DNA from: Flavobacterium keumense
Lineage (GTDB): Bacteria; Bacteroidota; Bacteroidia; Flavobacteriales; Flavobacteriaceae
DNA length: 64,000 bases
NCBI RefSeq assembly: GCF_029866485.1
Contig: NZ_CP092332.1
Coordinates: 2,170,001 to 2,234,000 of the forward strand
Direction of reading: 5' to 3'
A program made the position numbers and the translations under genes. Below, piece by piece: positions 1 to 64,000 of the stretch. Numbering within the stretch: the first letter of the stretch is position 1; each line of letters starts with the position of its first letter. The notes below the pieces were generated by a model that saw only the letters and a list, made by a program, of their open reading frames with translations, searched no databases and had not been told where the DNA came from.

Positions 1-188
1 TCCTTTTGAAAATCCTTAGTATGCGCTGTCATCGCTTCATAATAGGCATTCTCTTGATTCAGATAATCAATTACTTCAGGGTTTTCTCTTTCATTTAGCC
101 AAAAATAATTATCGATTCGAATCTCATTGTGTTTCTTTAATTTTTTAGGAATTATTTTGGCTATGGGAGCAGCAATAGGTAGAGACAT
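1..188 (-). CDS. Oligopeptidase B-like S9A serine peptidase, N-terminal part (runs off the window)
   Basis: Reading leftwards from an ATG at 188-186, about 62 codons stay open to the window edge. The segment contains DNYFWLNERENPEVIDYL followed by NQENAYYEA. This matches the N-terminal start of prolyl oligopeptidase family enzymes, where a WLxD/E...NPEVxxYLxxENxY motif opens the beta-propeller domain, and oligopeptidase B (protease II) is the closest type known to me. Such enzymes cut short peptides after basic residues. No signal peptide is visible, so a cytoplasmic location is likely. The catalytic Ser-Asp-His domain lies outside the window, so activity cannot be judged. It is divergently placed from the YbaB gene at 329. 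Confidence 0.65.
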   Translation of the reverse strand, partial: MSLPIAAPIAKIIPKKLKKHNEIRIDNYFWLNERENPEVIDYLNQENAYYEAMTAHTKDFQK

Positions 189-293
189 CTTTTAAATTTG
201 TTTATTAAATTAAAGTGCAAAAATAAGGTAAACCCTATTGAGAAATCCGATATTTTAACTTTATTTTAGTATGTAATTACAGTAGGAATATAC

Positions 294-301
294 TAATTTT
301 G
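294..301 (+). promoter_or_regulatory. Putative -7 promoter box (TAATTTTG) for the YbaB gene
   Basis: The sequence matches the TAnnTTTG -7 consensus known for Bacteroidetes primary sigma factor. It lies 28 nt before the ATG at 329. No convincing -33 TTTG was seen. Confidence 0.4.
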
Positions 302-328
302 TAGTTCAATTTAACAAACAGAAACACA

Positions 329-649
329 ATGGATTTAATGGGAATGATGGGTAAATTAAGAGAAACCCAACAAAAAATAGAAGACACTAAAAAACGTTTA
401 GATACCGTTCTTATTGATGAAAAAAGTACTGACGGAACACTTAAAGTTACTTTGACTGCCAATAGAACAATCAAATCAATCACTATTGAAGATGCATTAT
501 TGGAAGACAAAGAACAACTAGAAGATTATTTAATCTTAGTTTTGAATAAAGCCATCGAGAAAGCAACTAAAGTAAACGAGGCCGAATTAGATGCTGTAGC
601 CAAAATGGACATGCCAATGATACCAGGAATGGATAATTTGTTCAAATAA
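329..649 (+). CDS. YbaB/EbfC family nucleoid-associated protein
   Basis: The 106-residue protein has the layout of YbaB/EbfC proteins: an N-terminal helical segment rich in K, E and Q (residues 1-30), a central beta region with [17 protein letters not shown], a second helix ([23 protein letters not shown]) and a short Met/Pro-rich tail ([11 protein letters not shown]). In many bacteria this family forms homodimers that bind DNA without strong sequence preference, and it is often linked to dnaX-recR, although those genes are not seen here. The ATG at 329 gives the usual [14 protein letters not shown] start. Its stop is one base from the convergent VOC gene, so the two genes end back to back. 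Confidence 0.9.
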
Positions 650-650
650 T

Positions 651-1331
651 TTAAACTATTCGTATTGCAGGATATCCTGAAACAAAATCAACTACATTTT
701 GTTTCAGGAAATTTAGTAAATGATTGGATTGTAAATGCAATTGAAAATCTGATTCTGAATAAAATCCCTCCCAAACAATAATTTGTTTCGCATCAGTTGT
801 ATTCGAATGTAGTTCAAATAAGAAATTACCTGCTTCTAACTTAGTTTCTGCTTGTAATTTTTTTAATGCTTCGATTGCCGTATCAAAATCTACCTCGGGT
901 TTAATTGCTAAAATAGCAGTAGAAAAATAGTGCAAATTAGGTTTTGCAACTGGTTCAATCAAATCCCACAAGTTACCGTACAAGTCTTCAAAAACCAATA
1001 CTTTCCCATAATTTTCAATTCTAGGTTGACGAACAATTGTAATTTGATGAGCTAACAAATTTTGATGTTCTCTTTCAAAATTATCCGTATTCATAAACAA
1101 AAAAACACGACCTCCAGTTTGATTCCCAACAGATTTTAACTGTTCTTCATTGGCTGCTTTTGCCAACAATAATCGGCATTGTGAATTTTTTGGAGCAACA
1201 ACAACCCAACGTTTGGAATCACTAAGTACCGTATCTTCTATTAAAACAAAATGTAATTTCTGCGTATAAAAAGCAATTGCTTCGTCATAGTCTTTAACTA
1301 CTAAAGTAATTTGATTGATGTGATTTTCCAT
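651..1331 (-). CDS. VOC (glyoxalase-like) domain fused to an ABM-like domain
   Basis: The 226-residue protein has no signal peptide and appears to have two halves. Residues 1-125 resemble a vicinal-oxygen-chelate/glyoxalase-bleomycin resistance domain: INQITLVVKDYDEAIAFY at the start, KRWVVVAP, and a second strand set ending FEDLYGNLWDLIEP, which contains the typical D-x-x-G-N-x-x-x-L/I motif. Residues about 130-226 look like an antibiotic-biosynthesis-monooxygenase-like alpha/beta barrel, with ALKKLQAETKLEAGNFLFEL and then WEGFYSESDFQLHLQSNHL, which matches the family's W/E...H...S..H pattern. Two short gene types are joined in one chain here; the substrate is unknown. The gene lies 2 bp downstream of threonine aldolase on the same strand, so co-transcription is likely. 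Confidence 0.75.
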   Translation of the reverse strand: MENHINQITLVVKDYDEAIAFYTQKLHFVLIEDTVLSDSKRWVVVAPKNSQCRLLLAKAANEEQLKSVGNQTGGRVFLFMNTDNFEREHQNLLAHQITIVRQPRIENYGKVLVFEDLYGNLWDLIEPVAKPNLHYFSTAILAIKPEVDFDTAIEALKKLQAETKLEAGNFLFELHSNTTDAKQIIVWEGFYSESDFQLHLQSNHLLNFLKQNVVDFVSGYPAIRIV

Positions 1332-1333
1332 CT

Positions 1334-2359
1334 CTAGACTATTACCTTTTCTAGTGTTTCTAGGACGTAGGTATGCATCACTTCTCGATAATCCAAATGC
1401 GTTACAATTCGCAATTTGCCTTGTCCCATCGAACTAATTAAAATATTTTTTTGTTTTAGTTTTTCTATCAAATCGGCTTCCTTTATTTGTGGCGCCAATG
1501 AAAAAATCAAAATATTAGTTTCTACAGGCTCCACCGAAGCTACCCAATCTTTTTGTTGCAAAACAGCTGCCAATTCTTTAGCACGTCGATGGTCTTCGGT
1601 TAAGCGTTCAATATTATTGTCCAAAGCATAAATTCCGGCTGCTGCCAAATAACCTACTTGACGCATTCCGCCTCCAAAAATTTTACGAATACGCAACGCA
1701 CGATGAATCGTTTTTTTGTCAGCCAATAAAACCGAACCAATAGGTGCCCCTAATCCTTTAGACAAACAAACGGAAATGGTATCAAATAGTTTTCCGAATT
1801 CTTTTGGGTCTTGATTTTTGGCAACCAAAGCATTCCAAATTCGGGCACCATCCAAATGAAATTTTAAATTATGTTCGGTACAAACTTCTTTGATTTGGCG
1901 CAGATCATCCAATTCATAACAAGCGCCACCGCCTTTATTTGTGGTATTTTCTACACAAACTAAACTTGTTAACGGACTGTGATAAAACTCTGGATCGTTT
2001 ATTGCTGATTTGACTTGAGCCGCAGTAATCATTCCGCGATTGCCATTCAACAAACAACAGGAAACGCCGCTATTAAAAGAAACGCCTCCTCCTTCATAAT
2101 TATAAACATGTGCATATTTATCGGCAATCAACTGTTCTCCTGGTTGCGTGTGTAACTTAATTGCAGTTTGATTCGCCATTGTTCCTGAAGGGAAAAACAA
2201 TCCTGCTTCCATTCCAAATAATGCTGCAACTCTCGATTCTAATTCAATAACCGTTGGATCTTGTTTGTACACATCGTCTCCAACAACGGCATTGAACATG
2301 TACTGTAACATTTCGTGTGTTGGCTTGGTAATCGTATCGCTAACTAAATTTATTTCCAT
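1334..2359 (-). CDS. ltaE: Low-specificity L-threonine aldolase
   Basis: This is a PLP-dependent fold-type I enzyme that splits L-threonine or allo-threonine into glycine and acetaldehyde in the cytoplasm. The chain begins INLVSDTITKPTHEML, the family hallmark. It has FFPSGTMANQTA for cofactor phosphate binding, HLDGARIWNA with the PLP-contacting aspartate, and VCLSKGLGAPIG, where Lys201 is the expected Schiff-base lysine. An ATG at 2359 gives a 341-residue protein of normal family length. An in-frame ATG 10 codons upstream (2389) adds MFVPHYNNIK, which does not look conserved, so I prefer the inner start. The VOC-ABM gene follows after 2 bp, so the pair probably forms an operon. Confidence 0.92.
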   Translation of the reverse strand: MEINLVSDTITKPTHEMLQYMFNAVVGDDVYKQDPTVIELESRVAALFGMEAGLFFPSGTMANQTAIKLHTQPGEQLIADKYAHVYNYEGGGVSFNSGVSCCLLNGNRGMITAAQVKSAINDPEFYHSPLTSLVCVENTTNKGGGACYELDDLRQIKEVCTEHNLKFHLDGARIWNALVAKNQDPKEFGKLFDTISVCLSKGLGAPIGSVLLADKKTIHRALRIRKIFGGGMRQVGYLAAAGIYALDNNIERLTEDHRRAKELAAVLQQKDWVASVEPVETNILIFSLAPQIKEADLIEKLKQKNILISSMGQGKLRIVTHLDYREVMHTYVLETLEKVIV

Positions 2360-2418
2360 TTTTATGTTGTTATAGTGGGGTACAAACAATTCCTGAATTG
2401 TCTTTCTTTAAAAAGTCT

Positions 2419-2426
2419 TACTTTTG
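2419..2426 (+). promoter_or_regulatory. Putative -7 promoter box (TACTTTTG) for prfB
   Basis: TAnnTTTG match 22 nt before the prfB ATG, with TTG at 2399-2401 about 17 nt further upstream as a possible -33 element. Confidence 0.45.
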
Positions 2427-2447
2427 CCACACAAAATTACATAATTT

Positions 2448-3546
2448 ATGACAACTACCGAACAAATAAAAGGTATTGTAGAACGCCTTGGTGCGTTGAG
2501 GAGGTATCTTTGACGTTGATGCCAAACTAATCGAAATTACAAACGAAGAAGAAAAAACGTTTGCTCCCGACTTTTGGAACAATGCCAAAGAAGCCGAAAT
2601 TGTTGTTAAAAATCTTCGAACTAAGAAAAAGTGGATTGAAGATTATGACAAAGCCGTGGCGCTAACGGATGAATTGCAATTGGCGTATGATTTTTACAAA
2701 GAAGGCGAACTTTCAGTAGAAGAGTTGGACGAACAATATCATATTACCGAGTCGCATATTGAAGGTATTGAATTCAAGAACATGCTTTCGGAAGAAGGTG
2801 ATACTTTGAGTGCAGTCTTACAAATTACAGCAGGTGCTGGTGGAACAGAAAGTTGTGATTGGGCCTCCATGCTTATGAGAATGTACTTAATGTGGGCCGA
2901 AAAACAAGGATACAAAGTCAAAGAGTTGAACTTTCAAGAAGGTGATGTAGCAGGAATCAAAACTGTAACATTAGAAATTGAAGGCGATTATGCTTTTGGT
3001 TACTTAAAAGGAGAAAACGGAGTGCATCGATTGGTGCGTATTTCGCCTTTTGATAGCAATGCTAAAAGACACACCTCTTTTGTCTCTGTATATGTGTACC
3101 CATTGGTAGATGATACCATCGAAATTGAAATCAATCCTGCCGATATTGAAATCACTACCGCTCGTTCTAGTGGTGCTGGTGGACAAAATGTAAATAAGGT
3201 AGAAACTAAAGTCCAATTGGTGCACAAACCAACAGGGATTCAGATTCAATGTTCAGAAACGCGTTCGCAACACGATAATAGAAACCGTGCTATGCAAATG
3301 CTTCGTTCTCAATTGTATGAGATTGAACTAAAAAAACGCTTGGCACAACGTGCTGATATTGAAGCGGGAAAAATGAAAATTGAATGGGGATCACAAATTA
3401 GAAATTACGTCATGCATCCGTACAAATTAGTCAAAGACGTTCGTAGCGGATTTGAATCAACGGACGTAGATGCCGTGATGAATGGAGAAATAGACCATTT
3501 CCTAAAATCCTATCTGATGATGATGGGACAAAAAGAAGACGAATAA
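2448..3546 (+). CDS. prfB: Peptide chain release factor 2, expressed by programmed +1 frameshift
   Basis: Release factor 2 ends translation at UGA and UAA. A 21-codon opening frame starts with ATG at 2448 and stops at TGA (2511-2513). The rest of the protein lies in the +1 frame from GAC at 2512, open to TAA at 3544. The joined product is 365 residues, the same length as E. coli RF2. The stop-codon recognition motif SPF is at about residues 199-201 ([15 protein letters not shown]), and the peptidyl-hydrolysis motif GGQ is at about 244-246 ([14 protein letters not shown]). The frameshift site is the conserved autoregulatory one, so low RF2 levels should raise RF2 synthesis. An annotation starting at the GTG at 2656 would wrongly drop the first 69 residues. 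Confidence 0.97.
2499..2514 (+). other. prfB programmed +1 frameshift signal
   Basis: In-frame codons AGG AGG TAT CTT are followed by TGA C. The internal Shine-Dalgarno-like AGGAGG, the slippery CTT and the weak UGA-C context match the known RF2 autoregulation site. Ribosomes skip one T and continue with GAC. Confidence 0.97.
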
Positions 3547-3650
3547 GTAACCACTTTTAGTTGTAGTTCTAAAAATAGTTTTCAAAGAAACACAAACACA
3601 TAACGTGATTTTGTATTTTAGCACTAACGATACTTGACAAACAATTGCAA

Positions 3651-5279
3651 ATGGATTTGAATTTCAATACAAACGAAGATCACAACAAACTGTTAGTTTC
3701 TGAATTACGCAAGAAACTAGGCGACGTAAAATTAGGCGGCGGACAAAAACGCATCCAAAAATTACATGCCGAAGGCAAGATGACCGCTCGTGAACGCATT
3801 GATTATTTGCTCGACGCGAATGAAAAAAGTATTGAAATAGGTGCTTTTGTAGGCGAAGGAATGTACCCAGAACACGGCGGATGTCCTTCGGGTGGTGTGG
3901 TGGTTAAAATAGGCTACATCAAAGGAAAGCAATGTATTGTAGTTGCTAATGATGCGACTGTAAAAGCAGGAGCTTGGTTCCCAATAACCGCTAAGAAAAA
4001 CCTTCGTGCGCAAGAAATTGCCATGGAAAATCGCATTCCAATTATCTATTTAGTGGATAGTGCTGGAGTGTATTTGCCTTTACAAGATGAAATTTTCCCA
4101 GACAAAGAACACTTTGGACGTGTTTTTAGAAACAATGCCTTAATGAGCAGCATGGGAATTACCCAAATTTCGGCAGTGATGGGAAGTTGCGTGGCAGGTG
4201 GTGCTTATTTGCCTATTATGAGTGACGAAGCCTTGATTGTGGATAAAACAGGCAGTATCTTTTTGGCAGGAAGTTATTTGGTCAAAGCCGCCATTGGCGA
4301 AAGCATTGATAACGAAACTCTAGGTGGTGCGACAACGCATTGTGAAATCTCAGGAGTGACCGATTATAAAGCCAAAGACGACAAAGACGCTTTGGACAAA
4401 ATAAAAAATATCGTAGATAAAATTGGTGATTATGACAAAGCCGGTTTTAACCGAATCCAACCCAAAAAACCCACTCAAGACGAAAACGAATTGTATGGCG
4501 TACTTCCAAAAGCGCGTACCGATCAATACGATATGATGGAAATCATCAAGCGATTGGTGGACAATTCGGAGTTTGAAGCCTACAAAGAAGGCTATGGTCA
4601 AACCATTATCACGGGCTATGCTCGAATAGACGGTTGGGCTGTGGGCATTGTAGCCAATCAACGAAAAGTAGTCAAAACTAAAAAAGGTGAAATGCAATTT
4701 GGAGGCGTTATTTACTCCGATTCGGCAGATAAAGCCACCCGTTTTATAGCCAATTGCAACCAAAAGAAAATTCCGTTAGTGTTTTTACAAGACGTAACCG
4801 GTTTTATGGTAGGTAGTAAATCGGAACATGGAGGGATTATAAAAGACGGTGCCAAAATGGTGAATGCCGTTTCGAATTCGGTGGTGCCAAAATTCACTAT
4901 TATTGTTGGCAACTCTTATGGAGCAGGAAATTATGCGATGTGTGGCAAAGCCTACGACCCGCGTTTGATTGTGGCTTGGCCAAGTGCCGAACTAGCCGTA
5001 ATGGGCGGCACACAAGCTGCTAAGGTATTGGCACAGATTGAAGCCAATTCACTTAAAGCAAAAGGAGAACAAGTAGATGAAGCCAAAGAAGCCGAATTGT
5101 TTGCCCAAATCAAAGCGCGATATGACGAACAAGTATCGCCTTACTATGCCGCATCTCGATTGTGGACGGATGCGATTATTGATCCTTTAGACACGCGTAC
5201 TTGGATTTCGATGGGAATTGAAGCCGCTAACCACGCTCCTATTGAAAAACCGTTTAATTTAGGGGTGATTCAGGTGTAA
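3651..5279 (+). CDS. Biotin-dependent acyl-CoA carboxylase, carboxyltransferase (beta) subunit
   Basis: The 542-residue protein is a crotonase-fold carboxyltransferase of the propionyl-/3-methylcrotonyl-CoA carboxylase type. It moves CO2 from carboxybiotin to an acyl-CoA. The N-terminal half has KMTARERIDYLLD, VVANDATVKAGAWFP and MGSCVAGGAYLP, the acyl-CoA oxyanion-hole region. The C-terminal half has FLQDVTGFMVGSKSEHGG, VGNSYGAGNYAMCGKAYDPR and AVMGGTQAAKVLAQIE. The EHGGIIKDGAKM and GGTQAA segments look more like methylcrotonyl-CoA carboxylase than propionyl-CoA carboxylase, but the substrate is uncertain. No biotin carboxylase subunit is in the window. I start at ATG 3651; a TTG two codons upstream is less likely. 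A decayed copy of its last 14 codons lies at 6806-6850. Confidence 0.9.
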   Translation: MDLNFNTNEDHNKLLVSELRKKLGDVKLGGGQKRIQKLHAEGKMTARERIDYLLDANEKSIEIGAFVGEGMYPEHGGCPSGGVVVKIGYIKGKQCIVVANDATVKAGAWFPITAKKNLRAQEIAMENRIPIIYLVDSAGVYLPLQDEIFPDKEHFGRVFRNNALMSSMGITQISAVMGSCVAGGAYLPIMSDEALIVDKTGSIFLAGSYLVKAAIGESIDNETLGGATTHCEISGVTDYKAKDDKDALDKIKNIVDKIGDYDKAGFNRIQPKKPTQDENELYGVLPKARTDQYDMMEIIKRLVDNSEFEAYKEGYGQTIITGYARIDGWAVGIVANQRKVVKTKKGEMQFGGVIYSDSADKATRFIANCNQKKIPLVFLQDVTGFMVGSKSEHGGIIKDGAKMVNAVSNSVVPKFTIIVGNSYGAGNYAMCGKAYDPRLIVAWPSAELAVMGGTQAAKVLAQIEANSLKAKGEQVDEAKEAELFAQIKARYDEQVSPYYAASRLWTDAIIDPLDTRTWISMGIEAANHAPIEKPFNLGVIQV

Positions 5280-5422
5280 AAAAGTTAAGGTTCTAACCTC
5301 TGTTTTTATAGTACGGATTACAAAACCGTTATAGGGTCTACAACTATTTGATAATTACTTTTTAAATTTATTATTCACCTAAAATATAGTTGTACCTATT
5401 CTATTTACAATAACTACTCATT

Positions 5423-6781
5423 TTGAAAAAAATATTCTTATTTAGTATTCTTTTTCCAATTTTATCAGCGTCACAAAATTATAGTGGCGTTGTGATTGAC
5501 AACAAAAGTAATCTCCCAATTGAAGATGTTAAAATAAATGTAATTCGTTTTAATGAAAATTACTCAACTAACAAAGAAGGGAAATTTGATATCAAAAAAT
5601 TTAGTCAACTCCAAGACAATGATAGTCTTTCTTTTTCTCATATCAGTTATATTTTAAAAAAAATTAGCTTTAACGAATTAAAAAAAAACAATTATTCAAT
5701 AATGTTAGAAGAAAAAACGGAAGTCCTCGACAATGTTATAATTTCATCTTCAACTACTAAAGAGCAAAAAACAAAAATTACTTATCAAAAATTAGCTTCC
5801 CAGAAAAAAGCACTTTCTAATTTTGGAGCAGTTGTAAAAAATAATAAAATTTTTATAATTGGTGGAGATGCTTCATACAAAACAGATGCTTGGAAAAAAC
5901 TACAATATGAAAAGATAGATCCTACCATGGAAGACTATATTAGAGAGCTTAATTTTCAAAATTCAAGTGACGTATACAATGGAAATTTAATGATCTATGA
6001 TATAAATACTAATCAATGGGAAACTTCTCAATTAAAATTTAGAAAAAGGGCTTACCATAATCTGAATGAATACAACGATAAAATATACATATTAGGAGGC
6101 AAAAAAATCTCTGTAAATGGTGTGTATGAATATTTAGATAATACAATCGAAGTATTCGATATAAACAAACAAACTATTACCATAGACAATACCAATCCAC
6201 ATCAAGCAGCTGATTTTGCTTCTTTTACTTACAATGCTAGTTTAATTGTTATGGGAGGATCAATAAAAAAGAACGATAACGGAGTAAAAATATATACCGA
6301 TAAGGTTCATTTATACGATTTAACTTCTGGTTTTTGGTATCAACTAGAATCAATGCCAATAGCTAAAGAAACATCAGGAGTTGTAATCCAAAATAAAATC
6401 TTTTTATTTGGAGGGTTTAATGGAAGACCACTGTCAACCGTGGAAAGTTTTGATTTAATTACCGAAAAATGGAAAACAGAAGGGAATTTATCCACTCCTT
6501 TAAGCAATCCTGCAATCAGTTCAAAGGAAGATATGGTTTATCTATTTGAAAATGAAAAAATTTACACTTACAATATTTACTCAAAAGAGCTAAAAGAATA
6601 CCTAATCAATTTACCCTTGAAAGCCTCTAAAATGTTTTTACTTGATGATAAATTGTATATTCTGGGAGGTTATATAGAAAATTATTATTCTAAATATCCT
6701 TCGCCCAACCTTTTTAGTATTGAGATGGATGAATTTAAAAATACAAAACCAAATAAAATTAAAATAATACAATCTCAATAG
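5423..6781 (+). CDS. Secreted kelch-repeat protein with N-terminal carboxypeptidase-regulatory-like domain
   Basis: The 452-residue protein probably starts at TTG (5423); no ATG fits, and the TTG gives a clean signal peptide (MKKIFLFSILFPILSASQ). Residues 20-100 resemble the carboxypeptidase-D regulatory-like/CNA-B beta sandwich common in Bacteroidetes surface proteins (SGVVIDNKSNLPIEDVKINV). From about residue 130 there are kelch blades with GG pairs: KIFIIGGDAS, KIYILGGKKIS, SLIVMGGSIK, KIFLFGGFNGR and KLYILGGYI. These suggest a beta-propeller that binds protein or carbohydrate outside the cytoplasm. The gene is clearly more AT-rich than the carboxylase before it and lies between that gene and a decayed copy of its 3' end, which points to insertion. 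Function unknown. Confidence 0.75.
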   Translation: MKKIFLFSILFPILSASQNYSGVVIDNKSNLPIEDVKINVIRFNENYSTNKEGKFDIKKFSQLQDNDSLSFSHISYILKKISFNELKKNNYSIMLEEKTEVLDNVIISSSTTKEQKTKITYQKLASQKKALSNFGAVVKNNKIFIIGGDASYKTDAWKKLQYEKIDPTMEDYIRELNFQNSSDVYNGNLMIYDINTNQWETSQLKFRKRAYHNLNEYNDKIYILGGKKISVNGVYEYLDNTIEVFDINKQTITIDNTNPHQAADFASFTYNASLIVMGGSIKKNDNGVKIYTDKVHLYDLTSGFWYQLESMPIAKETSGVVIQNKIFLFGGFNGRPLSTVESFDLITEKWKTEGNLSTPLSNPAISSKEDMVYLFENEKIYTYNIYSKELKEYLINLPLKASKMFLLDDKLYILGGYIENYYSKYPSPNLFSIEMDEFKNTKPNKIKIIQSQ

Positions 6782-6805
6782 TGTAGATTCGTGAAAACAA
6801 ACTAT

Positions 6806-6850
6806 ACACTTATCGAAAACTCCTTTAATCTAGGGCTGATCCAAGTTTAA
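6806..6850 (+). pseudogene. Remnant of a second carboxylase beta-subunit 3' end
   Basis: The frame ending at TAA 6848-6850 reads LIENSFNLGLIQV then stop, against PIEKPFNLGVIQV and stop at the end of the carboxylase at 5279. Over the last 40 bases I count 30 identities, including the stop codon. Nothing before 6806 resembles the gene. It is either the scar of a tandem duplicate or of an insertion event that copied the gene end. Confidence 0.7.
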
Positions 6851-6930
6851 CTTTTTTTATCGACTTAAAAATAGTATATTTAATCTCCCATTTCCATCAA
6901 CCTGTTCATTAATGTAGTAATTAAAATACT

Positions 6931-7530
6931 ATGAAACAGTTTGGAATACTACTCTTAATTACACATCTATGCTTAAGTTCAATTTGTAGAGCACAAGAAA
7001 ATGATACTTTTTATTTTGAATCAGGAGTACAGGTTTCCATTCCTGTTCATATTATGATGTACCGTTCGCACCGACTTGCAGTGGGAGCTAATTTTAGAAT
7101 CATGAAACCTATTACCGAAAAAACAACTATTGGAATTCGGGCAGACTATGAATATCGATTTACTAAAATAAATAACCTAACTATTGTTCCTGATAGTACT
7201 TTAGCCGAACAAGCACGATATCGCAATTTTATCATTCTTAGTTTAAAACCTAATGTACAATTTAAGCTCCAATCCAATTGGTTTTTAGGAATAGAAACCG
7301 GTGTTGGCTACGCCATTTCGGATGCTAACAAAGGAATCGGATTAGGATTTGTATCAGAATTTGCAGGGCCGCAACGTTTTGGACTTTGTTCCAATCTTTT
7401 TATTGGAAAACATTTTAACGTACTAAACTATAAAATGAATTTAACGCTCTATTTGTCCCAGTACTTAGCTCACGGTCATGCCGAGAATGCGTTAGGCTTA
7501 CGATTCAATTATCAATTTAATAAACTCTAA
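6931..7530 (+). CDS. Outer-membrane beta-barrel-like protein, unknown function
   Basis: The 199-residue protein has a signal peptide (residues 1-21, ending SICRAQ). It is followed by alternating short amphipathic strands such as LAVGANFRIMKP, TIGIRADYEYRF, FIILSLKPNVQF, WFLGIETGVGYA and ALGLRFNYQF, with an aromatic near the C-terminus (YQFNKL). This pattern is typical of small eight-to-ten-strand outer-membrane barrels. I do not recognise a specific family. The gene stands alone between the kelch protein with its carboxylase remnant and the convergent menE. Confidence 0.65.
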   Translation: MKQFGILLLITHLCLSSICRAQENDTFYFESGVQVSIPVHIMMYRSHRLAVGANFRIMKPITEKTTIGIRADYEYRFTKINNLTIVPDSTLAEQARYRNFIILSLKPNVQFKLQSNWFLGIETGVGYAISDANKGIGLGFVSEFAGPQRFGLCSNLFIGKHFNVLNYKMNLTLYLSQYLAHGHAENALGLRFNYQFNKL

Positions 7531-7608
7531 AAAAGGAAGTTAATTTCTACATAGCTAAACCCATGCAAAGTCTCCCGACATTGCGCCTTAATTAGAAGTG
7601 ATTAAAAT

Positions 7609-8652
7609 CTATCGTCCCACACTTTGATCTCTCATTATTTTACCCGTAGCCGTTTGTTTAAACTCTGGGATAAAAAGAATTTCTTTCGGTCTTTCGTATT
7701 TGTCTAAAACCTCAAAAACAGATTCTTCTACTGTCATAGGTTCGCCCTCCACATACAACACTAATTTCTCTCCTAAAAGTTCATCGGCTTGTCCGTACAC
7801 AAAGAAATGTCTTGGAATTAAAGTCGCCAGTTTTTCTTCGATTTGCTCCGGAATTAATTTAATACCACCGCTATTAATCACATTATCAAAACGTCCTTTC
7901 CAAACAAACTGAGTAGCTGATACTAATTCGACCAAATCATTAGTCACGATTTTCTCACCACTAATTTTATGGGCATCAATGACCAAACAATGTCTGTCGT
8001 CTGTTGTTATTATTACATTAGGCAACACCGTAAATGCCGCCTCTCCTACTCGCTTGGCAGCAATATGCGTAATAGTTTCGGTCATTCCGTAGGTTTCATA
8101 AATTTGAGACGGAATTGTAATTAACTCCTTTTCTAACGACTTATTGACTTTGGCACCACCAATGATTAACTTTTTAATTCGGTGTAAGTCTTTCAATGAG
8201 TTTTTAGCCTGCAAAGGCACCATACCACAAAAATCAAACGTTCCCTTCACTCCTTCTAATGGATGTGAACTTGGTGCCACAAATTCCATATCTAGACCCA
8301 AGATAAAGGCTCTTACAAACATCATTTTCCCCGCTACATAGTCTGTTGGTAAACAATGTAATACTTTTTGCCCTGGTTGTAAATCGAAAAAGTCACCTGT
8401 TGCTAAGGCCGAATTGACCATCGCTTGTTTGTCAACACGAATGATTTTTGGAGCTCCTGTAGAACCTGACGTATTAATTTCTAAATAGGGTTTTGGATCA
8501 AACCAATCCAAGATAAATATTCCTAACGGTTTTTCATAATACGACCCTTCTTTTATAAAAGAATACGCCACTCGCAATAAATCCTCTTTAGTAAAACTAA
8601 AACCGTTTAATTTAAACCTATTGTGAACATTTTGATACGTTACATTATTCAT
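7609..8652 (-). CDS. menE: o-Succinylbenzoate-CoA ligase (AMP-binding), menaquinone synthesis
   Basis: This ANL-superfamily adenylating enzyme probably activates o-succinylbenzoate to its CoA ester in menaquinone synthesis. At 347 residues it is the shortened form I associate with Bacteroidetes MenE. Visible motifs are TSGSTGAPK (about residues 61-69, the phosphate loop), YGMTET (about 188-193), and WKGRFDNVINSGGIKLIPEQIE with the hinge and C-terminal domain. The chain ends QTATGKIMRDQ, which contains the catalytic lysine (TGK). It lacks the long N-terminal part of full-size acyl-CoA synthetases. The CPBP protease gene lies 11 bp upstream on the same strand, so the two are likely co-transcribed. 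The substrate is inferred from length and family, not proven. Confidence 0.82.
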   Translation of the reverse strand: MNNVTYQNVHNRFKLNGFSFTKEDLLRVAYSFIKEGSYYEKPLGIFILDWFDPKPYLEINTSGSTGAPKIIRVDKQAMVNSALATGDFFDLQPGQKVLHCLPTDYVAGKMMFVRAFILGLDMEFVAPSSHPLEGVKGTFDFCGMVPLQAKNSLKDLHRIKKLIIGGAKVNKSLEKELITIPSQIYETYGMTETITHIAAKRVGEAAFTVLPNVIITTDDRHCLVIDAHKISGEKIVTNDLVELVSATQFVWKGRFDNVINSGGIKLIPEQIEEKLATLIPRHFFVYGQADELLGEKLVLYVEGEPMTVEESVFEVLDKYERPKEILFIPEFKQTATGKIMRDQSVGR

Positions 8653-8663
8653 CCTATATAAAT

Positions 8664-9593
8664 TTAGTTGTGATTGACTTTATTAATTTTTCCTATAAGT
8701 TGTTCTTTCCAATTTGTCCATTGGTACTTCCGAGCAAAAAGCACAAGCAAGATAGGAAAAATTACAACAACAGGCAACAGCACATCTATCAGACTGCTTG
8801 GATTAGAAACGTCTTTCAAAATAGCATACGTTTGAAAAGCCGACCAATCGGAAGTGACCAGTACCGCTCCAATAAAATTATTGGCAAAATGAAATCCCAA
8901 AGCCAGCTCCATTCCTTCATCCATTAAAGTACAAATTCCAAGAAACAAACCTGTACCTATATAATAAATTAAAATGCTGTAGCCCATTTTATCCACTTCG
9001 GGATTAGCGATGTGGAGCAAGCCAAAAATCAAAGAAGTCATCAATAAGGGAAACCATTTATTGTGTGCTAAATTGCCAAAACCTTGCATCAAATACCCTC
9101 TAAAAATCAATTCTTCACTCCCTATTTGAAAAGGAAACAACACCAATCCTATTGCGAATAATATTAAAAAAGGAACCCCCTGAAATTGAAGGACAAAATC
9201 TTCTGGATGTAAAACGTAAAAGACGGTGGTACTTCCTATTGTAAAAGCTGCCCAAATTGAAAAAGAAAAACCCACTCTTTTCCAGTCGATACTTGCTCTA
9301 GAAGTGATAATAGATAGTAGCGATTGATGGTGTAGGTTGCGAAGTACAAAATAGATTCCGCCAAATACAAACACAAATGAAAAAAGCAACAAAAACAAAG
9401 TAAAATTGGGTTCTAAAAAATGCATCATTGCTGCATTCGAATCGGGGTATTTTTTCTTGTGTACCAAGGTTTCGTACAAAATCCCCATCAATAAAGGAAG
9501 CTGTCCAATTAGCGAAGCGCCAAAAAGCAAGACCGAACCAAAGAGGTATTTCCAAAATTTGTTTTCTGACCGTATTCCTTGTTCTATAAACAT
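8664..9593 (-). CDS. CPBP family intramembrane glutamic/metallo-endopeptidase
   Basis: The 309-residue integral membrane protein has about eight hydrophobic segments. Residues 150-200 hold the CPBP (CAAX protease/Abi) signature: SEELIFRGYLMQGF with E160, E161 and R165, then IFGLLHIANPE with His194, and a later GFHFANNFIGA with the second histidine and asparagine. The family includes the type II CAAX prenyl protease and several bacteriocin-immunity or stress proteins; the substrate cannot be told here. All catalytic residues of the family are present. The gene precedes menE by 11 bp, which suggests one transcript but not a shared pathway. Confidence 0.88.
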   Translation of the reverse strand: MFIEQGIRSENKFWKYLFGSVLLFGASLIGQLPLLMGILYETLVHKKKYPDSNAAMMHFLEPNFTLFLLLFSFVFVFGGIYFVLRNLHHQSLLSIITSRASIDWKRVGFSFSIWAAFTIGSTTVFYVLHPEDFVLQFQGVPFLILFAIGLVLFPFQIGSEELIFRGYLMQGFGNLAHNKWFPLLMTSLIFGLLHIANPEVDKMGYSILIYYIGTGLFLGICTLMDEGMELALGFHFANNFIGAVLVTSDWSAFQTYAILKDVSNPSSLIDVLLPVVVIFPILLVLFARKYQWTNWKEQLIGKINKVNHN

Positions 9594-9671
9594 CGTGTAA
9601 TTGAAAGTTTCACAGCTCTAAAATACGTTTTTAATTGCAATTTTCTTTACTTCGCGAAAAATTTAAAACCG

Positions 9672-10013
9672 ATGATACAAATATACCATAACCCACGTTG
9701 TGGAAAGTCAAGAAATTGTTTAGCATTTGTTACTGAAAAAGAAACAGAGGTAACAATCATCAAATATCTTGAAAATCCTCCGTCAGAGAAAGAAATCAAA
9801 GAGGTACTGCAAAAGCTGAACTTCAAACCCATTCAATTGGTTAGAACAAAAGAAAGTATTTGGATAGAAAACTATAAAAATAAAACCCTAACTGATGATG
9901 CTATCATTCAAGCCATGGCAGAACATCCCATACTAATCGAAAGACCTATAGTAATTAAAGGCGATAAAGCCATCATTGGAAGAATACCTGAAGAGGTGGC
10001 TCAATTTATCTAA
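9672..10013 (+). CDS. ArsC/Spx-family thioredoxin-fold reductase
   Basis: The 113-residue protein is cytoplasmic with a thioredoxin fold. The N-terminus MIQIYHNPRCGKSRN carries a single redox cysteine (Cys10) in the HNPRCxxSR context of glutaredoxin-dependent arsenate reductases. The family's later segment NPPSEKEIKEVLQKL and the C-terminal LIERPIVIKGDKAIIGRIPEEV, with the substrate-anion arginine in ERP, are also present. These are features of real ArsC rather than Spx, but related proteins with other roles exist and no ars genes are nearby. The start is ATG 9672; a longer open frame from 9579 would overlap the divergent CPBP gene and is not needed. Confidence 0.85.
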   Translation: MIQIYHNPRCGKSRNCLAFVTEKETEVTIIKYLENPPSEKEIKEVLQKLNFKPIQLVRTKESIWIENYKNKTLTDDAIIQAMAEHPILIERPIVIKGDKAIIGRIPEEVAQFI

Positions 10014-10036
10014 AAAAGTAATATTAACTTTTTTTT
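10012..10036 (+). terminator. Weak A/T-rich terminator after the ArsC-family gene
   Basis: AAAAAAGT pairs with ACTTTTTT across a short AT loop, followed by T residues. It overlaps the ArsC stop codon. The stem has only one G-C pair, so the call is tentative. Confidence 0.35.
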
Positions 10037-10102
10037 ATGATTTATGAGATGTAACCTTTTAGATGTTTACAAGTCTAAATGAAGTAATTAAAATCACTAT
10101 TA

Positions 10103-12559
10103 ATGAAAAAAATAAATGCAATTGCATTAATCACACTGTTTTTGAACAGCTTAACATTTTTTGGGCAACAAGCCCCTATAGCAAAATTAAAAGTAACAGG
10201 AAAAGTTATTGAAAAAACAAGCAAGCAACCTCTTGAATATGCAACGATAACACTGAGATTACCTAACAATATCAAAGCAATTTCTGGAGGAATTACTAAT
10301 AACAAAGGAGAATTTTCTGCCGAGGTAACCCCTGGAACCTACGATATTACCGTTGAATTTATTTCCTTTAAATCAACTGAAATCAAAGGAAAAAAAATTG
10401 ACTCCAACACTAACCTAGGTACAATTGCCCTAAGCGAAGATGCAGCGCAATTGAACGAAGTTATTGTTCGTGCTGAAAAAACAACCGTTGAAATCAAACT
10501 AGATAAAAAAGTATTCAATGTTGGAAACGATTTAATGGTAAAAGGAGGAACAGTTAGTGATGTACTTTCTAACATTCCATCGGTATCAGTTGACGTAGAA
10601 GGAAACGTTAGTCTGAGAGGAAACGACAATGTGAAAATTTTAATTGATGGAAGACCATCCAATGCCATAAACATCACCGAAGCATTGCGAATTATCCCCG
10701 CAGACGCTATTGATAAGGTTGAAGTGATCACCAATCCATCGGCACGTTATGATGCAGAAGGCGGTGGTGGTATTTTAAACATTGTCCTTAAAAAGGGAAA
10801 AAACCAAGGTTTTAATGGTACTTTTATTGCTAACGGTGGTATGCCTGACAATAACGGATTGAGTGGTACTATCAATTATAAAAATAAAAAAGTAAGTTTA
10901 TTTAGTACGCAAGGGTATAGCTTTAGAAGCAATCCTGGAAATATGATTAATGAAACTACTTATTTTAATTCGGATAATTCAATCCGAAATAGTATTGTTG
11001 AACCAAGAGAAAATGAACGTTTTGGGAAAGGATATAATGGTAATTTTGGTATTGAATTAGCATTCGATAAAAAAACTACTTGGACTAATACAATTAATTA
11101 CAGAAACAATAATGGAAACAACACTGATTATGTTTTCCAAAAATATTATACCGCTTTAAATACGTATGATTACACTAAAAATCGTACCAATAGAGAAGGG
11201 AGCGATTCTGAAAATATAGAATATACTACGAATTTTACTAAAAATTTCAAAAAAGAAGGACATAAATTCACTATAGATGGTTCAATATCAACTAATAATG
11301 ATGACACAGCTGCTATAGTAACAGAAACAGGAACTAACACTAGTGTTACAAAACTTGACAACACTATTAATAATCAAAAGCAAAACAGAGTATTAGTACA
11401 AAGTGATTATGTTTTACCTTTAGGAAAAGGGAGTCAATTTGAAGCGGGATATCGTGGTGACTTTTCAAAACTAGTCACTGACTATCAAGTTAAAAATGAT
11501 GGGATAATCAACCCTAACTTTACTAATGTATTAGAGTATAAAGAAAAAGTAAACGCCTTATATACTCAATACGGATTCAAACAAAATAAACTTTCTGTAC
11601 TATTAGGAATGCGTTACGAAGATTCTAATATAGAAATCAATCAATTAGCTACGAGTGATTACAATACTAAAAAATACGGCAACTTTTTTCCAAGCGCATT
11701 CTTTACTTACGAGCTTTCAGATAAAAGTAGTACTTCTATTAGCTATAGCAGACGTATTCAAAGACCAAGAGGACGTATGTTAAATCCATTTAGCAATTTA
11801 TCGAGTAACATCAATATTTTTGTTGGGAACCCAGATTTAAATCCTGCAATGACTGATGCTATTGATTTTGGGTATATCAAACGATGGACAAAATTAACTT
11901 TGAGTAGCTCATTATATTACAATAAAACTACTGATGTATTCCAAATGGCACGAAGAGAGTCGGGGAATTTTGTTAACGGAACTCCTATCATTATTACCTC
12001 ACCTATCAATGTTGCAACAGAATTTAGAACCGGATTTGAGTTTACTCTGAATTATTCGCCATACAAGTGGTGGAAATTAAATTCTAATTTTAACTTTTTC
12101 CAAAGCGATACTAGAGGCAATTTTGTTTATACCAATTTTAATAATGTAGTAGTAACTCAAAATTTTGATAAAATTACTTCGTCTTGGTTCAGCCGCTTAA
12201 CTTCTAAAATAACACTTCCTTCTAAAATTGATTGGCAAACCAACTTAATGTATATGGGAGGTCAGTCCAACGCACAAGGAAGAGTGTTAGGTAATTTTAG
12301 TGCTAATTTAGCCTTTAGCAAAGATGTATTAAAAGACAAAGGTACAATTGCTTTTAATGTCAATGATGTCTTCAACGGTCGTAAACGAATCATGGAAACT
12401 TACTTACCTGGGGTACTCAGTTCAAGAGCAGAAATGCAATGGCGCATTCGACAAGTTACCCTTTCATTTACCTATCGTTTCAACAAAACGAAAAACGAAA
12501 GAGAAAGACAGCCTAAGAAAATGAATGACAACGGTAGTGAAATGGAATTCCAAGGATAA
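10103..12559 (+). CDS. TonB-dependent receptor-like outer-membrane protein (OMP_b-brl_3 type)
   Basis: The 818-residue protein starts with a signal peptide (MKKINAIALITLFLNSLTFFGQQ). Residues 28-115 form a carboxypeptidase-regulatory-like domain (KVTGKVIEKTSKQPLEYATITL). The plug domain follows at about 130-235, with DVLSNIPSVSVDVEGNVSLR, NVKILIDGRPSN and IPADAIDKVEVITNPSARYD, then GGGGILNIVLKK, which opens the barrel. The rest is beta-strand-rich and ends in the TYRFNKTK... region with a short polar tail. This class of Bacteroidetes receptor lacks a partner SusD and its ligand is unknown; small peptides or metals are both possible. It stands alone and is followed by a strong bidirectional terminator. 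Confidence 0.88.
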   Translation: MKKINAIALITLFLNSLTFFGQQAPIAKLKVTGKVIEKTSKQPLEYATITLRLPNNIKAISGGITNNKGEFSAEVTPGTYDITVEFISFKSTEIKGKKIDSNTNLGTIALSEDAAQLNEVIVRAEKTTVEIKLDKKVFNVGNDLMVKGGTVSDVLSNIPSVSVDVEGNVSLRGNDNVKILIDGRPSNAINITEALRIIPADAIDKVEVITNPSARYDAEGGGGILNIVLKKGKNQGFNGTFIANGGMPDNNGLSGTINYKNKKVSLFSTQGYSFRSNPGNMINETTYFNSDNSIRNSIVEPRENERFGKGYNGNFGIELAFDKKTTWTNTINYRNNNGNNTDYVFQKYYTALNTYDYTKNRTNREGSDSENIEYTTNFTKNFKKEGHKFTIDGSISTNNDDTAAIVTETGTNTSVTKLDNTINNQKQNRVLVQSDYVLPLGKGSQFEAGYRGDFSKLVTDYQVKNDGIINPNFTNVLEYKEKVNALYTQYGFKQNKLSVLLGMRYEDSNIEINQLATSDYNTKKYGNFFPSAFFTYELSDKSSTSISYSRRIQRPRGRMLNPFSNLSSNINIFVGNPDLNPAMTDAIDFGYIKRWTKLTLSSSLYYNKTTDVFQMARRESGNFVNGTPIIITSPINVATEFRTGFEFTLNYSPYKWWKLNSNFNFFQSDTRGNFVYTNFNNVVVTQNFDKITSSWFSRLTSKITLPSKIDWQTNLMYMGGQSNAQGRVLGNFSANLAFSKDVLKDKGTIAFNVNDVFNGRKRIMETYLPGVLSSRAEMQWRIRQVTLSFTYRFNKTKNERERQPKKMNDNGSEMEFQG

Positions 12560-12583
12560 TCTTTAAATTAAATACTAGAAATA

Positions 12584-12611
12584 AAAAAAGCTCCAATTTG
12601 GAGCTTTTTTA
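12584..12611. terminator. Bidirectional rho-independent terminator
   Basis: AAAAAAGCTCC, a short AATTT centre and GGAGCTTTTTT form a nearly perfect palindrome with T runs on both strands. It separates the TonB receptor (plus) from the convergent small membrane protein gene (minus). Confidence 0.85.
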
Positions 12612-12629
12612 TTGTTGAAAACAATCAAT

Positions 12630-12800
12630 TTAAGCTGATTGTTCTTCTTGCTTTTTTGCTTTCTTTTCTTTGTAAGCTTCCCAAGAAGCACCACCTACCC
12701 AGTATGACACGAATCCAACTAAGAAAAACATTAGCCAGAATCCCATAGTCAAAATGGTTAAGAAAAGTAAAAAGCCTAAATACTGTGAAAAAGTAAACAT
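12630..12800 (-). CDS. Small membrane protein, 56 aa
   Basis: An ATG at 12800 opens 56 codons ending at TAA 12630-12632. The product starts MFTFSQYLGFLLFLTILTM, has one or two hydrophobic segments over residues 8-35 (MGFWLMFFLVGFVSYW), then GGASWEAYKEKKAKKQEEQ, a strongly charged cytoplasmic-type tail. A membrane span followed by a Lys/Glu tail is what a real small protein looks like. The overlapping 68-codon frame (12625-12831) has no such order and is a shadow. It lies right before the shared terminator. Function unknown. Confidence 0.75.
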   Translation of the reverse strand: MFTFSQYLGFLLFLTILTMGFWLMFFLVGFVSYWVGGASWEAYKEKKAKKQEEQSA

Positions 12801-12945
12801 ATTTTCCGGAATTTGTTTGTATACAGTACAAATGTAAGTTTAATATTTTGGCTTAGCAACAAAAAGTATAAAAACTACATAATCTCTAGATAAAAAAAGG
12901 AATAATACAATAAAAAATAGTGATAAACAAGCAATTAACATTCAA

Positions 12946-14013
12946 CTATAGACGAGCCTTAGTCAGTATTTCTTGCGAATCTGAACTAAAAAAAGCAGGA
13001 AAAACAACATCAATTAAAAACTTTCCGTACTGCTCACTTGCCATTTGAGGCAACTCAACAGCTCCATAAGGTGTTGCTACAACCACAATAGCTGCCGGAT
13101 GGAACAAATCAACTTCTTTATTCTCAATAGGTAAATAGCCATAAAAAGGTGCTTCATTATTCGATTGACGCACTGTACAAGCTAATTGATTTGAAGGCTC
13201 AGGAGCCAAATCTACCACTACTTTAAGTTTACAATCTGTAACTTGCAAACAGCTTGAAGATAATACCACCGGAGAATCATTCAATTGAGCATTTGTAATG
13301 AGAATATCGGTTAATTTAGTATACGAATCTAAATGGATTAAGTCCTCTTCGACTACACAATTAAACACTGCTTGAGCATAATTTTTAGTAAGAAAATCGG
13401 TCTTACCAACCTCTTTTATTTTCAATGCCTTCATCACTGTTTTAATGCCTAAGGTCATTTGTTCATTAGCTATAATAGCAATCTTTAACGGAGGTAAAAC
13501 GGGACGTTTCAAATAAGTGATTATACTACTCACGTCCAAAAAAGTAGCCACAGGTGGCAATTTAAATAATTCGAATTTGATTCCAAAAGCACGAAACGCA
13601 TTATAAGCTCCTACTATTCCAACGATTTCATCAAAATCAATTCCAGGGTTAGTTGCTTCCCAATTTGCACTATCATACAAATAGCTGTTTCTGCTTGCAA
13701 CAGCTTGCTGATGTGCTTGGTACTTTAAAGGATTTTTTAGCGATTCTAGGAAAAATAAATAAGAAGTATTAGCCTTAAAATCGGTTGCTGCAATAGGAGT
13801 TATGCCAATCAATACATCGCAACTCGAACAAGTTTTTGTTACCAATACTCCTTTATTTTGATATTCCTCATCCGAAAAAATGCGTTCTGAATCGCTTTCT
13901 ATTTCAAATTGCGCTTCAGAATATTTTTGCTGTACATAAGCCAATTGATCTGGAGATAAGGCCACTCTTCTATCAGTAACCGTATTTGTTTCTTTTAAAA
14001 TTCCGAATTTCAT
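12946..14013 (-). CDS. AlaDH/PNT-family protein (alanine or saccharopine dehydrogenase-like), degenerate nucleotide motif
   Basis: The 355-residue protein opens MKFGILKETNTVTDRRVALS, the N-terminal signature of the alanine dehydrogenase/transhydrogenase/saccharopine dehydrogenase superfamily. It keeps the RRVALSP arginine region and CDVLIGI. In active relatives the NAD-binding Rossmann turn reads GxGxxG at the centre of the chain; here the matching place (about residues 178-195) reads IAIIANEQMTLGIKTVM, with only one of the glycines. The catalytic histidine region is also altered (LYDSANWE). It may be a non-catalytic or highly diverged member. It sits alone and divergent from the serine hydrolase gene. 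The exact enzyme name should not be trusted. Confidence 0.65.
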   Translation of the reverse strand: MKFGILKETNTVTDRRVALSPDQLAYVQQKYSEAQFEIESDSERIFSDEEYQNKGVLVTKTCSSCDVLIGITPIAATDFKANTSYLFFLESLKNPLKYQAHQQAVASRNSYLYDSANWEATNPGIDFDEIVGIVGAYNAFRAFGIKFELFKLPPVATFLDVSSIITYLKRPVLPPLKIAIIANEQMTLGIKTVMKALKIKEVGKTDFLTKNYAQAVFNCVVEEDLIHLDSYTKLTDILITNAQLNDSPVVLSSSCLQVTDCKLKVVVDLAPEPSNQLACTVRQSNNEAPFYGYLPIENKEVDLFHPAAIVVVATPYGAVELPQMASEQYGKFLIDVVFPAFFSSDSQEILTKARL

Positions 14014-14207
14014 ACTGTCTATTTCTCTTAATCTTCTTTCTTTTGAAAAGAAAATTCTGCTTTTTTAGGCATTTTTATAGTTGTTTTTCTCTTTGTTTAA
14101 AAATGAGAGTTATTGACACCCAATAAAATACCATTTTAATAACATTGGATTGTGGATAAAAAGTTACTGATAATCGAAAAAAAGCGCTAAAAAAACAATG
14201 GATTCGA

Positions 14208-14215
14208 TATATTTG
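14208..14215 (+). promoter_or_regulatory. Putative -7 box (TATATTTG) for the serine hydrolase gene
   Basis: TAnnTTTG match 21 nt before the ATG at 14237, in the 223-bp divergent intergenic region. Confidence 0.4.
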
Positions 14216-14236
14216 TGACATAAGTACCACACCAAA

Positions 14237-15436
14237 ATGAACTATTTTAAGAAAGCAAATATACTACAAATACTGGTTCTGTCTCTCGTGTTCAACGCTT
14301 GCGGAAAAGACCAAGAAGAATCCGATGTTAAAGACTCCGAATTACCTGAAAATGTATTACCTAAGATGAAACCTTTGGTAAATGAGGCTCCTCTTGACGA
14401 GGCATACATTAAAACAACCCGACAAAAAATTGCTCATTTTTATAATAAAAACTGGCCTGGAAAAAGTGCTAATGGGGCTTTTTTAGTTGCCAAAAATGGA
14501 CAAATCATTTTTGAAAAATACGATGGATTGGCTAATTTTAGCAAAAAAGATTCCATTACCCCTAACACTCCTTTACATATTGCTTCTGTGAGTAAAGTAT
14601 TGACTGCCACCGCAATTTTAAAATTAGTCAATGCCAATCGACTTAAATTAGACCAAAAAGTAAATACCATATTGAAGGAGTTTCCTTTTCCTGATGTGAC
14701 TGTTCGAATGTTACTCAACCACCGAAGCGGATTGCGTAATTATGCTTACTTCACCGATAGAAATGACGGTGTTTGGGACCGACACAACCGATTGAGCAAT
14801 CAAGACATTCTAACACTTTTAGCAACTAAAAATATTGGCTTAGAATCTCGAACTAATACCCGCTTTGCTTATTGTAATACCAATTATGCAATGCTGGCAC
14901 TCATTATCGAAAAAATTACTAAAAAAAGGTATAAAGAAGTTATGACCGAAATGATTTTTAAACCGTTAGGTATGACCAACACCTTTGTTTTTGATTATGA
15001 AAAAGATAAAGACCGCATTGTACCTTCATACAAAGCAAATCGCGTTGAAATAGGAAAAGATTACCTAGACGAAGTCTATGGGGATAAAAATATCTACTCT
15101 ACCGTCAGGGATTTATTGAAATTTGACCGCGCACGAAATCGAAAAGATTTCTTAGAACCTGAATTGGCTAAACAAGTGTATGTAGGCTACAGTAACGAAA
15201 AAGAAGGTGAAAAAAATTATGGATTGGGTATCCGAATGATTAATTGGAAAACAGGTCAAAATTTCTACTTTCACAATGGATGGTGGCATGGCAATACTTC
15301 AGCCTATATTACACTACCTAAAGAACAAGTAACAATTATTGCTTTGTCTAACAAGATGAATAAAAGTACATACAATGTAAAAAAAGTAGCTCCCTTGTTT
15401 GGCGACTATCCTTTTGAAACCGATACGGAAGAATAA
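14237..15436 (+). CDS. Serine hydrolase lipoprotein, class C beta-lactamase/DD-peptidase fold
   Basis: The 399-residue protein has a lipoprotein signal (hydrophobic core VLSLVFNAC, with Cys22 as the lipidation site). It is followed by GKDQEESDVKD, an acidic stretch that resembles the surface-export signals reported for Bacteroidetes lipoproteins. The penicillin-binding/beta-lactamase fold motifs are the SxxK box SVSK at residues 117-120 and a YxN box YCN at 212-214. A third box is probable in HNGWWHGNTSAY near residue 360. Members act as D-alanyl-D-alanine carboxypeptidases, esterases or peptidases; the substrate is not predictable. It stands as a single gene before the heptamer repeat and tmRNA. 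Confidence 0.87.
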   Translation: MNYFKKANILQILVLSLVFNACGKDQEESDVKDSELPENVLPKMKPLVNEAPLDEAYIKTTRQKIAHFYNKNWPGKSANGAFLVAKNGQIIFEKYDGLANFSKKDSITPNTPLHIASVSKVLTATAILKLVNANRLKLDQKVNTILKEFPFPDVTVRMLLNHRSGLRNYAYFTDRNDGVWDRHNRLSNQDILTLLATKNIGLESRTNTRFAYCNTNYAMLALIIEKITKKRYKEVMTEMIFKPLGMTNTFVFDYEKDKDRIVPSYKANRVEIGKDYLDEVYGDKNIYSTVRDLLKFDRARNRKDFLEPELAKQVYVGYSNEKEGEKNYGLGIRMINWKTGQNFYFHNGWWHGNTSAYITLPKEQVTIIALSNKMNKSTYNVKKVAPLFGDYPFETDTEE

Positions 15437-15443
15437 TTCGAGG

Positions 15444-15492
15444 TACGATATACGATATACGATATACGATTTACGATATACGATTTACGATT
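15444..15492 (+). repeat. Heptamer tandem repeat TACGATW, seven copies
   Basis: Seven perfect-length units read TACGATA x3, TACGATT, TACGATA, TACGATT x2, with an eighth degenerate unit (TGGGATT) to 15499. The array lies between the serine hydrolase stop codon and the tmRNA promoter. Confidence 0.9.
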
Positions 15493-15541
15493 TGGGATTT
15501 GAAGTACACAAATCAATTCATTTTTATCTTTAAAAAAGATG

Positions 15542-15549
15542 TAACTTTG
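15542..15549 (+). promoter_or_regulatory. Putative -7 box (TAACTTTG) for tmRNA
   Basis: TAnnTTTG match 47 nt before the first paired base of the tmRNA, leaving room for a short 5' leader removed by RNase P. Confidence 0.5.
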
Positions 15550-15595
15550 CCAGGCAATTTTTGAACGATTATTGACTATTCAATACATCATGTAT

Positions 15596-15989
15596 GGGGT
15601 CGACTGGTTTTGACAGCAAGTCGAATTGAAAAGTAAGCAGGTCGAGAACTGGAGTAATTCTCGTTAATAAAAGGCTTCAAACATTTTAAACGGCGAAGGA
15701 AACTACGCTCTTGCTGCATAATCCGAATCATAGTAAGATTAGCCTCGTCCTACAAGGTAGGAAAGCAGGATTCTCCTCAAAGGCTTTGGTTTATAGCATT
15801 TGACCCAGGGGAATCGTAAAGATAAACCTAGAGTACGGCAAGTTTCGGGTGGTACTTGAAAAATAAGAAACTAAGTGTTTTGTGGTTGTTTCTGGCCTAG
15901 CAAAACATCGAAAATCCAATCAGGAAATAAGCCTGTAGAAAGCTCTTTAGTTGCTTGTTTGGACCCGGGTTCGATTCCCGGCGACTCCA
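15596..15989 (+). ncRNA. ssrA: Transfer-messenger RNA (tmRNA)
   Basis: tmRNA rescues stalled ribosomes and tags the incomplete protein. The 5' end GGGGTCGACTGG pairs with the 3' end CGACTCC to form the acceptor stem (seven pairs, one G-U), with discriminator A at 15989. The T arm and loop are GGACCCGGGTTCGATTCCCG. The tag frame near 15690-15722 reads GEGNYALAA then TAA, which ends in the ALAA degron usual for this RNA. The bases after the discriminator are CTA rather than CCA, so the CCA end must be added enzymatically or was altered by insertion of the downstream element. The serine recombinase ORF overlaps its last 120 bases on the other strand. Confidence 0.95.
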
Positions 15990-17502
15990 CTAGAGTGGAC
16001 AACTCGATTTTTTTCGAAAATTGTCCACTTTTTTCTTTTCCTAAACTATTGTCTATCTGCAAGATATATCTTAAAACATCATTAATTCTAGTAGTTCGAC
16101 ATTTATTTCCGTCAAATTCAAATTTTTCAGGAAATATCGAACTTATTAGTTGCTGTTTATCTCTAATGGAAGCTTTTACATAGTGTTCTTTGAGATTGTC
16201 AAGTGCATTTATTCCGTTTTTAAGCCAGCTTAAATACTCACTGTTCACTTGTTTTATATTTTGCAATTCATCCATCAAATTTAACTTTTGACTGGAGTAT
16301 CTTGCCATTGTGTCACTATACTGCTGATGGTCTATTTTATTATCAACGAGCAAATCTTGTAATTTTTCAATTCTAGCTGACACTTCGTCTAAACTTTTTT
16401 GCAAATGAAGTTGTTTTAACTTTGAATCTTTTGAATCCGTATCAAGTAAATCTTTCACCATGAGATTGTATATTTCACTTGATTCTTTAGTAAAAGTAAA
16501 GTCTCCTAAAATACTTTCAAACGTTTCATTTACTTTATCTACAGGATAACGTTCTTTAGCACAATAGTTACAATGATAATAGAAATAATGTCTCCCTGTA
16601 GCACTCTTTGAACGGCTACCTGTCAATTTTTCTCCACATTTAGAACATGAAATCATTCCTCGTAATGGCAGCTCAATTCTCATTGACTTATAAGCAGGTA
16701 GCTTTCTAATTTTATTTGATTTCGCTAACATTTGTTGCACTTCCAAAAATAATTTTTCGGATATAAGAGCTTCGTGTATTCCATCAACAATCAACATGGG
16801 TTCTTCGTCATTTTTGGGAACTACAATTTTTCCAATATATAACGAATTGCGTAGCAACCTAGAAAAATTACTTCGGCTAATTTTTGTTCCTTTTTTATAA
16901 AGTCCCATTCGTAATTCTGCTTGCGATTTACCAATTGCAATCTGGTCAAAAATATACTGAACTACTGGAGCATCATCTGAGGGAATCATAATAGGCTTGT
17001 TTTGTTGGTCTCTTGAGTTTTTATAACCAAAAGGAGCTTGCCTACACCATCTTCCCGCTTTCAAAGAGCCTCTAATTCCTCCTCTAATCTTAATTGACCT
17101 CCTATCATTATCAATTTCAGGAATGGCTAAAAATATAGCTAGCATTGCTTTATTTTCAGGAATTTTCATATCAATGGGCTGTTCAATAGCTTGAACTTGT
17201 ACTCCATACTTTTCTAATGTGCGTAACATGACTAAAGAATCTGTCAAGTTTCTAGAAAAACGATCCCACGATGTAATTAACAATACATCGACAGCTCCTT
17301 TATTCTTCTTCACAAATTCTAAAAAACTTTGAAATTGAGGTCTATTAAAATTCTTTGCAGAATGGTCTTCTTTATAGTGCTTAACAATTAAAAGATTATT
17401 TCTTTCACAATATCTAGTGAGCTGTTCAAACTGAACATCAAGGCTATATCCTTTAGCTTGTTCATCACTACTTACTCGACACATAATCACTGCTTTTTTC
17501 AT
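15871..17502 (-). CDS. Large serine recombinase (site-specific integrase)
   Basis: The 543-residue protein has a resolvase-type catalytic domain at 1-150, with the active serine in CRVSSDEQ (Ser11 or Ser12) and the arginine region SWDRFSRNL. A recombinase domain follows (RQAPFGYKN, then LLRNSLYIGKIVVP). A zinc ribbon comes next at about 290-320 (CSKCGEKL...YHCNYCAKE), and then a coiled-coil segment. Large serine integrases insert or excise elements without needing host factors. The last ~39 residues (SPGIEPGSKQATKELSTG...) are encoded antisense to the tmRNA 3' half, so the original stop was probably lost on integration and the tail is spurious. The start overlaps the upstream small ORF by 4 bp (ATGA). 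Confidence 0.92.
   Translation of the reverse strand: MKKAVIMCRVSSDEQAKGYSLDVQFEQLTRYCERNNLLIVKHYKEDHSAKNFNRPQFQSFLEFVKKNKGAVDVLLITSWDRFSRNLTDSLVMLRTLEKYGVQVQAIEQPIDMKIPENKAMLAIFLAIPEIDNDRRSIKIRGGIRGSLKAGRWCRQAPFGYKNSRDQQNKPIMIPSDDAPVVQYIFDQIAIGKSQAELRMGLYKKGTKISRSNFSRLLRNSLYIGKIVVPKNDEEPMLIVDGIHEALISEKLFLEVQQMLAKSNKIRKLPAYKSMRIELPLRGMISCSKCGEKLTGSRSKSATGRHYFYYHCNYCAKERYPVDKVNETFESILGDFTFTKESSEIYNLMVKDLLDTDSKDSKLKQLHLQKSLDEVSARIEKLQDLLVDNKIDHQQYSDTMARYSSQKLNLMDELQNIKQVNSEYLSWLKNGINALDNLKEHYVKASIRDKQQLISSIFPEKFEFDGNKCRTTRINDVLRYILQIDNSLGKEKSGQFSKKIELSTLVESPGIEPGSKQATKELSTGLFPDWIFDVLLGQKQPQNT
15994..16036 (+). terminator. Rho-independent terminator of tmRNA
   Basis: AGTGGACAA at 15994-16002 pairs perfectly with TTGTCCACT at 16021-16029. 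Inner TCGA/TCGA pairing and a following T run complete it. It lies within the recombinase coding frame on the opposite strand. Confidence 0.8.
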
Positions 17503-17642
17503 GCTTTCTGAGTGCTTTTAGAATTACTTACTGTTTGTTTGGCAAGAAGACTCAAAAAATTGATTACTTCTTGAATTTGTTCATCAGTTAATTCTGGGTT
17601 TGCTTTTTTTACTATTTTTTTATATTTCTCAAATACTACCAC
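17499..17642 (-). CDS. 47-aa ORF translationally coupled to the recombinase
   Basis: A GTG at 17642 opens 47 codons (VVVFEKYKKIVKKANPELTD, then a Gln/Ser-rich helix ending STQKA). Its TGA at 17499-17501 overlaps the recombinase ATG by 4 bp, the classic ATGA coupling. The sequence is amphipathic and helix-like. A candidate ATG upstream hits a stop at once, so GTG is the only good start. It may be a small partner or recombination directionality factor of the integrase, but this is only inference from position. Confidence 0.55.
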   Translation of the reverse strand: MVVFEKYKKIVKKANPELTDEQIQEVINFLSLLAKQTVSNSKSTQKA

Positions 17643-17719
17643 ATTTTAATTAATGTGCGTCACTTTCGGCTTATCCGATAAGTTTACAGTATGTCAATGA
17701 ATCTGATTTGTTCAGTATT

Positions 17720-18634
17720 CTATAACTTGTATTTTTTTGTGTTCTCAAAATTCACAATGTTTCCATCTACAGTATCAATATTAATCGATTGATAGTCCCC
17801 TTTTTTAATGTGCTCTAATAACCGACTTTCTAATTGTGCTTTCTTAATTGTTGTAACCTCTAACATTTCTATTCTATCGTTTTTAAAGCGAATTTGAATT
17901 GATTTTATATTTTTATGCTTTTTACGAATATGCTTTAAAACAGCATGTTCTTCTTTGGTTAAAATTGAAATTGTTCTTGACTCAAAATTATCATTCCCTC
18001 TTTTTAGAAAATTAGCAATAATCCTACTCAATGAAACACTTAAATACGTTTGTGTTAATAATGACGACAACTCATTTGTTGTATTTTTCAAATGAAATCC
18101 TCTAAGTGATTCAGCCGACATAGGAATACATGCACCTGGAATATCCTTTATAAACAAAAGAGACCAATCTTCATTAGCAGCTATAGCATTTACAACAATA
18201 GTATCCAAATTAGTGATTTCAGCACTTGCCTCTAAATCAATTTGGCTTAAATCAAAAGCATTTAGTTTATTAAATGGTTCGTCTCCCAATTTTTCTATGA
18301 AATTTTCTTTGTCTTTAGTAACTGATTGCATAAACTTACCAATAGTTATCTCTTCAAATAATCCTTGTTTAATCAATTCAATTTCATCGTAATTAAAACC
18401 GTAATTTCTTAATTCAACTATAATCTTAATCCAAATATATTCAGTATAATTTACCTTTTTCCAGTCGCCTTTATCAGAATCTCCTCCTATTGACAACAAG
18501 CCTGAACGTTCCCAATTCACAAGGTCAGTATAAATAACATCTAACTCTGTTTTTAAAAAAACTCGTTCTCTAAGTTTATCATATAAATTCTCTGATAAGT
18601 CAGGATTGTTTACAAAATTTTCTATTGGCTCCAT
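17720..18634 (-). CDS. MerR-like DNA-binding domain protein of the integrative element
   Basis: I start at ATG 18634, giving 304 residues; the ATG 37 codons earlier adds Cys/Lys-rich sequence unlike a protein start. Residues 20-90 resemble a winged-helix MerR-type domain: a short helix pair, then VNWERSGLLSIGG, then a wing and KKVNYTEYIWIKIIVELRNY with GFNYDEIELIKQGL. The remaining ~200 residues have no family I recognise; they are mixed alpha/beta with a basic helix near residue 240 (HAVLKHIRKKHKNIKSIQIR). Position next to the recombinase suggests a regulator of the element. Function not established. Confidence 0.6.
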   Translation of the reverse strand: MEPIENFVNNPDLSENLYDKLRERVFLKTELDVIYTDLVNWERSGLLSIGGDSDKGDWKKVNYTEYIWIKIIVELRNYGFNYDEIELIKQGLFEEITIGKFMQSVTKDKENFIEKLGDEPFNKLNAFDLSQIDLEASAEITNLDTIVVNAIAANEDWSLLFIKDIPGACIPMSAESLRGFHLKNTTNELSSLLTQTYLSVSLSRIIANFLKRGNDNFESRTISILTKEEHAVLKHIRKKHKNIKSIQIRFKNDRIEMLEVTTIKKAQLESRLLEHIKKGDYQSINIDTVDGNIVNFENTKKYKL

Positions 18635-18786
18635 TGTATTTTTTTTCAAATATAATAATAAGTTTGCTTTGTTACAAACTTTAATGTAATTTTGTTTAGA
18701 TTTTATCTTCCAGTTAAGAAGATTGCAAATGGTATTACTATTCATTTGAATAAAAGTAAAATCAAACGATATTTAAACTAACAAGT

Positions 18787-19178
18787 ATGTTCAGAAAAGA
18801 AAAAAAATGTAAAAATCCCGAATGTGAATCGGTCATTGAATACTTTGAGAATCCAAAGAAGCTATTTTGCAATGCCAGTTGTAAAAATAGATTTCATTAC
18901 TTATCCGACAGAAAAAAAATCACGAGGTATATGAATTTCAAAAAGCATTAAAAACCAATTACGAAATAGCGATACATTTCTTTAAACAAAACATCTTTGA
19001 AGTGGATGCTAAAGTAGCCAAAGCATTAGGATTTAAAAGAAATGTTTACATGGGTATTAAACAGTTTTCACGAAGTGAAAAATTGTATCATTCGTTAAAA
19101 AGAATTAAAGACATTTTCTTTTTACACGACATTGAAAAAGACATAATTCTTTTTTACCAGTACAATGATGTAAACTAG
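18787..19178 (+). pseudogene. Zinc-ribbon protein interrupted by a -1 frame change at an A run (possible programmed frameshift)
   Basis: ATG 18787 opens 54 codons ending at TAA 18949-18951. The N-terminus has a zinc-ribbon pattern, Cys8-x4-Cys13 and Cys28-x3-Cys32 (CKNPEC, FCNASCKNR). At 18911-18920 the frame crosses G followed by eight A. In the zero frame this reads xxA AAA AAA, a canonical slippery heptamer. A -1 shift there continues as NHEVYEFQKALKTNYEIAIH to YNDVN and TAG at 19176, giving a joined 130-residue protein. The downstream frame has normal codon use and no start of its own. It is either a homopolymer deletion (real or sequencing) or -1 frameshifting. Function unknown. Confidence 0.6.
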
Positions 19179-20007
19179 GCTGTTGTTTTGTTTTAATTAT
19201 TGTTTGTTTCATCTATTAGAATTCCATTACAAAACCATTACAAAAATCTATACTAAAACGCGCAACAACTCTTAAAGAAAAAAAGCGGTTTGCTGTATGT
19301 AAGATAATACTAAATCGATGCCCCCATCAATTTGCAAACCGCCTAAAGATCCCAAATCTTATAAATCAAAGGTAATACTTGTTGTTCCATATAAACAAAT
19401 CCAAATTGTTAATTTTTAATGAATTAAAAAGAAAAAAAAGAAAAAAGTTAGTGCGAATTAATAAGCACAAAACACAAACAATAGTATAGAAGAATTTCGA
19501 AAGAAAAAATACTATTATCATTAATTAGAAACCATAAAAAAACCATTAGATAGAACTAATAGTCTTTGTTTAGTTTTTTTAGTATTATTTCGAAATAAAA
19601 CGAGTATTATTTTTTTAAAGAAATAGCAAAGAAACTGTAAAGAAGATGTAAAAGAAATTCATTAGAAAAACCTAATGAATTTATTAATAAAAAGGCTAAA
19701 ATAAAAGCTATTAGAAACACTATATGGTAACTAAAGGAACTAAAGTGTTTTTCAACGATTTTGAGCTCTTTGTTCCTTTAGAGATTTCTTTGGCTTTTTG
19801 ATTGAAAAAATGGTGTTCAAGTAGTTGTCTAAACGTTTTTTTTGCCCATTTGACTCATCACCATTGCTCTTTGATTTATAAAACTTATTCTAAATAATAA
19901 TTTTTATCGGGCGACTAATTTGCAGCTATTTTTGGTTTAAATCGAAGCGAAATACTAAACAGAAACTACTGCCTATTTTTCTTTTACACATCAGGTATTT
20001 GCTTATT
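19179..20007. other. 829-bp non-coding region with inverted repeats
   Basis: No gene is visible. The stretch is very AT-rich. GCGGTTTGC at 19285-19293 is mirrored by GCAAACCGC at 19334-19342, with a nested GATG-CCCC-CATC hairpin at 19317-19328 inside the loop. A second, 8-bp pair AAAGGAAC/GTTCCTTT flanks about 19733-19790. It could hold an attachment or replication-control site of the element, but no direct evidence was found. Confidence 0.5.
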
Positions 20008-20352
20008 TTAAGCTCGTAAAGTGGCAGAATTCATCTTCTTATCAAGTGCTGCACTTTTACTTCTTCTAACGTCTTTATCTGCTTTTGAATGATGATTATT
20101 GGCTGCAATAGACTTCCTAAGGGTTAAAGAATCTTCTAAGCGTTGCTTTTTTTCTTTTTTGACGAAATCGGCATAATCTAACTCTAAGGCTTCTAATATT
20201 CTGAATAATAACTCCGCAGAGATTTTTGCCTTTCCACATTCAACTTTTGTGTAATAGCTTTGTGTAAAATGCAACTCTGTTGCCATAAGTTTTTGGGAAT
20301 ACTTCTTTTCGTTTCTAGTCTTTCTAATCAGTTTCAGACAGGTGGCTATCAT
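20008..20352 (-). CDS. XRE-family helix-turn-helix regulator
   Basis: The 114-residue protein has a Cro/C1-type helix-turn-helix at about residues 6-60. It includes YSQKLMATELHFTQSYYTKV, the two core helices, then ECGKAKISAELLFRILEALE. The second half is a basic, low-complexity tail (KKEKKQRLEDS ... ADKDVRRSKSAALDKKMN). This is typical for small repressors of mobile elements. It lies between non-coding DNA and a truncated methyltransferase gene, so it may mark the element's right end. Confidence 0.85.
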   Translation of the reverse strand: MIATCLKLIRKTRNEKKYSQKLMATELHFTQSYYTKVECGKAKISAELLFRILEALELDYADFVKKEKKQRLEDSLTLRKSIAANNHHSKADKDVRRSKSAALDKKMNSATLRA

Positions 20353-20406
20353 ATTTAATTACAATTTAGTTGATAAAAATGTTTTATTGAGGGCTAAATA
20401 TTGGAT

Positions 20407-20933
20407 TCAAAGTCGTTTAAATGATTGTATTTGTATTTGAATGAGTACATAACCTAAAATCAAAAATAAGACAGTCAATGCATTTGGCGTTGTTAAAAAA
20501 AGTCCAACCAAACTTAATATAATTCCTAAAAAAATTGGGTTTCTAGAAAATTTAAAAAGTCCAGATGTAATAAGGTCTGTTTTAGTTTCTGTATCAATGC
20601 CTATTCTCCAAGAATTTTTCATTTGATTTTGTGCAATAATTGTCCAGATTAGGGCAACTACTAAAAGTCCAATAGCAACATACTTAAAATACAAACCTTC
20701 AAGTTGTATAACCAGGGAAAATTATGATAACATGTTGGGAAAAAATCAAATAGGAAGACATAAATAAAAACTAAAATTATTGTCAACTTGAAATACAGTC
20801 CAATTAAACCATAAACACTATTGTCTTTAGGTAATACTATTTTTCTTGCTACAATAATACTTTTAGCTACAAATGAGATTCCAAAATAAACGATAAAATA
20901 CATCGGTAAAAAAAATCGTAATAAATCATTCAT
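20407..20933 (-). pseudogene. Isoprenylcysteine carboxyl methyltransferase-like membrane protein, frameshifted and truncated
   Basis: Two overlapping open frames make one ICMT-like protein. The first (20933 to about 20700) reads MNDLLRFFLPMYFIVYFGIS to HNFPWLYNL. The second continues YFKYVAIGLLVVALIWTIIA, then NSWRIGIDTETKTDLITSG, LFKFSRNPIFLG and LGYVLIQIQI. The join needs one extra base in TTGAAGG (to TTGGAAGG, LEG), so a 1-nt deletion is likely. The protein also stops after IQIQSFKRL, just where relatives carry the C-terminal EExxL ... HGxxYxxY...RW methyl-donor segment. It therefore lacks the usual catalytic end and is probably dead. The truncation abuts the XRE gene of the putative element. 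Confidence 0.75.
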
Positions 20934-20971
20934 ATAATTAAAATTTGAAGTGTTGCAACTATCCCAAAAAC

Positions 20972-21583
20972 TTATATCTTCTCCAAAAAATCAATTATTT
21001 TAAAAATTCTAAAATCTTTAATTAGAGGATCGTATAGTTCTTGCTCTAAATAGCTAACCATTAATTTATCACCTACCTTTATTTTATTTTCTAACAATAA
21101 AGAAGCACTTTCAAAGTAACTTAGCACCAACAATGTATGTAGTTTATTATTACTATCTCTGACAATTAAACTAAGGAACTGATTTGTCTTTATCTCAATA
21201 ATTGTACATTCAAATAAATTAGTAGGTACCTCACGAACAGACTTTTGGTTCTCTTTAATGTTAGTAGAATTTTTACCTAAATTAAATAAATACTCAGGGC
21301 AGTAATTTAGCATCTTAACAGCTATTTCACCACTTAATTTTGTTAATTCGTCAGAGTTTGAATAATCGATTTGACTTATACCGTTTAAGGAGCTATTGTA
21401 CTTGTTAATATTTGTAATCATACAAAGACCCAGCTCCATTTCAATTTTTGATAAATCAACATTATTTTTTAAATCAAAATTTTTATTTTTCAAACAACTA
21501 CAAGTTTCTTTAGCAATTGTATCTAAAACAACTTGTCCTCGAGTAAAAAAAGAAATAAAAAAAAATAACAATATATACTTCAT
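20972..21583 (-). CDS. Secreted protein of unknown function, 203 aa
   Basis: The N-terminus MKYILLFFFISFFTRGQVVL is a signal peptide. The mature part has Cys pairs (KETCSCLKNK, ELGLCMIT, MLNYCPEYLF, FECTIIE) and a C-terminal half rich in beta strands with IVRDSNNKLHTLLVLSYF and KVGDKLMVSYLEQELYDP, somewhat like an OB or small beta-barrel fold. I do not recognise the family. It is separated from the methyltransferase pseudogene by 38 bp and from PorP by 134 bp, so no operon is clear. Confidence 0.6.
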   Translation of the reverse strand: MKYILLFFFISFFTRGQVVLDTIAKETCSCLKNKNFDLKNNVDLSKIEMELGLCMITNINKYNSSLNGISQIDYSNSDELTKLSGEIAVKMLNYCPEYLFNLGKNSTNIKENQKSVREVPTNLFECTIIEIKTNQFLSLIVRDSNNKLHTLLVLSYFESASLLLENKIKVGDKLMVSYLEQELYDPLIKDFRIFKIIDFLEKI

Positions 21584-21717
21584 ACTAAAATAATTTAACC
21601 CTTTGATTGCTCTTAATTAAGCCTTAAATACAAACGCTAACTATTCAGGTGTTGAATTAAGGTACTTGTTCATAAAACATCAAGAATAAATTAATCAACA
21701 TGTGTATACTGAATTTA

Positions 21718-22602
21718 TTAAAACTTAAACTGTAATAATATTTCGTTTGTATTTTTCGATCTTGCCAAAGCAGCAATTGTACTCATTTCATAAGCATAAC
21801 CAAATACAAATCTATTACTTACCTTAAGAGTTGTTAATGCAGCATATTTATTATCTGTACTATAATTAGCCCCAATTTCAAACTTATCATTAAAACTGAA
21901 CATGGTTGTTAGATTTAAAATAGATGGAGATTTTTGAATATAATTCCAATTCAATGAAGGCTTTAACATTAAGTTATCGCTAATATCAAAATCCATTCCT
22001 GCCCCAATGTACATTTGAGGTAAATCTGTGTATACCAATGCAACTCCTTCTTTCTCTTTTACTTTTGCTAAATCAAAAACTCTTGGAACTGAAAATGTTG
22101 CATACCAACCTTCTCCTTTAAGTAATGTACCTACTCCAATATTAGGTGAAAATCTACTGATCGATTGAATAGAGGGGTCTACAAATACATTATAGGTATT
22201 TAGACCAGAAAAATTAACCTCATAAAAATCCGCAACAGCCTTTATTCCAAAATACATATCGGTATTTCTTGAAATTTGCAATTTATATGATATATCAAGT
22301 CCAAAAAAACCTTGTTTTTCAATAAATGTTTTATTATTTTCTAAAGAAAGTCCTATTGCCAAATTATTAGCTAAAGGTGTCCCAAAAGAAATATATTGAG
22401 ATTCCGGACCGTTAGGAACACCAGTCCATTGACGTCGCAATGAACTGGTTAGTAACGTTTGCCCATCAACACCTACATAAGCTGGATTAATAATATTCAT
22501 ATGATACCTATAACGTGTGAATATATTTTGCTCCTGTGAATAAATGGCAATACAAAACAGTAAACTTGTTCCTACCAACAAAATATCTTTAATTTTTTTC
22601 AT
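21718..22602 (-). CDS. PorP/SprF-family outer-membrane protein, partner of the 7164-aa adhesin
   Basis: The 294-residue protein has a signal peptide (ILLVGTSLLFCIAIYSQEQ). It then has the PorP/SprF family start (NIFTRYRYHMNIINPAYVGV, SLRRQWTGVPNGPESQYISF). The rest is alternating beta strands ending FVFGYAYEMSTIAALARSKN and a terminal ILLQFKF with an aromatic last residue, as in outer-membrane barrels. Known SprF is needed for secretion or attachment of the SprB adhesin through T9SS. It starts 24 bp after the adhesin stop codon, in the same operon, and is close in sequence to the copy at 44382. I infer it handles the giant protein upstream. Confidence 0.92.
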   Translation of the reverse strand: MKKIKDILLVGTSLLFCIAIYSQEQNIFTRYRYHMNIINPAYVGVDGQTLLTSSLRRQWTGVPNGPESQYISFGTPLANNLAIGLSLENNKTFIEKQGFFGLDISYKLQISRNTDMYFGIKAVADFYEVNFSGLNTYNVFVDPSIQSISRFSPNIGVGTLLKGEGWYATFSVPRVFDLAKVKEKEGVALVYTDLPQMYIGAGMDFDISDNLMLKPSLNWNYIQKSPSILNLTTMFSFNDKFEIGANYSTDNKYAALTTLKVSNRFVFGYAYEMSTIAALARSKNTNEILLQFKF

Positions 22603-22626
22603 TTACTTCTTAGTTAAATTTCATTA

Positions 22627-25600
22627 TTACTTAGTTATATAAAACCATCCTTGTTCATCGATTACATTGTCTCCATCTAAATCGATTTGGTAATAGTAAG
22701 AGCCTACACTAAGTTGAGCTTTCCAATCATTTTTATAATTCACTTGCTCAAATACTTTTTTACCGTTACTGTCAAACACATATACTATTGAATTTGGATA
22801 GTTTTGAATATTTATAATTACCCATTCGTCATTAATTCCATCACCATTTGGAGTAAATACCTGAGATGGATTTATCTCAACTAAATCACAAACATCTCCT
22901 TTTCCATCTCCATCAATATCCTCTTGATTTGGATTAGCTATCAGAGGACAATTATCTTTGGTATCGCTAACACCATCTCCGTCTATATCCGATATTACAG
23001 TTATCTTAATATTAGATATTGCATTACCCCCTGTATTCGTAGCCGTTACTACATAAACGGTAGCAATAACCTCCTCTGTCGGTGTACCTGTAATGGCTCC
23101 CGTAGCGGTGTTCAAGCTCAAGCCTGTTGGTAATGCTGGACTTACTGAATAACTTGTTGGAGTACCTCCTACATTCGTAGGGGCTGCAATAGGGGTAATC
23201 GCTGTACCTTTGGTATAGGTAAACGGTGAACCAATATAAGTCAAGGCTGATGGCGCGATATCATTCACTGTGATACTTAAAGTAGCCGTGGTACTACCTC
23301 CTGTATTAGTAGCCGTAATAGTATACGTAGCTGAAGCAGTTACTGCTGTTGGTGTGCCTGTAATGGCTCCTGTAGCAGTGTTCAAGCTCAAGCCTGCTGG
23401 TAAAGCTGGTGATACTGAATAACTTGTTGGAGTACCTCCTACATTCGTAGGGGCTGCAATAGGGGTAATCGCTGTACCTTTGGTATAGGTAAACGGTGAA
23501 CCTGTGTATGTAAGCGCCGACGGAGCTGGTGTAGAATTAATAACTACAAAAGCAAAAGCTGTTGAACTCACTCCATTATAATTAACATCGGAGGCAACCG
23601 TAACTACTACCTCATATGTACCAATATTTGTTGGTGCTGTAGTACTTGGTCCATAAGAGGTTGCTCCTGTACCCGTATAAGTGTAGGTTACTGTTCCTGT
23701 TGAACCTGTTATTGTAGCCGTAGGAGCTTGTATTGAACCAGTATAAGTAAAACTTGTTCCTGTAAAAGCAACAGTAGTATTGGCTTTACCAATCGTAAAG
23801 GCCAATGTTGGTGAAATAGCTCCTTCATAATCAGCATCAGCAGCCACCGTAGCTACTACCTCATATGTACCAGCGTTTATTGGTGCTATAGTACTTGGTC
23901 CATAAGAGGTTGTACCTGTTCCACTATACACATAAGTCACTGCCCCTGTAGAACCTGTTACTGTAGACGTTGATGGTCCTTGAGGGTTACCTGTATAAGT
24001 AAATACAGTTACGCCTGTTGCGGTAATAGTTGAGTTAGCTCTATTAACGGTGATGTTAATGCTTGCTGTAGTACTACCTCCTGTATTAGTAGCCGTAATA
24101 GTATACGTAGCTGAAGCAGTTACTGCTGTCGGTGTGCCTGTAATGGCTCCTGTAGCAGTATTCAAGCTCAAGCCTGCTGGTAATGCTGGCGATACTGAGT
24201 AGCTTGTTGGAGTACCTCCTGAGTTAGTTGGTGCTGCGATAGCCGTGATAGCAGTGCCTTTGGTATAGGTAAACGGTGAACCGGTGTACACTAAAGTAGT
24301 AGGTGCTGCATCATTAACAGTGATGTTAATAGTCGCTGTAGTACTACCTCCTGTATTAGTAGCCGTAATAGTATACGTAGCCGATGCGGTTACTGCAGTT
24401 GGTGTGCCTGTAATGGCTCCTGTAGCAGTATTCAAGCTCAAGCCTGCTGGTAATGCTGGTGATACTGAGTAGCTTGTTGGAGTACCTCCTGAGTTGGTAG
24501 GTGCTGCGATAGCCGTGATAGCCGTGCCTTTGGTATAGGTAAACGGTGAACCGGTGTACACTAAAGTAGTAGGTGCTGCATCATTAACAGTGATGTTAAT
24601 AGTCGCTGTAGTACTACCTCCTGTATTAGTAGCCGTAATAGTATACGTAGCTGAAGCAGTTACTGCTGTTGGTGTGCCTGTAATGGCTCCTGTAGCGGTG
24701 TTCAAGCTCAAGCCTGCTGGTAAGGCTGGTGATACTGAGTAGCTCACTACTGTTCCACCACCATTAGTTGGTGCTGCAATCGGAGCGATCGCAGTTCCTT
24801 TGGTATAGGTAAACGGTGAACCGGTGTACACTAAAGTAGTAGGTGCTGCATCATTAACAGTGATGTTAATAGTCGCTGTAGTACTACCTCCTGTATTAGT
24901 AGCCGTAATAGTATACGTAGCCGATGCGGTTACTGCAGTTGGTGTGCCTGTAATGGCTCCTGTAGCAGTATTCAAGCTCAAGCCTGCTGGTAATGCTGGT
25001 GATACTGCATAGCTCACTACTGTTCCACCACCATTAGTTGGTGCTGCAATCGGAGCGATCGCAGTTCCTTTGGTATAGGTAAACGGTGAACCGGTGTACA
25101 CTAAAGTAGTAGGTGCTGCATCATTAACAGTGATGTTAATAGTCGCTGTAGTACTACCTCCTGTATTAGTAGCCGTAATAGTATACGTAGCTGAAGCAGT
25201 TACTGCTGTTGGTGTGCCTGTAATGGCTCCTGTAGCAGTGTTCAAGCTCAAGCCTGCTGGTAATGCTGGCGATACTGAGTAGCTCACTACTGTTCCACCA
25301 CCATTCGTAGGGGCTGCAATAGCCGTGATAGCGGTACCCTTGGTATAGGTAAACGGTGAACCGGTGTAGGCTAAAGTAGTAGGTGCTGCATCATTAACAG
25401 TGATGTTAATAGTCGCTGTAGTACTACCTCCTGTATTAGTAGCCGTAATAGTATACGTAGCTGAAGCAGTTACTGCTGTTGGTGTGCCTGTAATGGCTCC
25501 TGTAGCAGTGTTCAAGCTCAAGCCTGCTGGTAATGCTGGCGATACTGAGTAGCTCACTACTGTTCCACCACCATTCGTAGGGGCTGCAATAGCCGTAATA

Positions 25601-28600
25601 GCCGTGCCCTTGGTATAGGTAAACGGTGAACCGGTGTAGGCTAAAGTAGTAGGTGCTGCATCATTAACAGTGATGTTAATGCTGGCTGTTGTGCTTCCAC
25701 CTGTGTTGGTAGCCGTAATCGTGTATGAAGCTGATGCGGTTACTGCAGTTGGTGTTCCTGTAATGGCTCCTGTAGCGGTGTTCAAGCTCAAGCCTGCTGG
25801 TAATGCTGGCGATACTGAGTAGCTCACTACTGTTCCACCACCATTCGTAGGGGCTGCAATAGCCGTAATAGCCGTGCCCTTGGTATAGGTAAACGGTGAA
25901 CCGGTGTAGGCTAAAGTAGTAGGTGCTGCATCATTAACAGTGATGTTAATGCTGGCTGTTGTGCTTCCACCTGTGTTGGTAGCCGTAATCGTGTATGAAG
26001 CTGATGCGGTTACTGCAGTTGGTGTTCCTGTAATGGCTCCTGTAGCGGTGTTCAAGCTCAAGCCTGCTGGTAATGCTGGCGATACTGAGTAGCTTGTTGG
26101 AGTACCTCCTGAGTTGGTAGGTGCTGCAATAGCCGTGATAGCGGTACCCTTGGTATAGGTAAACGGTGAACCGGTGTAGGCTAAAGTAGTAGGTGCTGCA
26201 TCATTAACAGTGATGTTAATAGTCGCTGTAGTACTACCTCCTGTATTAGTAGCCGTAATAGTATACGTAGCTGAAGCAGTTACTGCTGTTGGTGTGCCTG
26301 TAATGGCTCCTGTAGCAGTGTTCAAGCTCAAGCCTGCTGGTAATGCTGGCGATACTGCATAGCTAACTACTGTTCCACCACCATTCGTAGGGGCTGCAAT
26401 AGCCGTAATAGCCGTGCCTTTGGTATAGGTAAACGGTGAACCGGTGTACGTAAGCGCCGATGGGGCGATATCTTTAACAGTGATGTTAATAGTCGCTGTA
26501 GTACTACCTCCTGTATTAGTAGCCGTAATAGTATACGTAGCCGATGCGGTTACTGCAGTTGGTGTTCCTGTAATGGCTCCTGTAGCGGTGTTCAAGCTCA
26601 AGCCTGCTGGTAATGCTGGCGATACTGAGTAGCTCACTACTGCTCCACCACCATTAGTTGGTGCTGCGATAGCCGTGATAGCCGTGCCTTTGGTATAGGT
26701 AAACGGTGAACCTGTGTAGGCTAAAGTAGTAGGTGCTGCATCATTCACAGTGATACTTAAAGTAGTCGTGGTGCTGCCTCCTGTATTAGTAGCCGTAATG
26801 GTATACGTAGCCGATGCGGTTACTGCAGTTGGTGTGCCTGTAATGGCTCCTGTAGCAGTGTTCAAGCTCAAGCCTGCTGGTAATGCTGGTGATACGGCAT
26901 AGCTAACTACTGTTCCACCACCATTAGTTGGTGCTGCAATCGGAGCGATCGCAGTTCCTTTGGTATAGGTGAACGGTGAACCGGTGTAGGCTAAAGTAGT
27001 AGGTGCAATGTCATTAACAGTGATGTTAATAGTCGCTGTAGTACTACCTCCTGTATTAGTAGCCGTAATGGTATACGTAGCTGAAGCAGTTACTGCTGTT
27101 GGTGTGCCTGTAATGGCTCCTGTAGCAGTGTTCAAGCTCAAGCCTGCTGGTAATGCTGGTGATACTGAGTAGCTCACTACTGCTCCACCACCATTAGTTG
27201 GTGCTGCGATAGCCGTGATAGCCGTGCCTTTGGTATAGGTAAACGGTGAACCTGTGTAGGCTAAAGTAGTAGGTGCTGCATCATTCACAGTGATACTTAA
27301 AGTAGTCGTGGTGCTGCCTCCTGTATTAGTAGCCGTAATGGTATACGTAGCCGATGCGGTTACTGCAGTTGGTGTGCCTGTAATGGCTCCTGTAGCAGTA
27401 TTCAAGCTCAAGCCTGCTGGTAATGCTGGTGATACTGAGTAGCTCACTACTGCTCCACCACCATTAGTTGGTGCTGCGATAGCCGTGATAGCCGTGCCTT
27501 TGGTATAGGTAAACGGTGAACCGGTGTACACTAAAGTAGTAGGTGCTGCATCATTAACAGTGATGTTAATAGTCGCTGTAGTACTACCTCCTGTATTAGT
27601 AGCCGTAATAGTATACGTAGCCGATGCGGTTACTGCAGTTGGTGTGCCTGTAATGGCTCCTGTAGCAGTATTCAAGCTCAAGCCTGCTGGTAATGCTGGT
27701 GATACTGAGTAGCTTGTTGGAGTACCTCCTGAGTTGGTAGGTGCTGCGATAGCCGTGATAGCCGTGCCTTTGGTATAGGTAAACGGTGAACCGGTGTACA
27801 CTAAAGTAGTAGGTGCTGCATCATTAACAGTGATGTTAATAGTCGCTGTAGTACTACCTCCTGTATTAGTAGCCGTAATAGTATACGTAGCTGAAGCAGT
27901 TACTGCTGTTGGTGTGCCTGTAATGGCTCCTGTAGCGGTGTTCAAGCTCAAGCCTGCTGGTAAGGCTGGTGATACTGAGTAGCTCACTACTGTTCCACCA
28001 CCATTAGTTGGTGCTGCAATCGGAGCGATCGCAGTTCCTTTGGTATAGGTAAACGGTGAACCGGTGTAGGCTAAAGTAGTAGGTGCTGCATCATTAACAG
28101 TGATGTTAATGCTGGCTGTTGTGCTTCCACCTGTGTTGGTAGCCGTAATCGTGTATGAAGCTGATGCGGTTACTGCAGTTGGTGTTCCTGTAATGGCTCC
28201 TGTAGCGGTGTTCAAGCTCAAGCCTGCTGGTAATGCTGGCGATACTGAGTAGCTCACTACTGTTCCACCACCATTCGTAGGGGCTGCAATAGCCGTAATA
28301 GCCGTGCCCTTGGTATAGGTAAACGGTGAACCGGTGTACACTAAAGTAGTAGGTGCTGCATCATTAACAGTGATGTTAATAGTCGCTGTAGTACTACCTC
28401 CTGTATTAGTAGCCGTAATAGTATACGTAGCCGATGCGGTTACTGCAGTTGGTGTTCCTGTAATGGCTCCTGTAGCGGTGTTCAAGCTCAAGCCTGCTGG
28501 TAATGCTGGCGATACTGAGTAGCTCACTACTGTTCCACCACCATTCGTAGGGGCTGCAATAGCCGTGATAGCGGTACCCTTGGTATAGGTAAACGGTGAA

Positions 28601-31600
28601 CCGGTGTAGGCTAAAGTAGTAGGTGCTGCATCATTAACAGTGATGTTAATAGTCGCTGTAGTACTACCTCCTGTATTAGTAGCCGTAATAGTATACGTAG
28701 CTGAAGCAGTTACTGCTGTTGGTGTGCCTGTAATGGCTCCTGTAGCAGTGTTCAAGCTCAAGCCTGCTGGTAATGCTGGCGATACTGAGTAGCTCACTAC
28801 TGTTCCACCACCATTCGTAGGGGCTGCAATAGCCGTAATAGCCGTGCCCTTGGTATAGGTAAACGGTGAACCGGTGTAGGCTAAAGTAGTAGGTGCTGCA
28901 TCATTAACAGTGATGTTAATGCTGGCTGTTGTGCTTCCACCTGTGTTGGTAGCCGTAATCGTGTATGAAGCTGATGCGGTTACTGCAGTTGGTGTTCCTG
29001 TAATGGCTCCTGTAGCGGTGTTCAAGCTCAAGCCTGCTGGTAATGCTGGCGATACTGAGTAGCTCACTACTGTTCCACCACCATTCGTAGGGGCTGCAAT
29101 AGCCGTAATAGCCGTGCCCTTGGTATAGGTAAACGGTGAACCGGTGTAGGCTAAAGTAGTAGGTGCTGCATCATTAACAGTGATGTTAATGCTGGCTGTT
29201 GTGCTTCCACCTGTGTTGGTAGCCGTAATCGTGTATGAAGCTGATGCGGTTACTGCTGTTGGTGTGCCTGTAATGGCTCCTGTAGCAGTGTTCAAGCTCA
29301 AGCCTGCTGGTAATGCTGGCGATACTGAGTAGCTCACTACTGTTCCACCACCATTCGTAGGGGCTGCAATAGCCGTGATAGCGGTACCCTTGGTATAGGT
29401 AAACGGTGAACCGGTGTAGGCTAAAGTAGTAGGTGCTGCATCATTAACAGTGATGTTAATAGTCGCTGTAGTACTACCTCCTGTATTAGTAGCCGTAATG
29501 GTATACGTAGCTGAAGCAGTTACTGCTGTTGGTGTGCCTGTAATGGCTCCTGTAGCAGTGTTCAAGCTCAAGCCTGCTGGTAATGCTGGCGATACTGAGT
29601 AGCTCACTACTGTTCCACCACCATTCGTAGGGGCTGCAATAGCCGTAATAGCCGTGCCCTTGGTATAGGTAAACGGTGAACCGGTGTAGGCTAAAGTAGT
29701 AGGTGCTGCATCATTAACAGTGATGTTAATAGTCGCTGTAGTACTACCTCCTGTATTAGTAGCCGTAATAGTATACGTAGCTGAAGCAGTTACTGCTGTT
29801 GGTGTGCCTGTAATGGCTCCTGTAGCAGTGTTCAAGCTCAAGCCTGCTGGTAATGCTGGCGATACTGAGTAGCTTGTTGGAGTACCTCCTGAGTTGGTAG
29901 GTGCTGCAATAGCCGTAATAGCCGTGCCTTTGGTATAGGTAAACGGTGAACCTGTGTACACTAAAGTAGTAGGTGCTGCATCATTAACAGTGATGTTAAT
30001 AGTCGCTGTAGTACTACCTCCTGTATTAGTAGCCGTAATAGTATACGTAGCTGAAGCAGTTACTGCTGTTGGTGTGCCTGTAATGGCTCCTGTAGCAGTG
30101 TTCAAGCTCAAGCCTGCTGGTAATGCTGGCGATACTGAGTAGCTTGTTGGAGTACCTCCTGAGTTAGTTGGTGCTGCAATAGCCGTAATAGCCGTGCCTT
30201 TGGTATAGGTGAACGGTGAACCTGTGTACACTAAAGTAGATGGCGCAACATCATTAACAGTGATGTTAATGCTGGCTGTTGTGCTTCCACCTGTGTTGGT
30301 AGCCGTAATCGTGTATGAAGCTGATGTAGCTAACGCGCTCGGTGTTCCTGTAATGGCTCCTGTAGCGGTGTTCAAGCTCAAGCCTGCTGGTAAGGCTGGT
30401 GATACTGAGTAGCTTGTTGGAGTACCTCCTGAGTTGGTAGGTGCTGCGATAGCCGTGATAGCGGTACCCTTGGTATAGGTAAACGGTGAACCGGTGTAGG
30501 CTAAAGTAGTAGGTGCTGCATCATTCACAGTGATACTTAAAGTAGTCGTGGTGCTGCCTCCTGTATTAGTAGCCGTAATAGTATACGTAGCTGAAGCAGT
30601 TACTGCTGTTGGTGTGCCTGTAATGGCTCCTGTAGCAGTATTCAAGCTCAAGCCTGCTGGTAATGCTGGTGATACTGAGTAGCTTGTTGGAGTACCTCCT
30701 GAGTTGGTAGGTGCTGCGATAGCCGTGATAGCGGTACCCTTGGTATAGGTAAACGGTGAACCGGTGTACACTAAAGTAGTAGGTGCTGCATCATTAACAG
30801 TGATGTTAATAGTCGCTGTAGTACTACCTCCTGTATTAGTAGCCGTAATAGTATACGTAGCTGAAGCAGTTACTGCTGTTGGTGTGCCTGTAATGGCTCC
30901 TGTAGCGGTGTTCAAGCTCAAGCCTGCTGGTAAGGCTGGTGATACTGAGTAGCTCACTACTGTTCCACCACCATTAGTTGGTGCTGCAATCGGAGCGATC
31001 GCAGTTCCTTTGGTATAGGTAAACGGTGAACCGGTGTACACTAAAGTAGTAGGTGCTGCATCATTAACAGTGATGTTAATAGTCGCTGTAGTACTACCTC
31101 CTGTATTAGTAGCCGTAATAGTATACGTAGCCGATGCGGTTACTGCAGTTGGTGTGCCTGTAATGGCTCCTGTAGCAGTATTCAAGCTCAAGCCTGCTGG
31201 TAATGCTGGTGATACTGCATAGCTCACTACTGTTCCACCACCATTAGTTGGTGCTGCAATCGGAGCGATCGCAGTTCCTTTGGTATAGGTAAACGGTGAA
31301 CCGGTGTACACTAAAGTAGTAGGTGCTGCATCATTAACAGTGATGTTAATAGTCGCTGTAGTACTACCTCCTGTATTAGTAGCCGTAATAGTATACGTAG
31401 CTGAAGCAGTTACTGCTGTTGGTGTGCCTGTAATGGCTCCTGTAGCAGTGTTCAAGCTCAAGCCTGCTGGTAATGCTGGCGATACTGAGTAGCTCACTAC
31501 TGTTCCACCACCATTCGTAGGGGCTGCAATAGCCGTGATAGCGGTACCCTTGGTATAGGTAAACGGTGAACCGGTGTAGGCTAAAGTAGTAGGTGCTGCA

Positions 31601-34600
31601 TCATTAACAGTGATGTTAATAGTCGCTGTAGTACTACCTCCTGTATTAGTAGCCGTAATGGTATACGTAGCTGAAGCAGTTACTGCTGTTGGTGTGCCTG
31701 TAATGGCTCCTGTAGCAGTGTTCAAGCTCAAGCCTGCTGGTAATGCTGGCGATACTGAGTAGCTCACTACTGTTCCACCACCATTCGTAGGGGCTGCAAT
31801 AGCCGTAATAGCCGTGCCCTTGGTATAGGTAAACGGTGAACCGGTGTAGGCTAAAGTAGTAGGTGCTGCATCATTAACAGTGATGTTAATAGTCGCTGTA
31901 GTACTACCTCCTGTATTAGTAGCCGTAATAGTATACGTAGCTGAAGCAGTTACTGCTGTTGGTGTGCCTGTAATGGCTCCTGTAGCAGTGTTCAAGCTCA
32001 AGCCTGCTAGTAATGCTGGCGATACTGAGTAGCTTGTTGGAGTACCTCCTGAGTTGGTAGGTGCTGCAATAGCCGTAATAGCCGTGCCTTTGGTATAGGT
32101 AAACGGTGAACCTGTGTACACTAAAGTAGTAGGTGCTGCATCATTAACAGTGATGTTAATAGTCGCTGTAGTACTACCTCCTGTATTAGTAGCCGTAATA
32201 GTATACGTAGCTGAAGCAGTTACTGCTGTTGGTGTGCCTGTAATGGCTCCTGTAGCAGTGTTCAAGCTCAAGCCTGCTGGTAATGCTGGCGATACTGAGT
32301 AGCTTGTTGGAGTACCTCCTGAGTTAGTTGGTGCTGCAATAGCCGTAATAGCCGTGCCTTTGGTATAGGTGAACGGTGAACCTGTGTACACTAAAGTAGA
32401 TGGCGCAACATCATTAACAGTGATGTTAATGCTGGCTGTTGTGCTTCCACCTGTGTTGGTAGCCGTAATCGTGTATGAAGCTGATGTAGCTAACGCGCTC
32501 GGTGTTCCTGTAATGGCTCCTGTAGCGGTGTTCAAGCTCAAGCCTGCTGGTAAGGCTGGTGATACTGAGTAGCTTGTTGGAGTACCTCCTGAGTTGGTAG
32601 GTGCTGCGATAGCCGTGATAGCGGTACCCTTGGTATAGGTAAACGGTGAACCGGTGTAGGCTAAAGTAGTAGGTGCTGCATCATTAACAGTGATGTTAAT
32701 AGTCGCTGTAGTACTACCTCCTGTATTAGTAGCCGTAATAGTATACGTAGCTGAAGCAGTTACTGCTGTTGGTGTGCCTGTAATGGCTCCTGTAGCAGTA
32801 TTCAAGCTCAAGCCTGCTGGTAATGCTGGTGATACTGAGTAGCTTGTTGGAGTACCTCCTGAGTTGGTAGGTGCTGCGATAGCCGTGATAGCGGTACCCT
32901 TGGTATAGGTAAACGGTGAACCGGTGTACACTAAAGTAGTAGGTGCTGCATCATTAACAGTGATGTTAATAGTCGCTGTAGTACTACCTCCTGTATTAGT
33001 AGCCGTAATAGTATACGTAGCTGAAGCAGTTACTGCTGTTGGTGTGCCTGTAATGGCTCCTGTAGCGGTGTTCAAGCTCAAGCCTGCTGGTAATGCTGGT
33101 GATACGGCATAGCTTGTTGGAGTACCTCCTGAGTTGGTAGGTGCTGCAATAGCCGTGATAGCGGTACCCTTGGTATAGGTAAACGGTGAACCGGTGTAGG
33201 CTAAAGTAGTAGGTGCTGCATCATTAACAGTGATGTTAATAGTCGCTGTAGTACTACCTCCTGTATTAGTAGCCGTAATAGTATACGTAGCTGAAGCAGT
33301 TACTGCTGTTGGTGTGCCTGTAATGGCTCCTGTAGCAGTGTTCAAGCTCAAGCCTGCTGGTAATGCTGGCGATACTGAGTAGCTCACTACTGTTCCACCA
33401 CCATTCGTAGGGGCTGCAATAGCCGTAATAGCGGTACCTTTGGTATAGGTAAACGGTGAACCTGTGTACACTAAAGTAGATGGCGCAACATCATTAACAG
33501 TGATGTTAATGCTGGCTGTTGTGCTTCCACCTGTGTTGGTAGCCGTAATCGTGTATGAAGCTGATGTAGCTAACGCGCTCGGTGTTCCTGTAATGGCTCC
33601 TGTAGCGGTGTTCAAGCTCAAGCCTGCTGGTAAGGCTGGTGATACTGAGTAGCTCACTACTGCTCCACCACCATTAGTTGGTGCTGCGATAGCCGTGATA
33701 GCCGTGCCTTTGGTATAGGTAAACGGTGAACCTGTGTACACTAAAGTAGATGGCGCAACATCATTCACAGTGATGTTAATAGTTGCTGTAGTACTACCTC
33801 CTGTATTAGTAGCCGTAATCGAATAAGTAGCTGATGCACTTACTGCTGTCGGTGTGCCTGTAATGGCTCCTGTAGCGGTGTTCAAGCTCAAGCCTGCTGG
33901 TAAGGCTGGTGATACTGAGTAGCTCACTACTGCTCCACCACCATTAGTTGGTGCTGCAATCGGAGCGATCGCAGTTCCTTTGGTATAGGTAAACGGTGAA
34001 CCGGTGTACGTAAGCGCCGATGGGGCGATATCTTTAACAGTGATGTTAATAGTCGCTGTAGTACTACCTCCTGTATTAGTAGCCGTAATGGTATACGTAG
34101 CTGAAGCAGTTACTGCTGTCGGTGTGCCTGTAATGGCTCCTGTAGCAGTATTCAAGCTCAAGCCTGCTGGTAATGCTGGCGATACTGAGTAGCTTGTTGG
34201 AGTACCTCCTGAGTTAGTTGGTGCTGCGATAGCCGTGATAGCAGTGCCTTTGGTATAGGTAAACGGTGAACCGGTGTAGGCTAAAGTAGTAGGTGCTGCA
34301 TCATTCACAGTGATGTTAATAGTTGCTGTAGTACTACCTCCTGTATTAGTAGCCGTAATCGTGTATGAAGCTGATGTAGCTAACGCGCTCGGTGTTCCTG
34401 TAATGGCTCCTGTAGCGGTGTTCAAGCTCAAGCCTGCTGGTAAGGCTGGTGATACTGAGTAGCTCACTACTGCTCCACCACCATTAGTTGGTGCTGCAAT
34501 CGGAGCGATCGCAGTTCCTTTGGTATAGGTGAACGGTGAACCTGTGTACACTAAAGTAGATGGCGCAACATCATTCACAGTGATGTTAATGCTTGCAGAT

Positions 34601-37600
34601 GTGCTACCAAATCCATTAGTAGCCGTAATCGAGTAAGTAGCTGATGCACTTACTGCCGTCGGTGTGCCTGTAATGGCTCCTGTAGCAGTGTTCAAGCTCA
34701 AGCCTGCTGGTAATGCTGGTGATACTGCGTAGCTTGTTGGAGTACCACCTGTACTGCTAGGCGCTGCAACCGGAGTGATCGCAGTGTTTCTTGTGTACGT
34801 GAACGGTGAACCTGTGTAAACTAAATTTGAAGGTGACAATGAATAAAAGACACCCTGATTACCTTCTAAAGTCTGTTTGTCAACTGTTGATAAAATCTGA
34901 GAGAAAACAATAGATTCACTAATGAAACCTTCACTAGCAAATGTTTGTAAAGAACCATTATTATCAAATGCACCAATTGTAAACCTTCCTGAGGGATTTT
35001 CTATAGCTGAAGTTTCTCCTGAATCTATGGTAGACTGACTACCATTTAAAAATAATCTTGTTAAATTAGAATTAACCCCAGAGGCCTCTTGTGTTAAGGA
35101 TACTATATTAAGACTATTTGCCGTAACAAAAGAGTTAGATGTCAAATTAGCAACATTTCTCTTTGACGCAATTAGATTTCCTCCAACTCCAATTCTAAAG
35201 CCGATACCATTTCCTGAGCCCATATGAGACATACCCAGGTTACTAGTAGTTAAATTATCAAGTCCTGCAACATTAATAATACTAGCTGGTAAACCTATTG
35301 AAGCACTTGTATTTTGAAGGTAGGTCACAACAGTAGCAGGCAAATAAACAACAGGCTTACCTGCTCTTGTAATCAAACTACCATTGGTTATAATACTAGG
35401 CTGATTTGATGTAGTTGCTTGGGAAATATCTCTGCTATTTCCACTTTGATCATACCAAATAGCAACAGTTGCACTAATAGAACCTGATATAATCGAGCTT
35501 AAAGTATTACCACCATTTATACCCGTAGACGTAGAATTAAATGTAGAATAAGCAGCTGATATAGGCGAAGAGGTTGAGAAAGATTTACTTGCTGTGTTAT
35601 CTGGATAAACATCATAATAATTTGTCCCTACTGTTATACGAACTAATGGTCCATTATAGGTACTGCTTAACTTTCTTAATGAATATGCAGCTGATGAAGG
35701 TGTCGATGAACTCAAACCTGCTAAATCAAGTGCAATGTCATTTACAGCAATACTTATTGTAGCTGTCGTACTTCCTCCTGTGTTCGTAGCCGTAATCGAA
35801 TAAGTAGCTGATGCACTTACTGCTGTCGGTGTGCCTGTAATGGCTCCTGTAGCGGTGTTCAAGCTCAAGCCTGCTGGTAATGCTGGTGATACTGAGTAGC
35901 TCACTACTGCTCCACCACCATTAGTTGGTGCTGCGATAGCCGTGATAGCCGTGCCTTTGGTATAGGTAAACGGTGAACCTGTGTAGGCTAAAGTAGTAGG
36001 TGCAATGTCATTAACAGTGATGTTAATAGTTGCTGTAGTACTACCTCCTGTATTAGTAGCCGTAATCGTGTATGAAGCTGATGTAGCTAACGCGCTCGGT
36101 GTTCCTGTAATGGCTCCTGTAGCAGTGTTCAAGCTCAAGCCTGCTGGTAAGGCTGGTGATACTGAGTAGCTCACTACTGTTCCACCACCATTAGTTGGTG
36201 CTGCGATAGCCGTGATAGCAGTGCCTTTGGTATAGGTAAACGGTGAACCGGTGTACGTAAGCGCCGATGGGGCGATATCTTTAACAGTGATGTTAATAGT
36301 CGCTGTAGTACTACCTCCTGTATTAGTAGCCGTAATAGTATACGTAGCTGAAGCAGTTACTGCTGTTGGTGTGCCTGTAATGGCTCCTGTAGCAGTGTTC
36401 AAGCTCAAGCCTGCTGGTAATGCTGGTGATACGGCATAGCTTGTTGGAGTACCTCCTGAGTTGGTAGGTGCTGCAATAGCCGTGATAGCGGTACCCTTGG
36501 TATAGGTAAACGGTGAACCGGTGTAGGCTAAAGTAGTAGGTGCTGCATCATTAACAGTGATGTTAATAGTCGCTGTAGTACTACCTCCTGTATTAGTAGC
36601 CGTAATAGTATACGTAGCTGAAGCAGTTACTGCTGTTGGTGTGCCTGTAATGGCTCCTGTAGCAGTGTTCAAGCTCAAGCCTGCTGGTAATGCTGGCGAT
36701 ACTGAGTAGCTCACTACTGTTCCACCACCATTCGTAGGGGCTGCAATAGCCGTAATAGCCGTGCCCTTGGTATAGGTAAACGGTGAACCGGTGTAGGCTA
36801 AAGTAGTAGGTGCTGCATCATTAACAGTGATGTTAATAGTCGCTGTAGTACTACCTCCTGTATTAGTAGCCGTAATAGTATACGTAGCTGAAGCAGTTAC
36901 TGCTGTTGGTGTGCCTGTAATGGCTCCTGTAGCAGTGTTCAAGCTCAAGCCTGCTGGTAATGCTGGCGATACTGCATAGCTAACTACTGTTCCACCACCA
37001 TTCGTAGGGGCTGCAATAGCCGTAATAGCCGTGCCTTTGGTATAGGTAAACGGTGAACCGGTGTACGTAAGCGCCGATGGGGCGATATCTTTAACAGTGA
37101 TGTTAATAGTCGCTGTAGTACTACCTCCTGTATTAGTAGCCGTAATAGTATACGTAGCTGAAGCAGTTACTGCTGTTGGTGTTCCTGTAATGGCTCCTGT
37201 AGCGGTGTTCAAGCTCAAGCCTGCTGGTAATGCTGGCGATACTGAGTAGCTCACTACTGCTCCACCACCATTAGTTGGTGCTGCGATAGCCGTGATAGCC
37301 GTGCCTTTGGTATAGGTAAACGGTGAACCTGTGTAGGCTAAAGTAGTAGGTGCTGCATCATTCACAGTGATACTTAAAGTAGTCGTGGTGCTGCCTCCTG
37401 TATTAGTAGCCGTAATGGTATACGTAGCCGATGCGGTTACTGCAGTTGGTGTGCCTGTAATGGCTCCTGTAGCAGTGTTCAAGCTCAAGCCTGCTGGTAA
37501 TGCTGGTGATACGGCATAGCTAACTACTGTTCCACCACCATTAGTTGGTGCTGCAATCGGAGCGATCGCAGTTCCTTTGGTATAGGTGAACGGTGAACCT

Positions 37601-40600
37601 GTGTACACTAAAGTAGATGGCGCAACATCATTAACAGTGATGTTAATGCTGGCTGTTGTGCTTCCACCTGTGTTGGTAGCCGTAATCGTGTATGAAGCTG
37701 ATGTAGCTAACGCGCTCGGTGTTCCTGTAATGGCTCCTGTAGCGGTGTTCAAGCTCAAGCCTGCTGGTAAGGCTGGTGATACTGAGTAGCTCACTACTGC
37801 TCCACCACCATTAGTTGGTGCTGCGATAGCCGTGATAGCCGTGCCTTTGGTATAGGTAAACGGTGAACCTGTGTACACTAAAGTAGATGGCGCAACATCA
37901 TTCACAGTGATGTTAATAGTTGCTGTAGTACTACCTCCTGTATTAGTAGCCGTAATCGTGTATGAAGCTGATGTAGCTAACGCGCTCGGTGTTCCTGTAA
38001 TGGCTCCTGTAGCGGTGTTCAAGCTCAAGCCTGCTGGTAAGGCTGGTGATACTGAGTAGCTCACTACTGCTCCACCACCATTAGTTGGTGCTGCAATCGG
38101 AGCGATCGCAGTTCCTTTGGTATAGGTAAACGGTGAACCGGTGTACGTAAGCGCCGATGGGGCGATATCTTTAACAGTGATGTTAATAGTCGCTGTAGTA
38201 CTACCTCCTGTATTAGTAGCCGTAATGGTATACGTAGCTGAAGCAGTTACTGCTGTCGGTGTGCCTGTAATGGCTCCTGTAGCAGTATTCAAGCTCAAGC
38301 CTGCTGGTAATGCTGGCGATACTGAGTAGCTTGTTGGAGTACCTCCTGAGTTAGTTGGTGCTGCGATAGCCGTGATAGCAGTGCCTTTGGTATAGGTAAA
38401 CGGTGAACCGGTGTAGGCTAAAGTAGTAGGTGCTGCATCATTCACAGTGATACTTAAAGTAGTCGTGGTGCTGCCTCCTGTATTAGTAGCCGTAATGGTA
38501 TACGTAGCCGATGCGGTTATTGCTGTCGGTGTACCTGTAATGGCTCCTGTAGCAGTGTTCAAGCTCAAGCCTGCTGGTAATGCTGGTGATACTGAGTAGC
38601 TAACAATTGGACCTCCTGCATTTGTAGGCGCTGCAATCGGTGTGATCGCAGTGTTTCTTGTGTACGTGAACGGTGAACCAATATAGGTAAGCGCTGATGG
38701 TGCTAAATCAGTAACAGAATAATAAACCCCTTGATTTGTCTCTAACAAAGTTCTACTAACCGTGCTTGGGAATGCTATAAATTCAGAAATAGTTCCATTC
38801 AATGGAAAAGTTCCACCTGGTGCATTAAATAATGTAATATTGTTACTAGAACCTGTCGCTGTGCTAGCAGAAGAACTAGCTATTTGTGTTCCATTTGAAT
38901 ATAGTAAACCTGTCGGAAAAACTGCTGAATAGATTCTTAAGTTTGATGTTGCTTCTGATGCTGAAGTAGAAATAACAGTAGCTCCATTAGCTAAAGCTTC
39001 AAAATTATCACTAGGATTCAATCTAAAATAGGACAATGGTCCTGCTTGTTGCATGAATGCAGAGTATGTTGAGGAAGCCGTCCCCGAACGACCTACTATA
39101 CTTACTTGATTCATCGTTACAGGTGATACAGGCGATACATCTAATCTTGTGAAAGAAGCAACAGATGAAAGTATACTCGGTCTATTATTCATCTTTATTA
39201 CTGCTCCTGATGCTGCAATTTGTGGTTGGCTTGATAAAGTAGTATTGCTTAGATGATTACCATAACCACTTTGATCATACCAGGTATCAACATAACCATT
39301 ACCATTTCCTAAATTTACAAAAGATACTAATGAAGCCTCATCTAAATTATCTCCAACAAAACCAATATCAAGTGTGTTGTTCAAACTATTACGTACTTTA
39401 ATTGCACTACCAGTATAAGAAGAACTAAGTTTACGCAAAGAATAGGCTAAACTTGCTTTTACTGGTGATGAGTTTAGCCCAATTTTATCTAATACAATGG
39501 CACCAATTTCAATGTTGATATTAGCTGTGGCACTTCCTCCTGTATTAATTGCTGTAATCGTGTAAGATGTTGAAGCTGTTACTGCAGTCGGAGTTCCTGT
39601 AATAGCACCTGTAGCTGTATTCAAGCTTAAACCTGCTGGCAAGCTTGGACTTACTGAATAACTTGTAGGTGTACCTCCACCATTGGTAGGGGCTGCAATC
39701 GCGGTAATAGCAGTTCCTTTACCAAAAAGGAAGACAGAACCAGAATAAGTCAATGCAGAGGGTGCCACATCATTAACAGTGATGTTAATGCTTGCTGTAG
39801 TACTACCTCCAATATTAGTAGCCGTAATCGTGTAAGAAGCTGAAGCCGTTATTGCTGTTGGTATTCCTGTAATAGAACCTGTAACGGTATTCAAGGCTAA
39901 ACCGGCTGGTAAAGCTGGGCTTACAGAGTAGCTTGTTGGGGTACCTCCAGAATTCGTAGGGGCTGCAATTGCTGCAATCGCAGTACCTTTTGTATAGGTA
40001 AACGTTGAACCTGAATAGGATAGATTCGAAGGAGGTAAAGAATAGTAAACAGATTGACTAGAATTTACACTTGTTCTGTTAGTAGAGGTAAAAGCTTGAT
40101 CAAAAATAACAACTTCAGAAAGGCTACCTGTCCAACCTTCAGTTGTATTAGCCGTATGACCAAAAATACGTACCCTTGAAGCCCCAAAACTACCTGTTGA
40201 TGAAACAACAGAACCTGTTACACCATTAACATACATCGTACTATTACTACCATCATATACACTCGTTGCAGTAAATAAGGTATTAAGTAAAACTGTAGAG
40301 GATCCATTAGCCAGTGAATTTCTATAAGATAAAATAGCATTAAGTGCGCCATTTCTACCAAGAAAAGTAGAAGTAATACTATTAAAATCGGATGCACCTG
40401 AACTTGCAGCCAATGAAATCAAACGACCCGAATTAGATGTTCCTGATTGCATTGCGGCAACAACATTTGTAACTAATGAATTAGTTGAAATAGTAGTAGA
40501 TAAATCTAAAAATTGACTATTCGCGGTGGTAGTTATCGTAGGCTTATTATTGAATAGTTCTAGAACCCCTGCATTAACAATACGAGGTTGATTTGCGTTT

Positions 40601-43600
40601 GTATTATTCGTTGCATTATTGCCATTTCCTGACTGATCATACCACGTTACAACAAAACCACTACTACCTCCAATAAATGTAGTCAAAGCAGTTTGATTTA
40701 GATTACCAGAAAGATCAAATCCTATGTCCTGAGTAGCGTTATCACTACTACGTCTTACAAGAATAGCTGCTCCAGAATAATCAGAAACTAATTTACGTAA
40801 GGAATAGGCTACTTTTGCTTTAGGATCTGAATTAGAAAAACCTAATTTATCAAGAGTGAATTCTCCTACTGTAAGTGTGAAAGTAGCCGTGTAGGACCCT
40901 TCCAAATTAACTCCTGTTACTGAATAGGTTGTTGAACTTAATAAAGCAGTAGGAGTTCCAGTTATAGCCCCAGTGGAGGTACTAAAGCTCAATCCTGAAG
41001 GTAGACTAGGATTAATGGAAAAAGTTGGAGTAGATGAAGCTACAACAGTAGGTACTAAATTAACAACACTAATATTTCTTGCGTAGGTAGATGGTTGACT
41101 ATAGGTAATTGATAATTTATCTTTTACAGCTAATTCAAATGTGGTACTTCCTGACCCTCCAGAGTTTGTTGCTGTGACGGTATAAGTAGTGCTATTGCTT
41201 AATTCTGTAGGTGAACCTGTAATTATCCCAGTTGTAGAATTTAAACTCAAACCAGATGGCAAACTAGGCGATATAATATAAGAGGCAGATGCGAATCCGT
41301 TTTTTGTAGGAGATAATGTAGCAGATGTGTTAAGGAGAAAATTAAAATTTGAATAACTAATTACAGGGACAACATCATTAACAGTAAGGGTAACAGTTGA
41401 ACTACTTGTTCCAAAAGCATTAGTTGCTAGAATAGTATAAATCTTCGAAGCCTCAATTGTTGAGGGCGTCCCTGATATAACCCCTGTTCTAGAATTTAAC
41501 TGTAAACCCGTTGGTAGAGTGGGTGTTATAGTATAATTAACATTACCATTTGCTGAAACGGGAATTAAATTAGCAATTGCCGTATTAACTGTATAAGCTG
41601 TTGGCGAAGTGTAACTTATTGACGGGGCTAAGTTATAATAAGCACCTTGGTTATTTTCGAGAGTTTGTCTATTTGAAGTATTTAGTGCAGAATTAAATAT
41701 AATAACCTCTGATGATGTACCAGAAAAACCGCCAAATTGTGTTGCCAATCCACCAAATAGACGACCAGCACTAATAGCAAAAGCGTTCGTAATGGCAGAA
41801 CTCGTACCTACTATTCCATTAGCATAAATAGTTGAATTAGATCCATCATAAATACTAGTACCCGAATATTGCTTATCCGAATTCACGTCAATTGAAGCTC
41901 TTGACAAATACACCCGTGTGGAAGTTAAACTACCACCTATACTTAAACCAACAAAACCTGAACTGGAAACTTCGTCGACACCTATACTCGATGAAAGCGA
42001 AACTAATTTACCAGAAGCCAATGTATTTCCTGCAACAAAATTGGTTGTTAATAATGAATTAGAAATAGCTATAGAAAAATCTAAATATTGTGAACTAGTG
42101 GTTGTCTTGATAACAGGCTTTCCATTAAAAACATCAATTACCCCCCCACTTGCAATACGTGGTTGATTAGCAGGAATTAAATTAGTAGCATCTTTATTAT
42201 TTCCAGATTGATCGTACCAAGTAACGATGTAAGCATCACTACTACCCACAAAATCCCTTAATGAAGTTTGGTTTAAATTTCCTGATGCATCAAAACCAAT
42301 ATCCATTATAAAATCATCACTACTTCTACGAACTTTTATAGCAGGACCGTCATAATCACTTGACAATTTACGTAATGAATAAGCTACCTTAGGTTTAGGA
42401 TCAGATGCAGAATACCCTAAATTATCCAATGCAAACTCCCCAACTGTTAAAACAACCGTAGTAGAAGCTGACCCTTGTGCATTTGTTCCAGTAATTGTAT
42501 AGCTAGTAGGTGTTTGGGTAGCAGATGGAGTTCCTGTAATAGCACCGGTGGATGAATTAAATGACAATCCTGAGGGAAGCGAAGGATTAATTGTAAATGT
42601 AGCCGTACTAGAAGTAACTACTGTAGGCACCAAATTAACTACACTACTATTTTTAAGATAGGTGCGAGGCTGAACATAGCTTATCCCTATAACGGCAGAA
42701 ACACTTAAATCAAAACTGGCTGTCCTGGTCCCAATAGCGTTAGTTGCAGTCACAGTATAGGTTGTCAAAGTACTAGAACCGATCGGCGTGCCACTAATAG
42801 CTCCAGTAGAAGTATTCAAATTTAACCCAGCTGGTAAGTTTGGACTTATGACATAAGTACCCACAAATCCGTTAGTAGTGGGTGTTAAAGTAGCACTCGT
42901 ATTGGTTAACAAATTCCTATTTGCATAACTAAATTGAGGAATAACATTTTTTACTTCAATAGTTAAATTAGCTGTTTTACTACCAAAACCATTTGTAGCC
43001 GTCACAGTGTAAGTTGCACTTGCAGTTATGGTTGTTGGGGTTCCGGATATAATACCATTATTAGCATTAATAGATAAGCCCAAAGGTAAGGCAGGAGAAA
43101 TAGTATAATTTGTAGCTGAACCTCCAGTAATTGTAGGGGATAAATTTGAAATCGTATTGTTAACTGAAAAAGAGTTAAGACTAGTATAACTCAAAGTGGC
43201 AGGGGCTAGACCAAAATAGGTAGATTGATTCGCTTCAACTGTTTGTCTGTCAGTAGAACTAATAATGTTAGGGAACAACACAAATTCACTTGTAAATGAA
43301 TTACTTGAAGCTCCTACACCGTCAAATGAACCTATGGCTAAAGCGCCAGAGGCTGTTAATGGAGTACTAGTTGCTCCAGCGGTAATCGTTGCTTGTGTAC
43401 CATTTAGGAAAATTTGAGTAGAAGTCGCATTTGCTGGCGATGTCATTACAATTGAATTTAATACATCAGCATTTATAAATGCATTTGTAGGCATTGAGGC
43501 CTGACCTCTTTTAGAGCCACCCAAAGATCCCGAAGGACTTAAACTTAATGTTAACCCATTGGAAAGTTCCCCAGATTGAAAAACGGAATGAGTACTTGAT

Positions 43601-44121
43601 CCATCCACTGAAACATTCCCAGATACAGCAATTACAGAGTTAGGCACCGCAACCAATGAAGCAGCAGTAGAAGCTCTCAAGAAAGTACCTGACTCATAAA
43701 ATAATACAGGCCTTCCTGATTTTATAATTAAATTTCCTGCTAAAACAACTACAGGTTGATTTGCTAATGTAGTTTGACTTAAATTAATGCCGTTTCCAGA
43801 CTGGTCATATAATGTGGAAACATAACCATTTCCAGATGGTCCCACAAAGTCCAATAAAGCTTGTTGATTTAAATTACCTGAGGCATCAAAACCTATATCT
43901 TGTGTAACATTATCCGAACTACGTCGAACTTGGATAGCAGCACCAGTATACGAAGAACTCAATTTACGAAGAGAGTAAGCCACTCGTGCAGGAGTAGTTG
44001 AAGTTAAACCAAGATTACCAAGTGTATTCTGTGAATAACTAAAAACACTTAATAACAAAAATAAAACTATTAAGAAACTCTTATTTTTACTAAATAAGAC
44101 ATTGTAGGTGTTGTAATTCAT
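22627..44121 (-). CDS. Giant T9SS-exported repeat adhesin, 7164 aa (SprB-like role)
   Basis: This is one uninterrupted 21.5-kb frame. A signal peptide covers residues 1-31. Five modules resembling the GH54 arabinofuranosidase B catalytic fold (AYSLRKLSSSYTG, then WYDQSGNGN) sit at about 30-305, 560-835, 1090-1365, 1545-1805 and 2795-3095. Ig-like He_PIG repeats lie between them, then near-identical 90-residue repeats: 11 at about 1806-2794 and 40 at about 3095-6695. Two MBG-like domains follow (6695-6860), then two more repeats, a thrombospondin-type-3 calcium stretch (DGVSDTKDNCPLIANPN) and a T9SS type B C-terminal domain (VFTPNGDGINDEWV ... WFYITK). Each repeat is about 28% Thr with one Lys and one Asp. 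Size and plan resemble SprB; the function as a gliding/adhesion surface filament is inferred. Confidence 0.9.
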   Translation of the reverse strand: MNYNTYNVLFSKNKSFLIVLFLLLSVFSYSQNTLGNLGLTSTTPARVAYSLRKLSSSYTGAAIQVRRSSDNVTQDIGFDASGNLNQQALLDFVGPSGNGYVSTLYDQSGNGINLSQTTLANQPVVVLAGNLIIKSGRPVLFYESGTFLRASTAASLVAVPNSVIAVSGNVSVDGSSTHSVFQSGELSNGLTLSLSPSGSLGGSKRGQASMPTNAFINADVLNSIVMTSPANATSTQIFLNGTQATITAGATSTPLTASGALAIGSFDGVGASSNSFTSEFVLFPNIISSTDRQTVEANQSTYFGLAPATLSYTSLNSFSVNNTISNLSPTITGGSATNYTISPALPLGLSINANNGIISGTPTTITASATYTVTATNGFGSKTANLTIEVKNVIPQFSYANRNLLTNTSATLTPTTNGFVGTYVISPNLPAGLNLNTSTGAISGTPIGSSTLTTYTVTATNAIGTRTASFDLSVSAVIGISYVQPRTYLKNSSVVNLVPTVVTSSTATFTINPSLPSGLSFNSSTGAITGTPSATQTPTSYTITGTNAQGSASTTVVLTVGEFALDNLGYSASDPKPKVAYSLRKLSSDYDGPAIKVRRSSDDFIMDIGFDASGNLNQTSLRDFVGSSDAYIVTWYDQSGNNKDATNLIPANQPRIASGGVIDVFNGKPVIKTTTSSQYLDFSIAISNSLLTTNFVAGNTLASGKLVSLSSSIGVDEVSSSGFVGLSIGGSLTSTRVYLSRASIDVNSDKQYSGTSIYDGSNSTIYANGIVGTSSAITNAFAISAGRLFGGLATQFGGFSGTSSEVIIFNSALNTSNRQTLENNQGAYYNLAPSISYTSPTAYTVNTAIANLIPVSANGNVNYTITPTLPTGLQLNSRTGVISGTPSTIEASKIYTILATNAFGTSSSTVTLTVNDVVPVISYSNFNFLLNTSATLSPTKNGFASASYIISPSLPSGLSLNSTTGIITGSPTELSNSTTYTVTATNSGGSGSTTFELAVKDKLSITYSQPSTYARNISVVNLVPTVVASSTPTFSINPSLPSGLSFSTSTGAITGTPTALLSSTTYSVTGVNLEGSYTATFTLTVGEFTLDKLGFSNSDPKAKVAYSLRKLVSDYSGAAILVRRSSDNATQDIGFDLSGNLNQTALTTFIGGSSGFVVTWYDQSGNGNNATNNTNANQPRIVNAGVLELFNNKPTITTTANSQFLDLSTTISTNSLVTNVVAAMQSGTSNSGRLISLAASSGASDFNSITSTFLGRNGALNAILSYRNSLANGSSTVLLNTLFTATSVYDGSNSTMYVNGVTGSVVSSTGSFGASRVRIFGHTANTTEGWTGSLSEVVIFDQAFTSTNRTSVNSSQSVYYSLPPSNLSYSGSTFTYTKGTAIAAIAAPTNSGGTPTSYSVSPALPAGLALNTVTGSITGIPTAITASASYTITATNIGGSTTASINITVNDVAPSALTYSGSVFLFGKGTAITAIAAPTNGGGTPTSYSVSPSLPAGLSLNTATGAITGTPTAVTASTSYTITAINTGGSATANINIEIGAIVLDKIGLNSSPVKASLAYSLRKLSSSYTGSAIKVRNSLNNTLDIGFVGDNLDEASLVSFVNLGNGNGYVDTWYDQSGYGNHLSNTTLSSQPQIAASGAVIKMNNRPSILSSVASFTRLDVSPVSPVTMNQVSIVGRSGTASSTYSAFMQQAGPLSYFRLNPSDNFEALANGATVISTSASEATSNLRIYSAVFPTGLLYSNGTQIASSSASTATGSSNNITLFNAPGGTFPLNGTISEFIAFPSTVSRTLLETNQGVYYSVTDLAPSALTYIGSPFTYTRNTAITPIAAPTNAGGPIVSYSVSPALPAGLSLNTATGAITGTPTAITASATYTITATNTGGSTTTTLSITVNDAAPTTLAYTGSPFTYTKGTAITAIAAPTNSGGTPTSYSVSPALPAGLSLNTATGAITGTPTAVTASATYTITATNTGGSTTATINITVKDIAPSALTYTGSPFTYTKGTAIAPIAAPTNGGGAVVSYSVSPALPAGLSLNTATGAITGTPSALATSASYTITATNTGGSTTATINITVNDVAPSTLVYTGSPFTYTKGTAITAIAAPTNGGGAVVSYSVSPALPAGLSLNTATGAITGTPSALATSASYTITATNTGGSTTASINITVNDVAPSTLVYTGSPFTYTKGTAIAPIAAPTNGGGTVVSYAVSPALPAGLSLNTATGAITGTPTAVTASATYTITATNTGGSTTTTLSITVNDAAPTTLAYTGSPFTYTKGTAITAIAAPTNGGGAVVSYSVSPALPAGLSLNTATGAITGTPTAVTASATYTITATNTGGSTTATINITVKDIAPSALTYTGSPFTYTKGTAITAIAAPTNGGGTVVSYAVSPALPAGLSLNTATGAITGTPTAVTASATYTITATNTGGSTTATINITVNDAAPTTLAYTGSPFTYTKGTAITAIAAPTNGGGTVVSYSVSPALPAGLSLNTATGAITGTPTAVTASATYTITATNTGGSTTATINITVNDAAPTTLAYTGSPFTYTKGTAITAIAAPTNSGGTPTSYAVSPALPAGLSLNTATGAITGTPTAVTASATYTITATNTGGSTTATINITVKDIAPSALTYTGSPFTYTKGTAITAIAAPTNGGGTVVSYSVSPALPAGLSLNTATGAITGTPSALATSASYTITATNTGGSTTATINITVNDIAPTTLAYTGSPFTYTKGTAITAIAAPTNGGGAVVSYSVSPALPAGLSLNTATGAITGTPTAVSASATYSITATNTGGSTTATISIAVNDIALDLAGLSSSTPSSAAYSLRKLSSTYNGPLVRITVGTNYYDVYPDNTASKSFSTSSPISAAYSTFNSTSTGINGGNTLSSIISGSISATVAIWYDQSGNSRDISQATTSNQPSIITNGSLITRAGKPVVYLPATVVTYLQNTSASIGLPASIINVAGLDNLTTSNLGMSHMGSGNGIGFRIGVGGNLIASKRNVANLTSNSFVTANSLNIVSLTQEASGVNSNLTRLFLNGSQSTIDSGETSAIENPSGRFTIGAFDNNGSLQTFASEGFISESIVFSQILSTVDKQTLEGNQGVFYSLSPSNLVYTGSPFTYTRNTAITPVAAPSSTGGTPTSYAVSPALPAGLSLNTATGAITGTPTAVSASATYSITATNGFGSTSASINITVNDVAPSTLVYTGSPFTYTKGTAIAPIAAPTNGGGAVVSYSVSPALPAGLSLNTATGAITGTPSALATSASYTITATNTGGSTTATINITVNDAAPTTLAYTGSPFTYTKGTAITAIAAPTNSGGTPTSYSVSPALPAGLSLNTATGAITGTPTAVTASATYTITATNTGGSTTATINITVKDIAPSALTYTGSPFTYTKGTAIAPIAAPTNGGGAVVSYSVSPALPAGLSLNTATGAITGTPTAVSASATYSITATNTGGSTTATINITVNDVAPSTLVYTGSPFTYTKGTAITAIAAPTNGGGAVVSYSVSPALPAGLSLNTATGAITGTPSALATSASYTITATNTGGSTTASINITVNDVAPSTLVYTGSPFTYTKGTAITAIAAPTNGGGTVVSYSVSPALPAGLSLNTATGAITGTPTAVTASATYTITATNTGGSTTATINITVNDAAPTTLAYTGSPFTYTKGTAITAIAAPTNSGGTPTSYAVSPALPAGLSLNTATGAITGTPTAVTASATYTITATNTGGSTTATINITVNDAAPTTLVYTGSPFTYTKGTAITAIAAPTNSGGTPTSYSVSPALPAGLSLNTATGAITGTPTAVTASATYTITATNTGGSTTATINITVNDAAPTTLAYTGSPFTYTKGTAITAIAAPTNSGGTPTSYSVSPALPAGLSLNTATGAITGTPSALATSASYTITATNTGGSTTASINITVNDVAPSTLVYTGSPFTYTKGTAITAIAAPTNSGGTPTSYSVSPALPAGLSLNTATGAITGTPTAVTASATYTITATNTGGSTTATINITVNDAAPTTLVYTGSPFTYTKGTAITAIAAPTNSGGTPTSYSVSPALLAGLSLNTATGAITGTPTAVTASATYTITATNTGGSTTATINITVNDAAPTTLAYTGSPFTYTKGTAITAIAAPTNGGGTVVSYSVSPALPAGLSLNTATGAITGTPTAVTASATYTITATNTGGSTTATINITVNDAAPTTLAYTGSPFTYTKGTAITAIAAPTNGGGTVVSYSVSPALPAGLSLNTATGAITGTPTAVTASATYTITATNTGGSTTATINITVNDAAPTTLVYTGSPFTYTKGTAIAPIAAPTNGGGTVVSYAVSPALPAGLSLNTATGAITGTPTAVTASATYTITATNTGGSTTATINITVNDAAPTTLVYTGSPFTYTKGTAIAPIAAPTNGGGTVVSYSVSPALPAGLSLNTATGAITGTPTAVTASATYTITATNTGGSTTATINITVNDAAPTTLVYTGSPFTYTKGTAITAIAAPTNSGGTPTSYSVSPALPAGLSLNTATGAITGTPTAVTASATYTITATNTGGSTTTTLSITVNDAAPTTLAYTGSPFTYTKGTAITAIAAPTNSGGTPTSYSVSPALPAGLSLNTATGAITGTPSALATSASYTITATNTGGSTTASINITVNDVAPSTLVYTGSPFTYTKGTAITAIAAPTNSGGTPTSYSVSPALPAGLSLNTATGAITGTPTAVTASATYTITATNTGGSTTATINITVNDAAPTTLVYTGSPFTYTKGTAITAIAAPTNSGGTPTSYSVSPALPAGLSLNTATGAITGTPTAVTASATYTITATNTGGSTTATINITVNDAAPTTLAYTGSPFTYTKGTAITAIAAPTNGGGTVVSYSVSPALPAGLSLNTATGAITGTPTAVTASATYTITATNTGGSTTATINITVNDAAPTTLAYTGSPFTYTKGTAITAIAAPTNGGGTVVSYSVSPALPAGLSLNTATGAITGTPTAVTASASYTITATNTGGSTTASINITVNDAAPTTLAYTGSPFTYTKGTAITAIAAPTNGGGTVVSYSVSPALPAGLSLNTATGAITGTPTAVTASASYTITATNTGGSTTASINITVNDAAPTTLAYTGSPFTYTKGTAITAIAAPTNGGGTVVSYSVSPALPAGLSLNTATGAITGTPTAVTASATYTITATNTGGSTTATINITVNDAAPTTLAYTGSPFTYTKGTAITAIAAPTNGGGTVVSYSVSPALPAGLSLNTATGAITGTPTAVTASATYTITATNTGGSTTATINITVNDAAPTTLVYTGSPFTYTKGTAITAIAAPTNGGGTVVSYSVSPALPAGLSLNTATGAITGTPTAVTASASYTITATNTGGSTTASINITVNDAAPTTLAYTGSPFTYTKGTAIAPIAAPTNGGGTVVSYSVSPALPAGLSLNTATGAITGTPTAVTASATYTITATNTGGSTTATINITVNDAAPTTLVYTGSPFTYTKGTAITAIAAPTNSGGTPTSYSVSPALPAGLSLNTATGAITGTPTAVTASATYTITATNTGGSTTATINITVNDAAPTTLVYTGSPFTYTKGTAITAIAAPTNGGGAVVSYSVSPALPAGLSLNTATGAITGTPTAVTASATYTITATNTGGSTTTTLSITVNDAAPTTLAYTGSPFTYTKGTAITAIAAPTNGGGAVVSYSVSPALPAGLSLNTATGAITGTPTAVTASATYTITATNTGGSTTATINITVNDIAPTTLAYTGSPFTYTKGTAIAPIAAPTNGGGTVVSYAVSPALPAGLSLNTATGAITGTPTAVTASATYTITATNTGGSTTTTLSITVNDAAPTTLAYTGSPFTYTKGTAITAIAAPTNGGGAVVSYSVSPALPAGLSLNTATGAITGTPTAVTASATYTITATNTGGSTTATINITVKDIAPSALTYTGSPFTYTKGTAITAIAAPTNGGGTVVSYAVSPALPAGLSLNTATGAITGTPTAVTASATYTITATNTGGSTTATINITVNDAAPTTLAYTGSPFTYTKGTAITAIAAPTNSGGTPTSYSVSPALPAGLSLNTATGAITGTPTAVTASASYTITATNTGGSTTASINITVNDAAPTTLAYTGSPFTYTKGTAITAIAAPTNGGGTVVSYSVSPALPAGLSLNTATGAITGTPTAVTASASYTITATNTGGSTTASINITVNDAAPTTLAYTGSPFTYTKGTAITAIAAPTNGGGTVVSYSVSPALPAGLSLNTATGAITGTPTAVTASATYTITATNTGGSTTATINITVNDAAPTTLAYTGSPFTYTKGTAITAIAAPTNGGGTVVSYSVSPALPAGLSLNTATGAITGTPTAVTASATYTITATNTGGSTTATINITVNDAAPTTLVYTGSPFTYTKGTAIAPIAAPTNGGGTVVSYAVSPALPAGLSLNTATGAITGTPTAVTASATYTITATNTGGSTTATINITVNDAAPTTLVYTGSPFTYTKGTAIAPIAAPTNGGGTVVSYSVSPALPAGLSLNTATGAITGTPTAVTASATYTITATNTGGSTTATINITVNDAAPTTLVYTGSPFTYTKGTAITAIAAPTNSGGTPTSYSVSPALPAGLSLNTATGAITGTPTAVTASATYTITATNTGGSTTATINITVNDAAPTTLVYTGSPFTYTKGTAITAIAAPTNSGGTPTSYSVSPALPAGLSLNTATGAITGTPTAVTASATYTITATNTGGSTTASINITVNRANSTITATGVTVFTYTGNPQGPSTSTVTGSTGAVTYVYSGTGTTSYGPSTIAPINAGTYEVVATVAADADYEGAISPTLAFTIGKANTTVAFTGTSFTYTGSIQAPTATITGSTGTVTYTYTGTGATSYGPSTTAPTNIGTYEVVVTVASDVNYNGVSSTAFAFVVINSTPAPSALTYTGSPFTYTKGTAITPIAAPTNVGGTPTSYSVSPALPAGLSLNTATGAITGTPTAVTASATYTITATNTGGSTTATLSITVNDIAPSALTYIGSPFTYTKGTAITPIAAPTNVGGTPTSYSVSPALPTGLSLNTATGAITGTPTEEVIATVYVVTATNTGGNAISNIKITVISDIDGDGVSDTKDNCPLIANPNQEDIDGDGKGDVCDLVEINPSQVFTPNGDGINDEWVIINIQNYPNSIVYVFDSNGKKVFEQVNYKNDWKAQLSVGSYYYQIDLDGDNVIDEQGWFYITK
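23030..23540 (-). repeat. Two final 270-bp Ig-like repeats before the Ca-binding/sorting region
   Basis: Two copies of the 90-residue unit follow the MBG-like pair. The last is shortened and diverged at its end (PTEEVIATVYVVTATNTGGN), which leads into the DGDGVSDTKDN calcium motif. Confidence 0.85.
24532..25449 (-). repeat. 918-bp higher-order duplication (copy 1; copy 2 at 30742-31659)
   Basis: Same cassette order and no base difference seen when compared by eye with the block 6210 bp away (23 units). The difference at 25450 (A against G) ends the match. Confidence 0.85.
29251..30525 (-). repeat. 1275-bp higher-order duplication (copy 1; copy 2 at 31411-32685)
   Basis: Read line by line against the block 2160 bp away (8 units), the two are identical except for one base: A at 32009 versus G, turning PALPAGL into PALLAGL. 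The block breaks to different cassettes on both sides. Confidence 0.9.
35738..38704 (-). repeat. Array of 11 exact-period 270-bp repeats
   Basis: The same 90-aa unit family as the main array, bounded by GH54-like modules 4 and 5. The segment 36283-37270 matches 46999-47986 of the second adhesin gene with no difference seen by eye. Confidence 0.93.
38711..39762 (-). repeat. 1.05-kb module block shared with the second adhesin (50177-51228)
   Basis: GH54-like module 4 plus the next Ig-like unit are nearly base-for-base identical to 50177-51228 (offset 11466). Differences cluster in the first ~40 bases. A third, more diverged copy lies at about 49140-49930. Confidence 0.9.
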
Positions 44122-44381
44122 AGAAACTATTTTAAAAATAAATTTCTACAAAAGTACTTTTAGCTTAAAATTCTATATATTCTTATATTTACATATAAAA
44201 CCGATTATTTACTTTATTTTTTTACTTAAATACTAAAGCTATTAAAAAATAGTTACACCTTTAGAATCATAAAATAATAAAGAGTAAGACCCTAATTATT
44301 TCAATAATTAGAATTTACTATCAGCTAAGTAAGTAAAAATTACATTGTGAATATATATAAATTTCTTTCTAAATCAATCAA
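44122..44381. other. Intergenic region upstream of the giant adhesin
   Basis: The stretch is AT-rich. Apart from the candidate promoter box at 44149-44156 I see no gene, terminator with a GC stem, or repeat. Confidence 0.6.
44149..44156 (-). promoter_or_regulatory. Putative -7 box (TACTTTTG) for the giant adhesin gene
   Basis: TAnnTTTG match on the minus strand 28 nt before the ATG at 44121. No clear -33 TTTG was found. Confidence 0.45.
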
Positions 44382-45260
44382 TTAAAACTTATATTGTAAT
44401 AAAATTTCATTAGTATTCTTAGCTCTAGCCAATGTGGGTAATGTACTCATTTCATAAGCATAACCAAATACAAATCTATCGTTTACAGTAAACGTGGTTA
44501 GTAAAGCATACCTATTGTCTGTACCATAATTAGCTCCAAACTCAAAGAGACCAGAGTAATTAACCATAGTTGTAAAATCCAAAACTGAAGAGCTTTTGGG
44601 GATATAATCCCAATTTAATGAGGGTTTAATAATTATATCATCTGTAATAAAAAAATCATGCCCAAACCCAAGATACATTTTAGGCATTTCATCTATTATA
44701 AAAACAATTCCTTCTTTGTCTTTGAGTCGTGTAGTGTTTAAAATTCTTGGAATTGCTATTGACGCATACCACATATCCTCCTTAAGTAAAAACCCAACAC
44801 CAATATTGGGTATTATAGAATTAATTGATTGTAAAGCAGGGTCTACATTCAAATCGTGAGTTTTTATTCCCATTAAATTTACATTATAATAATCAGCCCC
44901 AGCTTTGATACCAAAATATAATGTTTTATATCTTGACAAGTATAATTTATAGGATACATCTATCGCTGCAAACCCATAATTTTCAATATAGGTTTTATTA
45001 TGCTCTATTGCTGCTCCAATAGCTAAATTATTATTTAATGGAGTGCTGAATGAAATGTTTTGTAACTCTGGAGCATCCGGTACACCAGTCCATTGTCGTC
45101 TTAATGAACTTGTCAGAACTGACTGTTCATCAACTCCAACATAAGCAGGATTGATTATATTAAGATGGTACTTATAGCGAGTAAATATGTTTTGCTCTTG
45201 AGCAAAATTTACCTCGCTCATAGAAAGTATCAACGCTAAAATTAGTATCGTTTTTTTCAT
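44382..45260 (-). CDS. PorP/SprF-family outer-membrane protein, partner of the 2393-aa adhesin
   Basis: The 292-residue protein has a signal peptide (MKKTILILALILSMSEVNFA). It has the same family start as the copy at 21718: NIFTRYKYHLNIINPAYVGV and SLRRQWTGVPDAPELQNISF. It ends FVFGYAYEMSTLPTLARAKN and ILLQYKF. The two are clear paralogues. Together with the similarity of their adhesins, this shows that an adhesin-porP pair was duplicated as a unit. It lies 13 bp downstream of the adhesin stop codon, so co-transcription is near certain. The role is to help secrete or anchor that adhesin at the outer membrane, by analogy with SprF. Confidence 0.92.
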   Translation of the reverse strand: MKKTILILALILSMSEVNFAQEQNIFTRYKYHLNIINPAYVGVDEQSVLTSSLRRQWTGVPDAPELQNISFSTPLNNNLAIGAAIEHNKTYIENYGFAAIDVSYKLYLSRYKTLYFGIKAGADYYNVNLMGIKTHDLNVDPALQSINSIIPNIGVGFLLKEDMWYASIAIPRILNTTRLKDKEGIVFIIDEMPKMYLGFGHDFFITDDIIIKPSLNWDYIPKSSSVLDFTTMVNYSGLFEFGANYGTDNRYALLTTFTVNDRFVFGYAYEMSTLPTLARAKNTNEILLQYKF

Positions 45261-45273
45261 TTAATTTAATTAA

Positions 45274-48200
45274 TTAATTTGCTATGTAAATCCAACCCTG
45301 TGCATCTACAACAGCATCTCCATTTAAATCAATTTGAAAATAATATGAACCTGATTTTAATTGAGGTTGCCAATTATTTTGATAATTTTTTGCCTCAAAA
45401 ATCTTGTTCCCTTTACTATCAAAAACATATACTCTAGAATTAGGATAATTTTCTATAGTATCAATAACCCAATAATCATTAACACCGTCACCGTTTGGTG
45501 TAAATGCCTGAGATAAGTTCAATTCAGTTGTATCACAGACATCGCCAATTCCATTTGCATTGCTATCCTTTTGATTTGAATTTGAAATGAATGGACAATT
45601 ATCATCTGTATCATTAATACCATCTCTATCTGTGTCTTCTAATTGAGATTCAACTTTAATATTAATAATAGATATTGTACTTCCTCCTGAGTTACTAGCT
45701 TTTATTGTATAATTAAATGCTGTTGCACTCATTAATGGAATTCCTGTTATCTCTCCTGTAGTTGTGTTTAAATTTAAGCCTGCTGGCAATGCTGGTGATA
45801 CTGCATAACTTGTTGGTATACCTCCTGAGTTAGTTGGTGCTGCGATAGCTGTGATAGCTGTTCCTTTGGTATACGTAAACGGTGAACCAATATAAGTCAA
45901 GGCTGATGGAGCGATATCTTTTACAGAAATATTGATTACAGCAAATGTACTTCCTGCTGAATTAGTTGCTGTTATTACAAAAATTGTAGAAACAACAGCT
46001 GTTGGTGTACCTGTAATAGCTCCTGTAGTGGTGTTCAAGCTCAAGCCTGCTGGTAATGCTGGTGATACTGAGTAGCTCACTACTGTTCCACCACCATTGG
46101 TAGGTGCTGCGATAGCCGTGATAGCCGTGCCTTTGGTATAGGTAAACGGTGAACCGATGTACGTTAAAGTAGTAGGTGCAATGTCATTAACTGTGATGTT
46201 AATAGTTGCTGTAGTACTACCTCCTGTATTAGTCGCCGTAATGGTATACGTAGCTGAAGCAGTTACTGCTGTTGGTGTACCTGTAATGGCTCCTGTAGCA
46301 GTGTTCAAGCTCAAGCCTGCTGGTAATGCTGGGCTTACGGCATAGCTTGTTGGAGTACCTCCTGAGTTGGTAGGTGCTGCGATAGCCGTGATAGCGGTAC
46401 CCTTGGTATAGGTAAACGGTGAACCGGTGTAGGCTAAAGTAGTAGGTGCTGCATCATTAACAGTGATGTTAATAGTCGCTGTAGTACTACCTCCTGTATT
46501 AGTAGCCGTAATAGTATACGTAGCTGAAGCAGTTACTGCTGTTGGTGTGCCTGTAATGGCTCCTGTAGCAGTGTTCAAGCTCAAGCCTGCTGGTAATGCT
46601 GGTGATACTGAGTAGCTTGTTGGAGTACCTCCTGAGTTGGTAGGTGCTGCAATAGCCGTGATAGCGGTACCCTTGGTATAGGTAAACGGTGAACCGGTGT
46701 AGGCTAAAGTAGTAGGTGCTGCATCATTAACAGTGATGTTAATAGTCGCTGTAGTACTACCTCCTGTATTAGTAGCCGTAATAGTATACGTAGCTGAAGC
46801 AGTTACTGCTGTTGGTGTGCCTGTAATGGCTCCTGTAGCAGTGTTCAAGCTCAAGCCTGCTGGTAATGCTGGTGATACGGCATAGCTTGTTGGAGTACCT
46901 CCTGAGTTGGTAGGTGCTGCAATAGCCGTGATAGCGGTACCCTTGGTATAGGTAAACGGTGAACCGGTGTAGGCTAAAGTAGTAGGTGCTGCATCATTAA
47001 CAGTGATGTTAATAGTCGCTGTAGTACTACCTCCTGTATTAGTAGCCGTAATAGTATACGTAGCTGAAGCAGTTACTGCTGTTGGTGTGCCTGTAATGGC
47101 TCCTGTAGCAGTGTTCAAGCTCAAGCCTGCTGGTAATGCTGGTGATACGGCATAGCTTGTTGGAGTACCTCCTGAGTTGGTAGGTGCTGCAATAGCCGTG
47201 ATAGCGGTACCCTTGGTATAGGTAAACGGTGAACCGGTGTAGGCTAAAGTAGTAGGTGCTGCATCATTAACAGTGATGTTAATAGTCGCTGTAGTACTAC
47301 CTCCTGTATTAGTAGCCGTAATAGTATACGTAGCTGAAGCAGTTACTGCTGTTGGTGTGCCTGTAATGGCTCCTGTAGCAGTGTTCAAGCTCAAGCCTGC
47401 TGGTAATGCTGGCGATACTGAGTAGCTCACTACTGTTCCACCACCATTCGTAGGGGCTGCAATAGCCGTAATAGCCGTGCCCTTGGTATAGGTAAACGGT
47501 GAACCGGTGTAGGCTAAAGTAGTAGGTGCTGCATCATTAACAGTGATGTTAATAGTCGCTGTAGTACTACCTCCTGTATTAGTAGCCGTAATAGTATACG
47601 TAGCTGAAGCAGTTACTGCTGTTGGTGTGCCTGTAATGGCTCCTGTAGCAGTGTTCAAGCTCAAGCCTGCTGGTAATGCTGGCGATACTGCATAGCTAAC
47701 TACTGTTCCACCACCATTCGTAGGGGCTGCAATAGCCGTAATAGCCGTGCCTTTGGTATAGGTAAACGGTGAACCGGTGTACGTAAGCGCCGATGGGGCG
47801 ATATCTTTAACAGTGATGTTAATAGTCGCTGTAGTACTACCTCCTGTATTAGTAGCCGTAATAGTATACGTAGCTGAAGCAGTTACTGCTGTTGGTGTTC
47901 CTGTAATGGCTCCTGTAGCGGTGTTCAAGCTCAAGCCTGCTGGTAATGCTGGCGATACTGAGTAGCTCACTACTGCTCCACCACCATTCGTAGGGGCTGC
48001 AATAGCCGTAATAGCCGTGCCTTTGGTATAGGTAAACGGTGAACCGGTGTACACTAAAGTAGTAGGTGCTGCATCATTAACAGTGATGTTAATAGTCGCT
48101 GTAGTACTACCTCCTGTATTAGTAGCCGTAATGGTATACGTAGCTGAAGCAGTTACTGCTGTTGGTGTACCTGTAATGGCTCCTGTAGCAGTGTTCAAGC

Positions 48201-51200
48201 TCAAGCCTGCTGGTAATGCTGGGCTTACGGCATAGCTTGTTGGAGTACCTCCTGAGTTGGTAGGTGCTGCGATAGCCGTGATAGCCGTGCCTTTGGTATA
48301 GGTAAACGGTGAACCGGTGTACGTTAAAGTAGTAGGTGCAATGTCATTAACTGTGATGTTAATAGTTGCTGTAGTACTACCTCCTGTATTAGTAGCCGTA
48401 ATGGTATACGTAGCTGAAGCAGTTACTGCAGTTGGTGTGCCTGTAATGGCTCCTGTAGCAGTGTTCAAGCTCAAGCCGGTTGGTAATGCTGGTGATACTG
48501 AGTAGCTCACTACTGTTCCACCACCATTGGTTGGTGCTGCGATAGCCGTGATAGCGGTACCCTTGGTATAGGTAAACGGTGAACCAGTGTAGGCTAAAGT
48601 AGTAGGTGCTGCATCATTCACAGTGATGTTAATAGTTGCTGTAGTACTACCTCCTGTATTAGTAGCCGTAATAGTATACGTAGCTGAAGCAGTTACTGCC
48701 GTTGGTGTGCCTGTAATGGCTCCTGTAGCAGTGTTCAAGCTCAAGCCTGCTGGTAATGCTGGTGATACGGCATAGCTTGTTGGAGTACCTCCTGAGTTAG
48801 TTGGTGCTGCGATAGCCGTGATAGCCGTGCCTTTGGTATAAGCAGATGGTGATACATAGCGGATAACTGGCACTGCATCATTTACCGCAACACTTAATGT
48901 AGTTGTAAAGCTACCTAATCCATTAGTTGCCGTAATCGTGTAAGAAGCTGAAGCTGTTATCGCCGTTGGTGTGCCTGTAATGGCTCCCGTAGCGGTATTC
49001 AAGCTCAAGCCTGCTGGTAATGCAGGTGATACAGAGTAACTTACTACCTGTCCTCCTGTACTTACTGGATTTAAAGCAGAAATAGCGGTACCGACTGTGT
49101 AGGCACTAGGTGATGTATAACTTACATTTGGTGTAACAGAATAATATGACCCTTGATTTGACTCTAACAAAGTTCTACTAACCGTGCTTGGGAATGCTAT
49201 AAATTCAGAAATAGTTCCATTCAATGGAAATGTTCCTCCTGGTGCGTTAAATAATGTAATATTGTTACTAGAACCTGTGGCTGTGCTAGCAGAAGAACTA
49301 GCTATTTGAGTTCCATTTGAATATAGCAAACCTGACGGAAAAACTGCTGAATAGATTCTTAAGTTTGATGTTGCTTCTGATGCTGAAGTAGAAATAACAG
49401 TTGCTCCATTAGCCAAAGCTTCAAAATTATCACTAGGATTCAATCTAAAATAAGACAATGGTCCTGCTTGTTGCATAAATGCAGAGTATGTTGAGGAAGC
49501 CGTCCCCGAACGACCTATTATACTTACTTGATTCATCGTTACAGGAGAACTAGGCGTTACATCTAATCTTGTGAATGAAGCAACAGATGAAAGTATACTC
49601 GGTCTATTATTCACCTTTATTACTGCTCCTAATGCTGCAATTTGAGGTTGACTTGATAAGGTAGTATTGCGAAGATGATTACCGTAACCACTTTGATCAT
49701 ACCAGGTATCAACATAACCACTTCCATTTCCTAAATTTACAAAAGATACTAATGAAGCCTCATCTAAATTATCTCCAACAAAACCAATATCAAGTGTGTT
49801 GTTCAAACTATTACGTACTTTAATTGCACTACCAGTATAAGAAGAACTAAGTTTACGTAAAGAATAGGCTAAACTTGCAAATACTTGTGACGTATTTATA
49901 CCAATTTTGTCAAGCACAAATCCTCTAACTTCAATAGTAATATTAGCCGTAGTGCTACCTAATCCATTAGTTGCCGTAATAATGTAAGAAGCTGAAGCTG
50001 TTATCGCCGTTGGTGTGCCTGTAATGGCTCCCGTAGCGGTATTCAAGCTCAAGCCTGCTGGTAATGCAGGTGATACAGAGTAACTTACTACCTGTCCTCC
50101 TGTACTTACTGGATTTAAAGCAGAAATAGCGGTACCGACTGTGTAGGCACTAGGTGATGTATAACTTACATTTGGTGTAACAGAATAATATGACCCCTGA
50201 TTTGACTCTAACAAAGTTCTACTAACCGTGCTTGGGAATGCTATAAATTCAGAAATAGTTCCATTCAATGGAAAAGTTCCACCTGGTGCGTTAAATAATG
50301 TAATATTGTTACTAGAACCTGTCGCTGTGCTAGCAGAAGAACTAGCTATTTGTGTTCCATTTGAATATAGTAAACCTGTCGGAAAAACTGCTGAATAGAT
50401 TCTTAAGTTTGATGTTGCTTCTGATGCTGAAGTAGAAATAACAGTAGCTCCATTAGCTAAAGCTTCAAAATTATCACTAGGATTCAATCTAAAATAGGAC
50501 AATGGTCCTGCTTGTTGCATGAATGCAGAGTATGTTGAGGAAGCCGTCCCCGAACGACCTACTATACTTACTTGATTCATCGTTACAGGTGATACAGGCG
50601 ATACATCTAATCTTGTGAAAGAAGCAACAGATGAAAGTATACTCGGTCTATTATTCATCTTTATTACTGCTCCTGATGCTGCAATTTGTGGTTGGCTTGA
50701 TAAAGTAGTATTGCTTAGATGATTACCATAACCACTTTGATCATACCAGGTATCAACATAACCATTACCATTTCCTAAATTTACAAAAGATACTAATGAA
50801 GCCTCATCTAAATTATCTCCAACAAAACCAATATCAAGTGTGTTGTTCAAACTATTACGTACTTTAATTGCACTACCAGTATAAGAAGAACTAAGTTTAC
50901 GCAAAGAATAGGCTAAACTTGCTTTTACTGGTGATGAGTTTAGCCCAATTTTATCTAATACAATGGCACCAATTTCAATGTTGATATTAGCTGTGGCACT
51001 TCCTCCTGTATTAATTGCTGTAATCGTGTAAGATGTTGAAGCTGTTACTGCAGTCGGAGTTCCTGTAATAGCACCTGTAGCTGTATTCAAGCTTAAACCT
51101 GCTGGCAAGCTTGGACTTACTGAATAACTTGTAGGTGTACCTCCACCATTGGTAGGGGCTGCAATCGCGGTAATAGCAGTTCCTTTACCAAAAAGGAAGA

Positions 51201-52455
51201 CAGAACCAGAATAAGTCAATGCAGAGGGCGCAATATCATTAACCGTGATGTTTATACTCGATGTTGAACTTCCTAAACTATTAGAAGCAGTTATAGTATA
51301 ATTTGAGGATGGTGATATTAAAGTTGGAGTACCTGTAATAGCACCAGTTGTTGTATTCAATACTAATCCTGCTGGTAAACTTGGGCTAACGGAGTAACTA
51401 ATTGCAGTAGCTCCACTGTTTGAAGGTAATAGAGCTGGAATAGTACTACCTTTAGTAAAAGTAGCTGACGAAATATAGTTGATAAAAGGCCATATTAAAT
51501 AATATAAACCCTGGTCAATTTCTAAAGTGTGTCTAAAATCTGATGATAAAATTTGAGAAAAAACAATAGACTCACTAATAAAACCTTCACTCGCAAAAGT
51601 TTGCATGGAACTATTATTATCAAATGCTCCAATAGTAAATCTACTTGATGGGTTAAATATATAATCCGTTTCTCCTACAGTAATTATGGACTGACTACCG
51701 TTTAAAAATAATTTTGTTAAATTAGAATTAACCCCAGAAGCCTCTTGTGTTAAGGATACTACATTAAGACTATTTGCTGTAACACTAGAGCTAGAAGTCA
51801 GGTTAATAACATTTCTTTTAGAAGCAATTAGGTTTCCACCAAGTCCAATTCTAATGCCAATACCATTTCCTGAGCCTAAATGAGAAACACCTAAGTTACT
51901 TGTAGATAAATTATCTATTCCAGCAACATTAACCATACTTGCTGGTAAACCGATTGAAAAATTTAAATTTTGAAGGAAGGTCAAAACTGATAGAGGAAAA
52001 AATACAACTGGCTTTCCTGATCTTACAATCAAACTTCCATTATTAATAATTTGAGGTTGATTTAAAGTAGTGGGTTGAATAACGTTTCTACCGTTACCAC
52101 TTTGATCATACCATATCGCCAAAGTTGCGTTTGTAGAACCTGATAAAATTGAGCTTAATACATTAACGCCATTAACACCAGTAGAGCTAGCATTAATTGT
52201 ACTATAAGATGCTGAAATTGGTGAAGATAAAGATATAGTTTTAGAAGTAGTAGCATCCGGATAAACATCAAAATAATTAGTACCAATTGTTATTCTTACT
52301 AATGGTCCACTATATGAATTACTAAGTTTCCTTAAAGAATAAGCAGCAGCAGAAGGTGCAGCAGAGGTTAAACCTGCTAAATCAAGTGCATTTTGTGAGT
52401 AACTAAATACACTTATAAAAATAATAAAAAAAATCTTTTTTCTAATAAAAAACAT
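45274..52455 (-). CDS. T9SS-exported repeat adhesin, 2393 aa (paralogue of the giant adhesin)
   Basis: A signal peptide covers residues 1-21. GH54-like modules follow at about 22-325 (AYSLRKLSNSYSGPLVRI, IWYDQSGNGRN), 500-760 and 845-1110. The first is the phylogenetic match of module 5 of the giant protein and the others of module 4. Then come 12 Ig-like 90-residue repeats (about 1195-2268), a thrombospondin-type-3 segment (DRDGINDTDDNCPFISNSNQ) and a T9SS type B domain (AFTPNGDGVNDYWVI ... GWIYIAN). It has no MBG domains. Its repeats are largely the same cassettes as those of the 7164-aa protein, in places identical in DNA. Exported surface adhesin, role inferred. Confidence 0.9.
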   Translation of the reverse strand: MFFIRKKIFFIIFISVFSYSQNALDLAGLTSAAPSAAAYSLRKLSNSYSGPLVRITIGTNYFDVYPDATTSKTISLSSPISASYSTINASSTGVNGVNVLSSILSGSTNATLAIWYDQSGNGRNVIQPTTLNQPQIINNGSLIVRSGKPVVFFPLSVLTFLQNLNFSIGLPASMVNVAGIDNLSTSNLGVSHLGSGNGIGIRIGLGGNLIASKRNVINLTSSSSVTANSLNVVSLTQEASGVNSNLTKLFLNGSQSIITVGETDYIFNPSSRFTIGAFDNNSSMQTFASEGFISESIVFSQILSSDFRHTLEIDQGLYYLIWPFINYISSATFTKGSTIPALLPSNSGATAISYSVSPSLPAGLVLNTTTGAITGTPTLISPSSNYTITASNSLGSSTSSINITVNDIAPSALTYSGSVFLFGKGTAITAIAAPTNGGGTPTSYSVSPSLPAGLSLNTATGAITGTPTAVTASTSYTITAINTGGSATANINIEIGAIVLDKIGLNSSPVKASLAYSLRKLSSSYTGSAIKVRNSLNNTLDIGFVGDNLDEASLVSFVNLGNGNGYVDTWYDQSGYGNHLSNTTLSSQPQIAASGAVIKMNNRPSILSSVASFTRLDVSPVSPVTMNQVSIVGRSGTASSTYSAFMQQAGPLSYFRLNPSDNFEALANGATVISTSASEATSNLRIYSAVFPTGLLYSNGTQIASSSASTATGSSNNITLFNAPGGTFPLNGTISEFIAFPSTVSRTLLESNQGSYYSVTPNVSYTSPSAYTVGTAISALNPVSTGGQVVSYSVSPALPAGLSLNTATGAITGTPTAITASASYIITATNGLGSTTANITIEVRGFVLDKIGINTSQVFASLAYSLRKLSSSYTGSAIKVRNSLNNTLDIGFVGDNLDEASLVSFVNLGNGSGYVDTWYDQSGYGNHLRNTTLSSQPQIAALGAVIKVNNRPSILSSVASFTRLDVTPSSPVTMNQVSIIGRSGTASSTYSAFMQQAGPLSYFRLNPSDNFEALANGATVISTSASEATSNLRIYSAVFPSGLLYSNGTQIASSSASTATGSSNNITLFNAPGGTFPLNGTISEFIAFPSTVSRTLLESNQGSYYSVTPNVSYTSPSAYTVGTAISALNPVSTGGQVVSYSVSPALPAGLSLNTATGAITGTPTAITASASYTITATNGLGSFTTTLSVAVNDAVPVIRYVSPSAYTKGTAITAIAAPTNSGGTPTSYAVSPALPAGLSLNTATGAITGTPTAVTASATYTITATNTGGSTTATINITVNDAAPTTLAYTGSPFTYTKGTAITAIAAPTNGGGTVVSYSVSPALPTGLSLNTATGAITGTPTAVTASATYTITATNTGGSTTATINITVNDIAPTTLTYTGSPFTYTKGTAITAIAAPTNSGGTPTSYAVSPALPAGLSLNTATGAITGTPTAVTASATYTITATNTGGSTTATINITVNDAAPTTLVYTGSPFTYTKGTAITAIAAPTNGGGAVVSYSVSPALPAGLSLNTATGAITGTPTAVTASATYTITATNTGGSTTATINITVKDIAPSALTYTGSPFTYTKGTAITAIAAPTNGGGTVVSYAVSPALPAGLSLNTATGAITGTPTAVTASATYTITATNTGGSTTATINITVNDAAPTTLAYTGSPFTYTKGTAITAIAAPTNGGGTVVSYSVSPALPAGLSLNTATGAITGTPTAVTASATYTITATNTGGSTTATINITVNDAAPTTLAYTGSPFTYTKGTAITAIAAPTNSGGTPTSYAVSPALPAGLSLNTATGAITGTPTAVTASATYTITATNTGGSTTATINITVNDAAPTTLAYTGSPFTYTKGTAITAIAAPTNSGGTPTSYAVSPALPAGLSLNTATGAITGTPTAVTASATYTITATNTGGSTTATINITVNDAAPTTLAYTGSPFTYTKGTAITAIAAPTNSGGTPTSYSVSPALPAGLSLNTATGAITGTPTAVTASATYTITATNTGGSTTATINITVNDAAPTTLAYTGSPFTYTKGTAITAIAAPTNSGGTPTSYAVSPALPAGLSLNTATGAITGTPTAVTASATYTITATNTGGSTTATINITVNDIAPTTLTYIGSPFTYTKGTAITAIAAPTNGGGTVVSYSVSPALPAGLSLNTTTGAITGTPTAVVSTIFVITATNSAGSTFAVINISVKDIAPSALTYIGSPFTYTKGTAITAIAAPTNSGGIPTSYAVSPALPAGLNLNTTTGEITGIPLMSATAFNYTIKASNSGGSTISIINIKVESQLEDTDRDGINDTDDNCPFISNSNQKDSNANGIGDVCDTTELNLSQAFTPNGDGVNDYWVIDTIENYPNSRVYVFDSKGNKIFEAKNYQNNWQPQLKSGSYYFQIDLNGDAVVDAQGWIYIAN
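45650..48870 (-). repeat. Array of 12 exact-period 270-bp repeats in the second adhesin
   Basis: Landmarks recur at 270-bp multiples (for example over 46157-48317). The end units are diverged, while the inner ones match the giant gene's cassettes. Confidence 0.95.
50177..51228 (-). repeat. Module block shared with the giant adhesin (38711-39762)
   Basis: Second copy of the near-identical 1.05-kb block. A more diverged third copy is adjacent at about 49140-49930. Confidence 0.9.
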
Positions 52456-52925
52456 ACACTATTGTGGGATAGCGGGTTAAGGGAAAAATAATTTGCAATA
52501 ATACTAATAAAAATCAAATAAAATCAAATTTTAATTTATAAATTACATTTGATATAGCTAAAATCGATACCAAATCTATTATTAATTCGGTTTGAATTAA
52601 TTCTTTACTAATTCTCTAAAAAAATATTTTAGTTTTGATTGAACAATGCAAAGAATAATCTTAAAAATAATCAATAATGTGGAATCGTTATTTTTCAATA
52701 CAATTTATATTACAGCTACCTAATTTAAATCAACAATAGCCTTAATAATCTTACTCTAATTGAATTTGAAATATAATTTATAATTATTTTGTTTAGATTA
52801 AAATTTAGAATTTTACTTTTCTAAAGCATGGAGTGGAAATTATTAAACTCAATATCTTTAATAATTTTAAATATTTAATATGGCTTCAAATAAGCAACCA
52901 AGCCTACCTAAAAATTAGTTTAAAA
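52456..52925. other. 470-bp AT-rich intergenic region between the adhesin pairs
   Basis: No gene or GC-stem terminator seen. It must contain the promoter of the 2393-aa adhesin and the end of the upstream operon, but no box matches the TAnnTTTG consensus well near 52455. Confidence 0.5.
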
Positions 52926-53918
52926 CTAATTTTTAGGACAAGTGAAGCATTTAGTATATAAATCAAATCGATACAATACTGAAAGTTCATATACTCCTCC
53001 TGTGCTTACTCCTTTTAACGAATTAAAATCATAGGAGTAACCAAATTGTAAATGTTCATAATTTAATCCTCCAAACAAACTATACGAATTAAACGTAGTT
53101 TTTCCCCCTGAAGAATCTTGTAGATTTGAATTCGCGCTAATCCCGAAAAAATAATTAGAATAAACTAATGCTCCTCCGAAATCAATTCGTCTAAAATTGC
53201 CTTGCTTTATGTAGTTTGAAGTCAATCGTAGTTTTGTTTCATAAGGAAAAGAAATAATATCAACATAATCAGCTATAGTAAATTGATATCCTACATTGAC
53301 AGAAAAAAACATATCTAATGGAACATTACCATTGGATAGCACTGAAACGTTTGGTTTATTAATGTGCTTTAAAGAAGTCCCGATGAAAAAGTTTTCATTG
53401 TTTAAAAGCATTCCCGTAGAAAAATCAAAATAATTGATTTTTTCATTAAAACTTGAAAACTCAGATGAATTTTGATTAATTACACCATTCGAAATATCAA
53501 TTTGGTCTTCTAAGACAATCCCGTTCGAATTAAATCCTCGTGAACCATATCCAATAGCAATAGAGGGATGAAAAATCCAATCCTCTGTCAGTTGCACCTT
53601 ATAAGCATAATTCATATCCACTTTGGTGAAATTATAATTCGTGAAATTTTGTCTTTGATTAATTATACTAATACCTATTCCACTATTAATTCTGTCACTC
53701 CAAGTATTTATAAATGCAAATTCCGAATCTAATTGCAAATTCAAATTTGGCCATTGTGTTCTATGCAACAACCCCACACTGTTAGATTCTGACAACCCTG
53801 TAAAAGCAGGATTCAATGTTTCTGGGAACAAAAAACTTTGGGTAAACAAAGGATCTTGAGCCATTGCCGTACAGGTAGACATAATTAAAAAAAAGAGTGT
53901 TATAATAATTCGAATCAT
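52926..53918 (-). CDS. PorP/SprF-family outer-membrane protein, partner of the 1671-aa protein
   Basis: The 330-residue protein has a signal peptide (IIITLFFLIMSTCTAMAQ), then DPLFTQSFLFPETLNPAFTG and LLHRTQWPNLN, the family's N-P-A-[FY] and RxQW positions. It ends LQFGYSYDFNSLKGVSTGGV, YELSVLYRFDLY and a short Cys-containing tail (KCFTCPKN). It is clearly more distant from the other two PorP copies, in line with its different partner. It starts 3 bp after the partner's stop codon, so the pair is translationally close and surely one transcript. Likely needed for export or surface attachment of the 1671-aa protein through T9SS. Confidence 0.9.
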   Translation of the reverse strand: MIRIIITLFFLIMSTCTAMAQDPLFTQSFLFPETLNPAFTGLSESNSVGLLHRTQWPNLNLQLDSEFAFINTWSDRINSGIGISIINQRQNFTNYNFTKVDMNYAYKVQLTEDWIFHPSIAIGYGSRGFNSNGIVLEDQIDISNGVINQNSSEFSSFNEKINYFDFSTGMLLNNENFFIGTSLKHINKPNVSVLSNGNVPLDMFFSVNVGYQFTIADYVDIISFPYETKLRLTSNYIKQGNFRRIDFGGALVYSNYFFGISANSNLQDSSGGKTTFNSYSLFGGLNYEHLQFGYSYDFNSLKGVSTGGVYELSVLYRFDLYTKCFTCPKN

Positions 53919-53921
53919 TTG

Positions 53922-56900
53922 CTATCGTGCTAAAATAAATGGACCACTAAACTCTTTTACATCTCCATAAAAAGTTGTAGCAACTACTTTATAATAATAA
54001 TTACCACTTTCTACAAAACGATTATTGATTTCCCCTGTCCATCCTTGTAATGAAGTTCCTTCTTCAGAATATAACAAACCTCCCCAAGTGTTAAATACTT
54101 CCATTTTAATAGTACTCAACCCTTTAAAAACAGGCCTAAAAGTGTCATTTAATTTATTATTGTTGGGCGAGAATGCATTAGGAACAACAACTTCATAGCC
54201 TTTATCAACTTTAATGGTTGTAGTGTAGGAATAATTACATCCAAAAGGATAGTCTACTATTTGCGTTATAGTATAACTACCTTCTTTTAAATAGCTATGT
54301 GATGGACTTATTTCAGTAGATACGCTACCGTCTCCAAAATCCCAAGCAACAGATTCAAAATCTCCTGAAGAGTTATTTACAAACTCAATTGGGTCTTTGA
54401 TAGAATATATTCCATAAGTTGACAGTCCTATTGAATTAGTAGTAAAATTAGGATAACCCAAGATTGGAATTTTTACATTTAAACTATAATTAGATTCACA
54501 TCCTAAACCATCTTGTACTTTTAAAACTACTATTCCATTTTGATTGGTAGTCATAATTTCATTATTCAATCCACTTACTTCACCACTCAACCAATTGTAT
54601 TTGTAAGGAGCTATACCTCCAGAAGTCTGTGCAACAAATGTTTGTTTAACAAATCGTGTCTCACAATCAAATTCATTATTGGTTTGTACTTTTATAACAA
54701 TTGGGTCTTGCCTCGTAACACTATAGGATTCTTGCTTCACACATCCCCTACTATCCGTTACAGTTATACTATAATTTCCTGCTGACAAAGCTGATACATC
54801 TTCGGTTTTGGCTCCATTAGACCATTGGTATGAAAAAGGTGCAGTACCTCCTGCTACTAACAAATTAATAGAACCGCTATTAGCATTGGTACAATCAAAT
54901 GCATCAATAGTGTTTGCTGTCAAAACTAATTCTTGTGGGTCTACCAAAAGAAATGTTTTAGTAAGGGTACATTTACTTCCATCTGTAACCGATACTTTAT
55001 AGATGCCGGGTTTTAAATTATTCCTGTCTTTGCCTGCTAAAGGGCTATCTTCCCAAACTAATTGTATTGGGGCTTGTCCTCCTATAATAGCTACAGTGAT
55101 ACTACCATTATTAGCCCCGTGACAACTTATTTCTTTAACTGCTGTATCTATCCTGAATAACGGAGGTTCAGGAATAGTAATGGTAACATTCTTTATACAG
55201 TTTTTACTATCGGTAACACTTACCTGATACTCCCCTGCAGCAAGATTGTCTTGAGAGACCCCTCCTCCCAAATTACTCCAAGAAGTTTGATAAGGAGCTG
55301 TTCCTCCTGTAATATTTAATGCAATAGACGCATCATTTGCTCCTGAACATTTTATAGGAGAAGTAACCACATTAACTTTAATCTCTGGATTAACAACTAC
55401 TGTAACTTTAAAGTCAGCCCCTATACAACCATTTGCATTTGGTGTTACAGTATAAACCGCATTAGCTGTACTTAATCCAGAATTAATTAAATTTTGTTGA
55501 AAATTTTCTTGTCCAATTGATTCTGTCTGAGCGCCTGTAATATTAATGCTATTTATTTGAGGATAGGTCCAAGTATACGTTGTACCTGATGGAATGACAT
55601 TTCCTGAACTCTCTGATGGAATAACCAAAATCTTTTCTCCACTACAACTAAAGGTTTCTATTGAACCAATGATTGGATAAGTACTCACAGTTATTTGAGC
55701 GGTATTAGATGTAATTTCATTGCACCCGCTATCTAGAAAAGAAATAACACAATAGTAATACTTCTTACTTAAAACATTAGATGGGGGTATAAAATTCGAA
55801 TTGGTTGCTCCAGCAATTAGTATTCCTGACACATTAGAATCTATAGTATTAGAATACCACTGGTACTGAGGTGTACCTGCTCCATTACTGTAGCTAACTT
55901 TCAAATCTTTAGCAATTGCATCTAAACAAACTCCATCAGAAAGTGGCTGTTCTGAAATTGTTGGGGGCAATACAATTTCAACTTTAGCCGGTTGTGAAAT
56001 CACTTCACATCCTTTATTAATTTGAGTAATTGTACAATAGTAGTAAGATTCTCCTACTTCTAAAGTTGGGGGTGTGTAACTCTCAAACTCTTCGAAAGGG
56101 ATCTTTCTTGCACCGGTTATAGTATTAGTCGTATTTTTATACCATTGGTATTGGTAACTCGTTCCAGCCCCTCCACTAACACTAACTTTTAGTTCATGAG
56201 CGCTTGTATCTCTACATAAAGTTTGAGCCAGCATGGGCTGATTTGTAACGGATATGTTATCTACAACAATAACTTCAGCTGGATTACTTTTAGCAATGCC
56301 ACAACCACTGCTACTTAATGAAATAACAGCATAGTAATAGTACTTGCCTACTGTAGTAAAAGCAGGAGGTGTATAACTTAATGATGTGGCAGAAGAAATA
56401 AGTGTTCCTCCTGTATTACTACTAACAGTATTGATATACCATTCATATTTAGGGGTACCTGCTCCTCCATTATAATCTACTACCAATGGGTCGATTGTCC
56501 CACCCAAACAAACTGTTTGACTTGCCTGAGGGTTCTTTTTTATAGTTACTAAAGCATTTACATAAAAAGTTTTGCTTGATTGACAACCCTTGTTATCAGT
56601 GTATATTATGTCTGTATGTCCTACAGCAACGCTGTTTATAAACCCTGAATCAGAAATAGTAGCCACCGAAGTATCTGTAGAAGCCCAAGGCGCAACTAAG
56701 GCATTGACCGGATTAGTTTGTAACTGAACAGCTGTGCCTCCTAAACACATTTCTAAATCTCCTGTAATAGTTGTGATAGGATTGACAATAACTTCAACAG
56801 GTTTAATTAAGGAACATCCTGTGAGTTTATGAGTAGCTTTTATATAATATGTCCCTGAAACTGAAATTTGGTATGGTTTAACTAAAGAACTTGTTGCATT

Positions 56901-58937
56901 ATTATCTGTCCAATACGTATAGTCCAAATTGGATTCAGAGCCTGTTGTCACTGAAGCATCTAATAAATCGACAACTTTAGGAGCACAAACAGGTGTTGGA
57001 TTTTTCACTACAAATCTTGGCAAAGGAGCTATAGTTATCTCTCTATTTTCCGCTACTGTAATTCCACATTCATTTGTTATTGACAAAGAAATAGTATGGG
57101 TCCCTGGAAGATAACTTACCGTTGGACTTTCATCAGTTGAAGTAGCTGGTGTTCCTCCTGGAAAACTCCAAGCATAGGTTACGTTTCCTGTTGATGCACA
57201 ATTCTTTATTGTAGCGGTAGGATGAACTACACTAACAGCTCCTTCTTTTTCTTGACAAATAGAAGCTATAGAATTGATTATTACTTCCGCCCTTTTATTT
57301 ACTTTAACTTCCTGTGATGAAGAAGTAACTGAACCACAAACGTTAATTGCCGAAAGTTGTATAGTGTAAATACCAGAATTTTCAAAATGAAAAGAAGGGT
57401 GTATTGATTTATTATCAGTAGAATTTGTATAAGCCCACCCAGGGGTGTCTATACTACAAATTCCGCTTGTATAGGATACTGTCCATAAATAAGAAGGGAC
57501 AGCTGCTATATTCGTATTTATAGTAGCATTAGTTGCGTTTATAGCTAATGGACTACATCCAACAGTTGTGTCTAAAGAAAAACTAGGAACCAAAGGAGCA
57601 TCAACGGTAATGGTTGTAGTCGTCTCTGAAACACCACATCGATTACCAACACGCATTTTTATAGTATAAGTCCCTGCAACGGTAAATGTTGGGCAAATGA
57701 TAGCACTTCCCTTATCCCATAAACCTATCGAATTAGAACCATAATCTTTCCCGAGTATACTACCTGAGGGTAATGTAAATCCAGTTGAGGGTGTTATGAC
57801 CCAAACAGTTGCAGGGGTTGAGTTACAAGAAGCATTCCCGCTAGCTACTTCAACTGAACCTGTTGACGAATTTTGAATGCACACAGTACTATTTAAACAA
57901 CTATTTAAAGGTGCAGTAATTGCTGCTTTGGGAGGAGAGGAAACAAAAATAGGCCCCACACTAACCACAGCAGTACCACAAGGGTTAATAGCCTTTACAG
58001 TACCCGAAAAAGAATTAGAAATTGAAGACGATCCACTTACATAAGTATAACCACAAGAATTTTTATCAAATTTATGCGTGATTTGAGCAGGCAAGTTAGC
58101 TTGCGTATAACGTTCGGCATCAGTACCATCACTAAAACTAACCTCATAGGTTGTTCCGGGAGGATTATTTGTAGTACCAGACAAAGGAAACGACAATGTT
58201 TCCCCTACACAAATATCAGCATTTAAAGCTGCAGTAAATCCTACAGCAGGATTACTGCCTAAAAAAACCTTATATGTTTGCGTTGCGGTACATCCAGCGC
58301 TATTAGTTACAGTATAAATCAATGTATAATAACCCACATTATAGGTGTGCTTTTTAGAAGTCCAAGAATTTAACGTTTCTGTTGTTCCGTCTCCCCAATC
58401 AATTGTGTAAGATGTATTAGTACTTGTAGTTGTGGATGCATTAACAAATTCAAATTCAGAGGCAGAGTTGCCACAAATTTTGAATACTGTATTTCCATCA
58501 AACTCAAACTTTCCGGTACCGTTTATCTGAGTGTTTGGATAGGGCGTAGTATTGACAGTTACATTAACAGATTCATTTATTAAAGTAACTATTCCAGTGG
58601 CATCTTTATAAGAAATTAAGTTGTAAATAAAAGTACCTGCAGTAGTTGTAGGAACTTCTATTTTGGCAGTATTTTTGTCAGAAGATAGTACCATAGAGTC
58701 TCCTCCATTAACGTTATAAACAAAATCACAGGCGGTGGTACTTGTAGAAGCTGTAAAAGTAATTACGGGTTTAGGAGCATTTAAACAAACTGAATTAGTA
58801 GATATAGTTATAGGAGATACTGAAGTAGGTAATTGATTTAAATTATATAAAATACGAGGAACATTATATTCAAAAGCATATATTACTTGAGCTATAAATA
58901 AAAAAATCAAAATAAAACTTATACTCTTTTTATTCAT
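53922..58937 (-). CDS. T9SS-exported PKD/Ig/SprB-repeat surface protein, 1671 aa
   Basis: The signal peptide (ISFILIFLFIAQVIYAFEY) is followed by PKD-type domains (IDWGDGTTETLNSWTSKKHTY near residue 180; several more to about 640). Four Ig-like units follow, with YEWYINT/YQWYKNT/YQWYSNT and YYYxVIS motifs (about 780-1130). Three or four SprB repeats come next (IKCSGANDASIALNITGGTA, ISCHGANNGSITVAIIGGQA, FDCTNANSGSINLLVAGGTA). A last PKD domain (VAWDFGDGSVSTEISPSHSY) and the gliding-motility-associated/T9SS type B C-terminus (VPNAFSPNNNKLNDTFRPVF ... GPFILAR) close the chain. It lies 23 bp after the receiver-like gene and 3 bp before porP. It is probably an SprB-like adhesin. The name SprB itself is not assigned. 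Confidence 0.9.
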   Translation of the reverse strand: MNKKSISFILIFLFIAQVIYAFEYNVPRILYNLNQLPTSVSPITISTNSVCLNAPKPVITFTASTSTTACDFVYNVNGGDSMVLSSDKNTAKIEVPTTTAGTFIYNLISYKDATGIVTLINESVNVTVNTTPYPNTQINGTGKFEFDGNTVFKICGNSASEFEFVNASTTTSTNTSYTIDWGDGTTETLNSWTSKKHTYNVGYYTLIYTVTNSAGCTATQTYKVFLGSNPAVGFTAALNADICVGETLSFPLSGTTNNPPGTTYEVSFSDGTDAERYTQANLPAQITHKFDKNSCGYTYVSGSSSISNSFSGTVKAINPCGTAVVSVGPIFVSSPPKAAITAPLNSCLNSTVCIQNSSTGSVEVASGNASCNSTPATVWVITPSTGFTLPSGSILGKDYGSNSIGLWDKGSAIICPTFTVAGTYTIKMRVGNRCGVSETTTTITVDAPLVPSFSLDTTVGCSPLAINATNATINTNIAAVPSYLWTVSYTSGICSIDTPGWAYTNSTDNKSIHPSFHFENSGIYTIQLSAINVCGSVTSSSQEVKVNKRAEVIINSIASICQEKEGAVSVVHPTATIKNCASTGNVTYAWSFPGGTPATSTDESPTVSYLPGTHTISLSITNECGITVAENREITIAPLPRFVVKNPTPVCAPKVVDLLDASVTTGSESNLDYTYWTDNNATSSLVKPYQISVSGTYYIKATHKLTGCSLIKPVEVIVNPITTITGDLEMCLGGTAVQLQTNPVNALVAPWASTDTSVATISDSGFINSVAVGHTDIIYTDNKGCQSSKTFYVNALVTIKKNPQASQTVCLGGTIDPLVVDYNGGAGTPKYEWYINTVSSNTGGTLISSATSLSYTPPAFTTVGKYYYYAVISLSSSGCGIAKSNPAEVIVVDNISVTNQPMLAQTLCRDTSAHELKVSVSGGAGTSYQYQWYKNTTNTITGARKIPFEEFESYTPPTLEVGESYYYCTITQINKGCEVISQPAKVEIVLPPTISEQPLSDGVCLDAIAKDLKVSYSNGAGTPQYQWYSNTIDSNVSGILIAGATNSNFIPPSNVLSKKYYYCVISFLDSGCNEITSNTAQITVSTYPIIGSIETFSCSGEKILVIPSESSGNVIPSGTTYTWTYPQINSINITGAQTESIGQENFQQNLINSGLSTANAVYTVTPNANGCIGADFKVTVVVNPEIKVNVVTSPIKCSGANDASIALNITGGTAPYQTSWSNLGGGVSQDNLAAGEYQVSVTDSKNCIKNVTITIPEPPLFRIDTAVKEISCHGANNGSITVAIIGGQAPIQLVWEDSPLAGKDRNNLKPGIYKVSVTDGSKCTLTKTFLLVDPQELVLTANTIDAFDCTNANSGSINLLVAGGTAPFSYQWSNGAKTEDVSALSAGNYSITVTDSRGCVKQESYSVTRQDPIVIKVQTNNEFDCETRFVKQTFVAQTSGGIAPYKYNWLSGEVSGLNNEIMTTNQNGIVVLKVQDGLGCESNYSLNVKIPILGYPNFTTNSIGLSTYGIYSIKDPIEFVNNSSGDFESVAWDFGDGSVSTEISPSHSYLKEGSYTITQIVDYPFGCNYSYTTTIKVDKGYEVVVPNAFSPNNNKLNDTFRPVFKGLSTIKMEVFNTWGGLLYSEEGTSLQGWTGEINNRFVESGNYYYKVVATTFYGDVKEFSGPFILAR

Positions 58938-58960
58938 AGTACAACGAATACTTTAAAGTT

Positions 58961-59323
58961 TTATCCAAAAATTGATCGTATACAGTTATAAAATTCCATA
59001 TTTAAGTTAGACTTGCCAGACATATCAACAACAAAAAAAGAATCTATTTTTTTAATTTTTTTTAAGATATTTAGATTCTCTGAACCAACAACAATAGGGC
59101 AAGGACAATTAGAATTTTTTAATTTTAAAAGTTCAAGTATGTCTCTGTAATCATAAAGAACTACAAAAAACAAATTAATCCCTGTTATATTTTCATCATC
59201 TTTTGAAACAAATGTTGATTTTAAGTGATTAAGTGAAAATTTATTTTTTCTCAGACCATCAAATAGAAATGAATACTTCTCTTTTTTGTCTACTAATAAT
59301 ATTTTGCAACGTGAATTTGACAT
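58961..59323 (-). CDS. Degenerate receiver-like protein, 120 aa
   Basis: The start CKILLVDKKEKYSFLFDGLR resembles strand 1 and helix 1 of a response-regulator receiver. In true receivers the acidic pair follows as DDE; here it is DKK. The strand-3 position (NLFFVVLYDYRD) and the strand-4 position (PIVVGSENLN) look similar to a receiver, but no clear phospho-Asp/Thr/Lys set is present. It may be a pseudo-receiver acting without phosphorylation. It is 23 bp upstream of the 1671-aa surface protein and 48 bp downstream of the 81-aa ORF on the same strand, so a regulatory role for that operon is a reasonable guess only. Confidence 0.6.
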   Translation of the reverse strand: MSNSRCKILLVDKKEKYSFLFDGLRKNKFSLNHLKSTFVSKDDENITGINLFFVVLYDYRDILELLKLKNSNCPCPIVVGSENLNILKKIKKIDSFFVVDMSGKSNLNMEFYNCIRSIFG

Positions 59324-59371
59324 AATACTAAACTTTAATTTTAAAACGTTAATCCAAAAAATCCTTTATAT

Positions 59372-59617
59372 TTAAGCCACTATTTTTGTATTGAAAAATT
59401 CTTCAATTATTAAATTATCGTTTTCCTTTGAACCGATTTTTAAAGTCGAACTTTCTCCATAACACTTTGCTGAAAATTTATTTATTTTCTTATCATAACT
59501 AATAATCACGAAACCTGCTGATAAAACATGAACTAATACATCACTATGTAATATGTTTGTATCAAATAAAATTGGAATATTTTCCTTACTTACAACGTAT
59601 TTCAATACTTTAATCAT
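59372..59617 (-). CDS. Small protein of unknown function, 81 aa
   Basis: The protein MIKVLKYVVSKENIPILFDT continues with VLVHVLSAGFVIISYDKKIN and a C-terminal half with CYGESSTLKIGSKENDNLII. It has no signal peptide or membrane span and looks like a compact alpha/beta protein. Close spacing to its neighbours (26 bp after the 304-aa gene, 48 bp before the receiver-like gene) makes it part of the adhesin operon. I do not recognise a family. Confidence 0.6.
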   Translation of the reverse strand: MIKVLKYVVSKENIPILFDTNILHSDVLVHVLSAGFVIISYDKKINKFSAKCYGESSTLKIGSKENDNLIIEEFFNTKIVA

Positions 59618-59643
59618 ATCAATTAATTTTAAGAATTAAAAAA

Positions 59644-60558
59644 TCAATGTTTTTTTTCAGATATATAACTCAGTAACTCTTTGTTATTTTTAAGAACAAA
59701 AAAATCAACCAAACAATTTAAAGCAAATTGTTTTGTATCATTATTTTTAGAGAATCTTTCAAATACTACATCAGCACTTCTTTTAAACTCCTTTTGCATT
59801 TCATCCTCACTAAAAGGATGATGTTTAGAAATATCATAAACATAATTCAAGTAATTATTTATTTGTTCTGTATACAAAGGTGTATTAATCAATTTAGGAT
59901 TATTTGTATCAATCCCTTCCCAATAATAATCATGTCGTAAAAAATCTCGAACAACTGGTTTTTTTCTTAAATTAGAAAAGTAATAAGGATTATTAGCAAC
60001 TATCAATCCTGCCCAATTATCAGAATTATTTTTAACAAAATTTGAAAAAATTTTATAATACTGTCGTCTTTCTTTTTGGTAATACCTTAAAATTTTATTG
60101 TCTAATTGAGAAGGGAATAGTGCAAAAAAATCAAATAAATTATTCAATCTCGCAACTCTAATTTGTGTCTGATTAAGATATTCATACCATTTTATATTAA
60201 TAACTGACTCTTTAAAAATTGGCAAGGGTTGATAAAAAAAATTGCCTTTTTTAAGTTCAACACATATAGTTTTTTCATTATTATCTATTATAAAATCCGT
60301 CTTAATTGATTTTTCATTTATATACTGAAGATAATATATACCTGGCTCAATTTTTTCTGAAAGCGAAAAAGAAAAACTTTTACCTGATATGTTTTTTTCA
60401 ACAATTGGCACTTTTTTATTATATGCAAATAAGCTAACCTTAGAAACATTAAAATCCCCTTGAAAGCTCCCTTTAATTATTATACTATCCTGCTTTACTT
60501 TACCAAAGGAAAATAGAGAAAATAAAATACCAAATAAAAACAATAGAATAGATTTCAT
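59644..60558 (-). CDS. Secreted DUF4369-like protein without thioredoxin domain, 304 aa
   Basis: The N-terminus has a signal peptide (ILLFLFGILFSLFSFGKVKQ). Residues 25-110 follow the DUF4369-type beta-rich pattern (IIIKGSFQGDFNVSKVSLFA, GIYYLQYINEKSIKTDFIID) found before thioredoxin-like domains in Bacteroidetes. The rest (about 110-304) is helical, and no CxxC thioredoxin motif follows. It is therefore probably a periplasmic or surface helper protein that lost, or never had, the redox domain. As first gene of the likely operon 60558-52926 it could belong to the surface-protein system, but the role is unknown. Confidence 0.6.
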   Translation of the reverse strand: MKSILLFLFGILFSLFSFGKVKQDSIIIKGSFQGDFNVSKVSLFAYNKKVPIVEKNISGKSFSFSLSEKIEPGIYYLQYINEKSIKTDFIIDNNEKTICVELKKGNFFYQPLPIFKESVINIKWYEYLNQTQIRVARLNNLFDFFALFPSQLDNKILRYYQKERRQYYKIFSNFVKNNSDNWAGLIVANNPYYFSNLRKKPVVRDFLRHDYYWEGIDTNNPKLINTPLYTEQINNYLNYVYDISKHHPFSEDEMQKEFKRSADVVFERFSKNNDTKQFALNCLVDFFVLKNNKELLSYISEKKH

Positions 60559-60602
60559 TTTAAATAAAGTTAAATACCATGTTTAATAAGATGTTTTATT
60601 AT

Positions 60603-60795
60603 TAAAAAAAACGGGCAAAACCTGCCCGTTTTTAATTTATTACCTTAAAATTTAAAAACATATCCCTTGTTATGTCTTCGAGGTAAATAATTAAAGTAAC
60701 AAACTTACTCACTTGTAATTCAAACAAAAATTACGCGCACCCCACATGCTAGCAAGTAAAATAATCTCAAATCTTAAAAGTTGAAAAATATTTGA
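60603..60795 (-). ncRNA. Candidate small RNA unit (about 190 nt), promoter and terminator bounded
   Basis: On the minus strand a TAATTTTG box (60799-60806) precedes a start near 60792. A strong GC-stem terminator with eight T ends it near 60603. The inside has hairpin-forming stretches (GTAATT-TTTGTTTG-AATTAC and AGTAA-GTTTG-TTACT). A 12-codon ORF (MWGARNFCLNYK) is also present, so a leader peptide is possible. The 190-nt size would suit a 6S-like RNA, but no long end-to-end stem was evident to me. Evidence is positional only. Confidence 0.4.
60606..60634 (-). terminator. Strong rho-independent terminator (minus strand)
   Basis: CGGGCA pairs with TGCCCG around an AAACC loop, extended by A/T pairs. 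On the minus strand it is followed by a run of eight T. Confidence 0.85.
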
Positions 60796-60798
60796 ATA

Positions 60799-60806
60799 CA
60801 AAATTA
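60799..60806 (-). promoter_or_regulatory. Putative -7 box (TAATTTTG) for the candidate small RNA
   Basis: TAnnTTTG match on the minus strand. A TTG lies about 13 nt upstream, closer than the usual -33 spacing. Confidence 0.4.
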
Positions 60807-60914
60807 CATTAGTAAAAAACAAGAAGCTTGCTTATTAATTAGTTAAAAAGCGTATTATTTACTTTATTTTATTTTAACGAAAACAATTCAATCTAATAAT
60901 AATCTAATAACAAA

Positions 60915-60945
60915 AAAAAATGACCCGAAAAGGGCCTTCTTTTAA
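60915..60945 (-). terminator. Terminator of the response-regulator operon
   Basis: On the minus strand GGCCC, loop TTTTC and GGGTC precede a run of ten T, 20 nt after the AraC-type regulator's stop codon. One G-T pair is needed in the stem. Confidence 0.65.
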
Positions 60946-60965
60946 AATTAATTATTCTAGAAAAA

Positions 60966-61724
60966 TTAAGTAATCCTAAACTTTTTAGAGAAAATTTTTC
61001 TATATTGATCTGGTGTGTAGTTTGTTTCTCTTTTAAAAATTTTAGAAAAATTACTATAACTTAAAAACCCTAAGTCAACTGAAATATCAACTAAAGAATA
61101 AACATCATCTACTATTAATTCTTTAGCTTTCTGAATTTTTTTCTTTAGAATATACTGATAAGGAGTAGTCCCTAAATATTTATTAAAAATCCTAATGAAA
61201 TGTAAATGATTGTATTTAGTCATTGAAGACAATATTTTTACATCAATTTTATGTTCAATATTTTCATTAATATAATTAACTACTTCTTTCAATACGAAAG
61301 GAACATATTCAGCCTCTTCATCTTTATTCAGTTCTTTCTGTTTGTTTTTAAAATTGTGCAAAACTACCGACACTGTAGTTCTAATATCACTAGATTTAAA
61401 TGGTTTAATAATTATACCATCAGGGTTCGTATCTTTTATCCTGTCCAACGTTACGTTGTCAGAAGAAGAAGTAATATATACAAATGGAATTGTGTGTGTT
61501 TTCCTGAGATATTCACCTAAATGTATTCCATCCTTATCGTGCTTCAAGTTAATATCTAACAGCACTAAATTTGGATTATATATTTCAATTGCTTCAATAG
61601 CCTGTTCTACACTAGTAATATTCATAATCACCTTGTATCCTTCTTTTTCCAGAACCATACTAATATCTTTGGCAATTAACAATTCATCTTCAACAACAAT
61701 GATCGTAGGTGTCATAATTTCCAT
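60966..61724 (-). CDS. Response regulator with receiver and AraC-type DNA-binding domain
   Basis: The 252-residue protein has an intact receiver domain (residues 6-125): acidic pair in VVEDE (D13), phospho-acceptor Asp57 in LVLLDINL, Thr/Ser85 in YITSSSD and Lys107 in IIKPF. The second half (about 140-252) is an AraC-type double helix-turn-helix: YNHLHFIRIFNKYLGTTPYQ, KAKELIVDDVYSLVDISVDL, GFLSYSNFSKIFKRETNYTP. It lies 8 bp downstream of the sensor kinase gene, so they form a two-component operon. Its targets may include the neighbouring surface-protein operon. Confidence 0.94.
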   Translation of the reverse strand: MEIMTPTIIVVEDELLIAKDISMVLEKEGYKVIMNITSVEQAIEAIEIYNPNLVLLDINLKHDKDGIHLGEYLRKTHTIPFVYITSSSDNVTLDRIKDTNPDGIIIKPFKSSDIRTTVSVVLHNFKNKQKELNKDEEAEYVPFVLKEVVNYINENIEHKIDVKILSSMTKYNHLHFIRIFNKYLGTTPYQYILKKKIQKAKELIVDDVYSLVDISVDLGFLSYSNFSKIFKRETNYTPDQYRKIFSKKFRIT

Positions 61725-61732
61725 TATTATAT

Positions 61733-63676
61733 TTAGTTATTTACTTCTTCAAAATTTATTTTATAAAATGTCCCTGGTCTCTCTAATCTAATAAGATTAC
61801 CATTTAATTGCATTGCTAAAAGATTAACTAATTCTAAACCAATAGAAATTGAACCGTCAGATTTGTTTCGACTTCCACATCCATTATCTCCAAAAATTAA
61901 TTCAAATTTATTATTATCCAATTTATTTATTTCCAAATAAATAATTCCATCTTCCTTATCTTTAAATGCATATTTAATTGCATTACAAGACAGCTCACTA
62001 ATTATAAGACCTAATGAAATTGAGGTTTGAATATTAAATCGGTTTTCGTTTGCAACAATTTCATATTTAATTTTACCAATCTCCGAAAAGCTATCCAATA
62101 TACAAGAAACCAATTCGTCTGTATATGTCTGAAAATCAACTTTGTCTAAATTTTCAGTCATATACAAATTTTGATGGATTAATGCAATTGACGAAATTCT
62201 ATTTTGACATTTATCTAAAAACTCAGAAACTGAAACATTTGGAGATTCATTTGCTTGAATATTTAAAATACTTGAAACCAATTGTAAATTATTTTTAACT
62301 CTATGGTGTATTTCTTTTAATAAAAGTTCTTTCTCTCTCAATGATTTATTCAACAACTCGTTACTATTTTCTAGTTTTTCGTTTTTGTATTTTAATATTT
62401 GTGACACTTTAATTCTAATTCTATAGATATAATAGACAAAAATCAAAATGACCATTAAAATTATAGATACAATAATTGAATTCCTTAAAAATTCTTTTTG
62501 TTTTTTAATTTCTAAATCATTTTTTAATTCTTTAATTTTTAAATTTTGAATTTTAAACTCATTATCTTTTACACTATATAATACTTGCAATTCGTTTAAA
62601 TTATCTTTTTGATTTAAAATTAATTGTTCAATTTTTTTTTCCTGAAAAATACGTTGGCTCTCAAACGCTTCCTTATATCTATGCAATTTGTATTCTAAGT
62701 TTGAAATATCTTCATAAGTTTTCGAATCTACTTCTTTAAATTTTAAATTCTTTCGACATGATTCTAATGCTAACTCATATTGCTTATAAGCAGTCCATAT
62801 ATTAGATTTGATACTATTTATATATTTTAAACTATTCTCAACCTCAGGATCTGTTAAATATTTTGGAATTTCTTTTTCTATACTTCTAATCAATTTTGTT
62901 GCTTCAAAATTATTTCCTAATTTTTGATATGCGTCAGCTTTAATCAATTTAATTTCAATTAATATTATTAAAGTAAAATCAGTTTTTTCAATTAAATTTA
63001 TTGCTGTATTAGAAAAACGAATTGCTTCAACGTACTTATTAATTCTAATTAAGTTTTTCGCCATGTAAAAATTAAAAACAATTTGATATTCTGGAGCGCT
63101 TTTTAATTCGTCTGGCAATTCATCAATTTCTTTAACATATTTTATTGATTCAGAATAATTTTCTAAATAAAAATATACATCTCCAATAAAAAGGTTGCAC
63201 TGTGCTATTCCATGAAAATTCTTAGTTTTTTGAAAACCATTTAATGCAATTTTTGCATACATTATCGCTCTTTTGTAATTTTTAGTTTCAAAATAATACT
63301 CAGCAATAAAAAAATATAAGTCTCCTAATCCAGATAAATTAGAAAATGATTTAAATAATTTCACTTTGTTTTGAGCTAACTGAAAAGCTTCATAACCTCG
63401 ACCATCATTTTTTAGAAACATACATAGTCTTGAAATTGAATTTAAATAATCATCAAATTTTTTATCCTCATAAAACTCTTTACAGGCCTTTTTTGAATAT
63501 GCTATAGCTAATTTATAATCTGATTTTGAATATTTTATAAACGCAGTATTATAATAAAAATCCCCCATTGCAGACTTTAAATTATATTTCTTAGCATTAT
63601 TGTAAATAATGGTATTGTATCTAATAGCCTTTGTTTCATCCTTATATAAATTATCATTAAATAGTTGCAAATACAA
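61733..63676 (-). CDS. TPR-containing sensor histidine kinase (HisKA_2/HATPase), frame broken at the N-terminus
   Basis: From a TTG at 63676 the protein is 647 residues. It has tetratricopeptide-like helical repeats over about 1-340, a coiled coil, and one membrane span (IIVSIILMVILIFVYYIYRI, about 397-417). A HisKA_2-type dimerisation/phospho-acceptor box follows, EIHHRVKNNLQLVSSILNIQ, then a HATPase domain with ELSCNAIKYAF and FGDNGCGS. The kinase core is complete. No signal peptide is present in this frame. A signal-peptide-bearing 39-codon frame lies directly upstream in the other frame (63678-63797), so the true protein is likely about 686 residues with a periplasmic TPR sensor. It forms an operon with the AraC-type regulator. 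Confidence 0.9.
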   Translation of the reverse strand: MYLQLFNDNLYKDETKAIRYNTIIYNNAKKYNLKSAMGDFYYNTAFIKYSKSDYKLAIAYSKKACKEFYEDKKFDDYLNSISRLCMFLKNDGRGYEAFQLAQNKVKLFKSFSNLSGLGDLYFFIAEYYFETKNYKRAIMYAKIALNGFQKTKNFHGIAQCNLFIGDVYFYLENYSESIKYVKEIDELPDELKSAPEYQIVFNFYMAKNLIRINKYVEAIRFSNTAINLIEKTDFTLIILIEIKLIKADAYQKLGNNFEATKLIRSIEKEIPKYLTDPEVENSLKYINSIKSNIWTAYKQYELALESCRKNLKFKEVDSKTYEDISNLEYKLHRYKEAFESQRIFQEKKIEQLILNQKDNLNELQVLYSVKDNEFKIQNLKIKELKNDLEIKKQKEFLRNSIIVSIILMVILIFVYYIYRIRIKVSQILKYKNEKLENSNELLNKSLREKELLLKEIHHRVKNNLQLVSSILNIQANESPNVSVSEFLDKCQNRISSIALIHQNLYMTENLDKVDFQTYTDELVSCILDSFSEIGKIKYEIVANENRFNIQTSISLGLIISELSCNAIKYAFKDKEDGIIYLEINKLDNNKFELIFGDNGCGSRNKSDGSISIGLELVNLLAMQLNGNLIRLERPGTFYKINFEEVNN

Positions 63677-63677
63677 T

Positions 63678-63797
63678 TTATGTTTCCCCTGGACTTATTT
63701 TCCCAGCCCTTAGTTGAGTAATCAAACTATCAATATTTATTTTTTGTGAATATATTTGAAAGCAAGTAAAAAAAAAGAATATATATATAATTCTCAT
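63678..63797 (-). pseudogene. Signal-peptide 5' exon of the sensor kinase, out of frame
   Basis: ATG 63797 opens MRIIYIFFFFTCFQIYSQ, a typical signal peptide, and continues KINIDSLITQLRAGKISPGE to TAA at 63678-63680. One base change (skipping the T of TAA, which gives ACA AAA TTG) joins it to the kinase frame as GETKLYLQLFNDN. It is either a true frameshift mutation, a sequencing error, or an unusual +1 recoding event. Confidence 0.75.
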
Positions 63798-64000
63798 GGG
63801 GTGATTTTTATTCATAATTTTAGAAGCTAGTAGATATTAAAATTGGTTAAACTAAAAAAGGCTTTTTTTTAATGTTCATTAAATAAATTCAATCATAATA
63901 TAAAAAAGCAATATTTAACTTAAAAAACATCTTATTAACACAAATTAAATATATTTAACTATTAATGTATATAAACAACAAACATATTAATTATATATAC
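63798..64000. other. AT-rich intergenic region at the window end
   Basis: No gene visible. A short A/T hairpin around 63857-63872 is too weak to call a terminator. The promoter of the two-component operon should lie here. Confidence 0.45.

Follow-up and report, generated by a model that had tools for sequence, protein, structure and literature searches.

In Flavobacterium johnsoniae, SprB/SprF and the type B CTD-PorP/SprF pairs combine a giant repetitive protein bearing a type B tail with a porP gene directly downstream (PMC12618676 and PMC9143113), and dedicated PorP/SprF shuttles have been demonstrated in this species (PMC12618676). The PorP-PorE-PG1035 system of Porphyromonas gingivalis likewise couples a PorP family protein to a type B CTD protein (PMC9143113). 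Three adhesin-shuttle arrangements of this already known kind are found in the window, the whole 64,000-nucleotide stretch of Flavobacterium keumense DNA that was analysed. Two differences are apparent. Unlike in the F. johnsoniae pairs, adhesins 1 and 2 have bodies made up of He_PIG arrays, with secretion predicted here from sequence, and unlike in the P. gingivalis system, no PorE gene was found behind the three PorPs.

All three pairs are encoded on the minus strand. Adhesin 1 (22627..44121, 7164 aa) contains a signal-peptide-like start (judged by eye), a TSP3 stretch and a CHU_C type B tail, and it is followed after 24 bp by PorP1, a PorP/SprF shuttle (21718..22602, 294 aa). Adhesin 2 (45274..52455, 2393 aa), which also ends in a CHU_C type B tail, lies 13 bp upstream of PorP2 (44382..45260, 292 aa). 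Adhesin 3 (53922..58937, 1671 aa) contains PKD and SprB repeats in addition to its CHU_C type B tail, and PorP3 (52926..53918, 330 aa) begins 3 bp downstream. In keeping with T9SS type B substrates, the PF13585 match ends 2 residues before the C-terminus in adhesins 1 and 2 and 19 residues short of it in adhesin 3. PorP1, PorP2 and PorP3 match PF11751 of Pfam above the curated cut-off (E-values of 1.4e-48, 5.3e-46 and 4.5e-38, respectively), and two of them, PorP2 (164.1 bits) and PorP3 (186.2 bits), also exceed the curated cut-off of TIGR03519 (90.55 bits). Neither PorP2 nor PorP3, used as queries against PDB sequences, gave a match at E≤0.01. PorP1 and PorP2 are 59% identical, while PorP3 shares 17% and 21% identity with them; the tails behave similarly, with 63% between tails 1 and 2 and 19% and 21% between these and tail 3. 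Thus, the preliminary description of three same-strand T9SS type B pairs, two close and one distant, was correct. A CHU_C gene directly precedes 11 of the 12 PorP genes in this genome, indicating that the adjacency seen here is not due to chance.

The adhesin bodies appear to have a history different from that of their tails. Adhesin 1 carries 58 He_PIG-type motifs within 270-bp repeats and adhesin 2 carries 16 of the same repeat type, and exact blocks of 992 bp and 938 bp are common to both bodies. Yet the tails and porP genes of these pairs have diverged by about 30%, the last 330 nt of the adhesins being 72% identical and the porP1 and porP2 genes 69% identical at the nucleotide level. The near-identical blocks might be an assembly artefact, since the 270-bp arrays (39.6, 10.8 and 12.2 copies) are difficult to assemble and were judged from the assembly alone; but the genome is a single 2.54-Mb contig with 98.6% completeness and the 938-bp block falls outside the tandem arrays, which makes this explanation very improbable. 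Relatives of the PorP1/PorP2 group were collected by a profile search of genome contigs with a five-sequence alignment, which returned 29, while the contig search with PorP2 alone returned none. The He_PIG motif was not found in the stretches, up to 6 kb upstream, that were examined for the 23 closest named relatives. Adhesin 3 has a distant paralogue in L007 (G000:108-120 kb) with 87% nucleotide identity over 5882 columns including PorP3, the PorP3 proteins and the tails each being 89% identical.

We then compared 87 adhesin-PorP pairs from 16 same-genus genomes, in which 91 of 113 PorP matches directly follow a CHU_C gene. The distances between PorPs correlated strongly with those between tails (rho 0.87; permuted maximum 0.21), and the two trees had 29 splits in common at support of at least 80, while permutation gave at most 2. 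Pairs 1 and 2 are sisters in the PorP and tail trees (support 99 and 89), and so are pair 3 and its distant paralogue in both. When the body next to the tail was used as a control for 81 of the 87 pairs, the PorP-tail rho was 0.86 and the PorP-body rho was 0.31, a lower value that may come in part from faster evolution of the body. The agreement is incomplete: the nearest neighbour was the same in both comparisons for just 52 of the 87 pairs, and at support of at least 80 conflicts affected 22 of the 61 splits in the PorP tree and 18 of the 53 in the tail tree, some of them deeper splits containing the pairs of the window. At support of at least 95, 6 of 40 PorP splits and 3 of 21 tail splits were in conflict, none with the window's pairs on the smaller side. 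These conflicts would reflect either some re-pairing or weak signal in the short tail. Because the body tracks PorP far less than the tail does, and because adhesins 1 and 2 share exact body blocks, these sequence comparisons suggest joint inheritance of export tail and shuttle as a unit, with the remaining adhesin being swapped. The expectation that PorP and adhesin trees would match was therefore largely borne out, with the C-terminal signal more than the body as the co-inherited partner and with conflicts elsewhere.

It could be argued that the trees match merely because operon neighbours travel together without functional matching, as the pairs of the window are 3-24 bp apart and neighbouring genes are co-inherited regardless of function. 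We consider this quite improbable, because the adhesin body is about equally tightly linked and still tracks PorP at just 0.31, and in L022 and L023, two loci of one genome, the PorPs are 87.5% and the tails 70% identical with no detectable similarity of the bodies. Tails without a linked shuttle also argue against it. Five orphan tails unlinked to any PorP form one class with 44-57% identity, and for four of them (with a tie for the fifth) the closest paired tail is encoded next to the one PorP of the orphan clade that is linked to a tail, in G001. The lone PorP at G000:296217 is the candidate shared shuttle for these five tails. Moreover, dependence has been shown in published secretion tests.

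Joint inheritance of tail and shuttle leaves the question of how exclusive each shuttle is. In F. johnsoniae, tails were found to share a shuttle at 68% identity and not to share one at 43% (PMC12618676), and tails 1 and 2, at 63%, lie between these cases. Since cross-talk is published at 68% identity, it is doubtful that each shuttle strictly serves a single adhesin in pairs 1 and 2 or in pair 3 and its paralogue, whose tails are 89% identical, and by analogy cross-talk between similar tails of the window is plausible. It is even a real possibility, somewhat short of even odds, that one PorP such as PorP1 serves adhesins 1 and 2 alike and that the second is redundant. The identities of tails and PorPs would fit such sharing, but neither porP reading frame is disrupted, each has been retained immediately downstream of its adhesin, and the two pairs group as sisters in the PorP and tail trees alike. 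Six tails have no PorP of their own, one of them being 81% identical to the tail of its neighbour, which speaks against a general rule of one porin for each adhesin. F. johnsoniae similarly has orphan tails that are more than 44% identical and have one orphan shuttle in common (PMC12618676 and PMC9143113). Thus, the proposal that each porin is dedicated to its own adhesin is supported by the largely matching trees and the F. johnsoniae precedent, but not in its strict form.

To search for PorE, we built a profile from 8 PorE-like proteins, five of which were scanned. No PorE-like gene was found directly downstream of the three PorPs of the window by this profile, which a very divergent PorE could escape, and 2 of the 12 PorPs of the genome have one behind them. 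F. johnsoniae also has pairs with and pairs without PorE (PMC12618676 and PMC9143113). Among 109 PorPs, 55 are followed by a PorE gene, and this distribution requires 3 changes on the tree, compared with at least 27 in 500 shuffles, although support is just 12 for the branch uniting all PorPs with a PorE gene behind them. GldJ and GldB, the gld/spr genes looked for, were found above cut-off in the genome. Because the PorPs of the window belong to the PorE-less branch and GldJ and GldB are kept, we predict by analogy that the gliding machinery propels the three adhesins, which would then not be anchored to the cell wall.

Taken together, we propose with a probability of roughly 0.83 a scheme of co-inherited signal-shuttle units, swapped bodies, mobile adhesins and partial substitution between pairs 1 and 2. 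By analogy with F. johnsoniae, the adhesins would be exported via the Sec system and the T9SS, and the C-terminal type B signal would be passed from the translocon to the PorP/SprF protein encoded just behind the adhesin, which thereafter would hold the adhesin at the cell surface. The inherited recognition unit would be the signal with its shuttle, while the repeat body would be exchanged and homogenised by recombination with the signal-shuttle match left intact. Pairs 1 and 2 may partly stand in for each other, and pair 3 and its paralogue should be able to replace one another. The comparison gives genus-wide support, from sequence alone, to a pairing rule previously based on a small number of F. 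johnsoniae constructs, and locates this rule more in the tail than in the adhesin. Predictions follow as to the shuttles used by orphan adhesins, the mobility of adhesins (mobile without PorE, static with it) and the pairs in which cross-talk should occur.

Upstream of pair 3, the same strand carries 120-aa, 81-aa and 304-aa ORFs, a REC-AraC response regulator (60966..61724) and a TPR histidine kinase of the HisKA_2/HATPase type (61733..63676) with a signal-peptide-like ORF just upstream in a different frame; the small ORFs, the regulator and the kinase are present as initially described. The three pairs, the small genes and the two-component system could form one regulated island, since all are on the same strand, the genes from the 304-aa gene through PorP3 are 3-48 bp apart, and counterparts of the three small genes adjoin the distant paralogue of pair 3. 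Against this, the units are separated by gaps of 260, 407 and 470 bp, a terminator-like site (60936-60922) follows the regulator, and no kinase was found within the 12 kb surveyed at the distant paralogue; by eye, a two-component system lies near, on the upstream side, in 2 of 9 pair-3-type loci (the window and L121), of differing types, and kinase neighbours are thus not conserved in related loci. We regard the island as decidedly unlikely, and the regulator probably belongs to a separate transcription unit; the coupling to the kinase suggested earlier is not supported. Terminator-like sites are no commoner than in shuffled sequences between 44000 and 61200 (9 versus 8.9), and promoter-like sites number 75 versus 70.2. 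Bacteroidetes-type -33/-7 motifs occur 169 bp upstream of the 304-aa gene and 212 bp upstream of the regulator; both are weak, with chance occurrences of about 9% and 5% per 300-bp stretch, respectively. A small-RNA candidate reported in the preliminary description was rejected, as Rfam gave a tmRNA (15596-15992) as the sole match at curated cut-offs in the whole window and nothing at E≤1 in 18000-64000.

The 120-aa protein (58961..59323, minus strand) is, on its alignment and predicted model, a stand-alone degenerate receiver of a widespread family without a name. With key positions assigned from the strands of the model, Tyr57 occupies the acceptor site at the end of beta-3 and Asp100 the Lys site at the end of beta-5, so that the acceptor Asp and the Lys of a phosphorylatable receiver are predicted to be missing. 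Of the 39 aligned members, 31 have Tyr and none has Asp at the acceptor position, and 38 carry Asp where the Lys would be; in contrast to two-component receivers including the T9SS protein PorX, the family also has no output domain. The family was sampled with a profile of eight sequences, two from loci beside PorE-like genes, giving 40 neighbourhoods, mostly the best-scoring among the matches listed, of which 38 yielded an ORF. Among these listed matches, a CTD or PorP gene lies no more than 4 ORFs away in 9 of 38 loci by manual count, and we rejected a strict adhesin link; 7 of 38 have a PorP within 5 kb, where the PorP density in the 16 genomes would predict about 0.7, and several of these loci look orthologous and hence are not independent. 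Most other loci among the listed matches show no PorP or CTD gene in the stretch, and on visual inspection many of those listed have sensor kinases or regulators close by. The gene in the window and its paralogue each stand directly upstream of an adhesin-PorP pair, and some relatives in other Flavobacterium genomes come after adhesin-PorP-PorE genes. It is conceivable, if unlikely, that these proteins form a family of stand-alone receivers that cannot be phosphorylated and that some of them serve T9SS adhesin loci as local regulators or adaptors; if so, adhesin display in Bacteroidota would have a phosphorylation-independent receiver switch beside PorX/PorY.

The 81-aa protein (59372..59617, minus strand) has no family assignment, and a paralogue of it adjoins the distant adhesin 3 copy. 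Relatives occur in 14 of 397 same-genus genomes, its own included, and in the 14 short loci of about 3 kb that were listed no neighbour was tagged as PorP, CTD or the 120-aa family, so an adhesin-specific role was rejected. The 304-aa protein (59644..60558, minus strand) had been labelled DUF4369-like, a label not confirmed by any Pfam or NCBIfam match of the protein, and its predicted structure gave no firm PDB match (best E-value 5e-3 over 91 columns). It has a signal-peptide-like start and a 39% identical paralogue in L007 on the opposite strand, its relatives are present in 4 of 199 genomes including its own, and the model combines an N-terminal beta-sandwich with a helical C-terminal part.

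The window covers positions 2,170,001 to 2,234,000 of a genome made up of a single 2.54-Mb contig, and its three adhesin-PorP pairs lie on the minus strand where the preliminary description had placed them. Adhesins 1, 2 and 3 (22627-44121, 45274-52455 and 53922-58937) are followed after gaps of 24, 13 and 3 bp by the PorP/SprF genes PorP1, PorP2 and PorP3 (21718-22602, 44382-45260 and 52926-53918), and each adhesin terminates in a CHU_C domain, the type B T9SS signal (the tail, the part ahead of it being the body). He_PIG-type 270-bp repeat arrays make up adhesins 1 (39.6 and 10.8 copies) and 2 (12.2 copies), which also contain longer blocks outside the tandem arrays, LamG-like on inspection by eye, and the repeats of adhesin 3 are PKD and SprB. 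The three pairs are a well-preserved case of an already published kind, and the present comparison is sharper on which parts pair.

The preliminary description had suggested that each PorP is dedicated to its own adhesin and had proposed comparing their trees. We fetched the regions of 101 of the 106 PorP matches from 15 same-genus relatives together with the 12 of the window's own genome, leaving out five fragmentary or weak matches and those of nine more distant genomes. A tail was found directly upstream in 91 of these 113 hits; of the 22 others, three are close enough to the end of a contig for little or nothing of their upstream sequence to be visible. After removal of four short hits, the 87 PorP-tail pairs gave a distance correlation of 0.87 (permuted maximum 0.21), and nearest neighbours in the two sets concurred for 52 pairs. 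At a support of at least 80, 29 splits were common to both trees, out of 61 for PorP and 53 for the tails, where permutation gave at most 2; at 95 or more, 15 were common (out of 40 and 21). PorP1 and PorP2 are sisters (support 99), as are their tails (89), and PorP3 and its paralogue are sisters (100), as are theirs (99). The trees largely agree, with some conflicts. At 80 or more, 22 splits of the PorP tree and 18 of the tail tree conflict, and in six of these the smaller side includes window-type rows; at 95 or more, 6 and 3 conflict, none with such rows there.

Since adjacent genes are co-inherited anyway, we used the body as a control, taking the 300 aa ahead of the tail, which are about equally linked to PorP. 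In the 81 pairs with enough sequence, the BLAST-score correlation was 0.86 for PorP and tail versus 0.31 for PorP and body, a lower value that may come partly from faster body evolution. At PorP identities of 50-65% (259 locus pairs), body similarity was absent (normalised score under 0.1) in 61% and tail similarity in none, and even at 80% or more (31 locus pairs) 10% had no body similarity. Two loci of one genome (L022 and L023), with 87.5% identity in PorP, 70% in the tail and no body similarity, are, judged from these alignments, a clear case of body exchange. In the window, the bodies of adhesins 1 and 2 have stretches of 992 and 938 bp in common that match exactly; the last 330 nt of the two genes are 72% identical and their porP genes 69%. 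At some 730 nt from the end of adhesin 2, a distance near the length quoted for the type B signal (up to 235 aa in PMC12618676), its best-match identity drops from 96% to 73%; a simpler reading is that sequence exchange ends where the repeats end.

A distant copy of pair 3 (L007, at 108-120 kb of the genome) is 87% identical to it in the nucleotides of adhesin and PorP. Its adhesin (L007:5187-10194) is divided between an ORF of 551 aa and one of 1086 aa and may therefore be broken. The upstream genes encode 77 aa (47% identical to the 81-aa protein encoded upstream of adhesin 3) and 118 aa (39% to the 120-aa degenerate receiver), and a 304-aa gene on the opposite strand is 39% identical to the window's 304-aa protein. 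The similarity of these small genes is far lower than that of adhesin and PorP, which points either to faster evolution of the small genes or to homogenisation of the adhesin-PorP part. About 37 kb beyond adhesin 3, at 2265863-2283458 (L008, L014), a further giant adhesin with a frame of 5551 aa is accompanied by a PorP that is related to pair 3. Its upstream aldehyde dehydrogenase-like and rhodanese-like genes (by eye) look the same as those upstream of an adhesin of a relative (L115 of G009), which makes this a candidate for the older locus of the pair-3 group.

The whole genome contains 12 PorP genes and 17 CHU_C tails; 11 PorPs stand directly behind a CHU_C gene, one (at 296217) is alone, and the other six CHU_C genes are not followed by a PorP. 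One orphan, at 736569 (4222-aa frame), has a tail 81% identical to that of the next downstream pair and so likely uses the shuttle of that pair. The other five orphan tails share 44-57% mutual identity, resembling three F. johnsoniae orphan tails (>44% in PMC12618676). Seventeen PorPs, the lone one among them, form a clade (support 100) that is represented in each of the 16 same-genus genomes examined. Of these PorPs, 14 are without an upstream tail, two (L094, L111) have an upstream side hardly or not visible, and one (L069 of G001) has a tail. For four of the five orphan tails, the L069 tail is the closest match among paired tails (45-54%), and for the fifth it is tied (46%); next, at 35-46%, come L003-type tails, which have PorPs of their own. 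Tail similarity would thus link the orphan tails to the orphan shuttle, in parallel with Fjoh_1677, shown to serve three orphans (PMC12618676). Six PorPs are fused to long C-terminal extensions (L006:15672-17792, at about 749.6-751.7 kb of the window's genome, and L086, L088, L090, L091 and L092), the open frames ranging from 707 to 1581 aa; a CHU_C gene precedes all six, and a Pfam scan of three (the L092 sequence being partial) gave no family at cut-off besides PorP.

PMC9143113 and PMC12618676 propose that the presence of a PorE gene marks a static pair and its absence a mobile one. With a profile built from eight PorE-like proteins, of which the five scanned all have OmpA and PD40, PorE was found close behind 55 of 109 PorPs, and its presence on the PorP tree required 3 changes versus at least 27 in 500 shuffles; the branch joining PorE-linked PorPs is weak (support 12) and contains two PorE-less PorPs. 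The profile found no PorE gene behind PorP1, PorP2 or PorP3. Nearest named records of the PorP1/2 group come from Flavobacterium, then Arenibacter, Maribacter, Cellulophaga and others, which makes Flavobacterium the most probable genus of the window; among 29 such hits, all 23 close ones have an upstream tail and none a PorE, one of four distant ones has an upstream tail, and two partial hits fell outside the scan. Since the window has no PorE behind its PorPs and the genome encodes GldJ and GldB, gene content makes mobile adhesins the better bet.

Intergenic gaps from the 304-aa gene through PorP3 are 3-48 bp, and this stretch could be a single transcript. The coupling to the neighbouring kinase and regulator put forward in the preliminary description did not gain support: the regulator is 407 bp off with a terminator-like site behind it, and among the related loci read only L121 (G012) has a kinase/regulator, a different TPR pair, adjoining its adhesin. 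None was seen by eye on the upstream sides of L007, L115, L116, L118, L119, L120 and L008/L014; L117 runs out at a contig start. For these reasons the coupling is only a guess. A 45-aa signal-peptide-like ORF (63678-63815, minus strand) lies in a different frame and ends just ahead of the kinase ORF (61733-63676); this would fit a frame change in the kinase gene, or an internal start that leaves out its signal. A tmRNA (15596-15992, tag GEGNYALAA) is the sole Rfam match of the window. Among the matches listed, a second class of relatives of the 120-aa receiver (L178, L179, L193, L195 and L197) has a LuxR-type regulator (by eye) on one side and a conserved protein of about 504 aa on the other; large secreted surface proteins are nearby in most cases.
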